This document shows, one piece after another, positions 1 to 64,000 of a stretch of DNA of 64,000 nucleotides. Source of the stretch: Rhodoluna sp. (GTDB lineage: Bacteria; Actinomycetota; Actinomycetes; Actinomycetales; Microbacteriaceae). The notes under the pieces are model-generated. The model saw only the letters and a program-made list of their open reading frames with translations, had not been told where the DNA came from and made no database searches. The position numbers and the translations under genes were made by a program. Positions within the stretch are counted from its first letter, which is position 1. Each line of letters starts with the position of its first letter. Location of the stretch: NCBI RefSeq assembly GCF_024639375.1, contig NZ_JAHEIM010000002.1, positions 62,001 through 126,000 on the forward strand, written 5' to 3'.

Positions 1-1323
1 TCCACAGCGGCCGCGCTTGCACATGAAGACCCGGCGCAGGTTGAAATGCGATTGGCAACCCACCAACTGCAGTTGCCAAGTTTGCCGAGCGATTTTTACA
101 TTGCCTATGTCGACATCAATGGCGACATTTTGATCGGCTTAGTTTCATCAGCCAGCGATGAAAATGAAATTCCGAACGTAAGCAATTTCTCATCCTCTTA
201 TGTGATGGCAACCAAAGGTCGTCCGTTCGAGGTTGATAGCAATGGCGTGATCAACGGAACCACCAGCGACCACGGCTGGCGCATGGTGGCCGTGCCGCTA
301 ACCAGCATGCCCGGCTCACTTGTGGTGGCTCTGCCCACCGGCGCAAACAACGCTTTGCTTGCGCAGTATGGCTACATCGGTGGCGGCTTTGGCTTGTTGC
401 TGCTATTACTAAGTGGCCTTTCTATTTGGCTCACTATTTCTTCCGCTCTAAAACCCCTGAATGAAGTGGAACGCACAGCCGAGGCAGTCAGCGCCGGTGA
501 CATTTCTCAGCGCTTGGTTGAACACCCTGGCCAAACTGAAATGGCCCGCCTGAACCGATCGCTTAACTCAATGCTCGATGGTGTTGAGACGGCCATGAAA
601 GACCGCGCCAAGACTCTCGACCAAATGCGCCGGTTTGTAGCCGATGCGAGTCACGAACTTCGCACTCCCCTGGTTTCGGTTCGCGGTTATGCCGAGCTCT
701 ATCGAATGGGCGCTCTCGACCAACCACAGAAGGTTGCCGAGGCAATGAGTCGCATCGAGAGTGAAGCTGTTCGAATGACCGGTCTGGTTGAAAGCCTGCT
801 TACCCTCACCCGCCTTGATGAAACCCAGCAGCTCAAAAAGACTCGCACCAACATTGTTTCTCTCGCAGTTGATGCCGCTAAGGATGCGTCCGTAGCCGAT
901 GGCAATCGCAAAATTGTTGTGACCGACATGAATGGCAAAGAGCTCGAAGGTCAGGTTGAAATCAGCGCAAATGTTGACGCAAATTCAATGCGTCAGGTGC
1001 TCACCAATTTGCTTGCCAACGCAGCGCGCTTTTCACCTGCCGATGCACAAATTGAAGTTGCAATTGATGCAAACGCAAAACTAGCTGGTGAGCAGCGACT
1101 AATTATTGAAGTGCGCGATCACGGTGAAGGCATTCCAGAACAATTGCGCAAAAAAGTATTTGAGCGTTTTTACCGCGTCGACAACTCTCGCAACAGTGAG
1201 ACCGGCGGTTCAGGGCTTGGTCTCTCAATCGTCTCAAGCATTGTTGCTCGCCACGGAGGAACCATCGAGGCCACTGAAACTCCTGATGGTGGCGCAACCT
1301 TCCGCGTCGACGTGCCGGCTTAG
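1..1323 (+). CDS. Sensor histidine kinase (HAMP + HisKA + HATPase_c), 5' end truncated by window
   Basis: Frame is open from base 1 (STAAALAHEDPAQVE then MRLATHQ); TM segment, HAMP-like region, H-box SHELRTPL, N/G boxes (NLLANAARFSPAD, DHGEGIPE, GGSGLGLSIV). Confidence 0.93.
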   Translation, partial: STAAALAHEDPAQVEMRLATHQLQLPSLPSDFYIAYVDINGDILIGLVSSASDENEIPNVSNFSSSYVMATKGRPFEVDSNGVINGTTSDHGWRMVAVPLTSMPGSLVVALPTGANNALLAQYGYIGGGFGLLLLLLSGLSIWLTISSALKPLNEVERTAEAVSAGDISQRLVEHPGQTEMARLNRSLNSMLDGVETAMKDRAKTLDQMRRFVADASHELRTPLVSVRGYAELYRMGALDQPQKVAEAMSRIESEAVRMTGLVESLLTLTRLDETQQLKKTRTNIVSLAVDAAKDASVADGNRKIVVTDMNGKELEGQVEISANVDANSMRQVLTNLLANAARFSPADAQIEVAIDANAKLAGEQRLIIEVRDHGEGIPEQLRKKVFERFYRVDNSRNSETGGSGLGLSIVSSIVARHGGTIEATETPDGGATFRVDVPA

Positions 1324-1382
1324 TAATCCACAGATTCGTTTCAAATTTGTGTGACTCGCTGCAAATTATGCAGTCTTGATTC

Positions 1383-1670
1383 ATGCCACATTTCAGCGTA
1401 GACAGCGAACAAGTCATGGCGGCCAATGCCGCGATTCAAAACACCATCGGTCGACTTAACCACGAAGCCAACACCTTGCATTCGCAATTGCAATCTCTTG
1501 AGGGCAGTTGGCAAGGTGTAGCCGCAAACAGTTTTCAAGAGCTGGTGTTGCGTTGGCGCAGCACCGCCACGGCGGTCGATTCACAACTGGGCGAACTAGG
1601 CCATGCCCTTGCGATCGCGGCGCAGCAATACAGCGAAATCGAATACGCCAATCAACGACTTTTTCTTTAG
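1383..1670 (+). CDS. WXG100 family (ESAT-6-like) small protein
   Basis: 95 aa helical hairpin with central WQG (LEGSWQGVAANSF), typical WXG100 length. Confidence 0.85.
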   Translation: MPHFSVDSEQVMAANAAIQNTIGRLNHEANTLHSQLQSLEGSWQGVAANSFQELVLRWRSTATAVDSQLGELGHALAIAAQQYSEIEYANQRLFL

Positions 1671-1677
1671 CGGATAA

Positions 1678-1717
1678 AACAAATGGGCGGCCACCGAAGT
1701 GACCGCCCATTTAAGTT
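1678..1717. terminator. Bidirectional rho-independent terminator between WXG100 gene and groEL
   Basis: Inverted repeat aaatgggcgg...ccgcccattt flanked by A/T runs between convergent genes. Confidence 0.8.
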
Positions 1718-1725
1718 TTCGAACT

Positions 1726-3348
<1,623 letters not shown>

Positions 3349-3366
3349 TCAATCTCCTGTAAGTAG

Positions 3367-3393
3367 TTAGCACTCGGTAGGTTTGAGTGCTAA
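3367..3393 (-). promoter_or_regulatory. CIRCE element (HrcA operator), perfect
   Basis: TTAGCACTC-N9-GAGTGCTAA immediately upstream of groEL. Confidence 0.95.
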
Positions 3394-3400
3394 TACAGTT

Positions 3401-3427
3401 TTAGCACTCTCGACCCGAGAGTGCAAA
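3401..3427 (-). promoter_or_regulatory. Second, imperfect CIRCE element
   Basis: TTAGCACTC-N9-GAGTGCAAA, 7 bp from the first CIRCE. Confidence 0.85.
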
Positions 3428-3450
3428 TGATCCACAGGGCATCAGGGCAA

Positions 3451-3483
3451 TAAAAAACCCACCCCCGAAGGGATGGGTTCCTA
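3451..3483 (-). terminator. Rho-independent terminator of csp gene
   Basis: Inverted repeat aacccacccc.../ggatgggtt with A-run (U-run on minus strand) downstream of csp. Confidence 0.7.
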
Positions 3484-3500
3484 TGAAATCTAGCGGTCGC

Positions 3501-3701
3501 TTAGATAACGTGAACTGCGTCAGCCTGAGGGCCCTTGTCGCCGTTCTTAACTTCGAACTCAACGCGCTGGTTTTCCTTCAGCTCCTTGTAGCCCTCTGAC
3601 TGGATTGCTGAGAAGTGTACGAATACATCCGCTCCGCCATCCTGGGTAATGAAACCAAAACCCTTTTCAGCGTTGAACCACTTGACGGTTCCTTGTGCCA
3701 T
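3501..3701 (-). CDS. cspA: Cold-shock protein
   Basis: [36 protein letters not shown]1/RNP2 motifs. Confidence 0.97.
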
Positions 3702-3886
3702 GTTTTACTCCTGTTACTAATCGAACAACCCGAAAAATCCCCGGGCTGAGTCGCATAGAAAAGAGCTTGTGCTACGGATACTGCTACGACCAGTTCTAAC
3801 CCTAGCCCCTAGCTGCTTCATAAGGTAGGGCTGCGCAACAATCCACGCAATCGGTTACAAAACGGTTATAACTCTAAAAGTGCGTT

Positions 3887-4390
3887 TTATTTAAAATCTT
3901 TTCCTAAGACCACGGTGATTGGGCCAGCAAACTCAGTTGAAACCTGAATTGGTGCATCGCCAAAAAGAGCAGCCACTTCGGATGCCTGCGAGCGGAAAAC
4001 CTCGTCAGTGATCACAATCAAAGTTTTCTCAATCGAAATTTGCGTGCCATCTGCGTCTTGCAATTTGGCAGCACCCAAAAAGTTGAACTTGCCGTCGATC
4101 AAAGCAGTAGACGCTTTGGTAACTTTTGCCTCGACTGCGGTGCCATCCAGAAGTTTTACTCCTGGGGCTGACTGCGAAGCGCTGGCACTCGGCTGAGGCA
4201 GAACGCCATCAAAAACCGTGCTGCTTTCAACTAGCTTTAGCGCGCCATAGCCAATCACTGCAATCACGGCTGCTGCCACAAAAATGCGAACCCATTCATA
4301 GACGCGGTCTTTGGCAGTGCGACGCACACGGTGTCTGCCACCATGCTGGGTTGCCGAATCGAATTCATCGATTGGGAACTTTTTTGCCAT
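3887..4390 (-). CDS. LytR C-terminal-domain (LytR_C) membrane protein
   Basis: One TM segment and extracellular domain with VKLLDGT...LIVITDEVFRSQASEVAALFG...ITVVLGKDF. Start placed at MAKKFP (ORF track gives 4411). Confidence 0.75.
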   Translation of the reverse strand: MAKKFPIDEFDSATQHGGRHRVRRTAKDRVYEWVRIFVAAAVIAVIGYGALKLVESSTVFDGVLPQPSASASQSAPGVKLLDGTAVEAKVTKASTALIDGKFNFLGAAKLQDADGTQISIEKTLIVITDEVFRSQASEVAALFGDAPIQVSTEFAGPITVVLGKDFK

Positions 4391-4455
4391 GATCCTGCTT
4401 ATCTTTATCAAGCGCCCAAAACGCGGGGTGCTCTCAATATTAGGCCAGGTGCATC

Positions 4456-4857
4456 ATGAAATACCCCATTCAAAAGTCAGAGGATGACTGGCGCAGCCAG
4501 TTGACCGAGTTTGAGTACCACGTGCTTCGCGAGGCTGGCACCGAGCGTGCCTATACCGGCGAGCTGCTCGAAGAACACCGAACGGGCATCTTTTCTTGCA
4601 AGGCCTGTGGAGTTGAACTTTTTAGAAGTGATGCCAAATTCGACTCACACTGCGGCTGGCCAAGTTTTTATGAACCCAAAGCCGGCGATGCGGTAGAGCT
4701 AATCGAAGATCGCAGCCACGGCATGCTGCGCACCGAAGTGCGTTGCGCCAACTGCGGTTCACACCTGGGTCACGTTTTTGAAGATGCCCCGCAAACACCA
4801 ACCGGCGATCGCTATTGCATCAACTCGGTGAGCATTACCTTTGCACCAGCCAATTAA
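4456..4857 (+). CDS. msrB: Peptide-methionine (R)-S-oxide reductase
   Basis: CKACG/CANCG Zn motifs, CGWPSFYEP, GDRYCINSVS. Confidence 0.97.
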   Translation: MKYPIQKSEDDWRSQLTEFEYHVLREAGTERAYTGELLEEHRTGIFSCKACGVELFRSDAKFDSHCGWPSFYEPKAGDAVELIEDRSHGMLRTEVRCANCGSHLGHVFEDAPQTPTGDRYCINSVSITFAPAN

Positions 4858-4891
4858 CTTGGGATTCATCCAAAGCGTTTAGGCTTCGAAG

Positions 4892-5089
4892 ATGAGCGAT
4901 TACAAAAAAGATAGAAACAACGTAACCAATGGCGGCGTTGGTGCATTCATGTTCTTGGCATTTATTGGTGCCGCCGTTTACTTCATCTCAAAGGCCGACG
5001 GCTTCTGGGATGGCGTGCTTGGTTTTCTAAAGGCCCTAGTGTGGCCGGCGTTTTTGGTTTATGAAGTGCTGCACAAATTGCTTGGCTAA
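4892..5089 (+). CDS. Small membrane protein, unknown function
   Basis: 65 aa ORF with hydrophobic segments, compactly spaced between msrB and the arsC-like gene. Confidence 0.65.
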   Translation: MSDYKKDRNNVTNGGVGAFMFLAFIGAAVYFISKADGFWDGVLGFLKALVWPAFLVYEVLHKLLG

Positions 5090-5101
5090 GAAAGTTTTCA
5101 A

Positions 5102-5521
5102 ATGTCGTCTAAACCATCGGTACTTTTTATTTGCGTTCACAACGCAGGCAAGTCACAAACTGCTGAAGCTTTGATGCGCCACATTGCCGGCGACAAAGTT
5201 GACATCTATTCAGGCGGCACTGGCCCAGATGAAAATCTTGCCGGCGATGCCGTGGTTGCACTTGCCGAAATTGGCATCGGTGTTGAAGGCCAATTCCCCA
5301 AGGCAATCGACCCGGAAGTTTTGCGCAAGGCTGACCGAGTTGTAATTCTTGGTGACCAAGCAAAGGTTGCTCCTGTCGAGGGCATGAAAGCCGAGATTGA
5401 AACTTGGCTAACCGTTGAACCTGCTGAGCAAGGTATTCACGGTGCCGAACGAGCCAACCTGGTGCGCGACGACATTTACGCTCGCGTGAAGCAACTGGCA
5501 GCAGAACTTGGCGTCGCGTAG
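5102..5521 (+). CDS. Low-MW phosphatase-fold arsenate reductase, actinobacterial ArsC1-like
   Basis: FICVHNAGKSQTAEALM P-loop; PKAIDPEVLRKADRVVILGD...; resembles mycothiol-coupled ArsC1 proteins. Confidence 0.8.
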   Translation: MSSKPSVLFICVHNAGKSQTAEALMRHIAGDKVDIYSGGTGPDENLAGDAVVALAEIGIGVEGQFPKAIDPEVLRKADRVVILGDQAKVAPVEGMKAEIETWLTVEPAEQGIHGAERANLVRDDIYARVKQLAAELGVA

Positions 5522-5536
5522 CTCAAATACTTAAAT

Positions 5537-5568
5537 GAAAAATGCCTCCCTTGCGGGAGGCATTTTTG
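5537..5568 (+). terminator. Rho-independent terminator
   Basis: aaatgcctccc-ttgc-gggaggcatttttgtt hairpin. Confidence 0.9.
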
Positions 5569-5572
5569 TTAG

Positions 5573-5648
5573 TGGAGCCGACCAGGGGACTCGAACCCCT
5601 AACCCTCGCATTACAAGTGCGATGCGCTACCAATTGCGCCAGGTCGGC
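5573..5648 (-). tRNA. tRNA-Thr (anticodon TGT), CCA encoded
   Basis: Reverse complement GCCGACCTGGCGCAATTGGTAGCGCATCGCACTTGTAATGCGAGGGTTAGGGGTTCGAGTCCCCTGGTCGGCTCCA folds as a cloverleaf; loop CTTGTAA. Confidence 0.96.
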
Positions 5649-5772
5649 CGATAGCCCTAGAGCTACCTGGAAGGCAGGTTACCCCGCATTCCAAGAGACA
5701 ATCCTAGTGGCTAAGTGGGCAACGCTGCCTGTTATCGTGGAATGGGAATTGCGAATTAGGGGGAAACTAAAT

Positions 5773-6297
5773 ATGTCTCGCAGAAGTCTTATTGGCACGG
5801 TCGTTGGAATTGCGATTTCGGTTTGCCTTTGCTCATGCACGATAAATGTCGGTGGGGCCGGAGCTGTTGACTCATCCTCTAGCCAATCGGGGGCTTCAGA
5901 AACAAATGAAGGCACTGACCAAGCTTTGATCAATGAATACTTGGGCAATTTAGCTGCACTAGGACAGGAAGAATCGGCAATCCTGAATACCTACGATTCA
6001 GTCAGTGGCGAAAATTACACTGACGACTTGACGATGTACAACACGCTCATTTCATTACTACCGAGAGTGCAAAGTTTTATAGCTGAACTTGAAGCCCTCA
6101 CCCCAAGCGATGAAACCCTTTCTCTGATTCACAACGACCTTGTGACAGGCTGGAACTTGCAATCCAAAGGTATGACTCTCGCAGTAGCTGCGCTGAAAGA
6201 ACAAGACGTCAGCAAGATTGCTGAAGGTAATGAGGCACTGGCTGAAGGTAGAGCGCTCCTTCGAAAAGCAGCACAAAAAACGGCCGAGCTAAAGTAA
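5773..6297 (+). CDS. Putative lipoprotein, unknown function
   Basis: MSRRSLIGTVVGIAISVCLCSCTINVGG signal/lipobox. ORF-track start at 5542 would run through the tRNA, so start moved to 5773. Confidence 0.7.
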   Translation: MSRRSLIGTVVGIAISVCLCSCTINVGGAGAVDSSSSQSGASETNEGTDQALINEYLGNLAALGQEESAILNTYDSVSGENYTDDLTMYNTLISLLPRVQSFIAELEALTPSDETLSLIHNDLVTGWNLQSKGMTLAVAALKEQDVSKIAEGNEALAEGRALLRKAAQKTAELK

Positions 6298-6316
6298 AAA
6301 GAGATTCGTTAAACCT

Positions 6317-7165
6317 CTAGCCATTCATTGCGGCAAGAACAGCCTGCGCAAAGCTGGCTGGGTCAATGTCGCCGGTGTATGGCTTGCCATCGATCAGGAT
6401 CGTCGGGGTACCGGTAACAATGCTCGGCACCACTCGACTGGTTTCGTTCTGCAACCAAGGAACATAGGTTTTCTTGTCGATGCAGGCAGTTACCTTGTTG
6501 CTCTTGGCAATTCCGAATGACTTGAGCTGGGTTTTCAACTGCTCGTCATCAACGGCTGCCCACTTTGAGTTGAACAACTCATCCTGGTTAGTTGGCGGAA
6601 GTGAGTAAAGCCAGTTGTGAACCTTCAAGAAGTTGTTTGGGTCGTAGTTGGCAACGCAAAGTGCAGCATTGCCAGCGGTTTCTGACCAGTTTGGGGTGCT
6701 TGAGTGATTGCCGTTCACGATTGAGATCGGGTGAACTTCTAGAGTCGCTGCGCCAGTCTCAACCCAGTTGGTGATCTGAGCTGAGTTTGCCTGCTCGAAC
6801 ATTCCACATGCCGGGCACTCAAAATCTAGGTAGATCTTGATGTTAGGCACGTGCTTGTTTGAAGAAGCAGTAGGGGTCGGGGTTGAGGTATTGGTGAAGG
6901 CTTCTGCGCCGGCACCAATCTTGATGCCACCGTCGAAAAGAAAGTTTGCTGGCGCCTTGCTGTTGTTGGCCTGGTTGTTGATTCCGGTGAGGACAATCGC
7001 CAAGATGATGGCAACTACACCTAGAGCACCGGCAACAACACTCACCTGAGTGATGAGCTTGCGGCGCTTTTGGCCGCGTTTGAAGTTTTCGCGCATCTCA
7101 CGTGACTTGGCGCGGGCTGCTTCGCGCTGCTCGGCGCGGGTAAGTTTTGGTTCGTTCGGGGTCAT
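6317..7165 (-). CDS. Membrane-anchored DsbA-like thioredoxin-domain protein
   Basis: N-terminal TM segment; KIYLDFECPACGMFEQ (CPAC active site); VTGTPTILIDGKPYTGDIDPASF. Confidence 0.92.
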   Translation of the reverse strand: MTPNEPKLTRAEQREAARAKSREMRENFKRGQKRRKLITQVSVVAGALGVVAIILAIVLTGINNQANNSKAPANFLFDGGIKIGAGAEAFTNTSTPTPTASSNKHVPNIKIYLDFECPACGMFEQANSAQITNWVETGAATLEVHPISIVNGNHSSTPNWSETAGNAALCVANYDPNNFLKVHNWLYSLPPTNQDELFNSKWAAVDDEQLKTQLKSFGIAKSNKVTACIDKKTYVPWLQNETSRVVPSIVTGTPTILIDGKPYTGDIDPASFAQAVLAAMNG

Positions 7166-7323
7166 TCGATACCTAACTGTTTGTCACGATTTGGTGACGT
7201 TGAACCTCACCAGTTTAGATGACCTTTTGGGGGTGCAATAATGACTTTTACCCAGCAGCGCCGCTGTTGGGCCTTTCACAACGGATCGTCCGGCACGTAC
7301 CTGCCGGTGAAGGAATAGAAAAA

Positions 7324-8400
7324 ATGGCATCAGTAACATTCGATAACGCAACCCGCCTATACCCAGGCGGAACCCGCCCAGCAGTAGACAAAATCAACCT
7401 AGAAATCAAGGATGGCGAATTCTTGGTTTTGGTTGGCCCTTCTGGTTGCGGTAAATCAACCACCCTGCGCATGCTTGCCGGCCTAGAAGAGGTAAACGGC
7501 GGCCACATTCGCATTGGCGACCGCGACGTCACCGACGTTCCGCCAAAAGACCGCGACATTGCGATGGTTTTCCAGAACTACGCTTTGTACCCACACATGA
7601 CCGTTGCCGAGAACATGGGCTTCGCTCTAAAGATTGCTGGTGTTAGCAAAGAAGAGCGTGCCGAGCGCGTTCTTGAAGCAGCCAAGCTTCTAGATCTTGA
7701 GCCATACCTAGCTCGCAAGCCAAAGGCCCTTTCTGGTGGTCAGCGTCAGCGTGTGGCAATGGGTCGCGCGATTGTTCGCAAGCCTCAGGTGTTCTTGATG
7801 GACGAGCCTCTTTCAAACCTTGACGCAAAACTTCGCGTTCAGACTCGCACTCAGATTGCTTCGCTACAGCGTCGCCTTGGTGTCACAACTGTTTACGTGA
7901 CTCACGACCAGGTTGAAGCGATGACCATGGGTGACCGCGTTGCAGTTCTAAAGGATGGCTTGCTTCAGCAGGTTGCTACCCCTCAGGAGCTTTACGACAC
8001 CCCACAGAACGTTTTCGTTGCTGGCTTCATTGGCTCACCAGCCATGAACCTATTGCAGTTGCCAATCGTTGAAGGTGGCGTGCAGTTCGGCACCACCGTT
8101 CTGAAGATCAGCAAAGATGTTCTGGCTAAGACCAAGCAGAAGACCATCACCGTTGGTGTTCGTCCAGAAAACATGGTTGTTTCAACTAAAGATGGCCTCA
8201 AGGTTGAGGTTGACGTTGTTGAAGAACTTGGTGCAGACGGCTACCTATACGGTCACTCAGACTTCGATGGTGCAAACCACGATCTAGTTGCTCGTGTTGA
8301 CGGTCGCGTTCACCCTAAGGCTGGCGACACTGTTTACCTAAAGGCTGAAGGCGGCATCGTGCACTTGTTCGATGTTGAAACTGGTTTGCGTCTTAACTAG
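7324..8400 (+). CDS. ugpC: ABC transporter ATP-binding protein, MsmK/UgpC-type sugar importer ATPase
   Basis: Walker A GPSGCGKST, LSGGQRQRVAMGRAIVR, VFLMDEPLSNLDAKLR, C-terminal TOBE domain. Substrate not deducible. Start moved from 7219 to 7324. Confidence 0.88.
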   Translation: MASVTFDNATRLYPGGTRPAVDKINLEIKDGEFLVLVGPSGCGKSTTLRMLAGLEEVNGGHIRIGDRDVTDVPPKDRDIAMVFQNYALYPHMTVAENMGFALKIAGVSKEERAERVLEAAKLLDLEPYLARKPKALSGGQRQRVAMGRAIVRKPQVFLMDEPLSNLDAKLRVQTRTQIASLQRRLGVTTVYVTHDQVEAMTMGDRVAVLKDGLLQQVATPQELYDTPQNVFVAGFIGSPAMNLLQLPIVEGGVQFGTTVLKISKDVLAKTKQKTITVGVRPENMVVSTKDGLKVEVDVVEELGADGYLYGHSDFDGANHDLVARVDGRVHPKAGDTVYLKAEGGIVHLFDVETGLRLN

Positions 8401-9707
8401 TGAGTTCACTAGACATTACGGCTGCCACGGTAGAGCCAGCACTGCTGGATCTACCGTGGCATTTGCCATTAGAAGACTGGCCAGCTGAAAACATTGCTGC
8501 GCTGCCAAAAGGTTTGAGCCGTCACACAGTTCGCTTTGCCCACCTGGCCGACAACGTAATCGCGATTAAAGAGACACTGCCCGATTTGGCAAAGCGCGAA
8601 TATGACATGCTCAAGAATTTGATCAAGCTCGATGTGCCTTGCGTTGAGCCATTCGCAATTATCAACAACCGTGCCACCACAGATGGTGAGCCGCTGCTTT
8701 CGGTATTGATTACGCGACACCTAAAGTTCTCACTTCCCTACCGCGCAATGTGGTCTCAGGGTTTGCGCCCGGACACCGCCAAGCGCTTGGTTGATGCACT
8801 GGCATTGTTGCTGGTTCGCTTGCACATCGCCGGTTTCTTCTGGGGCGATGTTTCGCTTTCTAACACTCTGTTTCGCCGCGACGCCGGCGCATTCGCGGCC
8901 TACCTGGTTGATGCCGAAACTGGCCACCTTTATGAATCAGGCCTTTCAAACGGCCAGCGCGAAAACGATCTTGAAATTGCTCGCGTAAACATCGCTGGCG
9001 AATTGATGGACCTAATTGCCAGCGGTCACGCACAACCTGGCGTCGACGCAGTTGCAACCAGCGAGCGAATCGTAGCCAAATATCGCGAATTATGGGCCGA
9101 GCTCACCGGAGTTGAAACTTTCAATGTTGCCGACCGCTGGAAGATTAACCGTCGCGTTGACCGACTGAACGAACTTGGCTTCGACATTGAAGAACTCGCC
9201 ATCAAGACCAGCGAATCTGGCACCACCGTGAAGATTCAGCCAAAGGTTGTTGATGCTGGCCACCACCAGCGCCGCCTCATTCGGCTGACTGGTTTGGATG
9301 TTGAAGAAAACCAAGCTCGCCGACTGCTGAATGACCTCGACCAGTACCGAGTGAATCACCCTCGCCCTGGAGCCGACGAAGAAGTGCTGGCGCACGAATG
9401 GTTGAGCAATGCTTTTGAGCCAGTAATAACTTCGATTCCAAAAGAACTTTCTGGTCGCCTAGAGCAAGCCGAGATTTACCACCAGGTGCTTGAACACCGT
9501 TGGTACATGTCAGAAGAGCAAGGTCGCGATGTTCCAATTGAAGAAGCGGTGCACGCTTACATCAATGACATTCTGAGATTCCGTCGCGAAGAAGAGGCCT
9601 ACCTAAGCCCGCCAACCGAGTCGATTACTTTGCCAACTGCAATTCCATCGGGAACCATTGTGGTTGCCGAAGACGACGAAGAAGCTGACTGGCGCGACCT
9701 GGTTTAA
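8400..9707 (+). CDS. DUF4032 / lipopolysaccharide-kinase-like protein
   Basis: Kinase-like N-terminus (FFWGDVSLSNTLFRRDAGAFAAYLVDAETG) and long C-terminal region typical of actinobacterial DUF4032; GTG start overlaps upstream stop. Confidence 0.8.
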   Translation: MSSLDITAATVEPALLDLPWHLPLEDWPAENIAALPKGLSRHTVRFAHLADNVIAIKETLPDLAKREYDMLKNLIKLDVPCVEPFAIINNRATTDGEPLLSVLITRHLKFSLPYRAMWSQGLRPDTAKRLVDALALLLVRLHIAGFFWGDVSLSNTLFRRDAGAFAAYLVDAETGHLYESGLSNGQRENDLEIARVNIAGELMDLIASGHAQPGVDAVATSERIVAKYRELWAELTGVETFNVADRWKINRRVDRLNELGFDIEELAIKTSESGTTVKIQPKVVDAGHHQRRLIRLTGLDVEENQARRLLNDLDQYRVNHPRPGADEEVLAHEWLSNAFEPVITSIPKELSGRLEQAEIYHQVLEHRWYMSEEQGRDVPIEEAVHAYINDILRFRREEEAYLSPPTESITLPTAIPSGTIVVAEDDEEADWRDLV

Positions 9708-9708
9708 A

Positions 9709-10926
9709 TTACTTGCGCTTTGAGATTGCTGCAGCGCGACGCTTTGAAATTTCATAAAGCGTGACTGATGCCGCAATGCCTGCGTTTAGCGATTCAGTGT
9801 CGCGAGCAATTGGAATTGAAAGAATTGCGTCACAGTTTTCTGCAACCAAACGTGACAAACCTTTTCCTTCCGAACCAACCACAAGAACAATTGGTTCGCT
9901 GCCGAGTTCAAAGTTCGGCAAATCCATTTCGCCATCGCCATCAAGACCAACCACAAATACGCCACGCTTCTTCAAATCTTTTAGCGTCGCGTTGAGGTTT
10001 GCCGCAAGAGCAACTGGCACACGTGCCGCTGCACCAGCAGAGGTTTTCCAAGCAGCAGCTGTCACGCCGGTTGAACGACGCTGAGGCAAGATAACTCCTT
10101 GACCACCGAACGCTGCAACCGAACGAATGATTGCACCAAGGTTACGTGGGTCGGTGATGCCGTCAAGCGCAACAAACAATGGCTTCTGACCACGAGACAA
10201 AACCAAATCCAACAATTCCATTGGGTGCTGATATTTGTATGGCGGAACCTGAAGCGCGATGCCCTGGTGCACTGAGTCATAACCAGTCATTCGGTCAATC
10301 TCTGGGCGAGTAATTTCGTTCACTGCAATGCCACGAGTTGAAGCAATCTTGATTGCCTCTTTTACGCGGTCATCCATCTCGATGCGCTGTGCAATGAACA
10401 TTGCGGTTGCCGGCACCTTTGAACGCAGTGCCTCAAGCACTGAGTTGCGACCTGACAAAACTTCGGATGCGTCTGCGGCCTTGGCCACGCGCTGACTCGA
10501 ACGAGATGCTGCACCTGCAGAACCAGCGGTGCGGGCACTGGGTGCCAAGAACTCTCCCCGGCGAGCGCCTTCACGCGTTGCCTTGGTGCCACGAGCACCT
10601 GCAGCCGCTGCACCAGTTGCGCCACGAGCGCCGCGCGCCGGAAGCGCCTTGCCAGTGCGAGCACTAGCGATCTTTGGGTCTAGCTCTGAAGCAAACTTGC
10701 GAGCAGTGCCTGAGTTGCCTGCACCCTTTCCAACAATCTTGATGCCGAGTGCGGCAGCCTTGCGCTCTGCTTGCTGGCGTTCTTTAAATGCCTTGTGACC
10801 CTTGCGATCTTCAGCCTTAGGGGTTGGGCCGCGGCCTTCTAGGCGCTGCTTGCCGTGGCCACCGGTGCCAACTTTTTTGCCGCTGCTCTTTTTTGCCGCT
10901 CCTGGGCGACCTGGTTTACCTGCCAT
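9709..10926 (-). CDS. rlmB: 23S rRNA (guanosine(2251)-2'-O)-methyltransferase
   Basis: SpoU signatures DGITDPRNLGAIIRSVAAFG, VVGSEGKGLSRLVAENCD, SIPIARDTESLNAGIAASVTLYE; long Lys/Ala/Gly-rich N-terminus. Confidence 0.95.
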   Translation of the reverse strand: MAGKPGRPGAAKKSSGKKVGTGGHGKQRLEGRGPTPKAEDRKGHKAFKERQQAERKAAALGIKIVGKGAGNSGTARKFASELDPKIASARTGKALPARGARGATGAAAAGARGTKATREGARRGEFLAPSARTAGSAGAASRSSQRVAKAADASEVLSGRNSVLEALRSKVPATAMFIAQRIEMDDRVKEAIKIASTRGIAVNEITRPEIDRMTGYDSVHQGIALQVPPYKYQHPMELLDLVLSRGQKPLFVALDGITDPRNLGAIIRSVAAFGGQGVILPQRRSTGVTAAAWKTSAGAAARVPVALAANLNATLKDLKKRGVFVVGLDGDGEMDLPNFELGSEPIVLVVGSEGKGLSRLVAENCDAILSIPIARDTESLNAGIAASVTLYEISKRRAAAISKRK

Positions 10927-12347
10927 TAGTTGACACTCCAATTTGTTGCGTTAGCGCCGTCTTCAATTGTGATTCCGGCGGCTGTCAGTTGATCTCGAAT
11001 CGCATCTGATCGAGCAAAATCTTTTGCAGCGCGCGCTGCGTTTCGTTCGGCAATCAAACTCTGCACCAGCGCATCAAGCACTGAGTCGTTTGATGCAGCC
11101 TTTGCCCAAGTGGCTGAGATTGGGTTAATGCCAAGCACCTCGGTCATTGCCAAAACAGCAACTACGGATGCCGCCGCGGCCTCAAGGTCTTCGCCGTCTA
11201 CTGCCGCGTTGCCGGCACGCACGGTTTCGTGCAGCACACCAAGCGCTGCAGGAATCGCAAGGTCGTCATCCATAGCGTTGATAAATTCTGCAGGAAGTGC
11301 AGCCAACAAATCGGCAGGAACTGAAGTGGTGTGCTTGGTGCCTTCAAGACGACGAGTTGCACGCTGAATGAACGCTTCAATTCTTGAATAGGCCGCTTCG
11401 GCTTCGTCGAGCACACCGTCGTGGTAATCGAGCACCGAGCGATAGTGAGCCGAGCCCAAGTAATAGCGAACTACAACTTCACGAGCCGAGTTCAAAAGAT
11501 CGCTTGCAAAAATCGAGTTGCCCAAAGACTTTGACATCTTTTGACCTCCAACATTTACGAGCCCGTTGTGCAACCAGTAGTTTGCAAATTCATCACCCGC
11601 GGCGCGAGACTGCGCCAACTCGTTTTCGTGGTGTGGGAATCGCAGATCAAGACCACCACCGTGAATGTCAAAGTTAGTGCCCAAATATTTTGTTGCCATA
11701 GCTGAGCATTCAATGTGCCAACCCGGGCGACCGGCACCAAACTTGGTTTGCCAGGCAGCTGATTCTGGTTCGCCAGCCTTGTGCGCTTTCCAAAGTGCAA
11801 AGTCGTGAGGCTCACGCTTGCCGCGTGGGTCAGCATCTGAATCGGCATCCATGTCGTTAATTTTTTGGTTGGTCAGCTCGCCGTAATCGGCCCATTTGCC
11901 AGCCGCAAAATAAACGTTGCCCGAGCCGTCGTCAGCTGGGTAGGCATACCCCGCTTCAATCAGTCGATCAATCAGCTCAAGCATCTCTGGCACGGCTGCC
12001 GTTGCGCGAGGCTCATAGGTCGGCGGCAAAATTCCAAGTGCCGAATAAGCACGGTTGAATTCATTTTCAAACTTGTAGGCAAGTGCCCACCACTGTTCAC
12101 CAGAAAGTTTTGCGTTGTCTAGAACTTTGTCATCAATGTCGGTCACGTTGCGCACCAAAGTAACCTGCATACCTTTGACCTCAAGCCAGCGACGCAGCTG
12201 GTCGTAAACCAGAGCCGAGCGCAAGTGACCAACGTGCGGGGCACCTTGAACGGTTGGGCCACAAAGATAGATGCCAACCTGCCCAGCCACCAATGGGCTG
12301 AAGGGGCGCACCGCTTGGGCGCGCGAATCAAACAGGCTTAGGCTCAC
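10926..12347 (-). CDS. cysS: Cysteinyl-tRNA synthetase
   Basis: YLCGPTVQGAPHVGHLRSALVYDQLRRWL, GGGLDLRFPHHENELAQS, KMSKSLGN. Confidence 0.98.
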   Translation of the reverse strand: MSLSLFDSRAQAVRPFSPLVAGQVGIYLCGPTVQGAPHVGHLRSALVYDQLRRWLEVKGMQVTLVRNVTDIDDKVLDNAKLSGEQWWALAYKFENEFNRAYSALGILPPTYEPRATAAVPEMLELIDRLIEAGYAYPADDGSGNVYFAAGKWADYGELTNQKINDMDADSDADPRGKREPHDFALWKAHKAGEPESAAWQTKFGAGRPGWHIECSAMATKYLGTNFDIHGGGLDLRFPHHENELAQSRAAGDEFANYWLHNGLVNVGGQKMSKSLGNSIFASDLLNSAREVVVRYYLGSAHYRSVLDYHDGVLDEAEAAYSRIEAFIQRATRRLEGTKHTTSVPADLLAALPAEFINAMDDDLAIPAALGVLHETVRAGNAAVDGEDLEAAAASVVAVLAMTEVLGINPISATWAKAASNDSVLDALVQSLIAERNAARAAKDFARSDAIRDQLTAAGITIEDGANATNWSVN

Positions 12348-13519
12348 GAGGCAAGCCTACCTTTGGCACTTGCCAGCAGGGCTGTAGCCACTGCGGCTAC
12401 TCCCTCGCTGTTGCCCAAGAATCCGAGGCCGTCGGTTGTGGTTGCACCAACAGTTACCGGTGCACCCAGGATGCCCGACAACTCAGCTTCGACGGCGGCG
12501 CGCATGGGTGCAACCTTTGGTCGGTTGCCAATAATTTGCACCGCAACGTTTTGAATTGAAAAACCGTTTTCGGCAACAAGTTTCATTGCGCCTTCGAGAA
12601 AGACACGACCGTTAGCGCCTGAGTATTCAGGGCGGTCAACGCCAAAGTTTGAGCCGATGTCGCCAAGGCCGGCAGCCGACAAAAGTGCGTCAACAATTGC
12701 GTGACTCACGGCATCGCCATCGCTGTGCCCTTCAAGCCCGCGCTCCCCGGGCCAAATGATGGTGCCCAAATAAAGCGGCTTGTTTTCGTCTTCACTAAAG
12801 CGGTGCACATCGGAGCCGATGCCGCTTCTAAAAGTATTTGCAAAACGAAGTTCGGCAGCAGCCAGGTCTTCCGCGGTTGTAATTTTGAAGGCCGCTTCTT
12901 CACCCTCGACCGAAACAATTTGACCGCCATGCGCTTGAAATAGAGCAGCGTCATCGGTGAATTCATTAGCCGCAGCGGCATAGGCCGAAACAAGATCGGC
13001 AACTTTAAAACCCTGCGGAGTTTGAGCAACACGCAACAAATTGCGATCAACCGTTTCACGAACAATTTCACCGTCAACACGTTTGATGGTGTCAACAATT
13101 TTTAGTGCTGGCACCACGCCATAACCAGAGCGACGAACTTCGTTGGCTACTCGCTGAAACAAACTTGCCGGGGCAAGCGCACGCGCAGCATCGTGCACCA
13201 AAACAACATCCAAAGTTTCATCGAGCACACCGAGTGCATTGGCAATTGATTGCTGACGAGAATCGCCGCCCACCACAACGTCGAAGCGAATTGATTTGCC
13301 TGCGAGCGCAAGATCGGCAAGTTCGGCGGTTTGCTGTTCGTGCCCAGCTGGCACGGCGATGATTACTTGCTCAAGAGAGGCAAGCGGCGCAATGTTTTCA
13401 AGAGTGTGCTGAAGCAAAGTCTTCTCGGCAAGCGAGACGAATGCTTTTGGTTTGTTGGCACCGAGACGGGTGCCAAGGCCTGCGGCCACAACAACCACCG
13501 CGAGATCGCGATTGGTCAT
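12344..13519 (-). CDS. ispDF: Bifunctional IspD/IspF (MEP pathway)
   Basis: N-terminal AAGLGTRLGANKPKAF (IspD) fused to RSGIGSDVHRF...LEGHSDGDAVSHAIVDALLSAAGLGDIG (IspF). Confidence 0.97.
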   Translation of the reverse strand: MTNRDLAVVVVAAGLGTRLGANKPKAFVSLAEKTLLQHTLENIAPLASLEQVIIAVPAGHEQQTAELADLALAGKSIRFDVVVGGDSRQQSIANALGVLDETLDVVLVHDAARALAPASLFQRVANEVRRSGYGVVPALKIVDTIKRVDGEIVRETVDRNLLRVAQTPQGFKVADLVSAYAAAANEFTDDAALFQAHGGQIVSVEGEEAAFKITTAEDLAAAELRFANTFRSGIGSDVHRFSEDENKPLYLGTIIWPGERGLEGHSDGDAVSHAIVDALLSAAGLGDIGSNFGVDRPEYSGANGRVFLEGAMKLVAENGFSIQNVAVQIIGNRPKVAPMRAAVEAELSGILGAPVTVGATTTDGLGFLGNSEGVAAVATALLASAKGRLAS

Positions 13520-13526
13520 GTGGGGC

Positions 13527-14009
13527 CTAAGAAGCTAGAACTTCATCAAGAGTTGCCGAAGCCTTAACCTCATCAACTTTGCGAGCAAGGGCAAGTTCTG
13601 AAACCAAGATTTGCCGAGCCTTGGCAAGCATGCGCTTTTCACCAGCAGACAAGCCGCGGTCTTGGTCGCGGCGCCATAGGTCGCGAACAACCTCAGAAAC
13701 CTTTACAACGTCTCCGGATGCCAGCTTCTCAAGGTTTGCCTTGTAGCGGCGTGACCAGTTGGTTGGCTCTTCGGTGAACTCGGCGCGAAGCACGCTGAAA
13801 ACTTGCTCAACGCCCTTCTTGTTGATTACGTCTCGCACGCCAACCATCTCAACGTTCTCTGCAGGAACCCAAATGGTTAGGTCCCCCTGGGCAACCTTTA
13901 GTTGTAGGTACAACTTGGTTTCAGAACGAATGGTTTTGTTAGCAACCTCAACGATTTGAGCTGCTCCGTGGTGTGGATAAACGACTGTTTCGCCGACTTC
14001 AAACTTCAT
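13527..14009 (-). CDS. carD: CarD family transcriptional regulator
   Basis: [22 protein letters not shown]...; start moved to the conserved MKFEVG. Confidence 0.96.
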
Positions 14010-14108
14010 GCAGGTGATTCCCTTCAGAAACCACGATTTTACCACAGGGTTGCACTGTAACAAAGGGATAAACTAATAGCGCTATTGAGTGTTTCTCGGG
14101 AGGAAATA

Positions 14109-14627
14109 ATGACTATTCGTAAGTTTGCAACCGTTGCTATCGCAGCAGCCCTAGTTTTTGGTACTGCCGGTTGCACATTCACCTCTCCAGTGGCTACCCG
14201 CCAGGCTTACAGCCCGAGCGACGGTGCCCAGGTAAACCTAGAGACCATCAAGGCCCGCAACTTCATTTACCTAAGCAACGGCACCCAGGCTGCGCTATTT
14301 GGCTCACTAGTCAACTCAGGCCTGCAAGACGCTGAAGTTCACATTCAGTACACCGATGCCACCTTGAACGAGAAGAAAGACGTTCACTTCATCGTTAAGG
14401 CCGGCCAGAAGCTAGACATTGGCTACAACGGCGAGCCAGCCCTAGGAATCGACCTAGACAAGACTCCAGGCAAGATCGTGAGCATCTTCGTTGGTCAAGA
14501 CTCAGCAACTGGCAACGAGATTCGTGTTCCTGTTCTAGACGGCACCCTAAGCGAATATGCACCGCTAGTGGCCACCTTGAGCACCGTCACTCCTGCAGCC
14601 GGCGAAGCAGACCAGCACGCAGAATAA
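14109..14627 (+). CDS. Putative lipoprotein, unknown function
   Basis: MTIRKFATVAIAAALVFGTAGCTF lipobox; start moved from 14085. Confidence 0.75.
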   Translation: MTIRKFATVAIAAALVFGTAGCTFTSPVATRQAYSPSDGAQVNLETIKARNFIYLSNGTQAALFGSLVNSGLQDAEVHIQYTDATLNEKKDVHFIVKAGQKLDIGYNGEPALGIDLDKTPGKIVSIFVGQDSATGNEIRVPVLDGTLSEYAPLVATLSTVTPAAGEADQHAE

Positions 14628-14638
14628 GTTTTCAATGC

Positions 14639-14668
14639 AAAAACCCTCCCGATTGGGAGGGTTTTTGG
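14639..14668. terminator. Rho-independent terminator between convergent genes
   Basis: caaaaaccctcccgattgggagggtttttg hairpin. Confidence 0.88.
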
Positions 14669-14676
14669 TTTAAGGC

Positions 14677-15363
14677 TTAGACCTCGTATTTATAGCCGAG
14701 ACCACGAACGGTGAGCAGGTGCTCTGGGCGGGCCGGGTCATCTTCAATCTTTGAGCGAATGCGCTTGATGTGAACATCCAAAGTCTTGGTGTCACCAAAG
14801 TAGTTTGAACCCCACACGCGGTCAATGATTTGACCACGGGTAAGCACGCGGTTGGCGTTTTCAAGCAAAAGCTCCAGCAGTTCAAACTCTTTGAGCGGCA
14901 TTGAAACCTTTTCACCGTGCACAAACACCAGGTGGCGGTCAACATCCATGCGCACTGAACCAACCTCGAGAATGCCGGGGGTTTCGTGAACCACCGGTGA
15001 CTCAGCCTGGCGGCGAAGCACTGCCTTCATGCGAGCCAATAGCTCACGAGTTGAATAAGGCTTGGTCACGTAGTCATCGGCACCGATTTCTAGGCCAACC
15101 ACTTTGTCAATTTCAGAGTCTTTTGCGGTAAGCATGATGATTGGCACCTGCGAGGTGTTGCGAATGTGGCGGCAAACTTCATTGCCGCTCATTCCTGGCA
15201 ACATCAGGTCGAGCAGAATCATGTCTGCACCGAAGTCTTCGAAGACACTAACTGCCTGGCTGCCATCTTCGGCCTCGACTACGTCGTAACCCTCTTTTTG
15301 CAACAGGTAAACCAAAGGCTCACGAAGTGACTTTTCATCTTCAACAACTAGAACACGGGTCAT
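14677..15363 (-). CDS. regX3: Response regulator, RegX3-type
   Basis: OmpR/PhoB family: MTRVLVVEDEKSLREPLVYLLQKEGYDVVEAEDG..., YVTKPYSTRELLARMKAVLRR; winged helix; next to SenX3-like kinase, PhoU and Gpm. Confidence 0.93.
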   Translation of the reverse strand: MTRVLVVEDEKSLREPLVYLLQKEGYDVVEAEDGSQAVSVFEDFGADMILLDLMLPGMSGNEVCRHIRNTSQVPIIMLTAKDSEIDKVVGLEIGADDYVTKPYSTRELLARMKAVLRRQAESPVVHETPGILEVGSVRMDVDRHLVFVHGEKVSMPLKEFELLELLLENANRVLTRGQIIDRVWGSNYFGDTKTLDVHIKRIRSKIEDDPARPEHLLTVRGLGYKYEV

Positions 15364-16529
15364 TCTTCATCCTCAATGTCTTGCTCATTTACTATCGGCA
15401 GGCGCAGGGTGAATGTAGAACCCAAACCTGGTCGAGAAAATACTTGGATGTCGCCGCGGTGGTTCAAGGCAACATGCTTCACGATCGACAACCCGAGGCC
15501 AGTGCCTCCGGTTTGACGTGAGCGAGATGGGTCAGCGCGATAGAAACGTTCAAAGATTCGTTCTTGGTGCTCAGGCGCGATTCCAACTCCGTTGTCGGTA
15601 ACCGAGATTGCTGCAATATCGTCTGGTTCGATTCTCAAACCGATGCCCACTTGGCTGCCTTCATCCGAGTACAAAATTGCATTCTCGATGAGGTTCTTGA
15701 CTGCCATGGTGAGCATTTCGTGATCGCCCAAAACCTTCACGCCGGCAGGGGCATCCGAGCTAATACGCACGTGGCGACGCTCGGCCAAAACTTGATTGCG
15801 CTCGACGCCTTCAGAGATAACTCCGGATAGGTCGATCACATGCGCGTTTTTGGCTATGTCGGCACTCTGTAGGCGAGATAGCTGAATGATGTCTTGAACC
15901 AAGCTGGCTAGGCGACGAGATTCGCGAAACAGGTCACCGGCGAATTTCTTCACCATGGTTGCGTCATCCGCGGCGTCGACCAATGCTTCGGATAGCAGGC
16001 TGATTGCCCCAATTGGTGTTTTAAGTTCGTGTGAAATGTTGGCCACAAAATCGCGGCGAGTGTCTTCGAGTCGCTTTGACTCGGTTTCGTCTTCGACAGT
16101 CAAAAGCACGTTGCCATCTTTGAGCAAGGCGGCGCGAGCATGAACCCAAACGCTGTCGTTGCGCAGGCCAGTTGACAGCTCAAACTCACCTTCGCATGGG
16201 TTGCCTGAGATGCGGGCCTTTTCGACCAGCTCAACCAACGAGCTGTGAATCAAGATGCGGTTTTGAACCAAACCCAGAACTTGAGCCCCGGTGGTAGCGC
16301 GAACGACGTGATTTGAGCCATCCACAACAACGCCAGCGGTAGCCAAGACATCCAGCAGGTATGCCACAGTTTCCTGCACTGGCTGGGTCGCAACGGCTTC
16401 CAATTCGGCCTTCCGGGTTCGAAGTGCCAGAACCCAAACCAGCACGCCTCCAACCAAGAAACCCAGCACTGCTGCTAGTAGTATGGCGAAGGATGCGTTC
16501 ACATTCTTAACACTAGGCGATTCTGACAT
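15360..16529 (-). CDS. senX3: Sensor histidine kinase, SenX3-type
   Basis: PAS-like region, NISHELKTPIGAISLLSEAL, GGTGLGLSIVKHVALNHRGDI; overlaps regX3. Confidence 0.93.
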   Translation of the reverse strand: MSESPSVKNVNASFAILLAAVLGFLVGGVLVWVLALRTRKAELEAVATQPVQETVAYLLDVLATAGVVVDGSNHVVRATTGAQVLGLVQNRILIHSSLVELVEKARISGNPCEGEFELSTGLRNDSVWVHARAALLKDGNVLLTVEDETESKRLEDTRRDFVANISHELKTPIGAISLLSEALVDAADDATMVKKFAGDLFRESRRLASLVQDIIQLSRLQSADIAKNAHVIDLSGVISEGVERNQVLAERRHVRISSDAPAGVKVLGDHEMLTMAVKNLIENAILYSDEGSQVGIGLRIEPDDIAAISVTDNGVGIAPEHQERIFERFYRADPSRSRQTGGTGLGLSIVKHVALNHRGDIQVFSRPGLGSTFTLRLPIVNEQDIEDEE

Positions 16530-16652
16530 CCCGCCCGAGTGGAGGGTTTACGCATCCGAGGAAATTTGGCCTTAGTTCAAGCACTATTTCGCCTTTGTTT
16601 ACCTAAGGCTGTCAGGGTTCTTGCTAATACACAGTTTTAAGGAAGGTGCACC

Positions 16653-17312
16653 ATGCGCGAAATTTTTCAGTCTCAGCTGCACGAGGTTCAGACTCGCCTA
16701 ATCGAGATTGCCGAAGACGCCGCACGTGTGGCAGAGAAGGCCACTAAGGCTTTCACCACCTCAGATGTGACTCTTGCCGACGAGGCCATTGCCGTTGCCG
16801 ACGCCATGACCAATAAGGCGCTGGCTCTAGACGAGCTAGTAATCAAGATTTTGGCAAAGCAATCACCGGTTGCTCGCGACCTGCGCATCCTGGTGTCAGC
16901 CCTTCGCATCTCAGCTTCGCTTGAGCGCATGGGTGCTCTTGCTGGCCACATCGCGGCAATCGCCCGCTACCGTTTTCCAGGTGCAGCTGTTCCTGAAGCA
17001 CTAAAGGCAACCTTCGAAGAGATGGGCGCACTTGACGTGAAGCTGGCTCACCAGGTTGTTGAGCTTTTGAAGAACACCGACGCAGACTTCGCTCGCCAGA
17101 TTCAGGCTGAGGATGAGCGTGTGGATGAATTGCACCGCAGCGTATTCGACACCGTTCTTGGCGACAGCTGGAAAGAGAACGCAATGTTCACCGTTGACGT
17201 GACTCTAGCTAGCCGCTACCACGAGCGTTTTGCAGACCACGTAGTAGACATTTCATCGAAGGTTAGCTACCTAACCACCGGTGACTGGTCAGACGAAGAC
17301 CTAACCGCTTAG
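16653..17312 (+). CDS. phoU: Phosphate transport regulator PhoU
   Basis: MREIFQSQLHEVQTRLIEIAEDAARV...; two-repeat helical PhoU; divergent to senX3. Confidence 0.95.
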   Translation: MREIFQSQLHEVQTRLIEIAEDAARVAEKATKAFTTSDVTLADEAIAVADAMTNKALALDELVIKILAKQSPVARDLRILVSALRISASLERMGALAGHIAAIARYRFPGAAVPEALKATFEEMGALDVKLAHQVVELLKNTDADFARQIQAEDERVDELHRSVFDTVLGDSWKENAMFTVDVTLASRYHERFADHVVDISSKVSYLTTGDWSDEDLTA

Positions 17313-17320
17313 TTTTTAGC

Positions 17321-17360
17321 AATAAGAAAAGGCCTCCCGATTGGGAGGCCTTTTCTTATT
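17321..17360. terminator. Bidirectional rho-independent terminator
   Basis: aataagaaaaggcctcccgattgggaggccttttcttatt, a near-perfect 40 bp hairpin between convergent phoU and gpmA. Confidence 0.95.
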
Positions 17361-17371
17361 AGCTTGTGGTT

Positions 17372-18127
17372 TTACTTCTTGTTGCCTTGTGCCGCAACTG
17401 CAGCAGCGCCAGCGGCAGCAGCCTCTGGGTCAAGGTATTCGCCGCCCTCAACGATTGGCTTGAAGTTTTCGTCTAGCTTGTAAACCAACGGAATTCCGGT
17501 TGGAATGTTTAGCTCGGCGATCTCATCATCTGAAACGTGGTCGAGGTGCTTTACCAATGCACGTAGCGAGTTGCCGTGTGCGGTAACCAAAACGGTCTTG
17601 CCCTCTTTTAGCGAAGGCTGAATGTCTGAAAGCCAATAAGGCAACATGCGCTCTAGAACATCTTTGAGGCATTCGGTCTTTGGCACATCTGAACCCAAGT
17701 CTGCATAACGCTCATCGTGAGCTTGCGAATACTTATCGTTGTCATCGATTGGCGGTGGTGGCACGTCATAGCTGCGGCGCCAGGTTTGGAACATCTCGGC
17801 ACCGTACTCTTCAAGAGTCTGTGCCTTGTCTTTGCCTTGCAACGCACCATAGTGACGCTCGTTCAAACGCCAGTCACGCTTCACGTCGATCCAGCTGCGG
17901 TCGGCGGCACTCAACGCAATGTGTGCGGTGTTGATTGCGCGCTTTAGGCGTGATGTGTAAAGCAGGTCTGGCTTTAGGCCTGACTCGGCTAGCAGTTCAC
18001 CTGCACGCTTGGCTTCTTCGCGACCTTGGTCGCTTAGGTCTACGTCTACCCATCCGGTAAACAAGTTCTTCTGGTTCCAGTCACTGTTTCCGTGACGCAA
18101 CAGGATCAATGTGTATTTAGCGGTCAT
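17372..18127 (-). CDS. gpmA: 2,3-bisphosphoglycerate-dependent phosphoglycerate mutase
   Basis: [33 protein letters not shown]; start moved to MTAKYTL. Confidence 0.97.
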
Positions 18128-18162
18128 GCGCTCAAGTTTAGAGGTTCGACTAGGTTGGTTTC

Positions 18163-18954
18163 GTGGCAGCAAAAAAGCCAATTGGCACAATCACTCGGGG
18201 AACCACCAACCCCAACCGACTTCGACGAATCGATCGGTACATTGCTGCCCTGCCTATTCTTCGAACCGCGGATGAGCCAATCGTGGTTGACCTTGGCTTT
18301 GGTGCCAGCCCAATAACCGCGATCGAGTTGCTGCAGCGCCTTCAAAAAGTGAATCGTGGCACACACGTGGTTGGCATCGAGATTGACCGCGAGCGAGTTG
18401 AGCGAGGGCTTGCCGTGGCCGGCCCCAACCTGCACTTCACCCACGGCGGCTTCGAAGTGCCCTTGCCTGCTGCGCTGGCTAACAGCGCCACAGTGATTCG
18501 CGCCTTCAATGTGTTGCGTCAGTATGACGAGAGCGAAGTGGCAGCGGCTTGGGCGCTAATGCAAAAGAGGCTTACGCCGGGTGGCGTGATTGTTGAAGGC
18601 ACCTGCGATGAAATTGGCCGACTGGCCAGCTGGGTCACCTTGGATGCCACCGGCCCGATTAGTTTCACAATTTCACTTCGACTGAGTGGCCTGGAAATGC
18701 CGAGCAAAGTTGCCGAGCGTCTGCCCAAGATTTTGATTCACCACAACCAACCCGGTGAAAAGATTCACGAGTTTTTGAGTGCCCTCGACATGGCGTGGCA
18801 AACGAATTCAGGCATTGGCGCATTTGGGGCAGCCCAACGCTGGGTTGCCAGTTGCAAACAGTTGGTTGAAGCGGGTTGGCCAATTGTTGGCGATCACAAA
18901 CGTTGGCGCTTGGGTGAAATCAGTTTGGATTGGAAAGCAGTGCAGCCAAACTAG
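18163..18954 (+). CDS. Class I SAM-dependent methyltransferase-like protein
   Basis: [20 protein letters not shown]...[14 protein letters not shown]-binding motifs. Confidence 0.8.
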
Positions 18955-18966
18955 ATTTTGAGCTGC

Positions 18967-20043
18967 CTAGATAGTCGGCAATTCGGTGCGAGCGGCATCC
19001 TCAGTCATGCCACTGGCACACAACAGGTCGACCAATAACGGGCGCAGCAACAGCAAAACGCTTGCCTCGCGAATTTCGTTGGCGATGCCGAAGCGCTTTG
19101 GGTCAAGCTGGTGAATAATTTCAACGAACATTTCTTGAGCATCGCCACGAGCTTGTTCGTCCTCGAGACCACGCTGCAACATCGTGGTTGCGCTTCCAAT
19201 CTGATCGAACAAGTCAGCCAGGTATGGTCTGGCCTTGCCGTCGTCAACTAAAAAGTCAACGCGACGAACCACTACGCGCAAATTGCGAGTCGCAAGATCC
19301 ATGCCACGCATCAAGCGCACTTGTCCCGAAAGTTCATCGCGATATTTGCGAAGAAACGGCGAGATGCGCGAAACGGCAATTGCACTGTCGAGCGAGAGGC
19401 GCCAGTTGTCTACCAGCGGTTGAGACTTGCGCATCTGCGCGAGTGCCGCGTCGGCAACTCGGTTATCAACTCGGCGCACTGCAATCTCGAGTGCCTTTAG
19501 TGAATCAAGAAAAACAAAGAACAAAGCTTCACCGTCGTGCTTGGCCAAGCCGCGCGGGTCACGCGGAATCAACGCGGTGAAAAGTAATGCAGTTGCACCA
19601 CCGAGCAAACCATCAAGGCTACGGATAAATGCACCGCCCTCGGGCGCCGGCATGATGTAAACCAACATCGCCTGAATGCCAACCGTGAGTGCAAACGCAG
19701 CAGAACCGTTGATAAATCTTGCAGCGGTGAGACAAATCAACAGCACGAGTGCCATTTGCCAAACACCTGAGCCAATCACCCAAAGCAAAACTTCACTGAG
19801 TGCAATTCCCAGAATCATTCCAAAGGCTGTTTGCAGCACACGCTTCGGTCTGGCATCACGCGAAAAACCTAGCGAAGCAATGGTGACCGTAACCGCAAAG
19901 ATTGGATTGGTGTGCCCAAGCAAAAAATGAGCAATCGAAAAAGCGGCGGTGGCACCCAGAACAATTTGCAAAATCGGTGGCACCGATTGAATTACGCGTG
20001 ATGTTGATTCGCGCAAACTCCAGTGCAATTTTGGAGTTTTCAT
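18967..20043 (-). CDS. FUSC family membrane protein
   Basis: Multiple TM helices (GATAAFSIAHFLLGHTNPIFAVTVTIASLGFSRDARPKRVLQTAFGMILGIALSEV) and soluble C-terminal domain. Confidence 0.85.
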   Translation of the reverse strand: MKTPKLHWSLRESTSRVIQSVPPILQIVLGATAAFSIAHFLLGHTNPIFAVTVTIASLGFSRDARPKRVLQTAFGMILGIALSEVLLWVIGSGVWQMALVLLICLTAARFINGSAAFALTVGIQAMLVYIMPAPEGGAFIRSLDGLLGGATALLFTALIPRDPRGLAKHDGEALFFVFLDSLKALEIAVRRVDNRVADAALAQMRKSQPLVDNWRLSLDSAIAVSRISPFLRKYRDELSGQVRLMRGMDLATRNLRVVVRRVDFLVDDGKARPYLADLFDQIGSATTMLQRGLEDEQARGDAQEMFVEIIHQLDPKRFGIANEIREASVLLLLRPLLVDLLCASGMTEDAARTELPTI

Positions 20044-21077
20044 TTGTGCCTTCCGCCCATCAACAAATTGCGCTTCGGCAAATCCGCGGCCTTGCCAGCG
20101 CTAGCCGGCACGATTACTTCTTGGTTCGCGGCAATCGCCCCAACACTGCTTTCAACAACCAGGTGAGCTGCCTCGGGCACGCTTCGACTCAACAGCGCCA
20201 ATGCAATCGGGCCCATCTCATAATGGTTGGCCGCAACGGTGATCTTGCCTCGGATGGCTTCATCGCCAGCAACTCGAACCGCATCACCCGCATCGGGAAT
20301 TGCGTGCCCCGAACCATCGAGGTGCAAGAAAGTTAAGCGACGAGGCGGGTGACCAAGGTTGTGCACCTTGGCAATCGTTTCTTGGCCGCGGTAGCAACCC
20401 TTGCTCATGTGCACCGCGGTTGAAAGCCAATCAAATTCGTGAGGCAGAGCCTTGTCGTCAACTTCGGTGAGTTGGCGCGGGCGATGCGCTGCAACGCGCA
20501 CCGCGTCATAAGCCATTAGTCCGGCGGCTTCGTAATTTGCAGCAACTGCAACGATGTTGCTAGCCGCAATTAGGTTTTCGGTCCAAGGCCAAACTGCAGG
20601 TCGAGCCATTGAATAACGAACTCCACCGGCGACTACGCCCGGCCACGGATCCTGCCAAACCAAGGGCACACCATTAGAAACCTCGGCCTCAGTCAATGCC
20701 GCACCTAGGTGACCAACTACTGCGAAGTCATCCGAACGGTCTTGAATTTCAACTTTTTTGCGAAACACCATTTTGTTAAGCCAGGACAACAATGGTTCGC
20801 GGCCTTCTGCTTCAACAATCAACCAAGAAGTTTGACCGTCATCTAAGAAGTGGATTACCTGTTCGACGTGACCGTTCGGGTCTAGCAACAATGTTTCGGC
20901 AGAAACTCCAGGCGCCAGGTTTGAAAGATTTTGCGAGAGCAAAGAGTGCAACCAAGTTAGGCGATCTTCGCCACTCACGGTGATGATGCCCCGAGGGCCG
21001 AGTTCAACAATTGCTGTGCCGGCAACTAAATTGCGTTGCTCAATCATTGGGTTACCAAAATGTGCGGCAACACTCAT
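20040..21077 (-). CDS. ygfZ: Folate-binding YgfZ family protein
   Basis: GEDRLTWLHSLLSQNL, MSKGCYRGQETIAKVHNLGHPPRRL (K-G-C-Y-x-G-Q-E motif). Confidence 0.94.
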   Translation of the reverse strand: MSVAAHFGNPMIEQRNLVAGTAIVELGPRGIITVSGEDRLTWLHSLLSQNLSNLAPGVSAETLLLDPNGHVEQVIHFLDDGQTSWLIVEAEGREPLLSWLNKMVFRKKVEIQDRSDDFAVVGHLGAALTEAEVSNGVPLVWQDPWPGVVAGGVRYSMARPAVWPWTENLIAASNIVAVAANYEAAGLMAYDAVRVAAHRPRQLTEVDDKALPHEFDWLSTAVHMSKGCYRGQETIAKVHNLGHPPRRLTFLHLDGSGHAIPDAGDAVRVAGDEAIRGKITVAANHYEMGPIALALLSRSVPEAAHLVVESSVGAIAANQEVIVPASAGKAADLPKRNLLMGGRHK

Positions 21078-21079
21078 GT

Positions 21080-21685
21080 TTACTCAACTCGTTCAAGGCG
21101 TGCAGATGCATGCGGCTTTAGGTCGCCGCCGGGTAACGCGATTTCCCAAACCCACAACAGTGCACCTTCAACCAAACCGAAAAGTCTGGTTGAGTGTCGA
21201 TAAGTTTTTGCACCTTCGAATGCAGCACCGTGTGCTGAGGCAAGGTCGATGCGAGCACCCTTGATTTTTCCGTTGTAAAGCTCGGCCATTCCACCCGGGT
21301 GCAACATTGAAACCTGAATGTCGAAGCCACCTTCTTTATTGCGCAACTTTTCGAGGTCTTCGTGGGTTTGCAAACTTGGAGTGCCGGTGCCTACCAAAAG
21401 GCCTGGGCCGTGATCGGCAGGTTCGGCTGGTCTAGCCAAGCGCCAGTAGCCAAGTTCACTTGGCAACGGAGTGCTGGAGTCGGCGATTAGTTCGGCCGAA
21501 GAAACATAGGTGAGGGCATTCGAGCCGTCGTGCGCAAATTCCATGCGCTGTTTGAACTCTTGTTCAATTGGGGCCTCGTCAGAATCATTCAACTTATAGC
21601 TGATGACTCCGGTCCCCTCCCATTTGCCAACTAGAAAGGCGAATGGGGTGAGCTCCAGAGGAAGACCTTCTGGAAGTACGAACAA
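21080..21685 (-). CDS. FABP-like / nitrobindin-type heme-binding beta-barrel protein
   Basis: PFAFLVGKWEGTGVISY, GYWRLARP, THEDLEKL regions; TTG start. Confidence 0.85.
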   Translation of the reverse strand: MFVLPEGLPLELTPFAFLVGKWEGTGVISYKLNDSDEAPIEQEFKQRMEFAHDGSNALTYVSSAELIADSSTPLPSELGYWRLARPAEPADHGPGLLVGTGTPSLQTHEDLEKLRNKEGGFDIQVSMLHPGGMAELYNGKIKGARIDLASAHGAAFEGAKTYRHSTRLFGLVEGALLWVWEIALPGGDLKPHASARLERVE

Positions 21686-21686
21686 C

Positions 21687-21803
21687 TTATTTCTGACCCT
21701 TGAACAACTTGTAAAGCACGAGGGCTGAAACAGCAGCGATGGCCAATGAAGCCAAAACCAAGAGGCCGGTGAAGAAAATCTCGAGAGCTAGAAGACTAAT
21801 CAT
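21687..21803 (-). CDS. 38-aa single-TM small protein (not in supplied ORF track)
   Basis: Reading minus strand: MISLLALEIFFTGLLVLASLAIAAVSALVLYKLFKGQK*, stop 1 bp before the TTG start of the FABP-like gene. Confidence 0.6.
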   Translation of the reverse strand: MISLLALEIFFTGLLVLASLAIAAVSALVLYKLFKGQK

Positions 21804-21812
21804 GCAAAAAGT

Positions 21813-22076
21813 CTATCGGCTCAAAAAAATGTAGGCCGTGGCAATTGCCAGAATCAAGGTGCTGCCGCCGCCCACATAAATCAACTTGCGCACAAAGCCT
21901 TCAACATCGGCTTTGAAGAGGTGAATCACTGAAACCAAGGCGGTTGAACCAGCCAAGATGGCCCCAAAAGAGACTTCAATCAGATGGCCCTCAGCCGGAA
22001 AGCGCCAAATCAGAGCCACGGTGACAATTGCCACCAAAATCCAGATCGAAACGATCTCAGTCCACTTTGAGTTCAC
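21813..22076 (-). CDS. Small integral membrane protein, unknown function
   Basis: 87 aa with three hydrophobic segments. Confidence 0.7.
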   Translation of the reverse strand: MNSKWTEIVSIWILVAIVTVALIWRFPAEGHLIEVSFGAILAGSTALVSVIHLFKADVEGFVRKLIYVGGGSTLILAIATAYIFLSR

Positions 22077-22142
22077 AAAACCATCATGCCCTACGCCTCA
22101 GGCCAACTGGCTTAGACTTACAGCACCAGTTTGGAGAGAGAC

Positions 22143-22829
22143 ATGGCCCAGCTTCTAGTTCTGTCGGCATCGACCGACAAAGAAGTTTTGCCTGCGCTCG
22201 GGTTTCTGAGCCACCGCATTCGCTACATGGCCGCCGAACCAGCCAACCTGGTTAGCGCCCCTGGCCACGACCTCATTTTCTTGGATGGCCGCAGCGATCT
22301 CGCCGGCGCAAAATCCCTAGCCAAAATTCTGGTGACCACCGGCCTAACCGCACCGCTCATCTTGGTGCTTCGCGAAGGCGGCCTGGCTGCAGTCTCGGGT
22401 GACTGGGGCGTGCACGACGTAATTCTTGAGAACGCCGGCCCTGGTGAAATCGATGCCCGCATTCGCTTGGCGCTTAGCCGCCGCCTAATTGCTGAGGGCC
22501 AAGACAAGATTCACGCCTCGGGCGTTGTGATTGACGAGGCCAGCTACTCGGCCAAAGTGCATGGCCGCTCACTTGACCTCACATATAAAGAGTTTGAGCT
22601 TTTGCGCTTTTTGGCCCAGCACCCAGGCCGCGTATTCACCCGCGAGCAGTTGCTCAGCGAGGTTTGGGGCTACGACTACTTTGGTGGCACCCGCACTGTG
22701 GATGTCCACATCCGTCGCCTAAGAGCGAAGCTCGAAGACCTGGATACCTTGATTGGCACCGTTCGAAACGTGGGCTACCGCTTCAATTTGTCTGAAGAAG
22801 ACGCCGAAATGGCCGACGCCGGGTATTAA
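22143..22829 (+). CDS. glnR: GlnR-type orphan response regulator
   Basis: Receiver-like N-terminus ([38 protein letters not shown]) and winged helix [51 protein letters not shown]; close to remembered Streptomyces GlnR. Confidence 0.9.
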
Positions 22830-22872
22830 TTCGTTTACCTTGTGGCAACCATAAGATGACAAGATTGCTCAC

Positions 22873-25002
22873 ATGTCTTCTGAAGAAACCATGGCCATCT
22901 CTGTGCCCGAATCAAGCCTCGAGTACCCAGCCGACCGTTTTCTAGACCGCGAGCTCAGTTGGTTGGCTTTTAACCAGCGCGTGCTTGAACTGGCCGAGGA
23001 TCCAAAGCTTTATTTGCTAGAGCGCGTTAACTTCTTGGCGATCTTTGCCTCAAACCTCGACGAGTTCTTCATGGTTCGCGTTGCCGGCCTAAAGCGCCGC
23101 ATTGCAACTGGTTTGGCAGTTGAGTCAAGCTCTGGTCTTTCACCTCAAGAAGTGCTTAGCGAAATTAGCCGCGAGGCGCACGCACTGCAAGAGCGTCACG
23201 CAAACCTATTCATCAAAGATGTAAAGCCGGCGCTTGAGGCGCAGGGAATTCGTTTGGTGCGTTGGGCTGAGCTAGATGCAACCGAAAAATCGGCTTTGCA
23301 CGATTACTTCCAAAACCAAATCTTCCCGGTGCTAACTCCACTTGCAGTTGACCCGGCTCACCCGTTCCCTTACATCTCTGGATTGTCACTAAACCTTGCA
23401 GTTGTAGTGCAGAACCCTGAAACCGGCAAGGAGCACTTTGCTCGTGTAAAGGTTCCGCCACTTCTTCCTCGCTTTGTTCGCATCCCAGGCAACACTGGCG
23501 TCAACGATGTGCGCTTTGTTCCACTAGAAGATGTAATTGGCGAATTCTTGTCATTGCTGTTCCCTGGCATGCAGGTGCTGCAACACCACACCTTTAGAGT
23601 GACTCGCAACGAAGACCTTGAGGTTGACGAAGACGAAGGTGAGAACCTGCTTCTTGCTCTAGAAAAAGAATTGCTTCGCCGTCGCTTTGGCCCACCGGTT
23701 CGTCTAGAAGTTGCAAACGACATCAACCCACAAATTCTTGAGTTATTGGTTCGTGAGCTAGACATCTCTGAAGAAGACGTTTACAACTTGCCTTCACCGC
23801 TTGACCTTCGCGGGCTTTTTGAAATCTCTGGCATCAAGCGCCCTGAGTTGCACTACCCAGCGCACCAGGTAATCACCAACCGCTTCTTGCAACCGGTTGA
23901 AGACAAAGACGTAAGCATCTTTTCGGCGATGCGTCAGCGCGACATTCTGCTGCACCACCCATACGAGTCATTCTCAACTTCGGTGCAGGCGTTCGTTCAG
24001 CAGGCTGCTGCCGACCCTAAGGTTCTGGCAATCAAGCAGACCCTTTACCGCACCTCGGGTGACTCACCAATTGTTGACGCTTTGATTGCTGCCGCAGAGG
24101 CTGGCAAGCAGGTTCTGGCATTGGTTGAAATCAAGGCACGTTTCGACGAGCAGAACAACATCGCTTGGGCTCGAAAGCTTGAGCAGGCCGGCGTGCACGT
24201 GGTTTACGGCATCGTGGGTTTGAAGACTCACTGCAAGTTGGCCTTGGTTATTCGTCAAGAGGCTGGCCAGTTGCGTCGCTACTGCCACGTTGGCACCGGA
24301 AACTACAACCCGAAGACCGCTCGTTTCTATGAGGACTACGGCCTACTTACCGCTCGCGAATCGGTTGGCGAAGACCTAACCAAGTTGTTCAACCAGCTTT
24401 CTGGCTATGCGCCTGAAGCCGAGTTCAAATCACTGCTGGTTTCACCAAACGGTGTGCGCGATGGCTTGCTTGAACGCGTTGATCGCGAGATTGAATTTAA
24501 GAAAGCCGGCAAAGATGCACGCGTTCGCGTGAAGGTTAACTCGCTGGTTGATGAGCAAGTTATCGATGCGCTTTACAAGGCTTCAAAGGCGGGCGTAAAG
24601 GTTGAGGTTTTGGTGCGCGGCATGTGTGCACTTCGCCCAGGCGTGCCTGGTCTAAGTGAAAACATCACCGTGCGTTCAATTCTTGGTCGCTACCTTGAGC
24701 ACTCACGCGTGTTCACCTTCTTGGGTGGCGGCGACCCAGCAGTGTTTATCGGTTCTGCCGACATGATGCACCGCAACCTAGACCGCCGAGTTGAAGCTTT
24801 GGTTCGTTTGTCGCAGCCAGACCACATTCGCGAAATGAACTCTATGTTTGATCTAGCAATGGATGACGGTTCGGCTTCTTGGCACCTTGGCCCAGATGGC
24901 AAGTGGAGTAGATTCAAGTACGACCGTGATGGCGCCAACCTGGTTGACGTGCAAGACAAGATCATGGCTGACGTGTATGCGAAGAGGAAGCAACGTAGCT
25001 AA
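22873..25002 (+). CDS. ppk1: Polyphosphate kinase 1
   Basis: [52 protein letters not shown]. Confidence 0.98.
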
Positions 25003-25958
25003 TGCCGATTTATGCTGCTGGAGCTCTGCTGTGGCGCGAAGTAAATGGGGAACTTCTTGTTGCAATGATTCACCGCGCCCGTCGCAACGACTGGAGCTGG
25101 CCTAAGGGCAAACTTGACCCGGGTGAAACTCTGCCTCAAACTGCTGTGCGCGAAATTCACGAAGAAACTGGTTTGAAAATCAAACTCGGCCCGTTTCTAG
25201 ATGTGATGAAGTACCACGTTCCATCTGGCCAACCAAAAGAAGTTCACTATTGGTCTGCGCGCGTAACCGACGCTGCGCTGAGGCGCTCAACGTTTGAGCC
25301 GGGCGAAGAAGTGGCCAAGGTGGAATGGAAAACTCCCGAAGAAGCGCGCGCGCTGCTTACCTATTCGGTGGATCACAACGTTTTGGATAAATTTTTAGTG
25401 TTGCACGCAGCTGAACTGCACAGGACCAAACCGATTATTATTTTGCGCCATGCTAAGGCAACCCCACGATCTGATTGGAAGGGTGGCAAAAACGTTGAAG
25501 ACGGAATGCGTCCGCTGCTTCCGGCCGGTTTTGATCAGGCAAAAAAACTTGTTCCATTGATTTCTGCCTTCGGCCCAACCCGAGTAGTCACCAGCCCCTG
25601 GGAGCGCTGCTTCACCACGGTTTACCCATATGCCAAATTCCGCAATCTCACAATTGTTGAGCGCTCACAGCTAAGTGAACTCGGCAACAAAAAAGGCCCG
25701 AAGCGCACCCAAAAGGTGGTCAAAGATCTGATTGCTAAAAATTGTTCGGCGGTTGTGTGCTCGCACCGCCCAGCACTGCCAACCATTCTCGAAACTTTTG
25801 TGCCTCATGGCGAATGGCAACATGTCGCTGCAATCAAAGAGGCTACCGATTTGAAGCCAGCCGAGATGCTCGTAGTTCACATCGCTAAAAAGGGCGACAA
25901 GCGCAAAATTGTGTCGGTTGAACGTCACACCACCGAGACCCCGCCAGACAAGATTTAG
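25002..25958 (+). CDS. NUDIX hydrolase fused to histidine-phosphatase domain (MutT1-like)
   Basis: GKLDPGETLPQTAVREIHEETGL Nudix box; second domain IILRHAKATPRSDW...VCSHRPALP. Confidence 0.93.
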   Translation: MPIYAAGALLWREVNGELLVAMIHRARRNDWSWPKGKLDPGETLPQTAVREIHEETGLKIKLGPFLDVMKYHVPSGQPKEVHYWSARVTDAALRRSTFEPGEEVAKVEWKTPEEARALLTYSVDHNVLDKFLVLHAAELHRTKPIIILRHAKATPRSDWKGGKNVEDGMRPLLPAGFDQAKKLVPLISAFGPTRVVTSPWERCFTTVYPYAKFRNLTIVERSQLSELGNKKGPKRTQKVVKDLIAKNCSAVVCSHRPALPTILETFVPHGEWQHVAAIKEATDLKPAEMLVVHIAKKGDKRKIVSVERHTTETPPDKI

Positions 25959-25973
25959 CCGTAGGGTGAAGGC

Positions 25974-27485
25974 ATGAACGATTCAGCGAGCGCTGGCCTT
26001 CCACTCTTGCGCAGTGCCGATGGCAAACCTGCCCTGTGCCTTGTCACCGGTGCCACCGGATATATTGGCGGCCGTCTGATTATCGAGCTGCTGAAGCACG
26101 GCTATCGAGTTCGTGTGCTGGCTAGAAATGCGTCCCGCCTCAAAACACATCCGTGGATTGACCAGGTTGAAGTAGTTGAAGGCGACGCCATGAATGAACT
26201 CGCCCTCAAAGATGCGTTGACCGGCGTTGACGTCGCCTATTACCTGCTTCATGCACTGATGTCGAAAGACAACTTTGAAGAACAAGAGCACGAAATGGCT
26301 GAACTTTTCAGTCGTGTTGCGTTGCAAAACAAAGTGCGTCGCATTGTTTATCTAGGTGGAATCATTGCGCCAAACCAAACCATGTCACCTCACCTGCAGG
26401 CGCGCGCCGACACCGGTGAAATTTTGCGCAAGTCAGGTGTGCCAACCATCGAGTTGCGCGCCGGCGTTGTGATTGGCTCGGGTTCAGCATCGTTTGAAAT
26501 GTTGCGCTACTTGACTGAGCGTTTGCCAATCATGACTGTTCCAAAATGGGTAAACGTGCGCATTCAGCCGATCGCCATTCGCGATGTGTTGCGTTACCTA
26601 GTTGGTGCCGCAGCGTTGCCGCCAGAAATTTCAGACGCATTCGATATCGGTGGGCCACAGGTTTTCACTTACAAAGAGATGATGCAGCAATACGCCGAAG
26701 CCGCTGGTCTGCGTCGTCGAATCATCATTCCGGTGCCGGTGTTGACACCGCGACTTTCAAGTGGCTGGGTTGGTCTTGTGACACCCGTGCCTTACACGCT
26801 GGCCAAGCGATTGGTGGCGAGCCTTAAGAACGAAGTGGTTGCTGCGGATGATCGCATCCGAGGTTTAATTGCAGACCCAGCTGATGGCCTAACCCCTTTT
26901 AAGCGCGCAGTGCGATTGGCGCTCACCAAGATCAAAGACGCACGAGTTGAAACTCGTTGGAGTGACGCTTCGGTGCCGGGCACACCATCTGAGCCGCTAC
27001 CTACTGACCCCGACTGGGCCGGTGGCACGCTCTATAAAGATGTTCGCGTGGTGCACACCAGCGACTCAGTTGCAGAAGTTTGGAAACGCATCGAGAGCAT
27101 TGGTGGCGATCACGGTTATTCAACTGCCACTTGGGCTTGGGAATTGCGCGGCCTTGCCGACCGCATGATTGGTGGCGTTGGTTTGCGCCGCGGTCGACGT
27201 GATCCAAATCATTTGCAGGTTGGTGACGCCGTGGATTTTTGGCGTGTGGAAGCACTCAACAAGAATCAGTTGCTTCGCTTGCGTGCCGAAATGAAAATGC
27301 CAGGTCTAGCCTGGTTGGAATTTGCAGTTGAACCAGACCCTGAGACAAGTGGTTCGATTCTCACCCAGGTGGCAATCTATGCTCCGCGCGGATTGCTGGG
27401 GCACGCCTATTGGTGGGCAGTCTGGCCAATGCACGGTTTGGTATTTCCTTCAATGGCTCGCTACTGCGCACAAGGCAAGAAATAA
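25974..27485 (+). CDS. NAD(P)-binding SDR with C-terminal DUF2867-like domain
   Basis: LVTGATGYIGGRLIIELLKHGYRVRVLARN; C-terminal GLRRGRRDPNHLQVGDAVDFWRVE. Confidence 0.88.
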   Translation: MNDSASAGLPLLRSADGKPALCLVTGATGYIGGRLIIELLKHGYRVRVLARNASRLKTHPWIDQVEVVEGDAMNELALKDALTGVDVAYYLLHALMSKDNFEEQEHEMAELFSRVALQNKVRRIVYLGGIIAPNQTMSPHLQARADTGEILRKSGVPTIELRAGVVIGSGSASFEMLRYLTERLPIMTVPKWVNVRIQPIAIRDVLRYLVGAAALPPEISDAFDIGGPQVFTYKEMMQQYAEAAGLRRRIIIPVPVLTPRLSSGWVGLVTPVPYTLAKRLVASLKNEVVAADDRIRGLIADPADGLTPFKRAVRLALTKIKDARVETRWSDASVPGTPSEPLPTDPDWAGGTLYKDVRVVHTSDSVAEVWKRIESIGGDHGYSTATWAWELRGLADRMIGGVGLRRGRRDPNHLQVGDAVDFWRVEALNKNQLLRLRAEMKMPGLAWLEFAVEPDPETSGSILTQVAIYAPRGLLGHAYWWAVWPMHGLVFPSMARYCAQGKK

Positions 27486-27508
27486 AACCTTTCTCTAAAT
27501 AGACTGGC

Positions 27509-28399
27509 TTGATGAAGAAAACCACTTGGGCCGCAATTGCGCTTACAGCGGTTGCAGTTTCTTGGGGCGCAGCATTCGTTCTAATGAAAGACGCAATCAA
27601 CGCGCAGCCGTTTTATGACTTTCTTGCGATTCGATTCACAATCGCAGCAGCGGTGATGATTGCTTTTCGCCCTCGTGTTTTCAAAGCCATCGACAAAACC
27701 ATGCTTAAGCACGGCATTCCCCTGGGATTACTTTTGGCGTCGGGATACATCACTCAAACAATTGGTCTTGAACTTTCTACTGCAGCCATCACCGGTTTCA
27801 TCACCGGCCTTTACGTGGTTTTGACTCCCCTTTTTGGTTGGCTCATTTTTCAGCAAAAAGTTGGCAAGCAACTTATCTGGGGCGTTGCCCTGGCAACAGT
27901 GGCCCTGGCACTCATTTCTATCAATGGCGTGAGTTTTGAAATAGGGCAGCTGTGGGTTGTTTTGTGTGCCGTGCTATTTGCCGCCCACATTGTTGGCCTA
28001 GGTGTTTGGAGCCCTGGCAAAGATGTTTACGCACTCACCCTGGTTCAGCTTTTGGTGGTTGGCGCGGTTAGTTGGGTCGGGGCATTCACCGATGGTGCTT
28101 ACCAATCTCCCCCGGATGGCGCCGGCTGGTTCGCGGTTCTGTTCACCGCTGTGTTCTCAACGGCAATTGCCTTCTTGGTGCAGACCTGGTCGCAATCCAT
28201 TATGGATGCCTCGCGAGTGGCGATTCTGCTAACCAGTGAAGTGGTTTGGGCGGCAGTTATCGCTGTGATGATTGGCCAGGAATCCCTAGCTTTCAAGACC
28301 GTGATTGGCGGTGCCATCATGATCGCTGCCATGTTGATTGTGGAGTGGCCAACAAAAGAGGTGCGGGAAGAACTTATCCAGCCGCGCTTGTTAGACTAA
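27509..28399 (+). CDS. EamA (DMT) family transporter
   Basis: About 10 TM helices in two repeats; VSWGAAFVLMKDAI. Confidence 0.9.
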   Translation: MMKKTTWAAIALTAVAVSWGAAFVLMKDAINAQPFYDFLAIRFTIAAAVMIAFRPRVFKAIDKTMLKHGIPLGLLLASGYITQTIGLELSTAAITGFITGLYVVLTPLFGWLIFQQKVGKQLIWGVALATVALALISINGVSFEIGQLWVVLCAVLFAAHIVGLGVWSPGKDVYALTLVQLLVVGAVSWVGAFTDGAYQSPPDGAGWFAVLFTAVFSTAIAFLVQTWSQSIMDASRVAILLTSEVVWAAVIAVMIGQESLAFKTVIGGAIMIAAMLIVEWPTKEVREELIQPRLLD

Positions 28400-28422
28400 T
28401 AGGCGTTGCCTTTTGGCAGCAT

Positions 28423-28496
28423 GGGCCTCTAGCTCAGTTGGTTAGAGCAACGGACTTTTAATCCGTGGGTCGTCGGTTCGATCCCGACGGGGCCTA
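28423..28496 (+). tRNA. tRNA-Lys (anticodon TTT)
   Basis: GGGCCTCTAGCTCAGTTGGTTAGAGCAACGGACTTTTAATCCGTGGGTCGTCGGTTCGATCCCGACGGGGCCTA cloverleaf; loop CTTTTAA; CCA not encoded. Confidence 0.95.
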
Positions 28497-28497
28497 C

Positions 28498-28534
28498 GAG
28501 AACCTCATCCTCCACGATGAGGTTTTCTTTTTTA
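28498..28534 (+). terminator. Rho-independent terminator after tRNA-Lys
   Basis: aacctcat-cctccacg-atgaggtt followed by ttcttttttt. Confidence 0.85.
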
Positions 28535-29986
28535 ACGCTCGCGGTGAATTGACTTCATGCGCACATACGCGCCAATGGCCTCTGGGCCATATTCCATGCC
28601 CATGCCGCTGTCTTTCCAGCCACCAAACGGTGCGGCCAGGTTTGAACCGTAGAAGTTGATGCCAACCGAACCAGTTTCGATTCGGTGCGCCAACTTTTCG
28701 GCGCGATCTGGGTCGCTGGTGAAAATCGAACCGCCGAGTCCGAAGGCTGAGTCGTTAGCAATTCGCACTGCATCGTCTTCGTCTTCAAAAGGAATGACCA
28801 CCAATACCGGGCCAAAGATTTCTTCTTGAGCAATGCGCATGCTGTTGTCGACGTTGGCAAACACGGTTGGCTTCACATAGAAACCGCGCTCAATGCCTTC
28901 CGGCATTCCCTCGCCGCCAACGGCTACCTGAGCGCCTTCGGCAATGCCAATGCGAATGTACTCAGCAACGGTGTCGCGCTGGCGACTCGAGGCTGACGGG
29001 CCATAAACGGTGGCCGGGTCAAACGGGTCGCCAATTTTGGTTGCTGCCACAGTTGCAGCCACTGCATCGACGACATCTTTGTAGATGCTTTTTGGTGCCA
29101 GGATGCGGGTTGAGTTGTAGCAAGTTTGGCCAGTGTTGCGCAAACAGGTGCGATTCAAAATGCTGGCAAAATCTTCGAGCTTGGCATCAGGCAGAATGAT
29201 GCTCGCTGACTTACCGCCAAGTTCGAGAGTGACTGGGCGAAGCAATCTTGCAGCCTGTTCGGCAATCGTGCGGCCGGCCCCGGTTGAACCGGTGAAGGCA
29301 ACCTTGGCAACCAACGGGTGCTGCACCAGTAGACCACCGGTTTTTGCATTACCAGTGACTAGGTTGATTACGCCTGCTGGAATACCTGCAGCAACTGATG
29401 CTTCAATGAGAACGCGCAAGTCAAGTGGAGTTTCGGAAGCTGGCTTGATGACCACTGTGCAACCAGCAATCAGTGCCGGCGCAAGCTTCACCATCACAAG
29501 TGTTAGCGGAAAGTTCCAAGGAGCAATCAACACACAAACGCCGCGCGGTTCGCGACGAACTACCGTGTATTTATTTGGCGAACCCGGAAAGTCACGACGA
29601 TCATCTTGGTCGACATAATCAGCCAGCGATGCGTAGTAGCGCAAAATGCCAGCCGAGTGCGAGGCAGCCGACGAGCTTTCAGAAATAGGTGTTCCGTTTT
29701 CTGTGGTGATCATGCGACCCATTGCATCACCACGAGCAGTAAGTTCGTCGGCAAACTTCAACATAATTTCGGCACGCTTGGCTGCGCCGATTTCGCTCCA
29801 CACGCCACTCTTAAAAGCCGCACGTGCAGCTTTTACCGCAGCATCGGCATCGGCCTCATCGCCAACTGGAACCTCGCCCCAGATTTCTTCGGTGGCTGGG
29901 TTGGCAACTCGGTTTCGTTCGGTCGAGTGAGCCTTTACCCACTGACCTCCAATAAAGAGGTCATCGTGGAACTCTTGAAGTTTCAT
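28532..29986 (-). CDS. creC: Aldehyde dehydrogenase, CreC-like (predicted 4-hydroxybenzaldehyde oxidation)
   Basis: ALDH motifs VTLELGGKSASIIL, NTGQTCYNSTRIL, EEIFGPVLVVIPF; last gene of the Cre-like operon. Start moved to MKLQEFHDD. Symbol by family and synteny. Confidence 0.85.
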   Translation of the reverse strand: MKLQEFHDDLFIGGQWVKAHSTERNRVANPATEEIWGEVPVGDEADADAAVKAARAAFKSGVWSEIGAAKRAEIMLKFADELTARGDAMGRMITTENGTPISESSSAASHSAGILRYYASLADYVDQDDRRDFPGSPNKYTVVRREPRGVCVLIAPWNFPLTLVMVKLAPALIAGCTVVIKPASETPLDLRVLIEASVAAGIPAGVINLVTGNAKTGGLLVQHPLVAKVAFTGSTGAGRTIAEQAARLLRPVTLELGGKSASIILPDAKLEDFASILNRTCLRNTGQTCYNSTRILAPKSIYKDVVDAVAATVAATKIGDPFDPATVYGPSASSRQRDTVAEYIRIGIAEGAQVAVGGEGMPEGIERGFYVKPTVFANVDNSMRIAQEEIFGPVLVVIPFEDEDDAVRIANDSAFGLGGSIFTSDPDRAEKLAHRIETGSVGINFYGSNLAAPFGGWKDSGMGMEYGPEAIGAYVRMKSIHRER

Positions 29987-29994
29987 GCTTAGTC

Positions 29995-30639
29995 CTAAAT
30001 AACGTCGAGCTTTAGAAGTTCGATAGAACGCGCCAACTCCGCTGAGGCAAGTGCACGCGCGGTTTCGGTGATCAACTCTGGATAAGTGGTTTCCTGAAGT
30101 TGAATGCGGTACTGGCTTGGAGTCTTTTTGAACCAACCGCTGGCCAAAGCAATGCCAGCAGGAGTAAAGCGCCAGAGTCGGTCTGCGTCACGCACCAGTG
30201 AGTCTTCGATGCTGTAAGACTCCATGCGTGTGTCGTGACCATCGATAATGTCGGTGACGCGCTTGATGGTTTCTTCGTCGTATCCCAAGCCAGGCAACAC
30301 TTCCCGGGCGATGTTGCAGCCCTCTAGTTCGTGAAGTCGACGAATGTCACTCTTGCGCCAATCACCTTGAAAACCCTCGGTGAAAATCTTCGATTCATCG
30401 CAACGAGACCAACCGGTGTCGTGCAACAGAATTGCGGTGCGAGTGACCAGCGGGTCAGCTTCTGGGTGTGCATCCAGAAGAAACTCGGCAAACATCACCG
30501 AAAGCGGAGTGTGAATGTCATTGCCGCGAGAACGCAACGGCTGCTCCACTGCGCGCCACAGGTCATCCAAGTTTGTCCAGGTGCCACTTGGGTTTTTACC
30601 GCCGGCAACAGTGGCGACAGTTTCGATCGTGTAAGACAT
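29995..30639 (-). CDS. creD: HD-domain phosphohydrolase, CreD-like
   Basis: AILLHDTGWSRCDES, DIIDGHDTR, DSLVRDADRLWRFTP. Symbol by synteny; paralog at 33012. Confidence 0.7.
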   Translation of the reverse strand: MSYTIETVATVAGGKNPSGTWTNLDDLWRAVEQPLRSRGNDIHTPLSVMFAEFLLDAHPEADPLVTRTAILLHDTGWSRCDESKIFTEGFQGDWRKSDIRRLHELEGCNIAREVLPGLGYDEETIKRVTDIIDGHDTRMESYSIEDSLVRDADRLWRFTPAGIALASGWFKKTPSQYRIQLQETTYPELITETARALASAELARSIELLKLDVI

Positions 30640-30654
30640 CTTGTTCAACTTTCG

Positions 30655-31890
30655 TTAAGCGGTGACTAGGGTTTTTAGAGCTACCGAAGAATCCGCAGCG
30701 GCATCCGCTGGAATTGTTTGAGCATTGGTGAGGCATTTGCGAACTGCCATGTAATCGGAAACGTGGTTGACCGCATCAACAGCGATGAGTCGACCGTTTT
30801 TGTAATACAAAACACTGAATGAATCTTCATCTGGATTGCCACGTACAACCGTTTGGTCATAACCGGTAGAAAGGCCAGCAATCTGAAGTTTGATGTCGGC
30901 CTGGTCACTCCAGAACCATGGCAACGCGTGGTAGCTCTCGCGCTTGCCCAACAGAGTCTTGGCTGCAACGTGAGCCTGGTCAACCGCATTCTGCACCGAC
31001 TCGAGTCGAACCAAGCCTTCTGAGCCAGTTGGGTTTGGCAACATCACGGCATCGCCGGCTGCAACAACAAGTGGGTTCGAAGTCTGAGCAAATTCATCAA
31101 CCAGAATTGCGCCATTTGCCAACTCGAGACCAAGTAGGTTAGCCACTTCGGTGCGAGCCAGCACACCAATGCCAACCATCACGATTTCAGCTGGAATCAC
31201 TGAGCCATCTTCGAGGGCAACACCACTGACTTTGCCGTTGGCACCTTCGAAGTGACTGATTCGCGCGTTTAGTGTGATCTTCGCGCCGCGACGCTCGTGG
31301 GCGTTCTTGAAGTATTCACTGGTGAATGGGCAAACTGCGCGGGCCATCATGCGATCTGCGCCTTCAAGCACTGTCACATTTTTGCCAGCCTTGGTGGCCA
31401 CTGCAGCAACCTCAAGACCAATGAAACCACCACCGATAACCACGACGTTTTTGGCAGCTTCCCAACGCTCTTTTAGTTTGCGGGCATCTGCCAACGAACG
31501 CATGTAGAGCACACCATCAAGGTCTGAGCCTGCGATCTCCAGCTTGCGTGGGACCGACCCTGGGGTTAGCGCCATGCGATCAAACTCAATGGTCTTGCCC
31601 GAAGCGGTGGTGGCAACACCGCCGTTTTCAGTGGTGCTGATGTTAACCACGGCATCACCCAAAACCAACTCGATGTTGTTGTCGGCATAGAACTTTTGGT
31701 TTCTAAACTCAAGACTCTCTTCATCGGCCTCGCCATAAAGAAATGCCTTCGACAGCGGAGGTCGCTGATATGGAAGTTGACTCTCGTCGCCAATCATCGT
31801 GATTGAACCAGTGAATCCTTCTTCACGAAGGCTGTCGGCAATCTGCATGCCGGCTTGGCCGGCACCAATGATGAGAATTTTGTTTGTCAT
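30655..31890 (-). CDS. creE: FAD/NAD ferredoxin reductase, CreE-like P450 redox partner
   Basis: ILIIGAGQAGMQIADSLREEGF, VVVIGGGFIGLEVAAVATKAGKNVTVLE, VAAGDAVMLPNP. Confidence 0.88.
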   Translation of the reverse strand: MTNKILIIGAGQAGMQIADSLREEGFTGSITMIGDESQLPYQRPPLSKAFLYGEADEESLEFRNQKFYADNNIELVLGDAVVNISTTENGGVATTASGKTIEFDRMALTPGSVPRKLEIAGSDLDGVLYMRSLADARKLKERWEAAKNVVVIGGGFIGLEVAAVATKAGKNVTVLEGADRMMARAVCPFTSEYFKNAHERRGAKITLNARISHFEGANGKVSGVALEDGSVIPAEIVMVGIGVLARTEVANLLGLELANGAILVDEFAQTSNPLVVAAGDAVMLPNPTGSEGLVRLESVQNAVDQAHVAAKTLLGKRESYHALPWFWSDQADIKLQIAGLSTGYDQTVVRGNPDEDSFSVLYYKNGRLIAVDAVNHVSDYMAVRKCLTNAQTIPADAAADSSVALKTLVTA

Positions 31891-31892
31891 GA

Positions 31893-32216
31893 TTAGACCT
31901 GCTTCGGTGCAATCGTTACTCGAAGGCCATCAAAATCTGCACACATCTTGATTTGGCAGCTTAGGCGTGAGTGTTCACGACGATCGGTTACTGCGCCATC
32001 GAGCATGTCATCTTCGACTTCACCCGGGCCACCAACTACGTCTGCAAATTCATCCGCTACAAAAACATGGCAGGTGGCACAGGCGCAAGCGCCGCCACAC
32101 TCGGCAACGATTCCGCGAACACCATTCTTAACTGCAGTCTCCATTACTGAATCGCCATCGCGAGCGTCCAGAGTAGTTTCTGAACCATCCGGAAGGATGT
32201 ATGTGACTTTTGGCAT
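31893..32216 (-). CDS. creF: [2Fe-2S] ferredoxin, CreF-like
   Basis: AECGGACACATCHVFV...RLSCQIKMCADFDGLRV, adrenodoxin/putidaredoxin-type cluster motif. Confidence 0.9.
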   Translation of the reverse strand: MPKVTYILPDGSETTLDARDGDSVMETAVKNGVRGIVAECGGACACATCHVFVADEFADVVGGPGEVEDDMLDGAVTDRREHSRLSCQIKMCADFDGLRVTIAPKQV

Positions 32217-32247
32217 TATGGCTACTTTCTGTTGTGCTTCTGTTTGG

Positions 32248-33009
32248 TTAGATGAATTGCTTGCCGCCGTCGACCACCAGGGTTTGACCCGTGATGAAAT
32301 CGGCTTTGGTTGAAGCTAAAAAGATTGCTGCGCCAACGATGTCTTCTGGTTGACTTGCTCGTTTAAGTGCACCACGGTCTACTCCGTAATTCTCGGCATT
32401 CTCAATGAGTGAGAGACTGGCATCGGTCAAAGTGAACCCCGGGGCAATTGCGTTCACGGTCACACCGCTTGCGCCAACTTCTTTGGCCATCACGCGGGTC
32501 AAACCAATCACCGCGGATTTCGACGCAACGTAGTGCATCCAAAGAGGTGAACCACTGAACACAGTGGCCGAAGCGATGTTCACAATGCGTCCACCCGGTT
32601 GAGTCATCTTTGGGTAGACCGAAGCAGAACATAGCCAAGCACCCTTGACGTTCACGGCCATCACGCGATCCCAGTCGTCTGGGTCGATGTCGGTGAATTT
32701 CTCTCGCTTGATGGTTGCGTAGATTGCTGCGTTGTTCACCAGCACATCGATGCGACCAAAAGCTTTGATTGCCTCTTCGGCAAGGTTGTCGGTTGACTGC
32801 TTCTTAGTGACATCAACCTGAATAGCTTTAGCCTGACCACCTGCAGCTTCAACCAACTTAACGGTTTCTGCTAGGCCAGCCTCTTGCAGGTCAGCCGCAA
32901 TTATCTTGGCGCCCTCGGCCGCAAAGCCCAGGGCAAATTCGCGACCCAAGCCACCGGCCGCGCCGGTGATGATGACTACTTTGTCGTTCAGTTCGAATCC
33001 GACTGCCAT
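32248..33009 (-). CDS. creG: SDR-family oxidoreductase, CreG-like (predicted 4-hydroxybenzyl alcohol dehydrogenase)
   Basis: VVIITGAAGGLGREFALGFA, NNAAIYA, YVASKSAVIGLTRVMAKEV. Confidence 0.82.
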   Translation of the reverse strand: MAVGFELNDKVVIITGAAGGLGREFALGFAAEGAKIIAADLQEAGLAETVKLVEAAGGQAKAIQVDVTKKQSTDNLAEEAIKAFGRIDVLVNNAAIYATIKREKFTDIDPDDWDRVMAVNVKGAWLCSASVYPKMTQPGGRIVNIASATVFSGSPLWMHYVASKSAVIGLTRVMAKEVGASGVTVNAIAPGFTLTDASLSLIENAENYGVDRGALKRASQPEDIVGAAIFLASTKADFITGQTLVVDGGKQFI

Positions 33010-33011
33010 CT

Positions 33012-33713
33012 CTATTCCTTTGGTCGATACGTTTTAGAAAGCTGCGGGGTCTGATCAATGCAAGCCAGGCTCACGAGCACTCGGCTCATGGCGCGACCAG
33101 CATCGGTAAAAAGCTCGTTGTAAGCGCGAAAAGCGCAGAGTCGTAATGACTGCTCATCGTTGAGGCCGAACCAGTCGTTTACAACGCGACGGCCGTGCGG
33201 GGTGACTCGCCAAATTTTGTCGGCGTCTTTCACTAGCGAGTCATTCAAGCTGATCGGTTGCAAGCGCGAATCGTGACCGTCGATGATGTCACAAATCTCA
33301 TCAATGTCTGAGGCAGGCAAACCAACCTCGGTAAGAATGCGTCGAGCAATCTTGGCGCCTTCTTTTTCGTGCTGAATGATCAGGTGAGCTCGTGAGCCGT
33401 CTTTGTCTGGCGCGATGGCCTCAAGGTTTTCGCGCTCGTCAACGGTTGACCAACCGATGTCGTGAATCAGAATTGCTGGCAACACAATGTTTTCTTGTGC
33501 TTCTGGAATCTGCGACAGCAAAGCATTTGCAATGCCATAGGCATACAGGCAGTGTGCGTCATTATCGCGAGTCTTTAGGTAATCCTTGGCAAGCTGCCAA
33601 ATGGCAGCATCACGATCGGTGAGTTGAATTAGCCCAGGCACCATTTCTGGTGCTGGCAATTTAGCCGTGACTTCACGACCTAAGTAATTAACTACTTCGC
33701 GAGATGCTGCCAT
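33012..33713 (-). CDS. Second HD-domain phosphohydrolase of the Cre-like operon
   Basis: AILIHDIGWSTVDE, DIIDGHDSR, DSLVKDADKIWRVTP, paralogous to 29995..30639. Confidence 0.8.
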   Translation of the reverse strand: MAASREVVNYLGREVTAKLPAPEMVPGLIQLTDRDAAIWQLAKDYLKTRDNDAHCLYAYGIANALLSQIPEAQENIVLPAILIHDIGWSTVDERENLEAIAPDKDGSRAHLIIQHEKEGAKIARRILTEVGLPASDIDEICDIIDGHDSRLQPISLNDSLVKDADKIWRVTPHGRRVVNDWFGLNDEQSLRLCAFRAYNELFTDAGRAMSRVLVSLACIDQTPQLSKTYRPKE

Positions 33714-33734
33714 TTGTCTGCTGCTTTCTAGAAA

Positions 33735-35552
33735 TTAACCAATGATTTCGACTGTGCCTGATGATCCGTCAACGCGAAGCATCATGCCTGTCTTAATCTT
33801 TGTTGACGCAGAACCGGTTCCGGTCACGGCTGGCAGGCCGTATTCGCGACAAACGATGGCTGCGTGGCTCATCATGCCGCCGATGTCGGTAACAGTTGCC
33901 TTGATCTTGCCGAATACCGGACCCCATGACGGTGCAGTAACTGGCGCAACGAGGATTTCGCCCTGCTGCAACTGGTCTAACTGTTCTGGGCCGGTGATAA
34001 TGCGGGCGATGCCCTCGACAACACCTGGTGATGCGGCCATGCCCTTCAATTGGTTCGGGTCATCGTCGTCGCTGCCCAACCACTGCGCCACCTGCTCGGT
34101 GGTGATACCCCAAAGCATGATGGTGAATGGCTCGTTGATTTCTGCAGGTGGCTCGTTGAATGCCGGAACCGGACGAGCGGTTGCCAAAGCATCAACGATC
34201 TTGCGGCGGCGTTCGATCTCTTCTGGCCAGTAGCTTGGCGCGATGCAGTCTGCGCCCACTCCCCAACCGGTGGCAAGGTCGAACAACACTGGTCGAACTT
34301 CATCGCGGGTTAGGTACAACATGTCATCTGGGTTGTTCCAGAATCCGTAGCCATGAAGCACTCGGGATAGTTGGCGAACCTTGCGCCAGAACACACCCAT
34401 TGTCCAGTGCTCGATGTAGAAGTTGTGGTCTTCAACGTATGGATAAACAATGCGAGCAAGACCAAGCTTGCCTTCGAATGTTGCCAAAGCCTCTGGGCTC
34501 AACAGTTCGCCGTATTCAGAGACGATTCGGTCACGCTCAACGATTAGGGCATCCTTAGGGCGGTGTAGCTGCTCACCCTTAACCGCACGCGCTACGTAGT
34601 CCTGGATGTATCCCATAGGCAGGTCTAGGTGATCGCGCCAGTAGACGTCTGAACCGTAGAAACCATTGCCCGAGGTGTAGTTGAACCAAGGGTCCTGTGC
34701 GTTGTTCCAAGCGGTAACCCACTCGCGACCCTTTTCGGTCTTAGCAAGCTCAGCAAGAATGTCATCCGCGCCGTTCTTGGTAGCAAATACATCGCCAAGA
34801 CCAAGGTTGCTCGCCAACATTGCCAAGCTCTTGAGTTCATCGTCTGGACGGAATAGAACAGAGTCCACACCCATAACCATCTTGGCAACTGCCAAGTCAG
34901 GAATGTTTGGGAACGATTCTTTACAGAAGCTAAAGAAGTCAAGGTAAGCAACGTAGCCGAGGTTTAGGAACTCGAAGTGGTATTCCCAGTTGCGGTAACA
35001 AAGCTGAATTAGGCGATCGTAGTCAGCCATCATCTTTGCAGTTGGGTCAATGCCCGCACCTGACTCGATGTCGGCCCAATCCACCATCTCTGGCAGTGCC
35101 TTGAATTCGATGGCGTCCATCTCTTCGATGGTTGCGTGAACCTTCTTCTTCCAGTTCTCAAGCAAGCTCTCCCAGTTTTGGAAGTAGTGACCGGCGCGCT
35201 GCAAGAAGTGAGGCACGCGATCTGCAATAAGTTCTGGCGCAACACCAACCGGGCTCATGTAGCAGAAGCCGTTGTGAATGCGGAACTCAATTCCGTTGGC
35301 TGGCGGGATGATGTAGTGACGGGTGTTGTAGGCACCTAGACAGCGAACTGCGTATTCAACACCAATGGTTTCGAATGGCTTGAATACGTTAGGCCAGTGC
35401 TGGCTGTCACAGAACCAAAATTTCTGGTCTTCTTTTTCGCGCAGGTTGTCGCGAAAGACCATGTTGTAGGGGTAAAGCTCTTGCCAACCCTCAGCGCCAG
35501 CCGGTGCAGCTAGATCATATGGGGAGTCAAAACTTTTGCGCTTTTGAGACAT
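33735..35552 (-). CDS. creH: PEP-utilizing-enzyme subunit, CreH-like (alkylphenol phosphorylation)
   Basis: 605 aa; C-terminal swivelling-His domain KATVTDIGGMMSHAAIVCREYGLPAVTGTGSAS; no N-terminal ATP-grasp; adjacent to separate ATP-binding subunit. Confidence 0.85.
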   Translation of the reverse strand: MSQKRKSFDSPYDLAAPAGAEGWQELYPYNMVFRDNLREKEDQKFWFCDSQHWPNVFKPFETIGVEYAVRCLGAYNTRHYIIPPANGIEFRIHNGFCYMSPVGVAPELIADRVPHFLQRAGHYFQNWESLLENWKKKVHATIEEMDAIEFKALPEMVDWADIESGAGIDPTAKMMADYDRLIQLCYRNWEYHFEFLNLGYVAYLDFFSFCKESFPNIPDLAVAKMVMGVDSVLFRPDDELKSLAMLASNLGLGDVFATKNGADDILAELAKTEKGREWVTAWNNAQDPWFNYTSGNGFYGSDVYWRDHLDLPMGYIQDYVARAVKGEQLHRPKDALIVERDRIVSEYGELLSPEALATFEGKLGLARIVYPYVEDHNFYIEHWTMGVFWRKVRQLSRVLHGYGFWNNPDDMLYLTRDEVRPVLFDLATGWGVGADCIAPSYWPEEIERRRKIVDALATARPVPAFNEPPAEINEPFTIMLWGITTEQVAQWLGSDDDDPNQLKGMAASPGVVEGIARIITGPEQLDQLQQGEILVAPVTAPSWGPVFGKIKATVTDIGGMMSHAAIVCREYGLPAVTGTGSASTKIKTGMMLRVDGSSGTVEIIG

Positions 35553-35614
35553 GTCTAATCACTTTCTTAGTTCTCTTCGTTGAGGAGTTGCAGAGTGTTG
35601 TGACGCGATAAGTG

Positions 35615-36697
35615 CTAGCTACCGGTTTTGCCGGCGCGGTCGGTGGATATCTGAGCCATGAGCGAAGTTGTGATCGCTTCAATTCCCGACCCCATTGAGG
35701 TGTACTTCACCTCTGCTGGTTTTTGCGACCAAACGGTTTCAGGGCGTGATTGCAGTAGCAACACGTTTTGACCGTCTGGAAGATCTGCATCGATTGCCCA
35801 TTCGATGTCTTGCACACATCCGTAGTGCTTTTCGGCACTCTTGGCTAGGCGGGCTACAGCAATGATTTCTTCGCTGCTAAGTGATGGCTTGTTTCGGCGA
35901 GCTTCATCAACTTCTTGCTTGATGATGCCGCCCTTGCCATCTGGGATAAGTTCTTCGTGCTTGTCGCTAATGATGGTCTTTACCGGGTGCAACATGATCT
36001 TGTCGATAACGAAGTTGTCTGGAGTGACTTCACCAGAAACCACCATTTCGCCTAGGCCCCAGCTTGAGTCGATAACAATCTTTGAGCGGTCACCGTTGCT
36101 TGGGTCGATGGTCATGGCAACACCAGAGGTGCGTGAGTTCACCATTTTTTGAACGGCAACAGCCATGGACAAACCTTCATCGGCAATGTTGTTTGCCTTG
36201 CGGTAGGTGATTGCACGAGATGTGTAAAGGCTGGCCCAGCACTCGCGAATCTTTTGCATCACATTGTCGCGACCGATAATCCATAGGTAAGTGTCTTGCT
36301 GACCGGCAAATGATGCATCTGGAAGGTCTTCGGCGGTAGCGCTTGAACGAACCGCTACAGGTACCTCGCCACCACACAACTGCATGAGTTCGTCGTAGGC
36401 CTTGTGTGTTTCCTCGTGCACATCTGAAGGAACAGGCTGCTGCATGATCATGTCGCGAATTTTGGCCGATGCCTGGTCTACTGCCGCAACATCATTGATG
36501 TCAATGTTGGCCAGAAGAGCCTCAATGTTTTCGAACAAATCGGTTCCGCGCATCACCTCGTCGTAGGCATCCGTGGTGACTGCAAAACCAGGAGGAACAG
36601 GCGCGCCTGCTTTGGTCATGATGGCGAGGCTGGTGCACTTGCCGCCTAGACGCTCGTGCTGAGGTGTCTCTGCACTGTCGAAAGGGAATGTATACAT
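35615..36697 (-). CDS. creI: PEP-synthase/PPDK N-terminal ATP-binding subunit, CreI-like
   Basis: LGGKCTSLAIMTKAGAPVPPGFAVTTDAY, VAVRSSATAEDLPDASFAGQQDTYL, VQDIEWAIDADLPDGQNVLLLQSRPETVW. Start moved to MYTFPFDS. Confidence 0.87.
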   Translation of the reverse strand: MYTFPFDSAETPQHERLGGKCTSLAIMTKAGAPVPPGFAVTTDAYDEVMRGTDLFENIEALLANIDINDVAAVDQASAKIRDMIMQQPVPSDVHEETHKAYDELMQLCGGEVPVAVRSSATAEDLPDASFAGQQDTYLWIIGRDNVMQKIRECWASLYTSRAITYRKANNIADEGLSMAVAVQKMVNSRTSGVAMTIDPSNGDRSKIVIDSSWGLGEMVVSGEVTPDNFVIDKIMLHPVKTIISDKHEELIPDGKGGIIKQEVDEARRNKPSLSSEEIIAVARLAKSAEKHYGCVQDIEWAIDADLPDGQNVLLLQSRPETVWSQKPAEVKYTSMGSGIEAITTSLMAQISTDRAGKTGS

Positions 36698-36749
36698 CGT
36701 TGTAGGTTTCCTTTTGGTTGAGCTGATTGTGTTGACTAACCCCGAAGGA

Positions 36750-37985
36750 TTAGTTCCATTCCACTGGTACTGCTGTTGGTACTCGGAAGGAGAGATTTTC
36801 TCCAAACTTGATTTCAGTTTCTGGTTTGAGGCGCAGTGAAGGCACATTCTTGGTGATCTCCTCAAGTGCTACTTTTGCCTGCAACTTGGCCAACATGTTG
36901 CCAAGGCAGTAGTGAATGCCATAGCCAAAGGCCAGGTGGTTGCGTGAGTTCTCGCGGTCGATGTTAAAAGCATCTGGTTGATCAAACACGTTCTCGTCGC
37001 GGTTTGCAGAGCCCATGACTAGCAAAATCTCAGATCCCTTTGGAATCTTCACGCCACCGATTTCGCCGTCTTGAACTGCCTTGCGGCGCCAAGCCACGAT
37101 GCTTGGTGAGTAGCGCAAAACTTCATCGATTGCACCAGGGATCTTTTCTGGGTCGGCAACCAACGCTTCGTATGCCACGCGGTGCTGAAGCAAAACACGA
37201 ACGGCGTTTGAGATCAAAGTTGTGGTGGTTTCGTGACCTGCAAAAAGCATGCTGTAAAGCACAGATGCAATTTCGTGGTCGCTGATTTCATCGCCGGCCT
37301 GCTGCAAAGCAACCATGTCTGAAACCAAGTTGTCACCTGGGTTGGCATGAGCATTCGCTACAAGCTCCTGACAGAATGACCAATACTTAACCAAGTTGTG
37401 AGCGTGAGGAATCTGCTCTTCGTCAGTTAGCTCACCCCAGGTGATAACCGCACGGCTAGTAGCCCACGCCTTAACCTCTGGAATCTTTTCAACTGGCACA
37501 CCAAGCAAGGTAAGAATTGTGATTGCCGGAAGTTCGTAAGCGATGTCTGCAAGGATGTCGCCACCGGCATCTCCCTTGGCCAACATTTCGCCAATCATGA
37601 TGTTTGTGTTGTCGCGAATGAAAGGCTCAAGCACTTTGTAGCGGCGAGGAGTAAAAGCCTTTGAAGCAACTGCGCGAATGCGAGTGTGCTCTGGCGGAAT
37701 GCGCGCTGAAAGACCTGAGTAGGCAGTAAAGCCACCGTCATCCATCACCTTCTTGGCTGCCGCACTAATTGGGCGCACCGGAGCCTGGGCATTTTCAGAT
37801 GAGAAGGTTTGCCAGTTTTCAAAAACCGACTTCACGTCGTCATAGCGAGTGACTACGTAGTAGCCAACACGGTCATCAAACATAACCGGCTGCTCTTTGC
37901 GCAACTCTTCGTATGAAGGAAAAGGGTTGTTCATATCGAACGGTTCGAACCCGTGGTATCCAGCTGGGCAAACTGCGTCTGACAT
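36750..37985 (-). CDS. creJ: Cytochrome P450, CreJ-like
   Basis: I-helix LFAGHETTTTLISNAV, ExxR EALVADPEKIPGAIDEVLRYSP, heme loop HLAFGYGIHYCLGNMLAKLQ. Confidence 0.9.
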   Translation of the reverse strand: MSDAVCPAGYHGFEPFDMNNPFPSYEELRKEQPVMFDDRVGYYVVTRYDDVKSVFENWQTFSSENAQAPVRPISAAAKKVMDDGGFTAYSGLSARIPPEHTRIRAVASKAFTPRRYKVLEPFIRDNTNIMIGEMLAKGDAGGDILADIAYELPAITILTLLGVPVEKIPEVKAWATSRAVITWGELTDEEQIPHAHNLVKYWSFCQELVANAHANPGDNLVSDMVALQQAGDEISDHEIASVLYSMLFAGHETTTTLISNAVRVLLQHRVAYEALVADPEKIPGAIDEVLRYSPSIVAWRRKAVQDGEIGGVKIPKGSEILLVMGSANRDENVFDQPDAFNIDRENSRNHLAFGYGIHYCLGNMLAKLQAKVALEEITKNVPSLRLKPETEIKFGENLSFRVPTAVPVEWN

Positions 37986-38026
37986 CTATGTCTCCTCAAA
38001 AGTATTTCGCTTATTGGAATACTTTC

Positions 38027-38040
38027 TCACCGCGAGGTGA
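38027..38040. promoter_or_regulatory. Palindrome upstream of P450 gene, candidate IclR operator (weaker half)
   Basis: TCACC-GCGA-GGTGA within TTCTCACCGCGAGGTGAA. Confidence 0.5.
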
Positions 38041-38052
38041 ACCGGAAACGTA

Positions 38053-38069
38053 TTCTCACTGAGTGAGAT
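38053..38069. promoter_or_regulatory. Palindrome upstream of P450 gene, candidate IclR operator
   Basis: TTCTCACTGAGTGAGAT; TCTCACT-G-AGTGAGA is a perfect inverted repeat. Confidence 0.65.
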
Positions 38070-38094
38070 GAAGTTGCCAATGCGTTATAAACGC

Positions 38095-38877
38095 CTAGCG
38101 AAGGTTAACCCTGGAAAACCGCTTGTGCTGGGGCTTTAAGGCGTTTTGAATGCGCTCGGCGGTGCCTTTCAAATAAGGCAGCAAAGACTGAAGTTCAGCC
38201 GCTCTGGATGACTCCACAACGATTCCAACAGAGGCAATCGTCTCGCCGCCAATCACAATGGGCACAGCGATTGAAGAGGCACCCAGGCGCAGCTGCTCAA
38301 CCGTAATCGAGAAGCCCTGGCGCGCGACCATCCGCAGTTCAACCACCAAACTCTCACGGTTTAGCGTGGTCTTTTGGGTTGGAGCCGCCAGCTTTTTATC
38401 AAGGTAGGCGCCGACAAACCATTCAGGCTCGGCAGCCAATAAAACACGACCAACCGCGGTTGCGTGCAACGGAATCTTGGAGCCAACCCTGGTTGCTGTT
38501 GGCATCTTCTTTGAACCATAGATCTTGTCGACATAGAGCGCGGTTGCTCCTTGGCGAATGGCGAGGTGAACGTTTTCGTGAACCAACTCAAATAGATCCT
38601 GCAAAAAAGGGCGAACCACATGCTCGCGCTGGCTGATGCCGGCCAACTGCCCCAGCTCCCAAATTCGCACACCCACTTGGTAAGTGCCGTCTTGGTTTTT
38701 AGACAACGCACCCCAAAGCTCAAGGTCACCAACTATGCGGTATGTGGTCGACAACGGAATCATTGTCTTTTTCGAAATCTCAGAAATTGTGAGCGGAAAC
38801 GATGTGCCCTCAAAGGCAGCCAGAACACTTAGCAATCGATCGGTGACCGCAACCGCACCTTGCTTGGGCTGTTTCAT
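38095..38877 (-). CDS. IclR family transcriptional regulator (candidate CreR)
   Basis: N-terminal wHTH (SVLAAFEGTSFPLTISEISKKTMIPLSTTYRIVGDLELWGAL) and IclR effector domain (LHATAVGRVLLAAEPEW). Confidence 0.93.
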   Translation of the reverse strand: MKQPKQGAVAVTDRLLSVLAAFEGTSFPLTISEISKKTMIPLSTTYRIVGDLELWGALSKNQDGTYQVGVRIWELGQLAGISQREHVVRPFLQDLFELVHENVHLAIRQGATALYVDKIYGSKKMPTATRVGSKIPLHATAVGRVLLAAEPEWFVGAYLDKKLAAPTQKTTLNRESLVVELRMVARQGFSITVEQLRLGASSIAVPIVIGGETIASVGIVVESSRAAELQSLLPYLKGTAERIQNALKPQHKRFSRVNLR

Positions 38878-38895
38878 GCCGAAAGAGTATCAGCA

Positions 38896-38912
38896 TTCCC
38901 ATTCAATGGGAA
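38896..38912. promoter_or_regulatory. Palindrome in divergent iclR/DUF1932 promoter region
   Basis: TTCCCAT-TCA-ATGGGAA perfect inverted repeat. Confidence 0.65.
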
Positions 38913-38947
38913 AGGGCATCCGAGCGCATGGCACCTAAACTTTAGCC

Positions 38948-39730
38948 ATGAAGGTTACGGTGCTAGGGCTCGGCGAGGCCAGTTCGCTAATTGCAAAAGG
39001 TTTAGCCGAACAGGGCGTTGAAGTCGTGGCCTTTGACTTTGCCCAAAAAGACAACCCAGTGGTGCCTCAAATTGACGACGCTGCGGATGCCGTTTCCGAT
39101 GCCGACGTCGTGCTTTCACTCAACTCGTCCACCTTGGCAACCAAGTATGCCGAGCAGGTTGCGAGCCACCTAATGGCAGGTGCTTTGTATTGCGACCTGA
39201 ACGTCAGCACTCCCGCGCTAAAGCGCAAACTTAGCGAGATGTTTCCTGAAGGCTCATTCGTCGATGTGGCCGTGATGAAGCCAGTTGCTGGGCTAGCCGA
39301 AAAGGTGCCTCTTTCGTTTGCAGGCTCAGGCGCAGAAAAGTTCATGGCACTTTTCAAAAGCCTAGATATGAATCTCACGTATGTTTCGGATGTGCCCGGC
39401 GAAGCCGCCGCTCGCAATTTGTTGAGCAACATGCTGGCGAAAAATATTGCCGGTGCCGTTATTGATTACATGTGGGCGGCAGAACAACTGGGCTTGCAGG
39501 ATTGGGCATTCGAAGAACTTCAACAAGAGTTTGACTCAATGACTGCAGCAACCGCCAAGGGTCACCTTGTTGACACAGTGAAACATGCCAAGCGCCGCGA
39601 AATCGAAATGATGGATGTGGTTGAAATGCTTGAAGGCGTGAATTACCAAAGTCTTTTTGCAGCACCGAATCAACTGATTTACAACAAGATCTACCACCTA
39701 AAAAAGGTGCCGTTCAGCGATCAAGAATAA
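38948..39730 (+). CDS. NAD(P)-binding 6PGDH-like / DUF1932 oxidoreductase
   Basis: VTVLGLGEASSLIAKGLAEQGVEVVAFDF Rossmann; C-terminal DUF1932-like AARNLLSNMLAKNIAGAVIDYMWAAEQLG. Confidence 0.85.
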   Translation: MKVTVLGLGEASSLIAKGLAEQGVEVVAFDFAQKDNPVVPQIDDAADAVSDADVVLSLNSSTLATKYAEQVASHLMAGALYCDLNVSTPALKRKLSEMFPEGSFVDVAVMKPVAGLAEKVPLSFAGSGAEKFMALFKSLDMNLTYVSDVPGEAAARNLLSNMLAKNIAGAVIDYMWAAEQLGLQDWAFEELQQEFDSMTAATAKGHLVDTVKHAKRREIEMMDVVEMLEGVNYQSLFAAPNQLIYNKIYHLKKVPFSDQE

Positions 39731-39734
39731 GTAG

Positions 39735-41081
39735 TTACCAAATGTAGGTCGGGCCCTCGGCAATTGGGCCAAGCGCAGGCACCATGCCGTTATCCTTCAA
39801 CATGAGCGGCCTGTTTAGAACTCGAATGAACACTTCTTGAAGGGCACCAACGCGAGCAGCGCGAGCCCCGAATGCAGCCGGGCGAAACACCGAGCGGCCG
39901 TCTTGTTCAACATAGCCTTCAACGGTTTGAAAGAAATTTGGGCGACGGGTTAGGTCTTCAGAGTTGAGCTCGAGAATCTCGAAGATCTCTGCCCAATAGC
40001 CTCCGAGAACAATGAAGTCTGGATCATAAAGAAGAGCCAAAGTCTCGGCAAATTTGTTGAGTTGCTTTCGTATTTTGCGACTGGCTTCAACAGCGGCTTC
40101 ATCGCCATTTTTGAGATTGTCCACAAATACCTGCAACGCACCTTGCAATCCGCTCTCGGTGATTTGGCTGCCGAGGCCAGCAAGTTCAAGCACCTTCCTT
40201 GGCCCAACCTGCGCCACCAAACAGCCCCTGCGACCACAGTCACAAATTTCACCATTTGAATCAACTTCAATGTGAGCCAAGATTGGGCTCATGCCCTGAG
40301 CGCCAACCAGCAAATTGCCGTCAAGAATAATTGCCGAGCTGATGCCGGTGTCGGGCTTCAGATAAACCACAGACTTCGGATAACCAAGGCGCAAACGCTT
40401 GAGCGCTTCAAACTCGGCTTTTGCAGCAACGTTGACGCCAGAGACCAAAGAAATGGAATCGCGCATTTGTGGAATGCGAGCCTCCATGAGACCAACTAGG
40501 TCAACTGGTCCGTTCCAACCCAATTCTTTAGACTGCAAAACAATTGGCTTCTCGCCTCGAACCGCAGCGCCCACAACTAGCACCATGTGAATTGGCCGGC
40601 TGCCGTTATTGGCAATGCTTTCGCGGTGTTGCTGAATGGTGTTTGCCATCACCTTTACAACGGTTTCGACATCGCCAAGTTTGGCCTTGTGCGGTTCGCG
40701 ATCAACACGCAAGATTCGACCGGTTAGATCAAGGCTTTCTGTGATGATTTCTGTTTCGCTAACCTCGCAAATTACAACCGCTAATTGTTTGCCGTCGAAG
40801 GTGAGCAACTTGCTAGGCCGACCAGCGGCAGGCTTTGAAGTTGAAGCCTCAACCGCTAACCCCAGAGCCTCAAGCTCTGGAATCAAGCCGGTCAAACTTG
40901 CTTTGGCTAGGCCGGTGCGGTCAGCGATTTCGGAGCGCGAAGTTGGCTGCGCAAACAGCAAGTCATGCAAAACCACCGCAAGGTTGCGCTCACGAAGATC
41001 AGCGCCGTCGACTCTTGCTGGAGAGCGAAACTGATTATCCTGAGAACCCATTGAGAAAGCATCCCACATTAGGTTCGTCAC
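39735..41081 (-). CDS. ROK family transcriptional regulator
   Basis: N-terminal wHTH (SEIADRTGLAKASLTGLIPELEALGLAV) and ROK domain with CDCGRRGCLVAQVG. Confidence 0.9.
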   Translation of the reverse strand: MTNLMWDAFSMGSQDNQFRSPARVDGADLRERNLAVVLHDLLFAQPTSRSEIADRTGLAKASLTGLIPELEALGLAVEASTSKPAAGRPSKLLTFDGKQLAVVICEVSETEIITESLDLTGRILRVDREPHKAKLGDVETVVKVMANTIQQHRESIANNGSRPIHMVLVVGAAVRGEKPIVLQSKELGWNGPVDLVGLMEARIPQMRDSISLVSGVNVAAKAEFEALKRLRLGYPKSVVYLKPDTGISSAIILDGNLLVGAQGMSPILAHIEVDSNGEICDCGRRGCLVAQVGPRKVLELAGLGSQITESGLQGALQVFVDNLKNGDEAAVEASRKIRKQLNKFAETLALLYDPDFIVLGGYWAEIFEILELNSEDLTRRPNFFQTVEGYVEQDGRSVFRPAAFGARAARVGALQEVFIRVLNRPLMLKDNGMVPALGPIAEGPTYIW

Positions 41082-41095
41082 TTGAAAATCCTCAA

Positions 41096-42202
41096 CTAGC
41101 CTTCGTGAGGCATGATCAAAACAGGCTTCAAAACATCCCCTGAATAAGAAGCGGCCAATGCCTCGTTGATTTGGTCGAGAGGGAACTCAACCACCAATTC
41201 GTCGTAAGGGAATCGACCCTGGGCATTTAGCGCAAGTAATCCGGAGATTAGTTTTTTGCTGGTGCCTTCGCCACCGAGGATGCCGATGATGCGCTTGCCC
41301 CAAAGGGTAGTGATGTGATCAGCGGTAAATTCGGCGCCTGCCGGTGCCCCACCAATCAAGCAAGTGGTGCCCAACATGCCAACGCTGTCGATTGCCTGGC
41401 GAACCACTTTGATATTGCCGGTGCATTCAACGGCGTAGTCAGCCAGGCCGCCAAGAATCTTTTTGATCTCTTCAACCGGATTGCTGGTGCCGGCATTGAT
41501 GGTGTGGGTTGCACCAAATTTGCGGGCAAGCGCTAGGCGAGAGTCATTTAGGTCAACTCCAATAATTGCCTTGGCTCCCGTATTTTTTGCCGCCATGATG
41601 GCTGCCAGACCAACAGCGCCGGTGCCATAAATAACGATCGTTGAACCAAGCTCAGGCTTTAGAGCGTTGAAGATTGCACCAGCGCCGGTTGAAATGCCGC
41701 AGGCCAACGGCCCCAATTTGCGAACGTCAGCGCCTTCGGGGGCACGCACCAGGCTGGCAGCTCGAGCCACTGCGTAGGTGGCAAATGATGACTGACCAAA
41801 GAAGTGCGAGTGAATCTTTTCGCCGTTGCGAGAAAGGGCAGTCGAACCATCGGCACGGCCACCGCCAGCCAAAAGTGGGCCAAGTTGGTCGCAGTAACGA
41901 GGCTGGCCGCTTAGGCAATGCTCGCACTCGCCACACCAAGGCCAACCAATGATTACTGCGTCGCCTGGCTTGAAGTCAGTCACATCCGAGGCTACTGAAT
42001 GAACTATGCCTGAGCCCTCATGGCCTAGAACGCCAGGAGTCGGAAACGGCAGGTCGGCATGCTGGGCAAGGCCATCGGTGTGGCAAATGCCCGCTGCAAC
42101 GATCTTGATAACCACTTCGCCTGGGCCGGGTTCGCCCAGTTCCAGGCTTTCGATGCCGAATGGTTCATTGTATGAATTAAGTACTGCTGCTGTTACCTTC
42201 AT
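41096..42202 (-). CDS. Zn-dependent alcohol dehydrogenase, aryl-alcohol dehydrogenase-like
   Basis: ICHTDGLAQ, GHEGSGIV, CGECEHCLSGQPRYC, VIYGTGAVGLAAIMAA. Confidence 0.88.
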   Translation of the reverse strand: MKVTAAVLNSYNEPFGIESLELGEPGPGEVVIKIVAAGICHTDGLAQHADLPFPTPGVLGHEGSGIVHSVASDVTDFKPGDAVIIGWPWCGECEHCLSGQPRYCDQLGPLLAGGGRADGSTALSRNGEKIHSHFFGQSSFATYAVARAASLVRAPEGADVRKLGPLACGISTGAGAIFNALKPELGSTIVIYGTGAVGLAAIMAAKNTGAKAIIGVDLNDSRLALARKFGATHTINAGTSNPVEEIKKILGGLADYAVECTGNIKVVRQAIDSVGMLGTTCLIGGAPAGAEFTADHITTLWGKRIIGILGGEGTSKKLISGLLALNAQGRFPYDELVVEFPLDQINEALAASYSGDVLKPVLIMPHEG

Positions 42203-42375
42203 GCCAACTCCTTTGTTGTTTAGGCCGTTGCAAACTATTACAACGCATAAATGTCTCAGATAGATAACGAATCGACATATTTATTTCATCTCTTGAAAAT
42301 AATGCCTAAACTCATCAACAACTCCGTTCTGGAGTGCACCAACTCAAAAAGCTTTGAAAAGAAAGATTGAGACAA

Positions 42376-43692
42376 ATGGAAAACCTTTTTAGCAACGGAG
42401 CTAAGAAGTCAAAGCTAGCCAAGGTTGCGTTTGTCGCAGCTATGGTTTCAGCTGCGGCTCTTGCGCTCAGCGGTTGTGCTCCTGCCGGCAGTGGTGGCAG
42501 CACTTCAGAAACAATCAAAATTGGCTATGTTCACCCAGCGACTGGTGCCTATGCAGGCTTCACCGACGGTGACCCTTACATGCTCAAGGTTGTTCGTGAG
42601 CACTACGCCGATGGCATCACCATTGGGGGCAAAACTTACAAGGTCGAGATTCTTGACCGCGACTCTGGTTCAGACCCTGCCAAAGCAGGCGAGCTTGCTC
42701 AGCAACTAATTACCCAAGACAAGGTTGACCTATTGCTGTCAACCTCTACCCCAGAGACTACAAACCCAGTTATCGCTCAGTGCGAGGCTAACCAGGTTCC
42801 ATGTCTTTCAGCTATTGCCCCTTGGCAAGCAGTTGTATTCGGTGGCGGCTTTAGCGCTGAAAAGCCAATGAAGTGGTCACACCACTTCTTCTTTGGCATC
42901 GAAGGCTTCGGCGACACCGACCCACACGCTTGGGATCAAATCGCAACCAACAAGAAGGTTGGCGTACTTTGGCCAAACGACGCTGACGGTCAGGCATTCC
43001 GCGATGCAAAGACTGGCTATGCCCAGTTGGTTAAGAAGTATGGCTACACAGTTGTAGACCCAGGACCATTTGAAGATGGCAACCAGGACTTCACTTCGAT
43101 CATTTCGAAGTTCAAGGCAGCAGACGTTCAGATCATCGCTGGTGTTCCAATTCCACCTGACTTCGCAACTTTCTGGACTCAGGCAAAGCAGCAGGGCTTC
43201 ACTCCTAAGGTAGCCACTGTTGGTAAGGCATTGTTCTTCCCTCAGCTTGTTCCTTCACTTCCAAACAACATTGGTCAAGGTCTAGCCTTCGGCACCTGGT
43301 GGGGTCCAACCTTCCCATTCAAGTCAAGCTGGGATGGCACAACTCCTGACCAGTGGATCAAGAACTTCGAAGCAAGCCCAGAAGGTAAGGGTTTGATTTG
43401 GAACCAGGCAACTGCAGAAAACTATGCAATGTTTGAGCTTGTAGACGCAGCGCTAGCCAAGGTAACTGACCCATTCAACAAGGCAGAAGTTACCAAGGCG
43501 TTCGACAGCGTCAACATCATGACACTTGCCGGTCAGATTGACTTCACTGGTGGGCCATTCCCTGGTATCGCTACAATTCCAACAGTTGTTGGTCAGTGGC
43601 AGATCACCAACGGAAAGTGGGAGTGGGTTGTTGTAGACAACACCAACTACCCAGCGGTTCCGGTAGCGCGCAAGCTTTTGCCGCTGAAGTAA
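42376..43692 (+). CDS. Branched-chain amino acid-type ABC substrate-binding lipoprotein, predicted aromatic ligand
   Basis: Signal/lipobox ALALSGCAPAGSG; IKIGYVHPATGAYAGFTDGD periplasmic-binding fold; followed by LivGFHM-like genes. Confidence 0.88.
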   Translation: MENLFSNGAKKSKLAKVAFVAAMVSAAALALSGCAPAGSGGSTSETIKIGYVHPATGAYAGFTDGDPYMLKVVREHYADGITIGGKTYKVEILDRDSGSDPAKAGELAQQLITQDKVDLLLSTSTPETTNPVIAQCEANQVPCLSAIAPWQAVVFGGGFSAEKPMKWSHHFFFGIEGFGDTDPHAWDQIATNKKVGVLWPNDADGQAFRDAKTGYAQLVKKYGYTVVDPGPFEDGNQDFTSIISKFKAADVQIIAGVPIPPDFATFWTQAKQQGFTPKVATVGKALFFPQLVPSLPNNIGQGLAFGTWWGPTFPFKSSWDGTTPDQWIKNFEASPEGKGLIWNQATAENYAMFELVDAALAKVTDPFNKAEVTKAFDSVNIMTLAGQIDFTGGPFPGIATIPTVVGQWQITNGKWEWVVVDNTNYPAVPVARKLLPLK

Positions 43693-43721
43693 TCACCAAA
43701 TAGTTTGGATGGGCAGGAACA

Positions 43722-44447
43722 GTGAGTAACGCATTAGAAATAAAAGGAATTGCAAAGTCGTACGCGAGTTTGCGAGTTCTTGAAGAAGTGACATTCACTG
43801 TTCCTGCCGGCCAAGCGATTGGCATCGTCGGTCCAAACGGGGCCGGCAAGTCAACCTTGCTAAGCGTTATCAGTGGAACCGAAAAGGCATCCGCGGGCAC
43901 TGTTCTTATAAATGGCCGCGACGTAACCTCGGTTGGTTCAGAAGATCGCACCAGAATGGGAATCGGTCGAACCTTTCAGATTCCTCGCCCATTCACCAAC
44001 CTCACAGTTTTTGAAAACGCACTTTCGGGTGCGACCTTTGGTGCTGGCCTAAAGCGCAAAGCCGCCGAAGACAAAGCACTTGAAGCACTTGAAATTGCTG
44101 AAATGATGCAATACGCAAACACACCGGCCGGCCAGTTGCCGTTGCTAGCTCGCAAGCGTCTAGAACTTGCTCGAGCACTCGCAACAAACCCAAGCATTTT
44201 GCTCTTGGATGAAATCGCCGGTGGACTGACAGAGGCAGAATGCGACAGCTTGGTGCAGACCATTAGCCAACTTCGTGATTCAGGAATCACGATCGTTTGG
44301 ATTGAGCACGTAGTGCAAGCCTTGACCGCGGTGGTTAGCCGTTTAGTTTGTTTAGCCTCTGGAACCTTGATTGCCGACGGCGACCCAAAGACAGTAATGC
44401 AGAGCCCAGAGGTTCTAGAGGTCTACCTAGGTGGAGGCATCAAATGA
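43722..44447 (+). CDS. livG: LivG-type ABC ATP-binding protein
   Basis: GPNGAGKSTLLSVISG, LLARKRLELARALATNPSILLLDE; GTG start. Confidence 0.92.
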   Translation: MSNALEIKGIAKSYASLRVLEEVTFTVPAGQAIGIVGPNGAGKSTLLSVISGTEKASAGTVLINGRDVTSVGSEDRTRMGIGRTFQIPRPFTNLTVFENALSGATFGAGLKRKAAEDKALEALEIAEMMQYANTPAGQLPLLARKRLELARALATNPSILLLDEIAGGLTEAECDSLVQTISQLRDSGITIVWIEHVVQALTAVVSRLVCLASGTLIADGDPKTVMQSPEVLEVYLGGGIK

Positions 44448-45190
44448 GCCTTTTGAAGATTGAAAGCATCAGCGCCGGCTATGGCGATGCACCCGCAGTG
44501 AGCGGGGTAAGTTTTTCGGTTGAGCCTGGCCAGCTGGTTGCCCTGGTTGGCGCCAACGGTGCCGGCAAATCAACCCTGTTGCGCGTTATTGCTGGTGCCC
44601 ACAAAATTTGGGGCGGCTCTGTCAGCTTTCACGACCAAGACATAACCGCAACGCAAGATTTTGAGCGCGCTCGTCAAGGCATCTCGTTGGTGCCCGAAGG
44701 TCGCCGACTATTCGCCAGCCTCACAGTGAAAGAGAACCTAAACATGGGTGCGGCTGCGCGTCGCCCTGGGCTTTGGAACCTTGACTCCGTGGTTGAAGCC
44801 CTACCGATGATCAAGCCACTGCTTTCACGAAACGCTTCGAGACTTTCTGGTGGTCAACAACAGGCTGTAGCAATTGGCCGTGCCCTGATGTCGAACCCAG
44901 AGTTGCTTTTGCTCGACGAAGTGTCACTAGGTTTGGCACCAATCATCGTTGATGAAATTTATGAATCGCTAAGCACTGTTCGCAAATCTGGGCTTGGCGT
45001 AGTTTTGGTTGAACAAGACCTAAGCCGCACAATCAAAGTTGCCGACTACATCGTTTGCATGCTTGAGGGTCACAACGTTCTTGAAGGTGCGGCTGCAAAA
45101 CTTAGCCGCGAGTCAATCACCGCAGCGTACTTTGGTCACTCGATTGAGAGCTTTGATGACGCAACTAAGAAAGGCGGCGCAACAAAGTGA
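44444..45190 (+). CDS. livF: LivF-type ABC ATP-binding protein
   Basis: GANGAGKSTLLRVIAG, LSGGQQQAVAIGRALMSNPELLLLDE; start moved to MSLLKIES (ATGA overlap with livG). Confidence 0.93.
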   Translation: MSLLKIESISAGYGDAPAVSGVSFSVEPGQLVALVGANGAGKSTLLRVIAGAHKIWGGSVSFHDQDITATQDFERARQGISLVPEGRRLFASLTVKENLNMGAAARRPGLWNLDSVVEALPMIKPLLSRNASRLSGGQQQAVAIGRALMSNPELLLLDEVSLGLAPIIVDEIYESLSTVRKSGLGVVLVEQDLSRTIKVADYIVCMLEGHNVLEGAAAKLSRESITAAYFGHSIESFDDATKKGGATK

Positions 45191-46059
45191 ACATTGTTAA
45201 TGCGTTAATTCAGGGAGTTTTGCTTGGTGGCTTATTTGCTATCTCGGCACTTGGCTTGTCATTGGCTTTTGGTGTTCTAAAAGTTGTGAACTTGGCACAC
45301 GGTCAAATCATGACTCTTGGTGCTTACTTCTCGGTGATGACTTTGACATCGCTTGGCATGGATGTTTGGCTCAGCATTTTGATTGTTGTGCCAGCAATGT
45401 TTGCAATTGGTTATGTGGTGCAGCGCACCATGTTGCAGCGCGCACTTCGAATGGGTGAACTTGCGCCTTTGATGATCACCTTCGGTTTCTCGGTGATCAT
45501 TCCAAACGTGCTGATCAGCGTGTTCACAAACAACAAATTGCAGATTCCAATCGGTGACCTAGCCGTGGCCAGCATCCAAGTGAGTGACAGCATCAGCATC
45601 GGTGTAATGCCATTGCTAACCCTGGCAATCGCCGTGATTCTTATTGTGCTGTTGCAGCTATTCTTGGCTCGCACCCGACCTGGTCGAAACATGCGTGCTG
45701 CAGCCGACGACCCACAAACTTTGAGTTTGATGGGCGTGAACTACCGCAACGTTTATGCCATGGCCATGGGTCTGGCTTTTGCCCTTGCTGCCCTAGCCGG
45801 TGTGTTCTTTGGAATTCGCCAAGGCGGCGTGACCCCGTTTGACGGCCAACTAACCGTGTTGTTCGCCTTTGAAGCCGTGATCATTGGTGGCTTGGGTTCA
45901 CCTTGGGGCACGTTGGCCGGCGGCATTGTTTTGGGTCTGGCCCAAACTGTTGCGGGTCTGTTTGGCCCAGAACTTCCACTGCTTGTGGGCAATCTAGTGT
46001 TCCTATTGGTACTAGTGCTTCGCCCAACAGGAATCGTTAAGAGCAAGGTTGCAAGCTGA
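45187..46059 (+). CDS. livH: LivH-type ABC permease
   Basis: LGLSLAFGVLKVVNLAHGQIMTLGAYFSV; multi-TM; GTG start overlapping livF. Confidence 0.93.
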   Translation: MNIVNALIQGVLLGGLFAISALGLSLAFGVLKVVNLAHGQIMTLGAYFSVMTLTSLGMDVWLSILIVVPAMFAIGYVVQRTMLQRALRMGELAPLMITFGFSVIIPNVLISVFTNNKLQIPIGDLAVASIQVSDSISIGVMPLLTLAIAVILIVLLQLFLARTRPGRNMRAAADDPQTLSLMGVNYRNVYAMAMGLAFALAALAGVFFGIRQGGVTPFDGQLTVLFAFEAVIIGGLGSPWGTLAGGIVLGLAQTVAGLFGPELPLLVGNLVFLLVLVLRPTGIVKSKVAS

Positions 46060-47087
46060 TGACTTCACAATTGAGTGCTGATTACAAAGTTGACCACTTT
46101 CAAAAGAAAGCCACCGTTGTTGGCCTAGTCGGTGCAGCGGTCTTTCTATTCGCAGCCGTTGCTCCTTACATCTTTGCTACGGATGTAACTTCGGCGTGGA
46201 TCAAGCTCTTCTATTTGATTAGCTTGGCAACCACCTGGAACCTGCTTGCTGGTTATGCAGGCATGGTTTCGGTTGGTCAACAGGCATATATCGGTTTGGG
46301 CGCCTATGGCATATTTGTTTTCAATGACATGGGCCTTGACCCTTATTCGAGCGTGTTGGTTGCATCGGTTGCTGTGGGAATAATCGCATTTCCAATTTCA
46401 TACGTAGCTTTCCGCTTGCGAGGCGGCTACTTCGCAATCGGCACCTGGGTGATTGCAGAAGCAACTCGCCAAATTGTGATTCGTTTTGATTCGCTTGGTT
46501 CAGGTCGTGGCCGCAGCATCACCACCTATACCGAAGATGCGATTTATCGAAACCTGTTTACCTATTGGGTTGCTCTGGCGATTATGGGCCTTGCAATTGT
46601 CGCGACTTTCTATTTGCTACGCAGCCGTTTGGGTGTGGCTTTGCAGAGCATTCGCGACAACGAAGTTGCGGCAAAATCGATGGGCATCAAAGTTAGCCAA
46701 ACCAAGCGCATCGTATTTGTCGTTGCTGCCATGGGTGCAGCTGCTGCCGGCGGAATTATTTGCCTCCAGGGCCTAGGCGTTGCATCGCCAAACACTATCT
46801 TCGGTGTCAACTACTCAGCGTTCATGATCTTCATGGTTCTAATTGGTGGCATCGGAACAATTGAAGGCCCAATCATTGGCGCAATCATTTACTTCTTGAT
46901 GGATTACTACTTCAGCCAAATGGGACTTTGGTACATGGTTGTCTTGGGTGTGTTGGCGATTCTCATCATGCTGTTCTTGCCTCGTGGCGTTTGGGGCGAA
47001 ATCTCGCACCGATTCAATTTCAAAGTCTTTCCAGTTGGTCACCAGGTTCAGCCCCTTTTTCCTGGCATCAAGCTGAAGAAGAAATAA
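46059..47087 (+). CDS. livM: LivM-type ABC permease
   Basis: TWNLLAGYAGMVSVGQQAYIGLGAYGIF, SIRDNEVAAKSMGIKVSQTK. Confidence 0.93.
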   Translation: MTSQLSADYKVDHFQKKATVVGLVGAAVFLFAAVAPYIFATDVTSAWIKLFYLISLATTWNLLAGYAGMVSVGQQAYIGLGAYGIFVFNDMGLDPYSSVLVASVAVGIIAFPISYVAFRLRGGYFAIGTWVIAEATRQIVIRFDSLGSGRGRSITTYTEDAIYRNLFTYWVALAIMGLAIVATFYLLRSRLGVALQSIRDNEVAAKSMGIKVSQTKRIVFVVAAMGAAAAGGIICLQGLGVASPNTIFGVNYSAFMIFMVLIGGIGTIEGPIIGAIIYFLMDYYFSQMGLWYMVVLGVLAILIMLFLPRGVWGEISHRFNFKVFPVGHQVQPLFPGIKLKKK

Positions 47088-47144
47088 ATAGGATTCAAAC
47101 GGTCACCAGCCGTTTATGAAATAAAAGATAAAAGGAGAAACAAA

Positions 47145-48599
47145 ATGGAGCTGCTAAATACGTCGGTGTGGACGGGCAAGATCTTTAATGGTGACTGGGT
47201 AGCTGGTGGCGGCGAGAACATTGATGTTCACGAACCGGCAACCGGTGAAGTGCTAACCACCGTTGGTATGGGCTCAGTAGGCGATGTGCTTCGTGCTTCA
47301 AAAGAAGCGGCCGAAGCTCAAAAAGCCTGGGCTAAAACAAAGCCTGAAGAACGTGCTGCAATTCTGCGCAAGGCTGGCGACCTATGGTACAAGTACGCCG
47401 ACGAAGTCACTCACTGGGTTATTCGTGAGACTGGCGCTATTCCCCCAAAGGCTGGCCTCGAACAGCACATGGCTGCAGAGATTTGCTTCACTGCCTCAGG
47501 TCTTCCTGGCCACGCAATGGGTTCAGTGCTTCCTTCTAATGAAGAGCACTGGAGCTTTGCTCGTCGCATGCCAGCAGGTGTGGTTTCAATCATCTCTCCA
47601 TTCAACTTTCCGTTGATATTGTCGATCAGATCAGTTGCACCTGCCCTAGCTTTGGGCAACGCGGTAATTCTTAAGCCAGACCCACGCACCGTTGTTTCGG
47701 GCGGCTATGCAATTGCCCGCGTATTCGAAGAAGCCGGCCTACCTAAGGGCTTGCTACACGTCATCCCTGGTGGTGCCGACATTGGCCAGGCTGTTGTGAC
47801 TGCACCAGAGGTTCGCATCATCTCTTTCACCGGCTCAACCCAGGCTGGTCGTCACGTTGGTGAGTTGGCTTCAAAGCACCTAAAGCGAGTTCACCTAGAG
47901 CTCGGTGGCAACAACGCACTTATCGTTTTGCCTGGTGCCGACATTCAGAAGGCAGCCAGCGCAGCAGCATTCGGTGCATTCTTGCACCAAGGTCAAATTT
48001 GCATGGCTACTGGTCGCGTGATTGTTCACGAATCACTGCACGACGAGTTCGTTAAGGTGCTTGGCGAAAAGGCATCGCACTTGCCAGTTGGTAACCCAGC
48101 AACCGAGCAGGTTGCCCTGGGCCCAATCATCGATGAGAAGCAGCTAAAGCGCATCGACGGAATCATCCAGGAGTCGGTTGCCGAAGGAGCAACACTTGTT
48201 GCCGGCGGTACCTACGAAGGTCTGTTCTACCGCCCAACCGTGTTGGCAAACGTCACCAAGGAAATGGCTGCCTACTCTCAAGAAGTGTTTGGCCCGGTGG
48301 CTCCAGTCATCAAGTTCAGCACTATCGATGAGGCCATCGAAATCGCTTCAGACAACGAGTACGGTTTGTCTCTTGCGATTCTTGGTGAAGTTGGTTTGGC
48401 AATGAAGATTGCTGACTCAGTTCCTTCAGGCATCATCCACATCAACGAGCAGACTGTTGCCGACGAAGCCAACATTCCGTTCGGTGGTGTGGGTGCCTCA
48501 GGCAACGGTTCACGATTCGGTGGCGAGGCTAACATCGAAGCCTTCACCGAAACTCAGTGGTTGACAGTTCGCGCCGAGATTGCACCGTACCCGTTCTAG
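47145..48599 (+). CDS. Benzaldehyde dehydrogenase-like aldehyde dehydrogenase
   Basis: HLELGGNNALIVLPGAD, LHQGQICMATGRVIVHESLHDEF, PSGIIHINEQTVADEANIPFGGVGASGNGSRFGG. Confidence 0.87.
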   Translation: MELLNTSVWTGKIFNGDWVAGGGENIDVHEPATGEVLTTVGMGSVGDVLRASKEAAEAQKAWAKTKPEERAAILRKAGDLWYKYADEVTHWVIRETGAIPPKAGLEQHMAAEICFTASGLPGHAMGSVLPSNEEHWSFARRMPAGVVSIISPFNFPLILSIRSVAPALALGNAVILKPDPRTVVSGGYAIARVFEEAGLPKGLLHVIPGGADIGQAVVTAPEVRIISFTGSTQAGRHVGELASKHLKRVHLELGGNNALIVLPGADIQKAASAAAFGAFLHQGQICMATGRVIVHESLHDEFVKVLGEKASHLPVGNPATEQVALGPIIDEKQLKRIDGIIQESVAEGATLVAGGTYEGLFYRPTVLANVTKEMAAYSQEVFGPVAPVIKFSTIDEAIEIASDNEYGLSLAILGEVGLAMKIADSVPSGIIHINEQTVADEANIPFGGVGASGNGSRFGGEANIEAFTETQWLTVRAEIAPYPF

Positions 48600-48607
48600 T
48601 CAAAAAC

Positions 48608-48648
48608 AAATTAGCGGGGTCAACTTTTTCGTTGACCCCGCTAATTTT
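48608..48648. terminator. Bidirectional rho-independent terminator
   Basis: aaattagcggggtcaac-tttttc-gttgaccccgctaattt between convergent ALDH and ligC. Confidence 0.95.
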
Positions 48649-48661
48649 TTAAGCTTTTTTG

Positions 48662-49611
48662 TTAGTAAGCCAGCTGTTTCTGAAGCTGGTCAAGCACGAT
48701 GTAGCAAGGCAAAACCTGCGCCACGGATGAATTCGGCTCGCGGCCTTCTTTGATTGCAGCAACGAATTCGCGGTCTTGGAGTTCGATTCCATTCATTGAT
48801 ACATCAACCATGGAAACATCAATTGGCTCTTCTTTGCCGGTGACTAGGTCGTCATAACGAGCAATGTATGTGCCGTTGTCACCGATGTATCTAAAGAAGG
48901 TACCAAGCGGCCCATCGTTGTTGAACGAAAGTGACAGTGTGCAGATTGCGCCATTCTCGGCCTGCAACTGAATCGACATATCCATGGCGATGCCGAGCTC
49001 TGGGTGCTTTGGCCCCTGCACCGCATTTGCCTTCACGATCTTTGAACCGGTTTGGTAGGCAAACAGGTCAACGGTGTGCGCGGCGTGGTGCCACAACAGG
49101 TGGTCTGTCCAAGAGCGTGGCTGACCGAGAGCATTCATGTTGGTGCGTCTAAAGAAGTAAGTCTGAACATCCATCTGCTGAATGTTGAACTCACCTTTTT
49201 GAATCATCTTGTGCAGGTATTGGTGTGATGGGTTGAAGCGACGTGTGTGCCCCGCCATTGCAATCAAACCGGTCTTCTGCTGCAGATCAACAATTTCTTG
49301 AACCCCGGCCAGGTTGTCGGCCATTGGAATTTCAACTTCAACGTGCTTGCCGGCATTCAGGGCCTGCAGGGTCTGGCTGTGGTGCATCTGCGTTGGGGTA
49401 GCAAGAATCACGCCGTCTAGATCTGGCTGCGCCAGCAACTCTGCGTAGTCAGTGAATGCACGCTCGGCGCCGTACTTAGCAGCCACTTCTTCGGCTACCG
49501 GCAGCTTCGAGTGCGCAACGTACTTTATGTTTGCATCTTCAATGTTTGCCAAAGCATCAAGGTGCTTGATACCAAAAGCGCCTAGGCCTACCACAGCGAT
49601 GTTCACAGTCA

Positions 49612-49612
<1 letters not shown>
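48662..49612 (-). CDS. ligC: 4-carboxy-2-hydroxymuconate-6-semialdehyde dehydrogenase (Gfo/Idh/MocA family)
   Basis: VAVVGLGAFGIKHLDALANIEDANIKYVAHS; MAGHTRRFNPSHQYLHKMIQKGEFNIQQMDVQTYFFRRTNMNALGQPRSWTDHLLWHHAAHTVDLF; last gene of lig operon. Confidence 0.92.
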
Positions 49613-50855
<1,243 letters not shown>

Positions 50856-50857
50856 TC

Positions 50858-51745
50858 TTAACTCCAGTAGAGGTTGTTTGGATTCGTGACGAGTAGCTTT
50901 TCTTGCAGTGCTGCGGATGTTGCAATTGATGGAACATAGTCAACAAGGATGCCGTCATCGGGCACCTCTTTTTTCATGTTCGGGTGCGGCCAGTCGGTGC
51001 CCCAGAGCACGCGATCTGAAAATTCTTCAACGATAGCCTTGGCAAACGGCACCACGTCGGCATACAGCGGGGATCCCGAAACGGTTAGGCGGTCTGGGCA
51101 ACTGACCTTGGCCCAAACATCATTTTCACGCATGAACTTTTGGAACAACTGAAAACCAGCGTCATCTAACGGCTTGGTGACATCTGGGCGGCCCATGTGG
51201 TCAACCACAATTGGCACCCCAAGCGAAGTAAAGAACTGCCACTTTTCAATTAGGTCGGCCGGCTCAAAATAAAGCACAACGTGCCAACCAAAAGGCTTGA
51301 TCTTTTCGATGATGCCGCGGAAGTAGTCGTCTGGCTTTGGGTCAACCAGGCGCTTCACATAGTTGAAGCGAACACCGCGAACACCAAGGGCGTGCATGCG
51401 CTCAAGCTCGGCGTGAGTGACATCTGACTTTACGGTAACAACACCACGGGCTTTGTCGTTTGCGTGTTCAAGCACATCTAGCAACGCAGAGTTGTCGGCA
51501 CCGTGACAAGTTGCCTGCACCACCACATTCTTTTCGAAACCCAAAAAATCGCGAAGTGCAAAAAGCTGCTCGCGGCTTGCGTCGCAAGGTGTGTACTTTC
51601 GCTCTGGTGCGAACGGAAAGACATCACCCGGACCAAACACGTGGCAGTGAGCATCTACAGCACCGGCTGGCACCTTGAAACTTGGCTTTGTTGGGTTGGC
51701 ATCCCAGTCAAGCCAATCGGCGTCTTTGACAAACTTTGTGCTCAT
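50858..51745 (-). CDS. ligI: 2-pyrone-4,6-dicarboxylate hydrolase
   Basis: Amidohydrolase: VPAGAVDAHCHVFGPGDVFPFAPERKYTPCDASREQLFALRDFLGFEKNVVVQATCHGADNSALLDVL; GTDWPHPN. Confidence 0.96.
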   Translation of the reverse strand: MSTKFVKDADWLDWDANPTKPSFKVPAGAVDAHCHVFGPGDVFPFAPERKYTPCDASREQLFALRDFLGFEKNVVVQATCHGADNSALLDVLEHANDKARGVVTVKSDVTHAELERMHALGVRGVRFNYVKRLVDPKPDDYFRGIIEKIKPFGWHVVLYFEPADLIEKWQFFTSLGVPIVVDHMGRPDVTKPLDDAGFQLFQKFMRENDVWAKVSCPDRLTVSGSPLYADVVPFAKAIVEEFSDRVLWGTDWPHPNMKKEVPDDGILVDYVPSIATSAALQEKLLVTNPNNLYWS

Positions 51746-52761
51746 CGGCCGACCGCCTCAAGCTTTTTGTTTAGACGCGGGAACACCTTGCGGGTGTTGC
51801 CCTCGAAGATGCTCTTGCGCTCAGCCTCAGAAATCTTGGCGGCATCAATGTAGCGCTTGGTGTCGTCGAAGTACTGGCCGGTAGTTGGGTCGATGCCGCG
51901 AACCGCACCAATCATTTCTGAACCAAACAGAATGTTTTTGTTATCGATCACTTCGACCAACAGATTGATTCCCGGCTGGTGGTAAACGCAGGTGTCAAAG
52001 AAGACGTTGTTCATTAGGTGGCCATCTAGGCTTGGCTTCTTAAGCATGTCGGCCAAACCGCGGTAGCGACCCCAGTGATAAGGAACCGCGCCACCACCGT
52101 GAGGAATGATGAAGCGCAGCGTTGGGAAGTCCTTGAATAGATCGCCTTGAATTAACTGCATGAAAGCAGTGGTGTCGGCGTTCATGTAGTGCGCACCGGT
52201 GGCATGAAAGTTTTCATTGCAGCTGGCAGAAACGTGAATCATCGCTGGCACGTCGAGCTCAACCAGCTTTTCGTAAAGCGGGTACCAATACTTATCGGTA
52301 AGCGGCACGGTCTGCCACATGCCGCCGCTTGGGTCTGGGTTTAGATTGCAGCCGATGAAACCAAGTTCATTCACGCAACGCTCAAGTTCTGCAATCGACT
52401 CGGTCAAATCTGCACGCGGTGATTGCGGCAACTGACACACGCCAACAAAGGTTCCTGGAAAAAGATCAACCACACGCTTAATCAGGTTGTTGCAAGCAAC
52501 CGTCCACTCTTTGCTGATGCGCTGGTCGCCTTCGTGGTGGCCCATCGCTGAGGCGCGTGGCGAAAAGATAGTGAGGTCAGAGCAGCGCTCGTTGATTAGC
52601 TTGAGCTGGTTTTCTTCGATTGATGCACGAATGATTTCATCTGAAATCACCGGATACTCCGGAGTGGGTTGGCCAGCTTTAAACGCGGCTAACTGATCGA
52701 TGCGCCACTGATTGTGCAGCTCGGGCGCCGTTGTGTAGTGGCCGTGGCAGTCAATGATCAT
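51742..52761 (-). CDS. ligJ: 4-oxalomesaconate hydratase (amidohydrolase family)
   Basis: [31 protein letters not shown]...FIIPHGGGAVPYHWGRYRGLADML; between ligI and ligU. Confidence 0.94.
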   Translation of the reverse strand: MIIDCHGHYTTAPELHNQWRIDQLAAFKAGQPTPEYPVISDEIIRASIEENQLKLINERCSDLTIFSPRASAMGHHEGDQRISKEWTVACNNLIKRVVDLFPGTFVGVCQLPQSPRADLTESIAELERCVNELGFIGCNLNPDPSGGMWQTVPLTDKYWYPLYEKLVELDVPAMIHVSASCNENFHATGAHYMNADTTAFMQLIQGDLFKDFPTLRFIIPHGGGAVPYHWGRYRGLADMLKKPSLDGHLMNNVFFDTCVYHQPGINLLVEVIDNKNILFGSEMIGAVRGIDPTTGQYFDDTKRYIDAAKISEAERKSIFEGNTRKVFPRLNKKLEAVGR

Positions 52762-53858
52762 TTGTTCTCCCAAGTTGATTTAGGCACAAAAACACTGCCT
52801 TGCATAAGCATTCGCGCGGTTCGCAAAAGTGCAGATTTTGTAATTTTTAGCTCGGCCCCAGAGCTATCGACTTCCATTTGAACCGTGAAGAAGCCGGTTG
52901 GGTGTTCGACTTCAATGTCTTGTGCCCCACTGCCCGGTGCAACGCCTGTGATCTTTTGAGCAATACTGCCCTCAAGAATGCAGGCGGTAGCAACCGAAAC
53001 AGCGCCAAGCACACCAATTGCCTCGTGAGCGCGGTGTGGAATAAAGGTGCGTGTGCTGATCAGCCCGCCATCTTTAGCCTTGGCCAAGAGCGACATCTTT
53101 GGCACTGTTTTGTTAGTGACATCGCCCAGGTTCATGAGTGGGCCAACCGCCAAGCGAATTGCCTCAACTTTGGAACGCAATTCTTGGTTGGCCTCGAGTT
53201 CAGCCGGAGTCTCGTAGCCGGTGATGCCAAAGTCGCTGGCATTCAAGCAAACCACCGGCATGCCGTTGTCGATGCAGGTGACCTCGACCCCATTCACAAC
53301 ATCCACCACGTTGCCGGTTGGCAAAAGTGCGCCGGTGCTTGAGCCGGCGACATCCTCGAAATTAATGTTTACCGATGCGTGCGTACCCGGCACACCATCG
53401 ATGCGCGCATTGCCCTGATAGTTGACCAAGCCGTTTGGAGTTTCAACAAACGCAGTTGCCTTCGAATCGGTGTTGACCATAAAAATCGAAACCGGGGTCA
53501 GATCCCCGGTCGCAGCAACTAGACCCTTTTCAATAGCAAACGGGCCAACGCCAGCCAAGATATTGCCGCAGTTTTGTTGGTCACTAACTTCGGCTCTATC
53601 TGGCCAAACTTGCAAGAACAAATAGTCAACGTCAATGCCCTCGCGGTTTGACTTGCTAACCACTGCAACTTTGGAAGTTAGCGGGTGACCGCCACCCATG
53701 CCGTCAATTTCACGCTCATCGGGTGAACCCATCGCAGCAAGCAATACCTTGTCGCGGGTAGCTGTGTCGGCAGGCAAATCCGAGGCCAAAAAATATAAAC
53801 CTTTGGATGTGCCACCGCGCATAACCGCGCAATCGATTGCTAACTGCGAGTTGGTCAT
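52758..53858 (-). CDS. ligU: 4-oxalomesaconate tautomerase (PrpF-like, LigU/GalD)
   Basis: [50 protein letters not shown]. Confidence 0.92.
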
Positions 53859-54535
53859 TCTGAGTAGTCCTCGTAGACCAATCCCTTTTTAGCCAAAGCA
53901 TCGCGCATGTTGTAAATGTCTAGACCTAGTTCACCTGATGCGAGTCGAGCACGCTTTGCAGTTTCGTTTGCTTCGCGGGCGCGTGCTTTTTCAAGCACCT
54001 CGGCCGCATCCTCGCGACGAACCACACAAACGCCATCAACATCGGCCACAATCACATCGCCCGGGCGAACTGCCTGGTTGGCAATCACGATTGGAACCTG
54101 CACGTTTCCCGGTGTCTCTTTAACCGTGCCCTGAGATGCAATCACCTTTGGCCAAACTGGAAAACCCATTTCGGTGAGAGTGGCAACATCGCGAACACCT
54201 GCGTCGATGATCAATCCGCGCACGCCGTGAGCCATCAGGCTCTCGGCAAGCAGGTCACCAAGGTAGCCATCGTCACACGGGCTGGTTGGCGTAACCACCA
54301 GGATGTCGCCTGGCTGGGCCTGCTCTACCGCCACGTGAATCGTCCAGTTGTCACCCGGCGCGACCTCACAGGTGAGTGCGTTGCCCGCGATTTTGGCCGG
54401 AAAGATTGGACGCAGTCGGTGGTCTAGTAGACCAATGCGACCCTGCGCTTCGTGCACTGTAGCAACACCCATCTCGGCCAAGCCATCAACAATGGCCAGG
54501 TCGGTGCGAGGGGTTCCACGAACTACTCTTGGCAT
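53855..54535 (-). CDS. ligK: 4-carboxy-4-hydroxy-2-oxoadipate aldolase (RraA-like)
   Basis: [79 protein letters not shown]. Confidence 0.94.
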
Positions 54536-54542
54536 TATTTTC

Positions 54543-55703
54543 CTAACGAATTCCTACGTAGTTTTCTGCAAGATTAGTCTGTAGTGCTTTGTTCTTGAAT
54601 AGGTGCTTCAACTGCGATAGCTGCAATTGGTTGTCAAACTCGTCGCCCATGGTGTGCAACATGCTAGTCATCCACCATGAGAAGTGTGTCACGCGCCAGA
54701 CGGTCTCTTTAGCGCGATCTTCGTAGGCATTCAAAAGGTTCGCATCGTTCTTCTTGAAGAAGTCAACTAGACCCTCGCCCAAGAAGCGCACGTCGTTAGC
54801 GGCAGAGTTCAAACCCTTTGCGCCAGTTGGCGGCACGATGTGGCCGGCGTCGCCAACCAAGAACAAACGTCCGTGCTTCAACTTTCCAGAAACGAACGAA
54901 CGCATTGCAACAATGCTCTTTTCGGTGATTGGGCCAGTCTTTAGCTCCCAGCCATCAACCGCCATGCGCTTTGAAAGCTCTGACCAAATTCGGTCATCTG
55001 ACCAGTTAGCGATGTCATCTTTAGGGTCAACCTGCAAATACAAGCGACTAACTTTGTCTGATCGCATCGAGTGCATTGCAAAACCATCTGGGTGGCGAGC
55101 ATAAATCAACTCGTCGGTTGACGGCGCAACATCGGCCATCACACCAAGCCAGCCGAATGGATAAACGCGCTCGAAGCTGCCGACCTCAACGCCAGGGATT
55201 GACTTGCGAGAAGGACCCCAGAAGCCATCGCAACCTGCGATAACGGCACACTCGATTTTTTGTGCGTTGCCATCTTTGTCAACGAAAGTGACTGAAGGGT
55301 TCTCTGAGTCGGTGTTGTGCAGTTCTACGTTGGTTACTTCGTAGTGAATCTCTTGACCGGCGGCATCGCAAGCGTGATCTAGGTCACGCTGAATTTCGGT
55401 CTGACCATAAACCCAAACGGTGTAGCCAATTAGGTCTTTGAAGTTGATGTGCTTGCGCTCACCAGGAATCTGAAGGTAGATACCTTCGTGCTCAAGGCCC
55501 TCTTTCTTTAGGCGATCAGAAACGCCAATTTCTTCGAGAAGGTTTACCGCTTGGGTCTCCAATAGACCGGCACGAATACGAGATTCAACATAGTCACGTG
55601 ATCGGTCTTCGATAACGATTGACTCGATGCCGTGCTTGGCTAGATAACGGTTGAGCATAAGTCCCGATGGGCCAGCTCCGATGATGGCTACTTGAGTTTT
55701 CAT
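54543..55703 (-). CDS. pobA: 4-hydroxybenzoate 3-monooxygenase
   Basis: [75 protein letters not shown]; start moved to MKTQV. Confidence 0.97.
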
Positions 55704-55744
55704 AGTCTTTAGAAAACACCAATATCGGAGGTCCCGCACAAATC

Positions 55745-55761
55745 CTTCCGGTGAGCGGAAG
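55745..55761. promoter_or_regulatory. Palindromic candidate IclR operator upstream of pobA operon
   Basis: CTTCCG-GTGAG-CGGAAG perfect inverted repeat, repeated at 56572. Confidence 0.75.
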
Positions 55762-55780
55762 ACCGTTATCGAAAGGTTAT

Positions 55781-56557
55781 CTAAGGTGCGCTAAGGCTGC
55801 CTACACCGCTGAGAATCAACTTCTTTGAAAGCGCGCTAGCCGATACCTTTAGCACCGCAACCATTCGTTCAATGTCGCGGTTAGCCACCGGAGTCACTAA
55901 TCCGAGGGCAGCAATCACTCGGTTGCCATAGCCGTAAATTGGCACCCCAATCGACGTGGCACCCATCGCCAGCTCCTCTTCTGAATGAGCAAACCCTTGG
56001 GTCTTGATTATTTTTAGTTGCTTCTTGAGGTCGGCCTCGTCGGTGATGGTCTTGGTGGTGTACTTATCCAAAGATTTGATTGCTGCATCTTGCAATTCTT
56101 TTGAGCCAAAGGCCATCAAAACTTTGCCCACTGCAGTGGCGTGCAAGGGCAAGCGCGCACCGGGCTTGCTCACTACTTCGAGAGTGCGCGAGCCGGCGAT
56201 GCGCTCAACGATCAAACAACGCACTCCATCGAGTACACCAATCTGCACGGCGTCGTTGGCGATTTGATAAATGTCTTCCATGTAGGGCAACGCCACTTCG
56301 CGAAGGTCAGAGTGCAGCGAGGCAAGCAGCCCCAGGCGCCACATTTTGCTGCCAATTTCATAGGCCCCATCGGATGTTCGAATCAGTGCGCCTTGGGCGG
56401 TGAGTTCGTGAACCAACCGGTGCACGGTAGTTAGTGGAAGGCCTGATCGACGGGCGATTGCAGCAAGTGTTTGGTGGCGATGACTCGCGTCAAAGGCATC
56501 GAGCACCGAGAAGGCTCGGCCAGTCACCGACTTTTGATCTAGCTCTGCTTTGGCCAC
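55781..56557 (-). CDS. IclR family transcriptional regulator of the pobA-lig operon
   Basis: SVLDAFDASHRHQTLAAIARRSGLPLTTVHRLVHELTAQGAL; LPLHATAVGKVLMAFGSKE. Confidence 0.93.
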   Translation of the reverse strand: MAKAELDQKSVTGRAFSVLDAFDASHRHQTLAAIARRSGLPLTTVHRLVHELTAQGALIRTSDGAYEIGSKMWRLGLLASLHSDLREVALPYMEDIYQIANDAVQIGVLDGVRCLIVERIAGSRTLEVVSKPGARLPLHATAVGKVLMAFGSKELQDAAIKSLDKYTTKTITDEADLKKQLKIIKTQGFAHSEEELAMGATSIGVPIYGYGNRVIAALGLVTPVANRDIERMVAVLKVSASALSKKLILSGVGSLSAP

Positions 56558-56571
56558 AGACCAATAATGGG

Positions 56572-56588
56572 CTTCCGAAGAGCGGAAG
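56572..56588. promoter_or_regulatory. Palindromic candidate IclR operator upstream of iclR
   Basis: CTTCCG-AAGAG-CGGAAG, same half-sites and spacing as 55745-55761. Confidence 0.75.
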
Positions 56589-56602
56589 TCAATTGCACTG
56601 GC

Positions 56603-57811
56603 TTAATTGACGAGTGATTTGTCTTTTGGCAAAAACAGCGAAGTAATAAAGATGTAGCCGGCAAGCAAAACACCGAACCACAAAGTGATGTTGAGTGGAG
56701 CTAGCGATGAAACCCAACCAATGATTGCCGGGCCACCCAGCATGGCCGCGTAGCAAAGACCAAAAACCATTGCCATGTTTCGACCCGAGTGTGACTCTTC
56801 ACCAACACCCGCCGAGTAGGCAAAGATCTGCGGCACCACCGCGGATATTCCGAGGCCGGCCACCAGCCATCCGATGATTGAAATTTCGAAAACGGTTTGC
56901 GAGATTGCAAAACCAACACCCACTGCCGCAATTGCAGCGCCGTAGCGAATCACTGGAATTCGACCGAGCTTGCCAACGACTTTGTCAGCTAAGAATCTGA
57001 AGCCTGCCATCGCCGCTGAGAAAACCGTCACCGAAATAGCAGCTTGCGATGCTGACACATTGAGAATGCCAACCCCAAACAACGCAGACCAGTCGAGTCC
57101 GATGCCTTCGATGAGCGCGCCCGAACCCGCCATGATGCCAAGTGCAACAACGAGTTTTAGGTAAGGGCGATTCGCTGCATTTTGAAGTTTGGCTTGCGCC
57201 TTGAGTTCTTGCTTGCTTTGTTTGGCTACCTCGGATTGCTGCGACTGCACCTTTGGCAGGAACCAGTTGTTGGCAACGGCAACCATGATTAGCCCGAGCG
57301 CGCCGATTGCCGAAAGCGTGACGACCATTGGCCACCCGGCGGCAAGTGCAGCGCCGCCTAGTGTGGCACCAATTACACAACCAATAGACCAATACGCGTG
57401 AAAGGCGCTGAAGATAGGTCGGTTGTAGCGTTTTTCAAGCTCTACCGCTTGAGCGTTCATCGACACATCGGTGGCACTCAGAAAAAATCCGAACACAAAT
57501 AGCGCAGCGCACAGTGTGTAAACGTTTGTGGCCAGGCCAGGCAGAATCACCGCCACAGATGTGCAGATGCCTGCCAAAACGGTGCCAAATTTGCTGCCAC
57601 GTTTGTCAACAATGTGACCCATGAACTGCATAGAGGTCACAGCGCCAAGACCGAGCATCATGATGACCCAGCCCACTTGGGCATTTGAAAGATCAAAACG
57701 CTCTTTCACAACTGGAATATGCACAGCCCATGCTGTTGTTGCCGCACCCGTGAAGACAAAGAAGAATGTCACGGCTAGGCGGGCACGAACATCCGCGGTG
57801 AATTTGTTCAT
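56603..57811 (-). CDS. MFS transporter
   Basis: 12-TM pattern; GWVIMMLGLGAVTSMQFMGHIVDKRGSKFG MFS loop. Confidence 0.9.
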   Translation of the reverse strand: MNKFTADVRARLAVTFFFVFTGAATTAWAVHIPVVKERFDLSNAQVGWVIMMLGLGAVTSMQFMGHIVDKRGSKFGTVLAGICTSVAVILPGLATNVYTLCAALFVFGFFLSATDVSMNAQAVELEKRYNRPIFSAFHAYWSIGCVIGATLGGAALAAGWPMVVTLSAIGALGLIMVAVANNWFLPKVQSQQSEVAKQSKQELKAQAKLQNAANRPYLKLVVALGIMAGSGALIEGIGLDWSALFGVGILNVSASQAAISVTVFSAAMAGFRFLADKVVGKLGRIPVIRYGAAIAAVGVGFAISQTVFEISIIGWLVAGLGISAVVPQIFAYSAGVGEESHSGRNMAMVFGLCYAAMLGGPAIIGWVSSLAPLNITLWFGVLLAGYIFITSLFLPKDKSLVN

Positions 57812-57833
57812 TTTGAAAGCCTACCCAGAATGC

Positions 57834-57864
57834 AAAAACCCCAGCCTCGCGACTGGGGTTTTAA
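57834..57864 (-). terminator. Rho-independent terminator
   Basis: aaaaaccccag-cctcgcga-ctggggtttt; U-run on minus strand below the DUF1737 gene. Confidence 0.75.
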
Positions 57865-57877
57865 GCTTGGCGAAGAA

Positions 57878-58213
57878 TTACTTCTTTTTGCCTTTCTTCT
57901 TCAGCACTACAGCCTGGGCTGCGATTACTGTCTTGCCGTTGAAAGTAACTGATGGTGAACCATATAGTTCGTAGCCATTAGCCAACTTGGCTGATACGCG
58001 CTCGCAGAAGGTTGAGTCGTCTGGGCCGGTAACTAGTGAATAGGCGCGAGGTGCCGCTGGCTTGGCCTTGACAACCTTTGGTGTTACCTTAGCTGCGGGC
58101 TTGGTTGCTGGCTTAGCTGCTGGCTTTGCAGCAACTTTTGCGGCTGGCTTAGCTGCTGGCTTGGCAGCCTTCTTAACTGCAGGCTTCGCTGCTGTGTTTG
58201 GTGTTGTAGTCAT
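57878..58213 (-). CDS. Histone-tail-like (Ala/Lys/Pro repeat) protein with C-terminal DUF1737-like domain
   Basis: N-terminal KPAAKPAAKVAAKPAAKPATKPAAK repeats; C-terminal YSLVTGPDDSTFCERVSAKLANGYELYGSPSVTFNGKTVIAAQAVVLKKKGKKK. Confidence 0.75.
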   Translation of the reverse strand: MTTTPNTAAKPAVKKAAKPAAKPAAKVAAKPAAKPATKPAAKVTPKVVKAKPAAPRAYSLVTGPDDSTFCERVSAKLANGYELYGSPSVTFNGKTVIAAQAVVLKKKGKKK

Positions 58214-58332
58214 ATGTACATATTCCCAGCGGTTTGGAAACTATGTGAACACCGCAGGTTGTTTCTAGGTTAATTTTGGGTTCACTGGGTGAACAAGGCA
58301 CGCAACTAAACTTTGACCAGAGGAGCCCAGTG

Positions 58333-59418
58333 ATGACAAACAAAATTGCAGCAAAGCTGGCCGACGGTCGAGACATTTTCTATTTCGATGATTCGAATTC
58401 GGCCCTGCCACAAGCCCGCAAGTCCGATCAGCGTGAATTGCCACCGCGCCCTGAGGTTGCACAAATGCGCTTGGACTCACTAACCGGTGAATGGATTTCG
58501 GTTGCTGCGGCTCGCCACAATCGTGCTTTTTTGCCACCAGCTCATGAGTGCCCACTCTGCCCAACCAACGAAGACAATCTTTCAGAAGTGCCCGACAATT
58601 TTGATGTTGCGGTGTTTGAGAATAAGAGCCCTTCTTTTGGCCCAGACCTGTTGCCAGCGGATGACGAGAAATATTCAGTTGTAGATAATCTTGAACTAGG
58701 CAGCACGCGCGCATCCGTTGGTCGATGCGAGGTTGTGGTCTTCAGCCCGGAGCACCTTGGTTCACTAGGGCAAATGCCGGTGAGTCGAGTGCGAACCGTG
58801 ATCGAAGCTTGGGCCGACCGAACTAATGACCTTCAGTCGCTGCCAGGCGTGCGTCAGGTGTTTCCGTTTGAAAACCGCGGTCAAGAAATTGGTGTGACCC
58901 TGCACCACCCGCACGGTCAAATTTATTCTTACCCTTATGTCACGCCACGAACTTCTAAGTTGTTGGCTTCAATCGCCAAATTTGGTGACGACCTGTTTGA
59001 GAAAACCTTGCAGTTTGAAAAAGCAAGTGAACGAGTGTTGATCGCCGGTGAGCACTTCACCGCTTATGTTCCGTTCGCCGGTCGTTGGCCAATTGAGATT
59101 CACCTTTTGCCACATCGCCACGTGCAGCACTTTGGGCAATTATCCGAGGCTGAAAAAGACGAACTAGCCAGCATCTACCACCAACTGTTGAATGCTTTGG
59201 ATCGCATCTACGACACCCCTACGCCATACATCTCGGCTTGGCACCAAGCACCTTTGGTTGCTGGTGGAGAAAATGTGCGTTTGCAGTTGCAGATCACTTC
59301 GCCTCGCCGTGCCGCCGACAAACTCAAGTACCTTGCTGGCTCTGAATCGGCAATGGGCGCATTCATCGCCGACTTTGCACCAGAGGTTGCCGCCAAAATG
59401 ATTCGTGAGGTTCTGTAA
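58333..59418 (+). CDS. galT: Galactose-1-phosphate uridylyltransferase
   Basis: RHNRAFLPP, CPLCPTNEDN, HHPHGQIYSYP (HxHxQ), HLLPHRHVQHF; start moved to 58333. Confidence 0.96.
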   Translation: MTNKIAAKLADGRDIFYFDDSNSALPQARKSDQRELPPRPEVAQMRLDSLTGEWISVAAARHNRAFLPPAHECPLCPTNEDNLSEVPDNFDVAVFENKSPSFGPDLLPADDEKYSVVDNLELGSTRASVGRCEVVVFSPEHLGSLGQMPVSRVRTVIEAWADRTNDLQSLPGVRQVFPFENRGQEIGVTLHHPHGQIYSYPYVTPRTSKLLASIAKFGDDLFEKTLQFEKASERVLIAGEHFTAYVPFAGRWPIEIHLLPHRHVQHFGQLSEAEKDELASIYHQLLNALDRIYDTPTPYISAWHQAPLVAGGENVRLQLQITSPRRAADKLKYLAGSESAMGAFIADFAPEVAAKMIREVL

Positions 59419-60575
59419 TGACCGATTCGTTAATTCGCAAAGCTGCCGCCGACTTTGAAGCCAAATTTGGTTATGCACCAACCGGCGTTTGGTCGGCTCC
59501 CGGGCGCGTGAACCTGATTGGTGAGCACACCGATTACAACCAGGGTTACGTGTTTCCATTTGCAATCAACCGCCACACATTTGCGGCAATTGCCCTGCGT
59601 GAAGACAACCTGGTGCGCGTGGGCTCAAGCTTTTCACCAACCTTGCACGAGGTTCCGCTCGACTCAATCACCCGCGACGATAAAAACGACTGGGCGGCCT
59701 ACCCATTTGGCGTGGCTTGGGCAATTGCAAAGCTGTCTGAAGTGGCGGGCTCCGGTTTTGATTGCTACATCGAATCCGATGTGCCGGTTGGTGCTGGGCT
59801 CTCGTCATCGGCCGCAATCGAATGCGCAGTTGGCGTTGCATTAAACGAGTTGTGGAACGCTGGCCTCGATAAAAAGACGTTGGCCAAAGCTGGCCAGCTT
59901 GCCGAAAATGAAATTGTTGGTGCACCGACCGGAATCATGGATCAATCGGCATCCTTGCTGGGTGAGGCAGATCACGGTGTGTTCTTGGATTGCCGAAACC
60001 TTGAATCTCAGGTTATCGACCTAGGTTTCGCCAAGGCCGGACTTGAACTTTTGATTATCGACACCAAGGTTGCCCACCGTCACGCCGATGGTGGTTATGC
60101 ATCGCGTCGTGCAGCCTGCGAAGCGGGTGCTGCGGCAATGGGGGTTTCTAGCCTGCGCGAACTCAACGAATCGAATTTGCCAAAGGCTCACGATTTGCTA
60201 GACAACACAACCTTTAGAAGAGTGCGTCACGTAATCACCGAGAACCAGCGAGTGCTCGACACCGTGCGAACCTTGCGCGAGCAAGGCCCGGGCGCAATTG
60301 GTGCGTTGCTTTACGCATCACACGAATCAATGCGTGACGACTTTGAAATTTCGGTTGACGAGCTTGATACAGCCGTTGAAACGGCTATGCGGCATGGTGC
60401 CTTTGGCGCACGAATGACCGGTGGCGGTTTTGGTGGTGCTGCAATTGCTTTGGCGCCAACCGAAAGGATCAGTGAAATTTCTCTTTCGGTGATTGCCGAA
60501 TTTGAAGCACTTGGATTTGCCAAGCCAGAGATCTTTGCGGTTTCGGCGGGCCCAGGCGCTCGCCGCGAAATCTAA
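59418..60575 (+). CDS. galK: Galactokinase
   Basis: APGRVNLIGEHTDYNQGYVFPFAI, VPVGAGLSSSAAIE, ARMTGGGFGGAAIAL. Confidence 0.98.
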   Translation: MTDSLIRKAAADFEAKFGYAPTGVWSAPGRVNLIGEHTDYNQGYVFPFAINRHTFAAIALREDNLVRVGSSFSPTLHEVPLDSITRDDKNDWAAYPFGVAWAIAKLSEVAGSGFDCYIESDVPVGAGLSSSAAIECAVGVALNELWNAGLDKKTLAKAGQLAENEIVGAPTGIMDQSASLLGEADHGVFLDCRNLESQVIDLGFAKAGLELLIIDTKVAHRHADGGYASRRAACEAGAAAMGVSSLRELNESNLPKAHDLLDNTTFRRVRHVITENQRVLDTVRTLREQGPGAIGALLYASHESMRDDFEISVDELDTAVETAMRHGAFGARMTGGGFGGAAIALAPTERISEISLSVIAEFEALGFAKPEIFAVSAGPGARREI

Positions 60576-61955
60576 CTATTCGTTAGAAAGCGTTGCGCCA
60601 CATCGGTAGAAGCCGGTGACCAAATTGTCGATTGCTGTCTTGGTTGCATCAGACACATTGCCGAGGGCGTAAACCGCAAACACCATGCTGGTGCCATCTT
60701 TAGCCTCAATGATTCCGGCCAGCGTGTAGCCGCGCTTGATCCAACCGGTCTTTGCATAAATGTGGCCGGTGGCATCTAGGTTGTCGCCCTTGAAGCGTGA
60801 AGCCAACGAACCAGACTCACCCGAAACAGGCAAGGTCTGTTTGATGGTTGAGAAAACACCCTGTGCTTCATAAACCAACTTATAAAGTTGCGCCATGTAG
60901 TTTGGCGAAACCGCATTGAAGTCACTCAATCCTGAGCCATCTTTAATAACCACACCGGTTGCATCAAGATTGGTTGGCTTTAGCGCAGATTTGAAAGCTG
61001 CGTTGATTGAAGAAAAAGACCCGTCAAAGCCTTGGTCGAGCGAAACCAATCGCGCCAAGAATTCTGCTTCAGTGTTGTCTGAAACTTGCATCATGTGGGT
61101 GATCCACTTGCTGACTGGCTGAGATGAAACACTTGTAAGTTGAGTTGCCCCGGATGGCATGGTGCCCACCGTGACCGTTGCACTTGCCGCCGATGCACCA
61201 AGCGCTTGCTTGAACCACTTGCCTGCGTTTTGCACTGGCGAGGTAGTGCGCTGCGATGTTTCAGCAGTTGGGTTTAGGCGGTCACCATCAACCTGCAGTG
61301 CAGTCACTTCAGACATGTAACCCTGAGTTAGTTCGCTGCGCTCCCAAGATGATTCCCACGTTGGCCCAGCAAACAAAGTGCTGTCCAAAATAATGTTGGT
61401 GATTGGCGTGCTGCCCATTTTCTTGTTTACATTCAATGCCAAAGTTGAAAGCTTTGGCGCATCGCGATAAATCGACTGCTTGCCAACTGCGGTGCGCGAC
61501 AAAGTTGGGTCACCCGCACCAACCAAAATGATTGTGCCTGGGTCGGTTGGGTCTTGGTAAACGCGAGTCTCAACTCGGTAGTTTGGGCCAAGGCTCAACA
61601 ACGCAGCCGCAGCGGTAAGTGTCTTCATGGTTGAAGCAGTTGCTGCTGGGGCCGAAGCGTTGCGATCAAACAAAACTTCGTTGGTCTTAGCGTCGATAAC
61701 CACTGCCGAAAGGTTGCCAAGTTTGGTGTCGGCCGCCTGAGTTGCAACCGAGCAAGTGCGAACCGAGGTTGAACTTGGGCTAGGCGAAGCGCTGTTGCTG
61801 CTAGTTGCAGTTGGGGTGTTGCTGCCATTGTTGGTTGGCAGGCCGGCACCAGAAATGCTGAATCCACCAATGATTAGAGCAAGCACACCGGCACCAATTA
61901 AGGCACCCTTTGCGGCGTCTTTCCAATAACCAAAACGACCGTTTGACTCAGACAA
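60576..61955 (-). CDS. dacB: D-alanyl-D-alanine carboxypeptidase / PBP4 (DacB type)
   Basis: ATASTMKTLTAAAAL (SxxK), SDNTEAEFLARLV (SxN), HIYAKTGWI (KTG). Confidence 0.93.
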   Translation of the reverse strand: MSESNGRFGYWKDAAKGALIGAGVLALIIGGFSISGAGLPTNNGSNTPTATSSNSASPSPSSTSVRTCSVATQAADTKLGNLSAVVIDAKTNEVLFDRNASAPAATASTMKTLTAAAALLSLGPNYRVETRVYQDPTDPGTIILVGAGDPTLSRTAVGKQSIYRDAPKLSTLALNVNKKMGSTPITNIILDSTLFAGPTWESSWERSELTQGYMSEVTALQVDGDRLNPTAETSQRTTSPVQNAGKWFKQALGASAASATVTVGTMPSGATQLTSVSSQPVSKWITHMMQVSDNTEAEFLARLVSLDQGFDGSFSSINAAFKSALKPTNLDATGVVIKDGSGLSDFNAVSPNYMAQLYKLVYEAQGVFSTIKQTLPVSGESGSLASRFKGDNLDATGHIYAKTGWIKRGYTLAGIIEAKDGTSMVFAVYALGNVSDATKTAIDNLVTGFYRCGATLSNE

Positions 61956-61989
61956 TGAAGCTCCATTTCGCGCTAACTAGACTTCTAGT

Positions 61990-62589
61990 ATGAAGTGTTT
62001 GCGCAGTGTTTTTGCCGGCTTGGCCTTGATTGGCCTAACATTTTTCGGCTCGGCTAGCCCGGCATTGGCCCACGCTAACGAGACCTCAACCAGCCCAGCA
62101 GCCGGTTCCACCATTGAGGCTGGGCTGATTCCAATTGAAATCAGCTTTGGCGAAAAGCTAATGAACCTAGGTGCCGATCAAGGCAATGTGGTGCAAATTC
62201 AAGCCCCGGATGGCTCTTTACCGAGCACCTCGTGCTGGGTGCCAGCCGATACCGGAAGCACCACTCAGTTATCGGCTACCGCGCAGCTGGCCATCCCGGG
62301 TAAATATGTGGTCACCTGGCGAGTGGTTTCAGCAGACGGCCACCCGGTTGAGGGACTCTTCGATTTCACCGTGAAGAACACCGCCGGCTTCGAAGTTGAT
62401 CCAGCAATTCCTGCTTGCGGCGCTGACTCATCCGCAGTTGAATCGCCGATGCCGATTAGTGCACCGGTTGACGATGGGGCAACCACTGTGGTGACTCAGT
62501 GGAATTGGATTGGATTGGGCGCGATTGCCACGGCGGTAATCGGTTTAATTATTTGGTTAGTTTTGCGCCGCACACAAAGAAGCGAGTAG
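61990..62589 (+). CDS. CopC-domain exported/membrane protein
   Basis: Signal peptide ending ALAHANETSTSPAAGSTIEAGLIPIEISFGEKL; C-terminal TM anchor. Confidence 0.88.
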   Translation: MKCLRSVFAGLALIGLTFFGSASPALAHANETSTSPAAGSTIEAGLIPIEISFGEKLMNLGADQGNVVQIQAPDGSLPSTSCWVPADTGSTTQLSATAQLAIPGKYVVTWRVVSADGHPVEGLFDFTVKNTAGFEVDPAIPACGADSSAVESPMPISAPVDDGATTVVTQWNWIGLGAIATAVIGLIIWLVLRRTQRSE

Positions 62590-63898
62590 CCACGGTGTCT
62601 AGTGCGCCGCGAGTTGCCCAGCCAACCTGCTTGCCATCGGCACTGCGCGCAAACATCGCATAAGCCAAGCGAGTGCCATCTTTGGCATCGATGATTCCGG
62701 CGAGGCTATAAAGACCGGGGATGAATCCCGACTTTCCCTTCACGCTATTTTTTGCAACCGCATTCACGCCGTTGAAGCGACCAGCAAGGGTTCCAGATTT
62801 TCCGGCAACCGGCAAATATGTTTCAAGCGGTGCCAAGGTGCTGGTTGGGTCAGCGGCGGAGGCCATTAGGTGAGCAATGATTTGCGGAGTGACTCGATTA
62901 GCTTGAGCCAAACCAGATGCATCTTTCATCACTAGGCCAGTTGAGTCAATCGATAAACTCTCGAGCACCTTCTTGGTCAACGGTTCAACCGAGTCAAAAC
63001 TGCCAGGCAGCCCAGCCGCAATTGCTGCATGTCTCGCGATGAACTCAGTCTCGGTGTTATCCGAAGCCATCATTGCGTGATGCAACCAAAAGTCCATAGG
63101 CTGACTCGAAACGCTGGTTAGTTCGACAGCGCTTTTTGGAGCGGTGCCGACAACTACGGTTGCATTCGCTGCGAGGGCTTTGAGTGCCTTTTTGAAAAGG
63201 GCACCAGTTTTGCCAACTGGGTCTGTGCTTCGATAACCGTCATAAGCCAAACTCGTGATGTCACCATTGGTGCGGTCACTATCTAATTGCAGTGCCGTGA
63301 TGTTTGAGATGTACCCGTTGGTGCGATCGCTAGCCTTCCAAAACGGATTGTAATTTGGCCCGGTGAAGAAACTGGAATCCAAAATGATTTTTGTGATTTC
63401 GGTGTCGCTCGACCATTTGTTGAGCACGTTGGTGGCAAGCGTTTCAAGTCGTGGTGCTGCCGTGTAAGCAGAGCGGCTGTCTTTAGTGAGTTGAGACAAA
63501 CTAAAGTCGCCGCCGCCACGCAGCACAATGGTTGAGGGCTGGCCCGGGATGGTGAGCACCGAGGTTTTAGCTCGGTATGTTTCAACCGGCAATTTGGTGA
63601 GTGCGGTTGCAGCTGTAAGCACCTTCAATACCGAGGCCGAAGGGGTCTGCTCGGCACCGCGAACATCGAGCAATGTCTTGCCAGTGGCAACATCAATCAC
63701 GTAGCCATAGAAGCGGCCCAGCGCCGGGTTACTGATGGCAGTCTTGGCTGAGCAGACGCCTGGAGCGGCGGGCGATTTAGTGGGGCTTGGGCTCGGGCTC
63801 GGGCTACCAACCGCAAAGGCCGGTGTTGCAGACAAACCAAACAGCAGGCTGCCTGCCACTACGGCAGCGCCTAAAAATGATTTGGTTTTGTTCACCAA
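62549..63898 (-). CDS. Second DacB-type D-alanyl-D-alanine carboxypeptidase / PBP4
   Basis: PSASVLKVLTAATAL (SxxK), SDNTETEFIARHA (SxN), KGKSGFIPG (KSG); 41 bp tail-to-tail overlap with CopC gene. Confidence 0.92.
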   Translation of the reverse strand: MVNKTKSFLGAAVVAGSLLFGLSATPAFAVGSPSPSPSPTKSPAAPGVCSAKTAISNPALGRFYGYVIDVATGKTLLDVRGAEQTPSASVLKVLTAATALTKLPVETYRAKTSVLTIPGQPSTIVLRGGGDFSLSQLTKDSRSAYTAAPRLETLATNVLNKWSSDTEITKIILDSSFFTGPNYNPFWKASDRTNGYISNITALQLDSDRTNGDITSLAYDGYRSTDPVGKTGALFKKALKALAANATVVVGTAPKSAVELTSVSSQPMDFWLHHAMMASDNTETEFIARHAAIAAGLPGSFDSVEPLTKKVLESLSIDSTGLVMKDASGLAQANRVTPQIIAHLMASAADPTSTLAPLETYLPVAGKSGTLAGRFNGVNAVAKNSVKGKSGFIPGLYSLAGIIDAKDGTRLAYAMFARSADGKQVGWATRGALDTVATRFFVCGAKLTK

Positions 63899-63920
63899 TC
63901 AAAAATAACCGCAGAAGAAC

Positions 63921-64000
63921 CTAGAGTTCGACTGCCTCGCCGTCGCGCGGTGCATGTGCGTGCCAGCCGAGTTGCGACTTGATTCGGTCACTAAAGATTT
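63921..64000 (-). CDS. C-terminal fragment of a CDS cut by the window end
   Basis: Minus-strand frame ...IFSDRIKSQLGWHAHAPRDGEAVEL* ends at CTA 63921-63923; too short for a functional call. Confidence 0.5.
   Translation of the reverse strand, partial: IFSDRIKSQLGWHAHAPRDGEAVEL

Follow-up and report, generated by a model that had tools for sequence, protein, structure and literature searches.

The window, a 64,000-nucleotide stretch of DNA, contains an island (positions 28532–57811) that combines a full Cre module with a complete protocatechuate 4,5-cleavage module, separated by a block of ~10 kb. Judged from its genes, this modular catabolic island very probably allows a streamlined planktonic actinobacterium of the Microbacteriaceae to use p-cresol as a carbon source. 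The Cre module consists of CreJ, I, H, an extra HD hydrolase, G, F, E, D and C together with an IclR regulator, and the 4,5-cleavage module of LigC, B, A, I, J, U and K, PobA, an IclR regulator and an MFS transporter. The original prediction described a coherent chain of ~29 kb. All of the genes it named are intact open reading frames (ORFs) where they were placed and both modules are complete, but the middle ~9.7 kb (38948–48599) falls outside the described chain. The features are as follows.

28423..28497, +, tRNA-Lys(ttt); left edge of the island, also found in this hot spot in congeners
28532..29986, -, CreC-like aldehyde dehydrogenase (ALDH; 4-hydroxybenzaldehyde to 4-hydroxybenzoate); Aldedh, last in the conserved cre order, ORF to 30136
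29995..30648, -, CreD-like HD-domain phosphohydrolase; motif intact, 52% to the same-position protein of a Corynebacterium cre cluster
30655..31890, -, CreE-like ferredoxin reductase; domain match, 49% to Corynebacterium
31893..32216, -, CreF-like 2Fe-2S ferredoxin; domain match, 57% to Corynebacterium
32248..33009, -, CreG-like SDR (4-hydroxybenzyl alcohol dehydrogenase); domain match, 61% to Corynebacterium
33012..33713, -, second HD-domain phosphohydrolase; no counterpart in the Corynebacterium cre clusters examined
33735..35552, -, CreH-like swivel/phenol-binding subunit, 605 aa; catalytic motif TDIGGMMSH
35615..36697 (ORF to 36865), -, CreI-like ATP-grasp subunit; PPDK_N, 56% to Corynebacterium
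36750..37985, -, CreJ-like cytochrome P450
38095..38877, -, IclR regulator of the cre module; CreR-like position
38948..39730, +, DUF1932 NAD-binding dehydrogenase-like protein; adjoins ligC in other genomes
39735..41081, -, ROK-family regulator/kinase-like protein; domain match
41096..42202, -, zinc alcohol dehydrogenase; domain match
42367..47087, +, branched-chain-amino-acid-type ABC importer (binding protein, two ATPases, two permeases); domain match
47145..48599, +, second ALDH
48662..49612, -, LigC (CHMS dehydrogenase); GFO_IDH_MocA, conserved lig position
49612..50457, -, LigB; PF02900
50457..50855, -, LigA
50858..51745, -, LigI (PDC hydrolase); best PDB match 4D8L, 332 bits
51742..52773, -, LigJ (4-oxalomesaconate hydratase); best PDB match 6DWV, 613 bits
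52758..53858, -, LigU (4-oxalomesaconate tautomerase); NF033377 533 bits, cut-off 440
53855..54535, -, LigK (CHA aldolase); TIGR02798 and NF006731 above cut-off
54543..55739, -, PobA (4-hydroxybenzoate 3-monooxygenase); NF006091 534 bits, cut-off 351
55781..56557, -, IclR regulator of the lig module; domain match, lig-module position
56603..57811, -, MFS transporter, weakly like aromatic-acid symporters; domain match

The Cre module

The predicted CreHI-like phosphotransferase, CreJ/E/F-like P450 system, HD hydrolases, SDR and ALDH are supported by homology, by cre gene order and by intact motifs. The window P450 is 64% identical to the solved CreJ (5XJN) and scores 605 bits against it, far above the next, non-CreJ P450 (254 bits), as expected of a CreJ ortholog. 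Following published nomenclature, CreH denotes the swivel/His protein and CreI the ATP-grasp protein (PMC12167813, PMC7764795). In a single-gene tree, the window CreH falls inside the Cre clade, separate from Hpe-type kinases, and it carries the phosphohistidine motif [TS]xxGGxxxH with a serine preceding the histidine, matching the published description of CreH (PMC12167813). The start of CreI is probably near 36697 rather than 36865 and that of the ALDH CreC likely near 29986, because the longest ORFs run into the upstream genes; the ORFs originally predicted are real, with these bounds shortened.

The gene order of creC–J is known from C. glutamicum (cg0637–cg0645) (PMC7764795). The window encodes these eight enzymes in identical order, with an IclR regulator upstream, and its proteins are 49–65% identical to those of a Corynebacterium cre cluster. 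This order also recurs in a Corynebacterium genome whose CreJ shares 96% identity with 5XJN. The window differs from C. glutamicum in having an additional HD hydrolase gene between creH and creG, in feeding 4,5-cleavage rather than the 3,4 (ortho) route, and in holding the whole pathway in one island. A second HD phosphohydrolase is found in 41 of 63 cre loci and is missing from the Corynebacterium cre clusters examined. A PDB search with the two HD proteins returned no match, and a promoter scan upstream of creJ found nothing above chance.

The 4,5-cleavage module and the middle block

The chain from PobA through LigAB, C, I, U, J and K, also part of the original prediction, is borne out by profile cut-offs, solved relatives and position. 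LigA (TIGR02792) and LigB (NF009903), which form the class III dioxygenase, both score above cut-off, and all of LigC, LigI, LigU, LigJ and LigK are present. LigC matched no equivalog model and is assigned by family, position and synteny only, while PobA scores 482 bits against the stricter model TIGR02360, under its cut-off of 539. An intradiol dioxygenase PcaGH (PF00775), which would indicate the 3,4-cleavage (beta-ketoadipate) pathway, gave no match in the 94% complete draft genome; the same search does detect the intradiol dioxygenase of C. glutamicum. The absence of pcaGH from this draft is therefore a strong, though not absolute, conclusion.

The enzyme set equals that of Sphingobium SYK-6 (ligABCIJUK), with LigA and LigB as separate proteins, and the window LigJ and LigI match solved Sphingobium enzymes. 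Beyond the actinobacterial group, the closest LigJ proteins (74–75%) come from sphingomonads and other alphaproteobacteria. However, the window genes form one block, ligK-U-J-I-A-B-C with pobA and an IclR gene, whereas the sphingomonad layout is split and LysR-linked. Protocatechuate 4,5-cleavage is likewise actinobacterial in Arthrobacter keyseri 12B and Pseudarthrobacter phenanthrenivorans Sphe3, where the Pcm/Pca genes form one operon (PMC8431788), but that dioxygenase is a fused single subunit under a LysR-type regulator, in contrast to the two subunits and IclR protein of the window. The aph genes of Rhodococcus, also on a genomic island, degrade alkylphenols by meta-cleavage (PMC6710988); there, unlike in the window, AphAB hydroxylates the ring to give a 4-alkylcatechol without phosphorylation or protocatechuate.

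The middle block encodes the DUF1932 protein, the ROK protein, the zinc alcohol dehydrogenase, the ABC importer and the second ALDH, whose best solved relatives are a 4-hydroxybenzaldehyde dehydrogenase (9JW2) and a benzaldehyde dehydrogenase (3R64). We regard this block as no more than a candidate addition to the pathway.

Catalytic motifs are intact. At columns conserved in at least 97% of sequences, CreH, CreI, CreJ, CreD, CreG, CreF, LigB and LigK deviate at 0–2 positions, and CreE, LigC, LigI, LigJ and LigU at 4–7. From the observed gene set and homologies we infer a substrate and a series of activities. CreHI would transfer phosphate from ATP via phosphohistidine to p-cresol, and CreJ, receiving electrons through CreE and CreF, would hydroxylate the methyl group of the phosphoester. 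CreD, possibly aided by the second HD protein, would remove the phosphate, and CreG with CreC (or the second ALDH) would convert the alcohol and aldehyde to 4-hydroxybenzoate. PobA would then yield protocatechuate, LigAB would open its ring at the 4,5 position, and LigC, LigI, LigU, LigJ and LigK would lead to pyruvate and oxaloacetate. The two IclR proteins are putative regulators of their modules.

Genomic setting and distribution

The island occupies a tRNA-Lys/galT hot spot that is hypervariable in the window's genus; the context of the tRNA-Lys gene (28423–28497) did not figure in the original prediction. The host genome is a draft of ~1.3 Mb. A contaminant or chimeric contig was rejected because GC content (0.50–0.55) shows no shift across the island and the genes on either side keep their synteny in congeners. 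An integrase-borne tRNA island was also rejected, since the annotated ORFs of the island include no recombinase and the tRNA 3' end is not repeated elsewhere in the window as a direct repeat. Horizontal transfer within the hot spot is the most likely origin of the island, whose lig module can be separated from the cre module. Among 67 genomes of the genus (about 1.3 Mb), cre occurs in this one only, and one congener carries the lig module without cre at the same hot spot.

The pairing of Cre with 4,5-cleavage had been proposed as a non-textbook arrangement. This is a fair description. Searches of the open-access literature on Aurantimicrobium with protocatechuate, and on cresol in Microbacteriaceae, found no earlier account. 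The pairing does occur beyond this locus: it is also seen in deposited genomes of Aurantimicrobium, of Microbacterium ihumii and of further members of the Microbacteriaceae. Aurantimicrobium minutum MWH-Mo2, which belongs to the GTDB family of the window's organism but to another genus, has cre and lig in the same contiguous arrangement. A co-occurrence search found ligA in 20 of 28 Cre-positive Microbacteriaceae genomes against 1.75 expected (among 400), with p-values that ignore shared ancestry. Counted by genus, 8 of the 11 that carry lig have it paired with cre. In eight other genomes (Aurantimicrobium and kin), cre and ligA lie 12–42 kb apart. The pairing probably arose twice, because in Microbacterium ihumii a second, fused LigAB lineage adjoins cre. 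On a Rhodococcus plasmid, the neighbour of cre is a toluene monooxygenase, of the toluene-4-monooxygenase type by annotation; such an enzyme would provide p-cresol.

Alternative readings and meaning

The two-component dikinases HpeHI, PpsAB and CreHI are homologous, at about 40–46% identity (PMC9618137, PMC12167813), and the kinase pair might accordingly belong to a hydroxyphenylethanone (Hpe) or phenol (Pps) pathway instead of p-cresol catabolism. This is extremely improbable for the window, where CreH groups with Corynebacterium CreH (64%) and the pair is grouped with CreJ-E-F-D-G-C without carboxylase genes; no biotin-dependent carboxylase HpeCBA was found in the island. Hpe-type clusters of related genomes are separate, 45–47% identical and accompanied by biotin carboxylase genes. 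The Hpe (acetovanillone) or phenol-kinase assignment was rejected by the tree, the synteny and the lack of a carboxylase gene. The natural substrate is unlikely to be a larger or different alkylphenol (e.g. 4-ethylphenol or 4-propylphenol): while the Cre oxidation system has been applied to various alkylphenols (PMC9549646), CreG and CreC yield 4-hydroxybenzoate only from a one-carbon side chain, and the island also encodes PobA.

It is also improbable that cre and lig are neighbours by chance in the hot spot, with lig serving 4-hydroxybenzoate or other protocatechuate sources and cre detoxifying alkylphenols. The congener with lig alone in that hot spot, several genomes with cre and lig on separate contigs, and the separate IclR regulator of each module would fit such an origin. 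Against it, the Cre endpoint is 4-hydroxybenzoate and PobA lies within the lig operon, the genome search found no other (intradiol-type) ring-cleavage enzyme for protocatechuate, and cre is recurrently paired with two different LigAB lineages. We therefore favor a single p-cresol pathway. It would join a front end of Corynebacterium type with a ring-opening back end of Sphingobium type, a combination already recurrent in deposited Microbacteriaceae genomes. More tentatively, freshwater Microbacteriaceae may have repeatedly coupled the Cre funnel to 4,5-cleavage genes of alphaproteobacterial type, giving a compact unit from p-cresol to central metabolism that is exchanged between streamlined genomes via tRNA-Lys flexible islands, with the second HD hydrolase and DUF1932 as undescribed pathway components, e.g. 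in dephosphorylating a later intermediate (phospho-hydroxybenzaldehyde or phospho-hydroxybenzoate); we consider this possible but doubtful.

The island offers a testable prediction for cultured Aurantimicrobium strains and a compact enzyme set for lignin-phenol conversion, and the second HD hydrolase and DUF1932 are two conserved genes beyond the textbook scheme. It indicates that Cre chemistry is not bound to ortho cleavage, and that the complete route for a toxic phenol can fit into a small hot spot of a very small, streamlined planktonic actinobacterium.

Layout and identity of the cre module

The interval 28532-57811 is a real, coherent catabolic island, built from known pathways and containing no new kind of system. 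The ORFs predicted there are intact, and their assigned families were confirmed. Three blocks make up the island:

28532-38877, minus strand, cre module
38948-48599, mixed middle block
48662-57811, minus strand, lig module

Published usage gives the name CreH to the 605-aa swivel protein and CreI to the ATP-grasp protein (PMC12167813); CreE is the reductase and CreF the ferredoxin (PMC9549646). Gene order is identical to that of C. glutamicum (creC ALDH, creD phosphohydrolase, creE/F, creG, creH, creI, creJ; PMC7764795), except that the window adds one HD gene. The same order is present in a Corynebacterium comparison genome whose CreJ is 96% identical to the solved CreJ 5XJN; identities to its proteins are CreC 50%, CreD 52%, CreE 49%, CreF 57%, CreG 61%, CreH 64%, CreI 56%, CreJ 65% and IclR 44%.

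As originally predicted, the P450 is CreJ-like: its top solved matches are CreJ 5XJN and 5GWE (604-605 bits, versus 254 for the following family), with 64% identity to 5XJN over 404 aligned residues. At conserved columns the window proteins show hardly any deviation, and they keep the TxxGGxxxH motif of CreH, the heme and ExxR motifs of CreJ and the metal motifs of both HD proteins. The second HD phosphohydrolase (33012-33713) has a counterpart in 41 of the 63 cre loci that could be tested; it was not found in the Corynebacterium clusters examined.

Because the kinase HpeHI of the hydroxyphenylethanone (acetovanillone; Hpe) pathway is homologous to CreHI, the kinase pair could also be read as Hpe. 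In an 86-row tree, window CreH shares with that of Aurantimicrobium minutum MWH-Mo2 a well supported, exclusively actinobacterial group of 16, chiefly freshwater Microbacteriaceae, which is sister, inside the Cre clade, to a Corynebacterium and Arthrobacter group. Paralogues at 45-47% identity are distant. The cluster of one such paralogue also holds a biotin carboxyl carrier, biotin carboxylase, carboxyltransferase and HAD phosphatase, which is the Hpe layout (PMC9618137). The Hpe reading was therefore rejected, and the kinase pair is Cre-type, as had been proposed. Relatives within the Microbacteriaceae, Alpinimonas among them, have an Hpe-type cluster as well as cre and lig (locus L129:8591-16013), and further paralogues occur in genomes G152, G222, G277, G310, G199, G251, G354 and G391.

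The lig module and the predicted chain

LigA (TIGR02792), LigB (NF009903), LigU (NF033377), LigK (TIGR02798 and NF006731) and PobA (NF006091) passed their models. LigI and LigJ best match the solved PDC hydrolase (332 bits) and 4-oxalomesaconate hydratase (613 bits), which are the Sphingobium enzymes; LigC is a putative assignment from family, size and position. No intradiol dioxygenase domain was found in the window's genome, and C. glutamicum was positive by the same search. With these cre and lig assignments, a gene is present for every reaction between p-cresol and pyruvate plus oxaloacetate, which upholds the complete chain as a genomic prediction.

Outside support for p-cresol as the cre substrate comes from Rhodococcus oxybenzonivorans plasmid pRB98 (L149:1961-16305), where genes of toluene-4-monooxygenase type, by annotation, lie directly upstream of a cre cluster. 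This pairing suggests a plasmid route from toluene through p-cresol to 4-hydroxybenzoate.

In the middle block, the second ALDH may repeat the CreC step or channel another aromatic aldehyde, since its nearest solved structures are 4-hydroxybenzaldehyde and benzaldehyde dehydrogenases. Solved relatives of the importer binding protein are all weak; in Kaistia, a homologous importer and ALDH likewise adjoin a cre cluster. The dehydrogenase-like DUF1932 gene (38948-39730) is a repeated neighbour of ligC, lying near it in Aurantimicrobium, Alpinimonas, Pseudarthrobacter and congener G022, and a distant homologue is present in sphingomonad lig clusters.

Genomic setting and recurrence of the pairing

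Among 67 genomes of the genus, full-length CreH occurs only in the window's own, and LigA additionally only in G022. The left-flank EamA gene and right-flank galT lie 11-32 kb apart on one contig in nine congeners, with a tRNA-Lys in the interval in all nine and mostly unshared contents (sugar kinases, arabinose isomerase, transporters, others). At this hot spot G022 carries lig, pobA, IclR, MFS and DUF1932 without cre, at 55-89% identity to the window except for DUF1932 (49%). The annotated island ORFs include no integrase, and the tRNA end was not found elsewhere in the window. Flexible islands next to tRNA-Lys are known from other streamlined freshwater bacteria (PMC10872708).

LigA was present in 16 of 41 other cre-carrying genomes. 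Across 400 Microbacteriaceae, Cre-type CreH occurred in 28, LigA in 25 and both in 20, versus 1.75 expected; across 85 genera the counts were 13, 11 and 8 (Fisher 4e-6), both tests ignoring relatedness. Where one contig carries both modules, creH and ligA are separated by 12-42 kb, as seen in eight genomes besides the window's own. Median genome size was 1.7 Mb with both modules and 3.3 Mb with cre only. The pairing had been called not a textbook arrangement; no description of Cre coupled to Lig was found in the open-access literature, which is weak evidence of novelty, but the pairing recurs in the family. A. minutum MWH-Tana7 (L098 / L102) has an additional, divergent pair resembling LigAB (39% and 51%), located at about 9.1-10.2 kb of L102 in the stretch that separates lig from cre; it may be a further extradiol dioxygenase, e.g. 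of gallate type.

Origin and spread

Protocatechuate 4,5-dioxygenases have been described as almost exclusively proteobacterial, the actinobacterial exceptions being fused enzymes of Arthrobacter and Pseudarthrobacter (PMC8431788), and a comparative study of the Luna-1 subcluster, covering related small-genome genera, leaves aromatics unmentioned (PMC12422013). In LigB trees, 11 two-subunit actinobacterial sequences form a fully supported group, separate from the fused type in Microbacterium. Because the fused type adjoins cre in M. ihumii, the coupling probably had at least two origins. The nearest LigJ outside the group belong to sphingomonads and other alphaproteobacteria (74-75%), versus 56-69% in those few sampled actinobacteria from other families that have a LigJ. 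This hints at an alphaproteobacterial origin but does not prove it. Complete or near-complete cre clusters are found in Bacteroidota (L039, L052, L066, L069, L076), and thus the cre pathway has crossed phyla.
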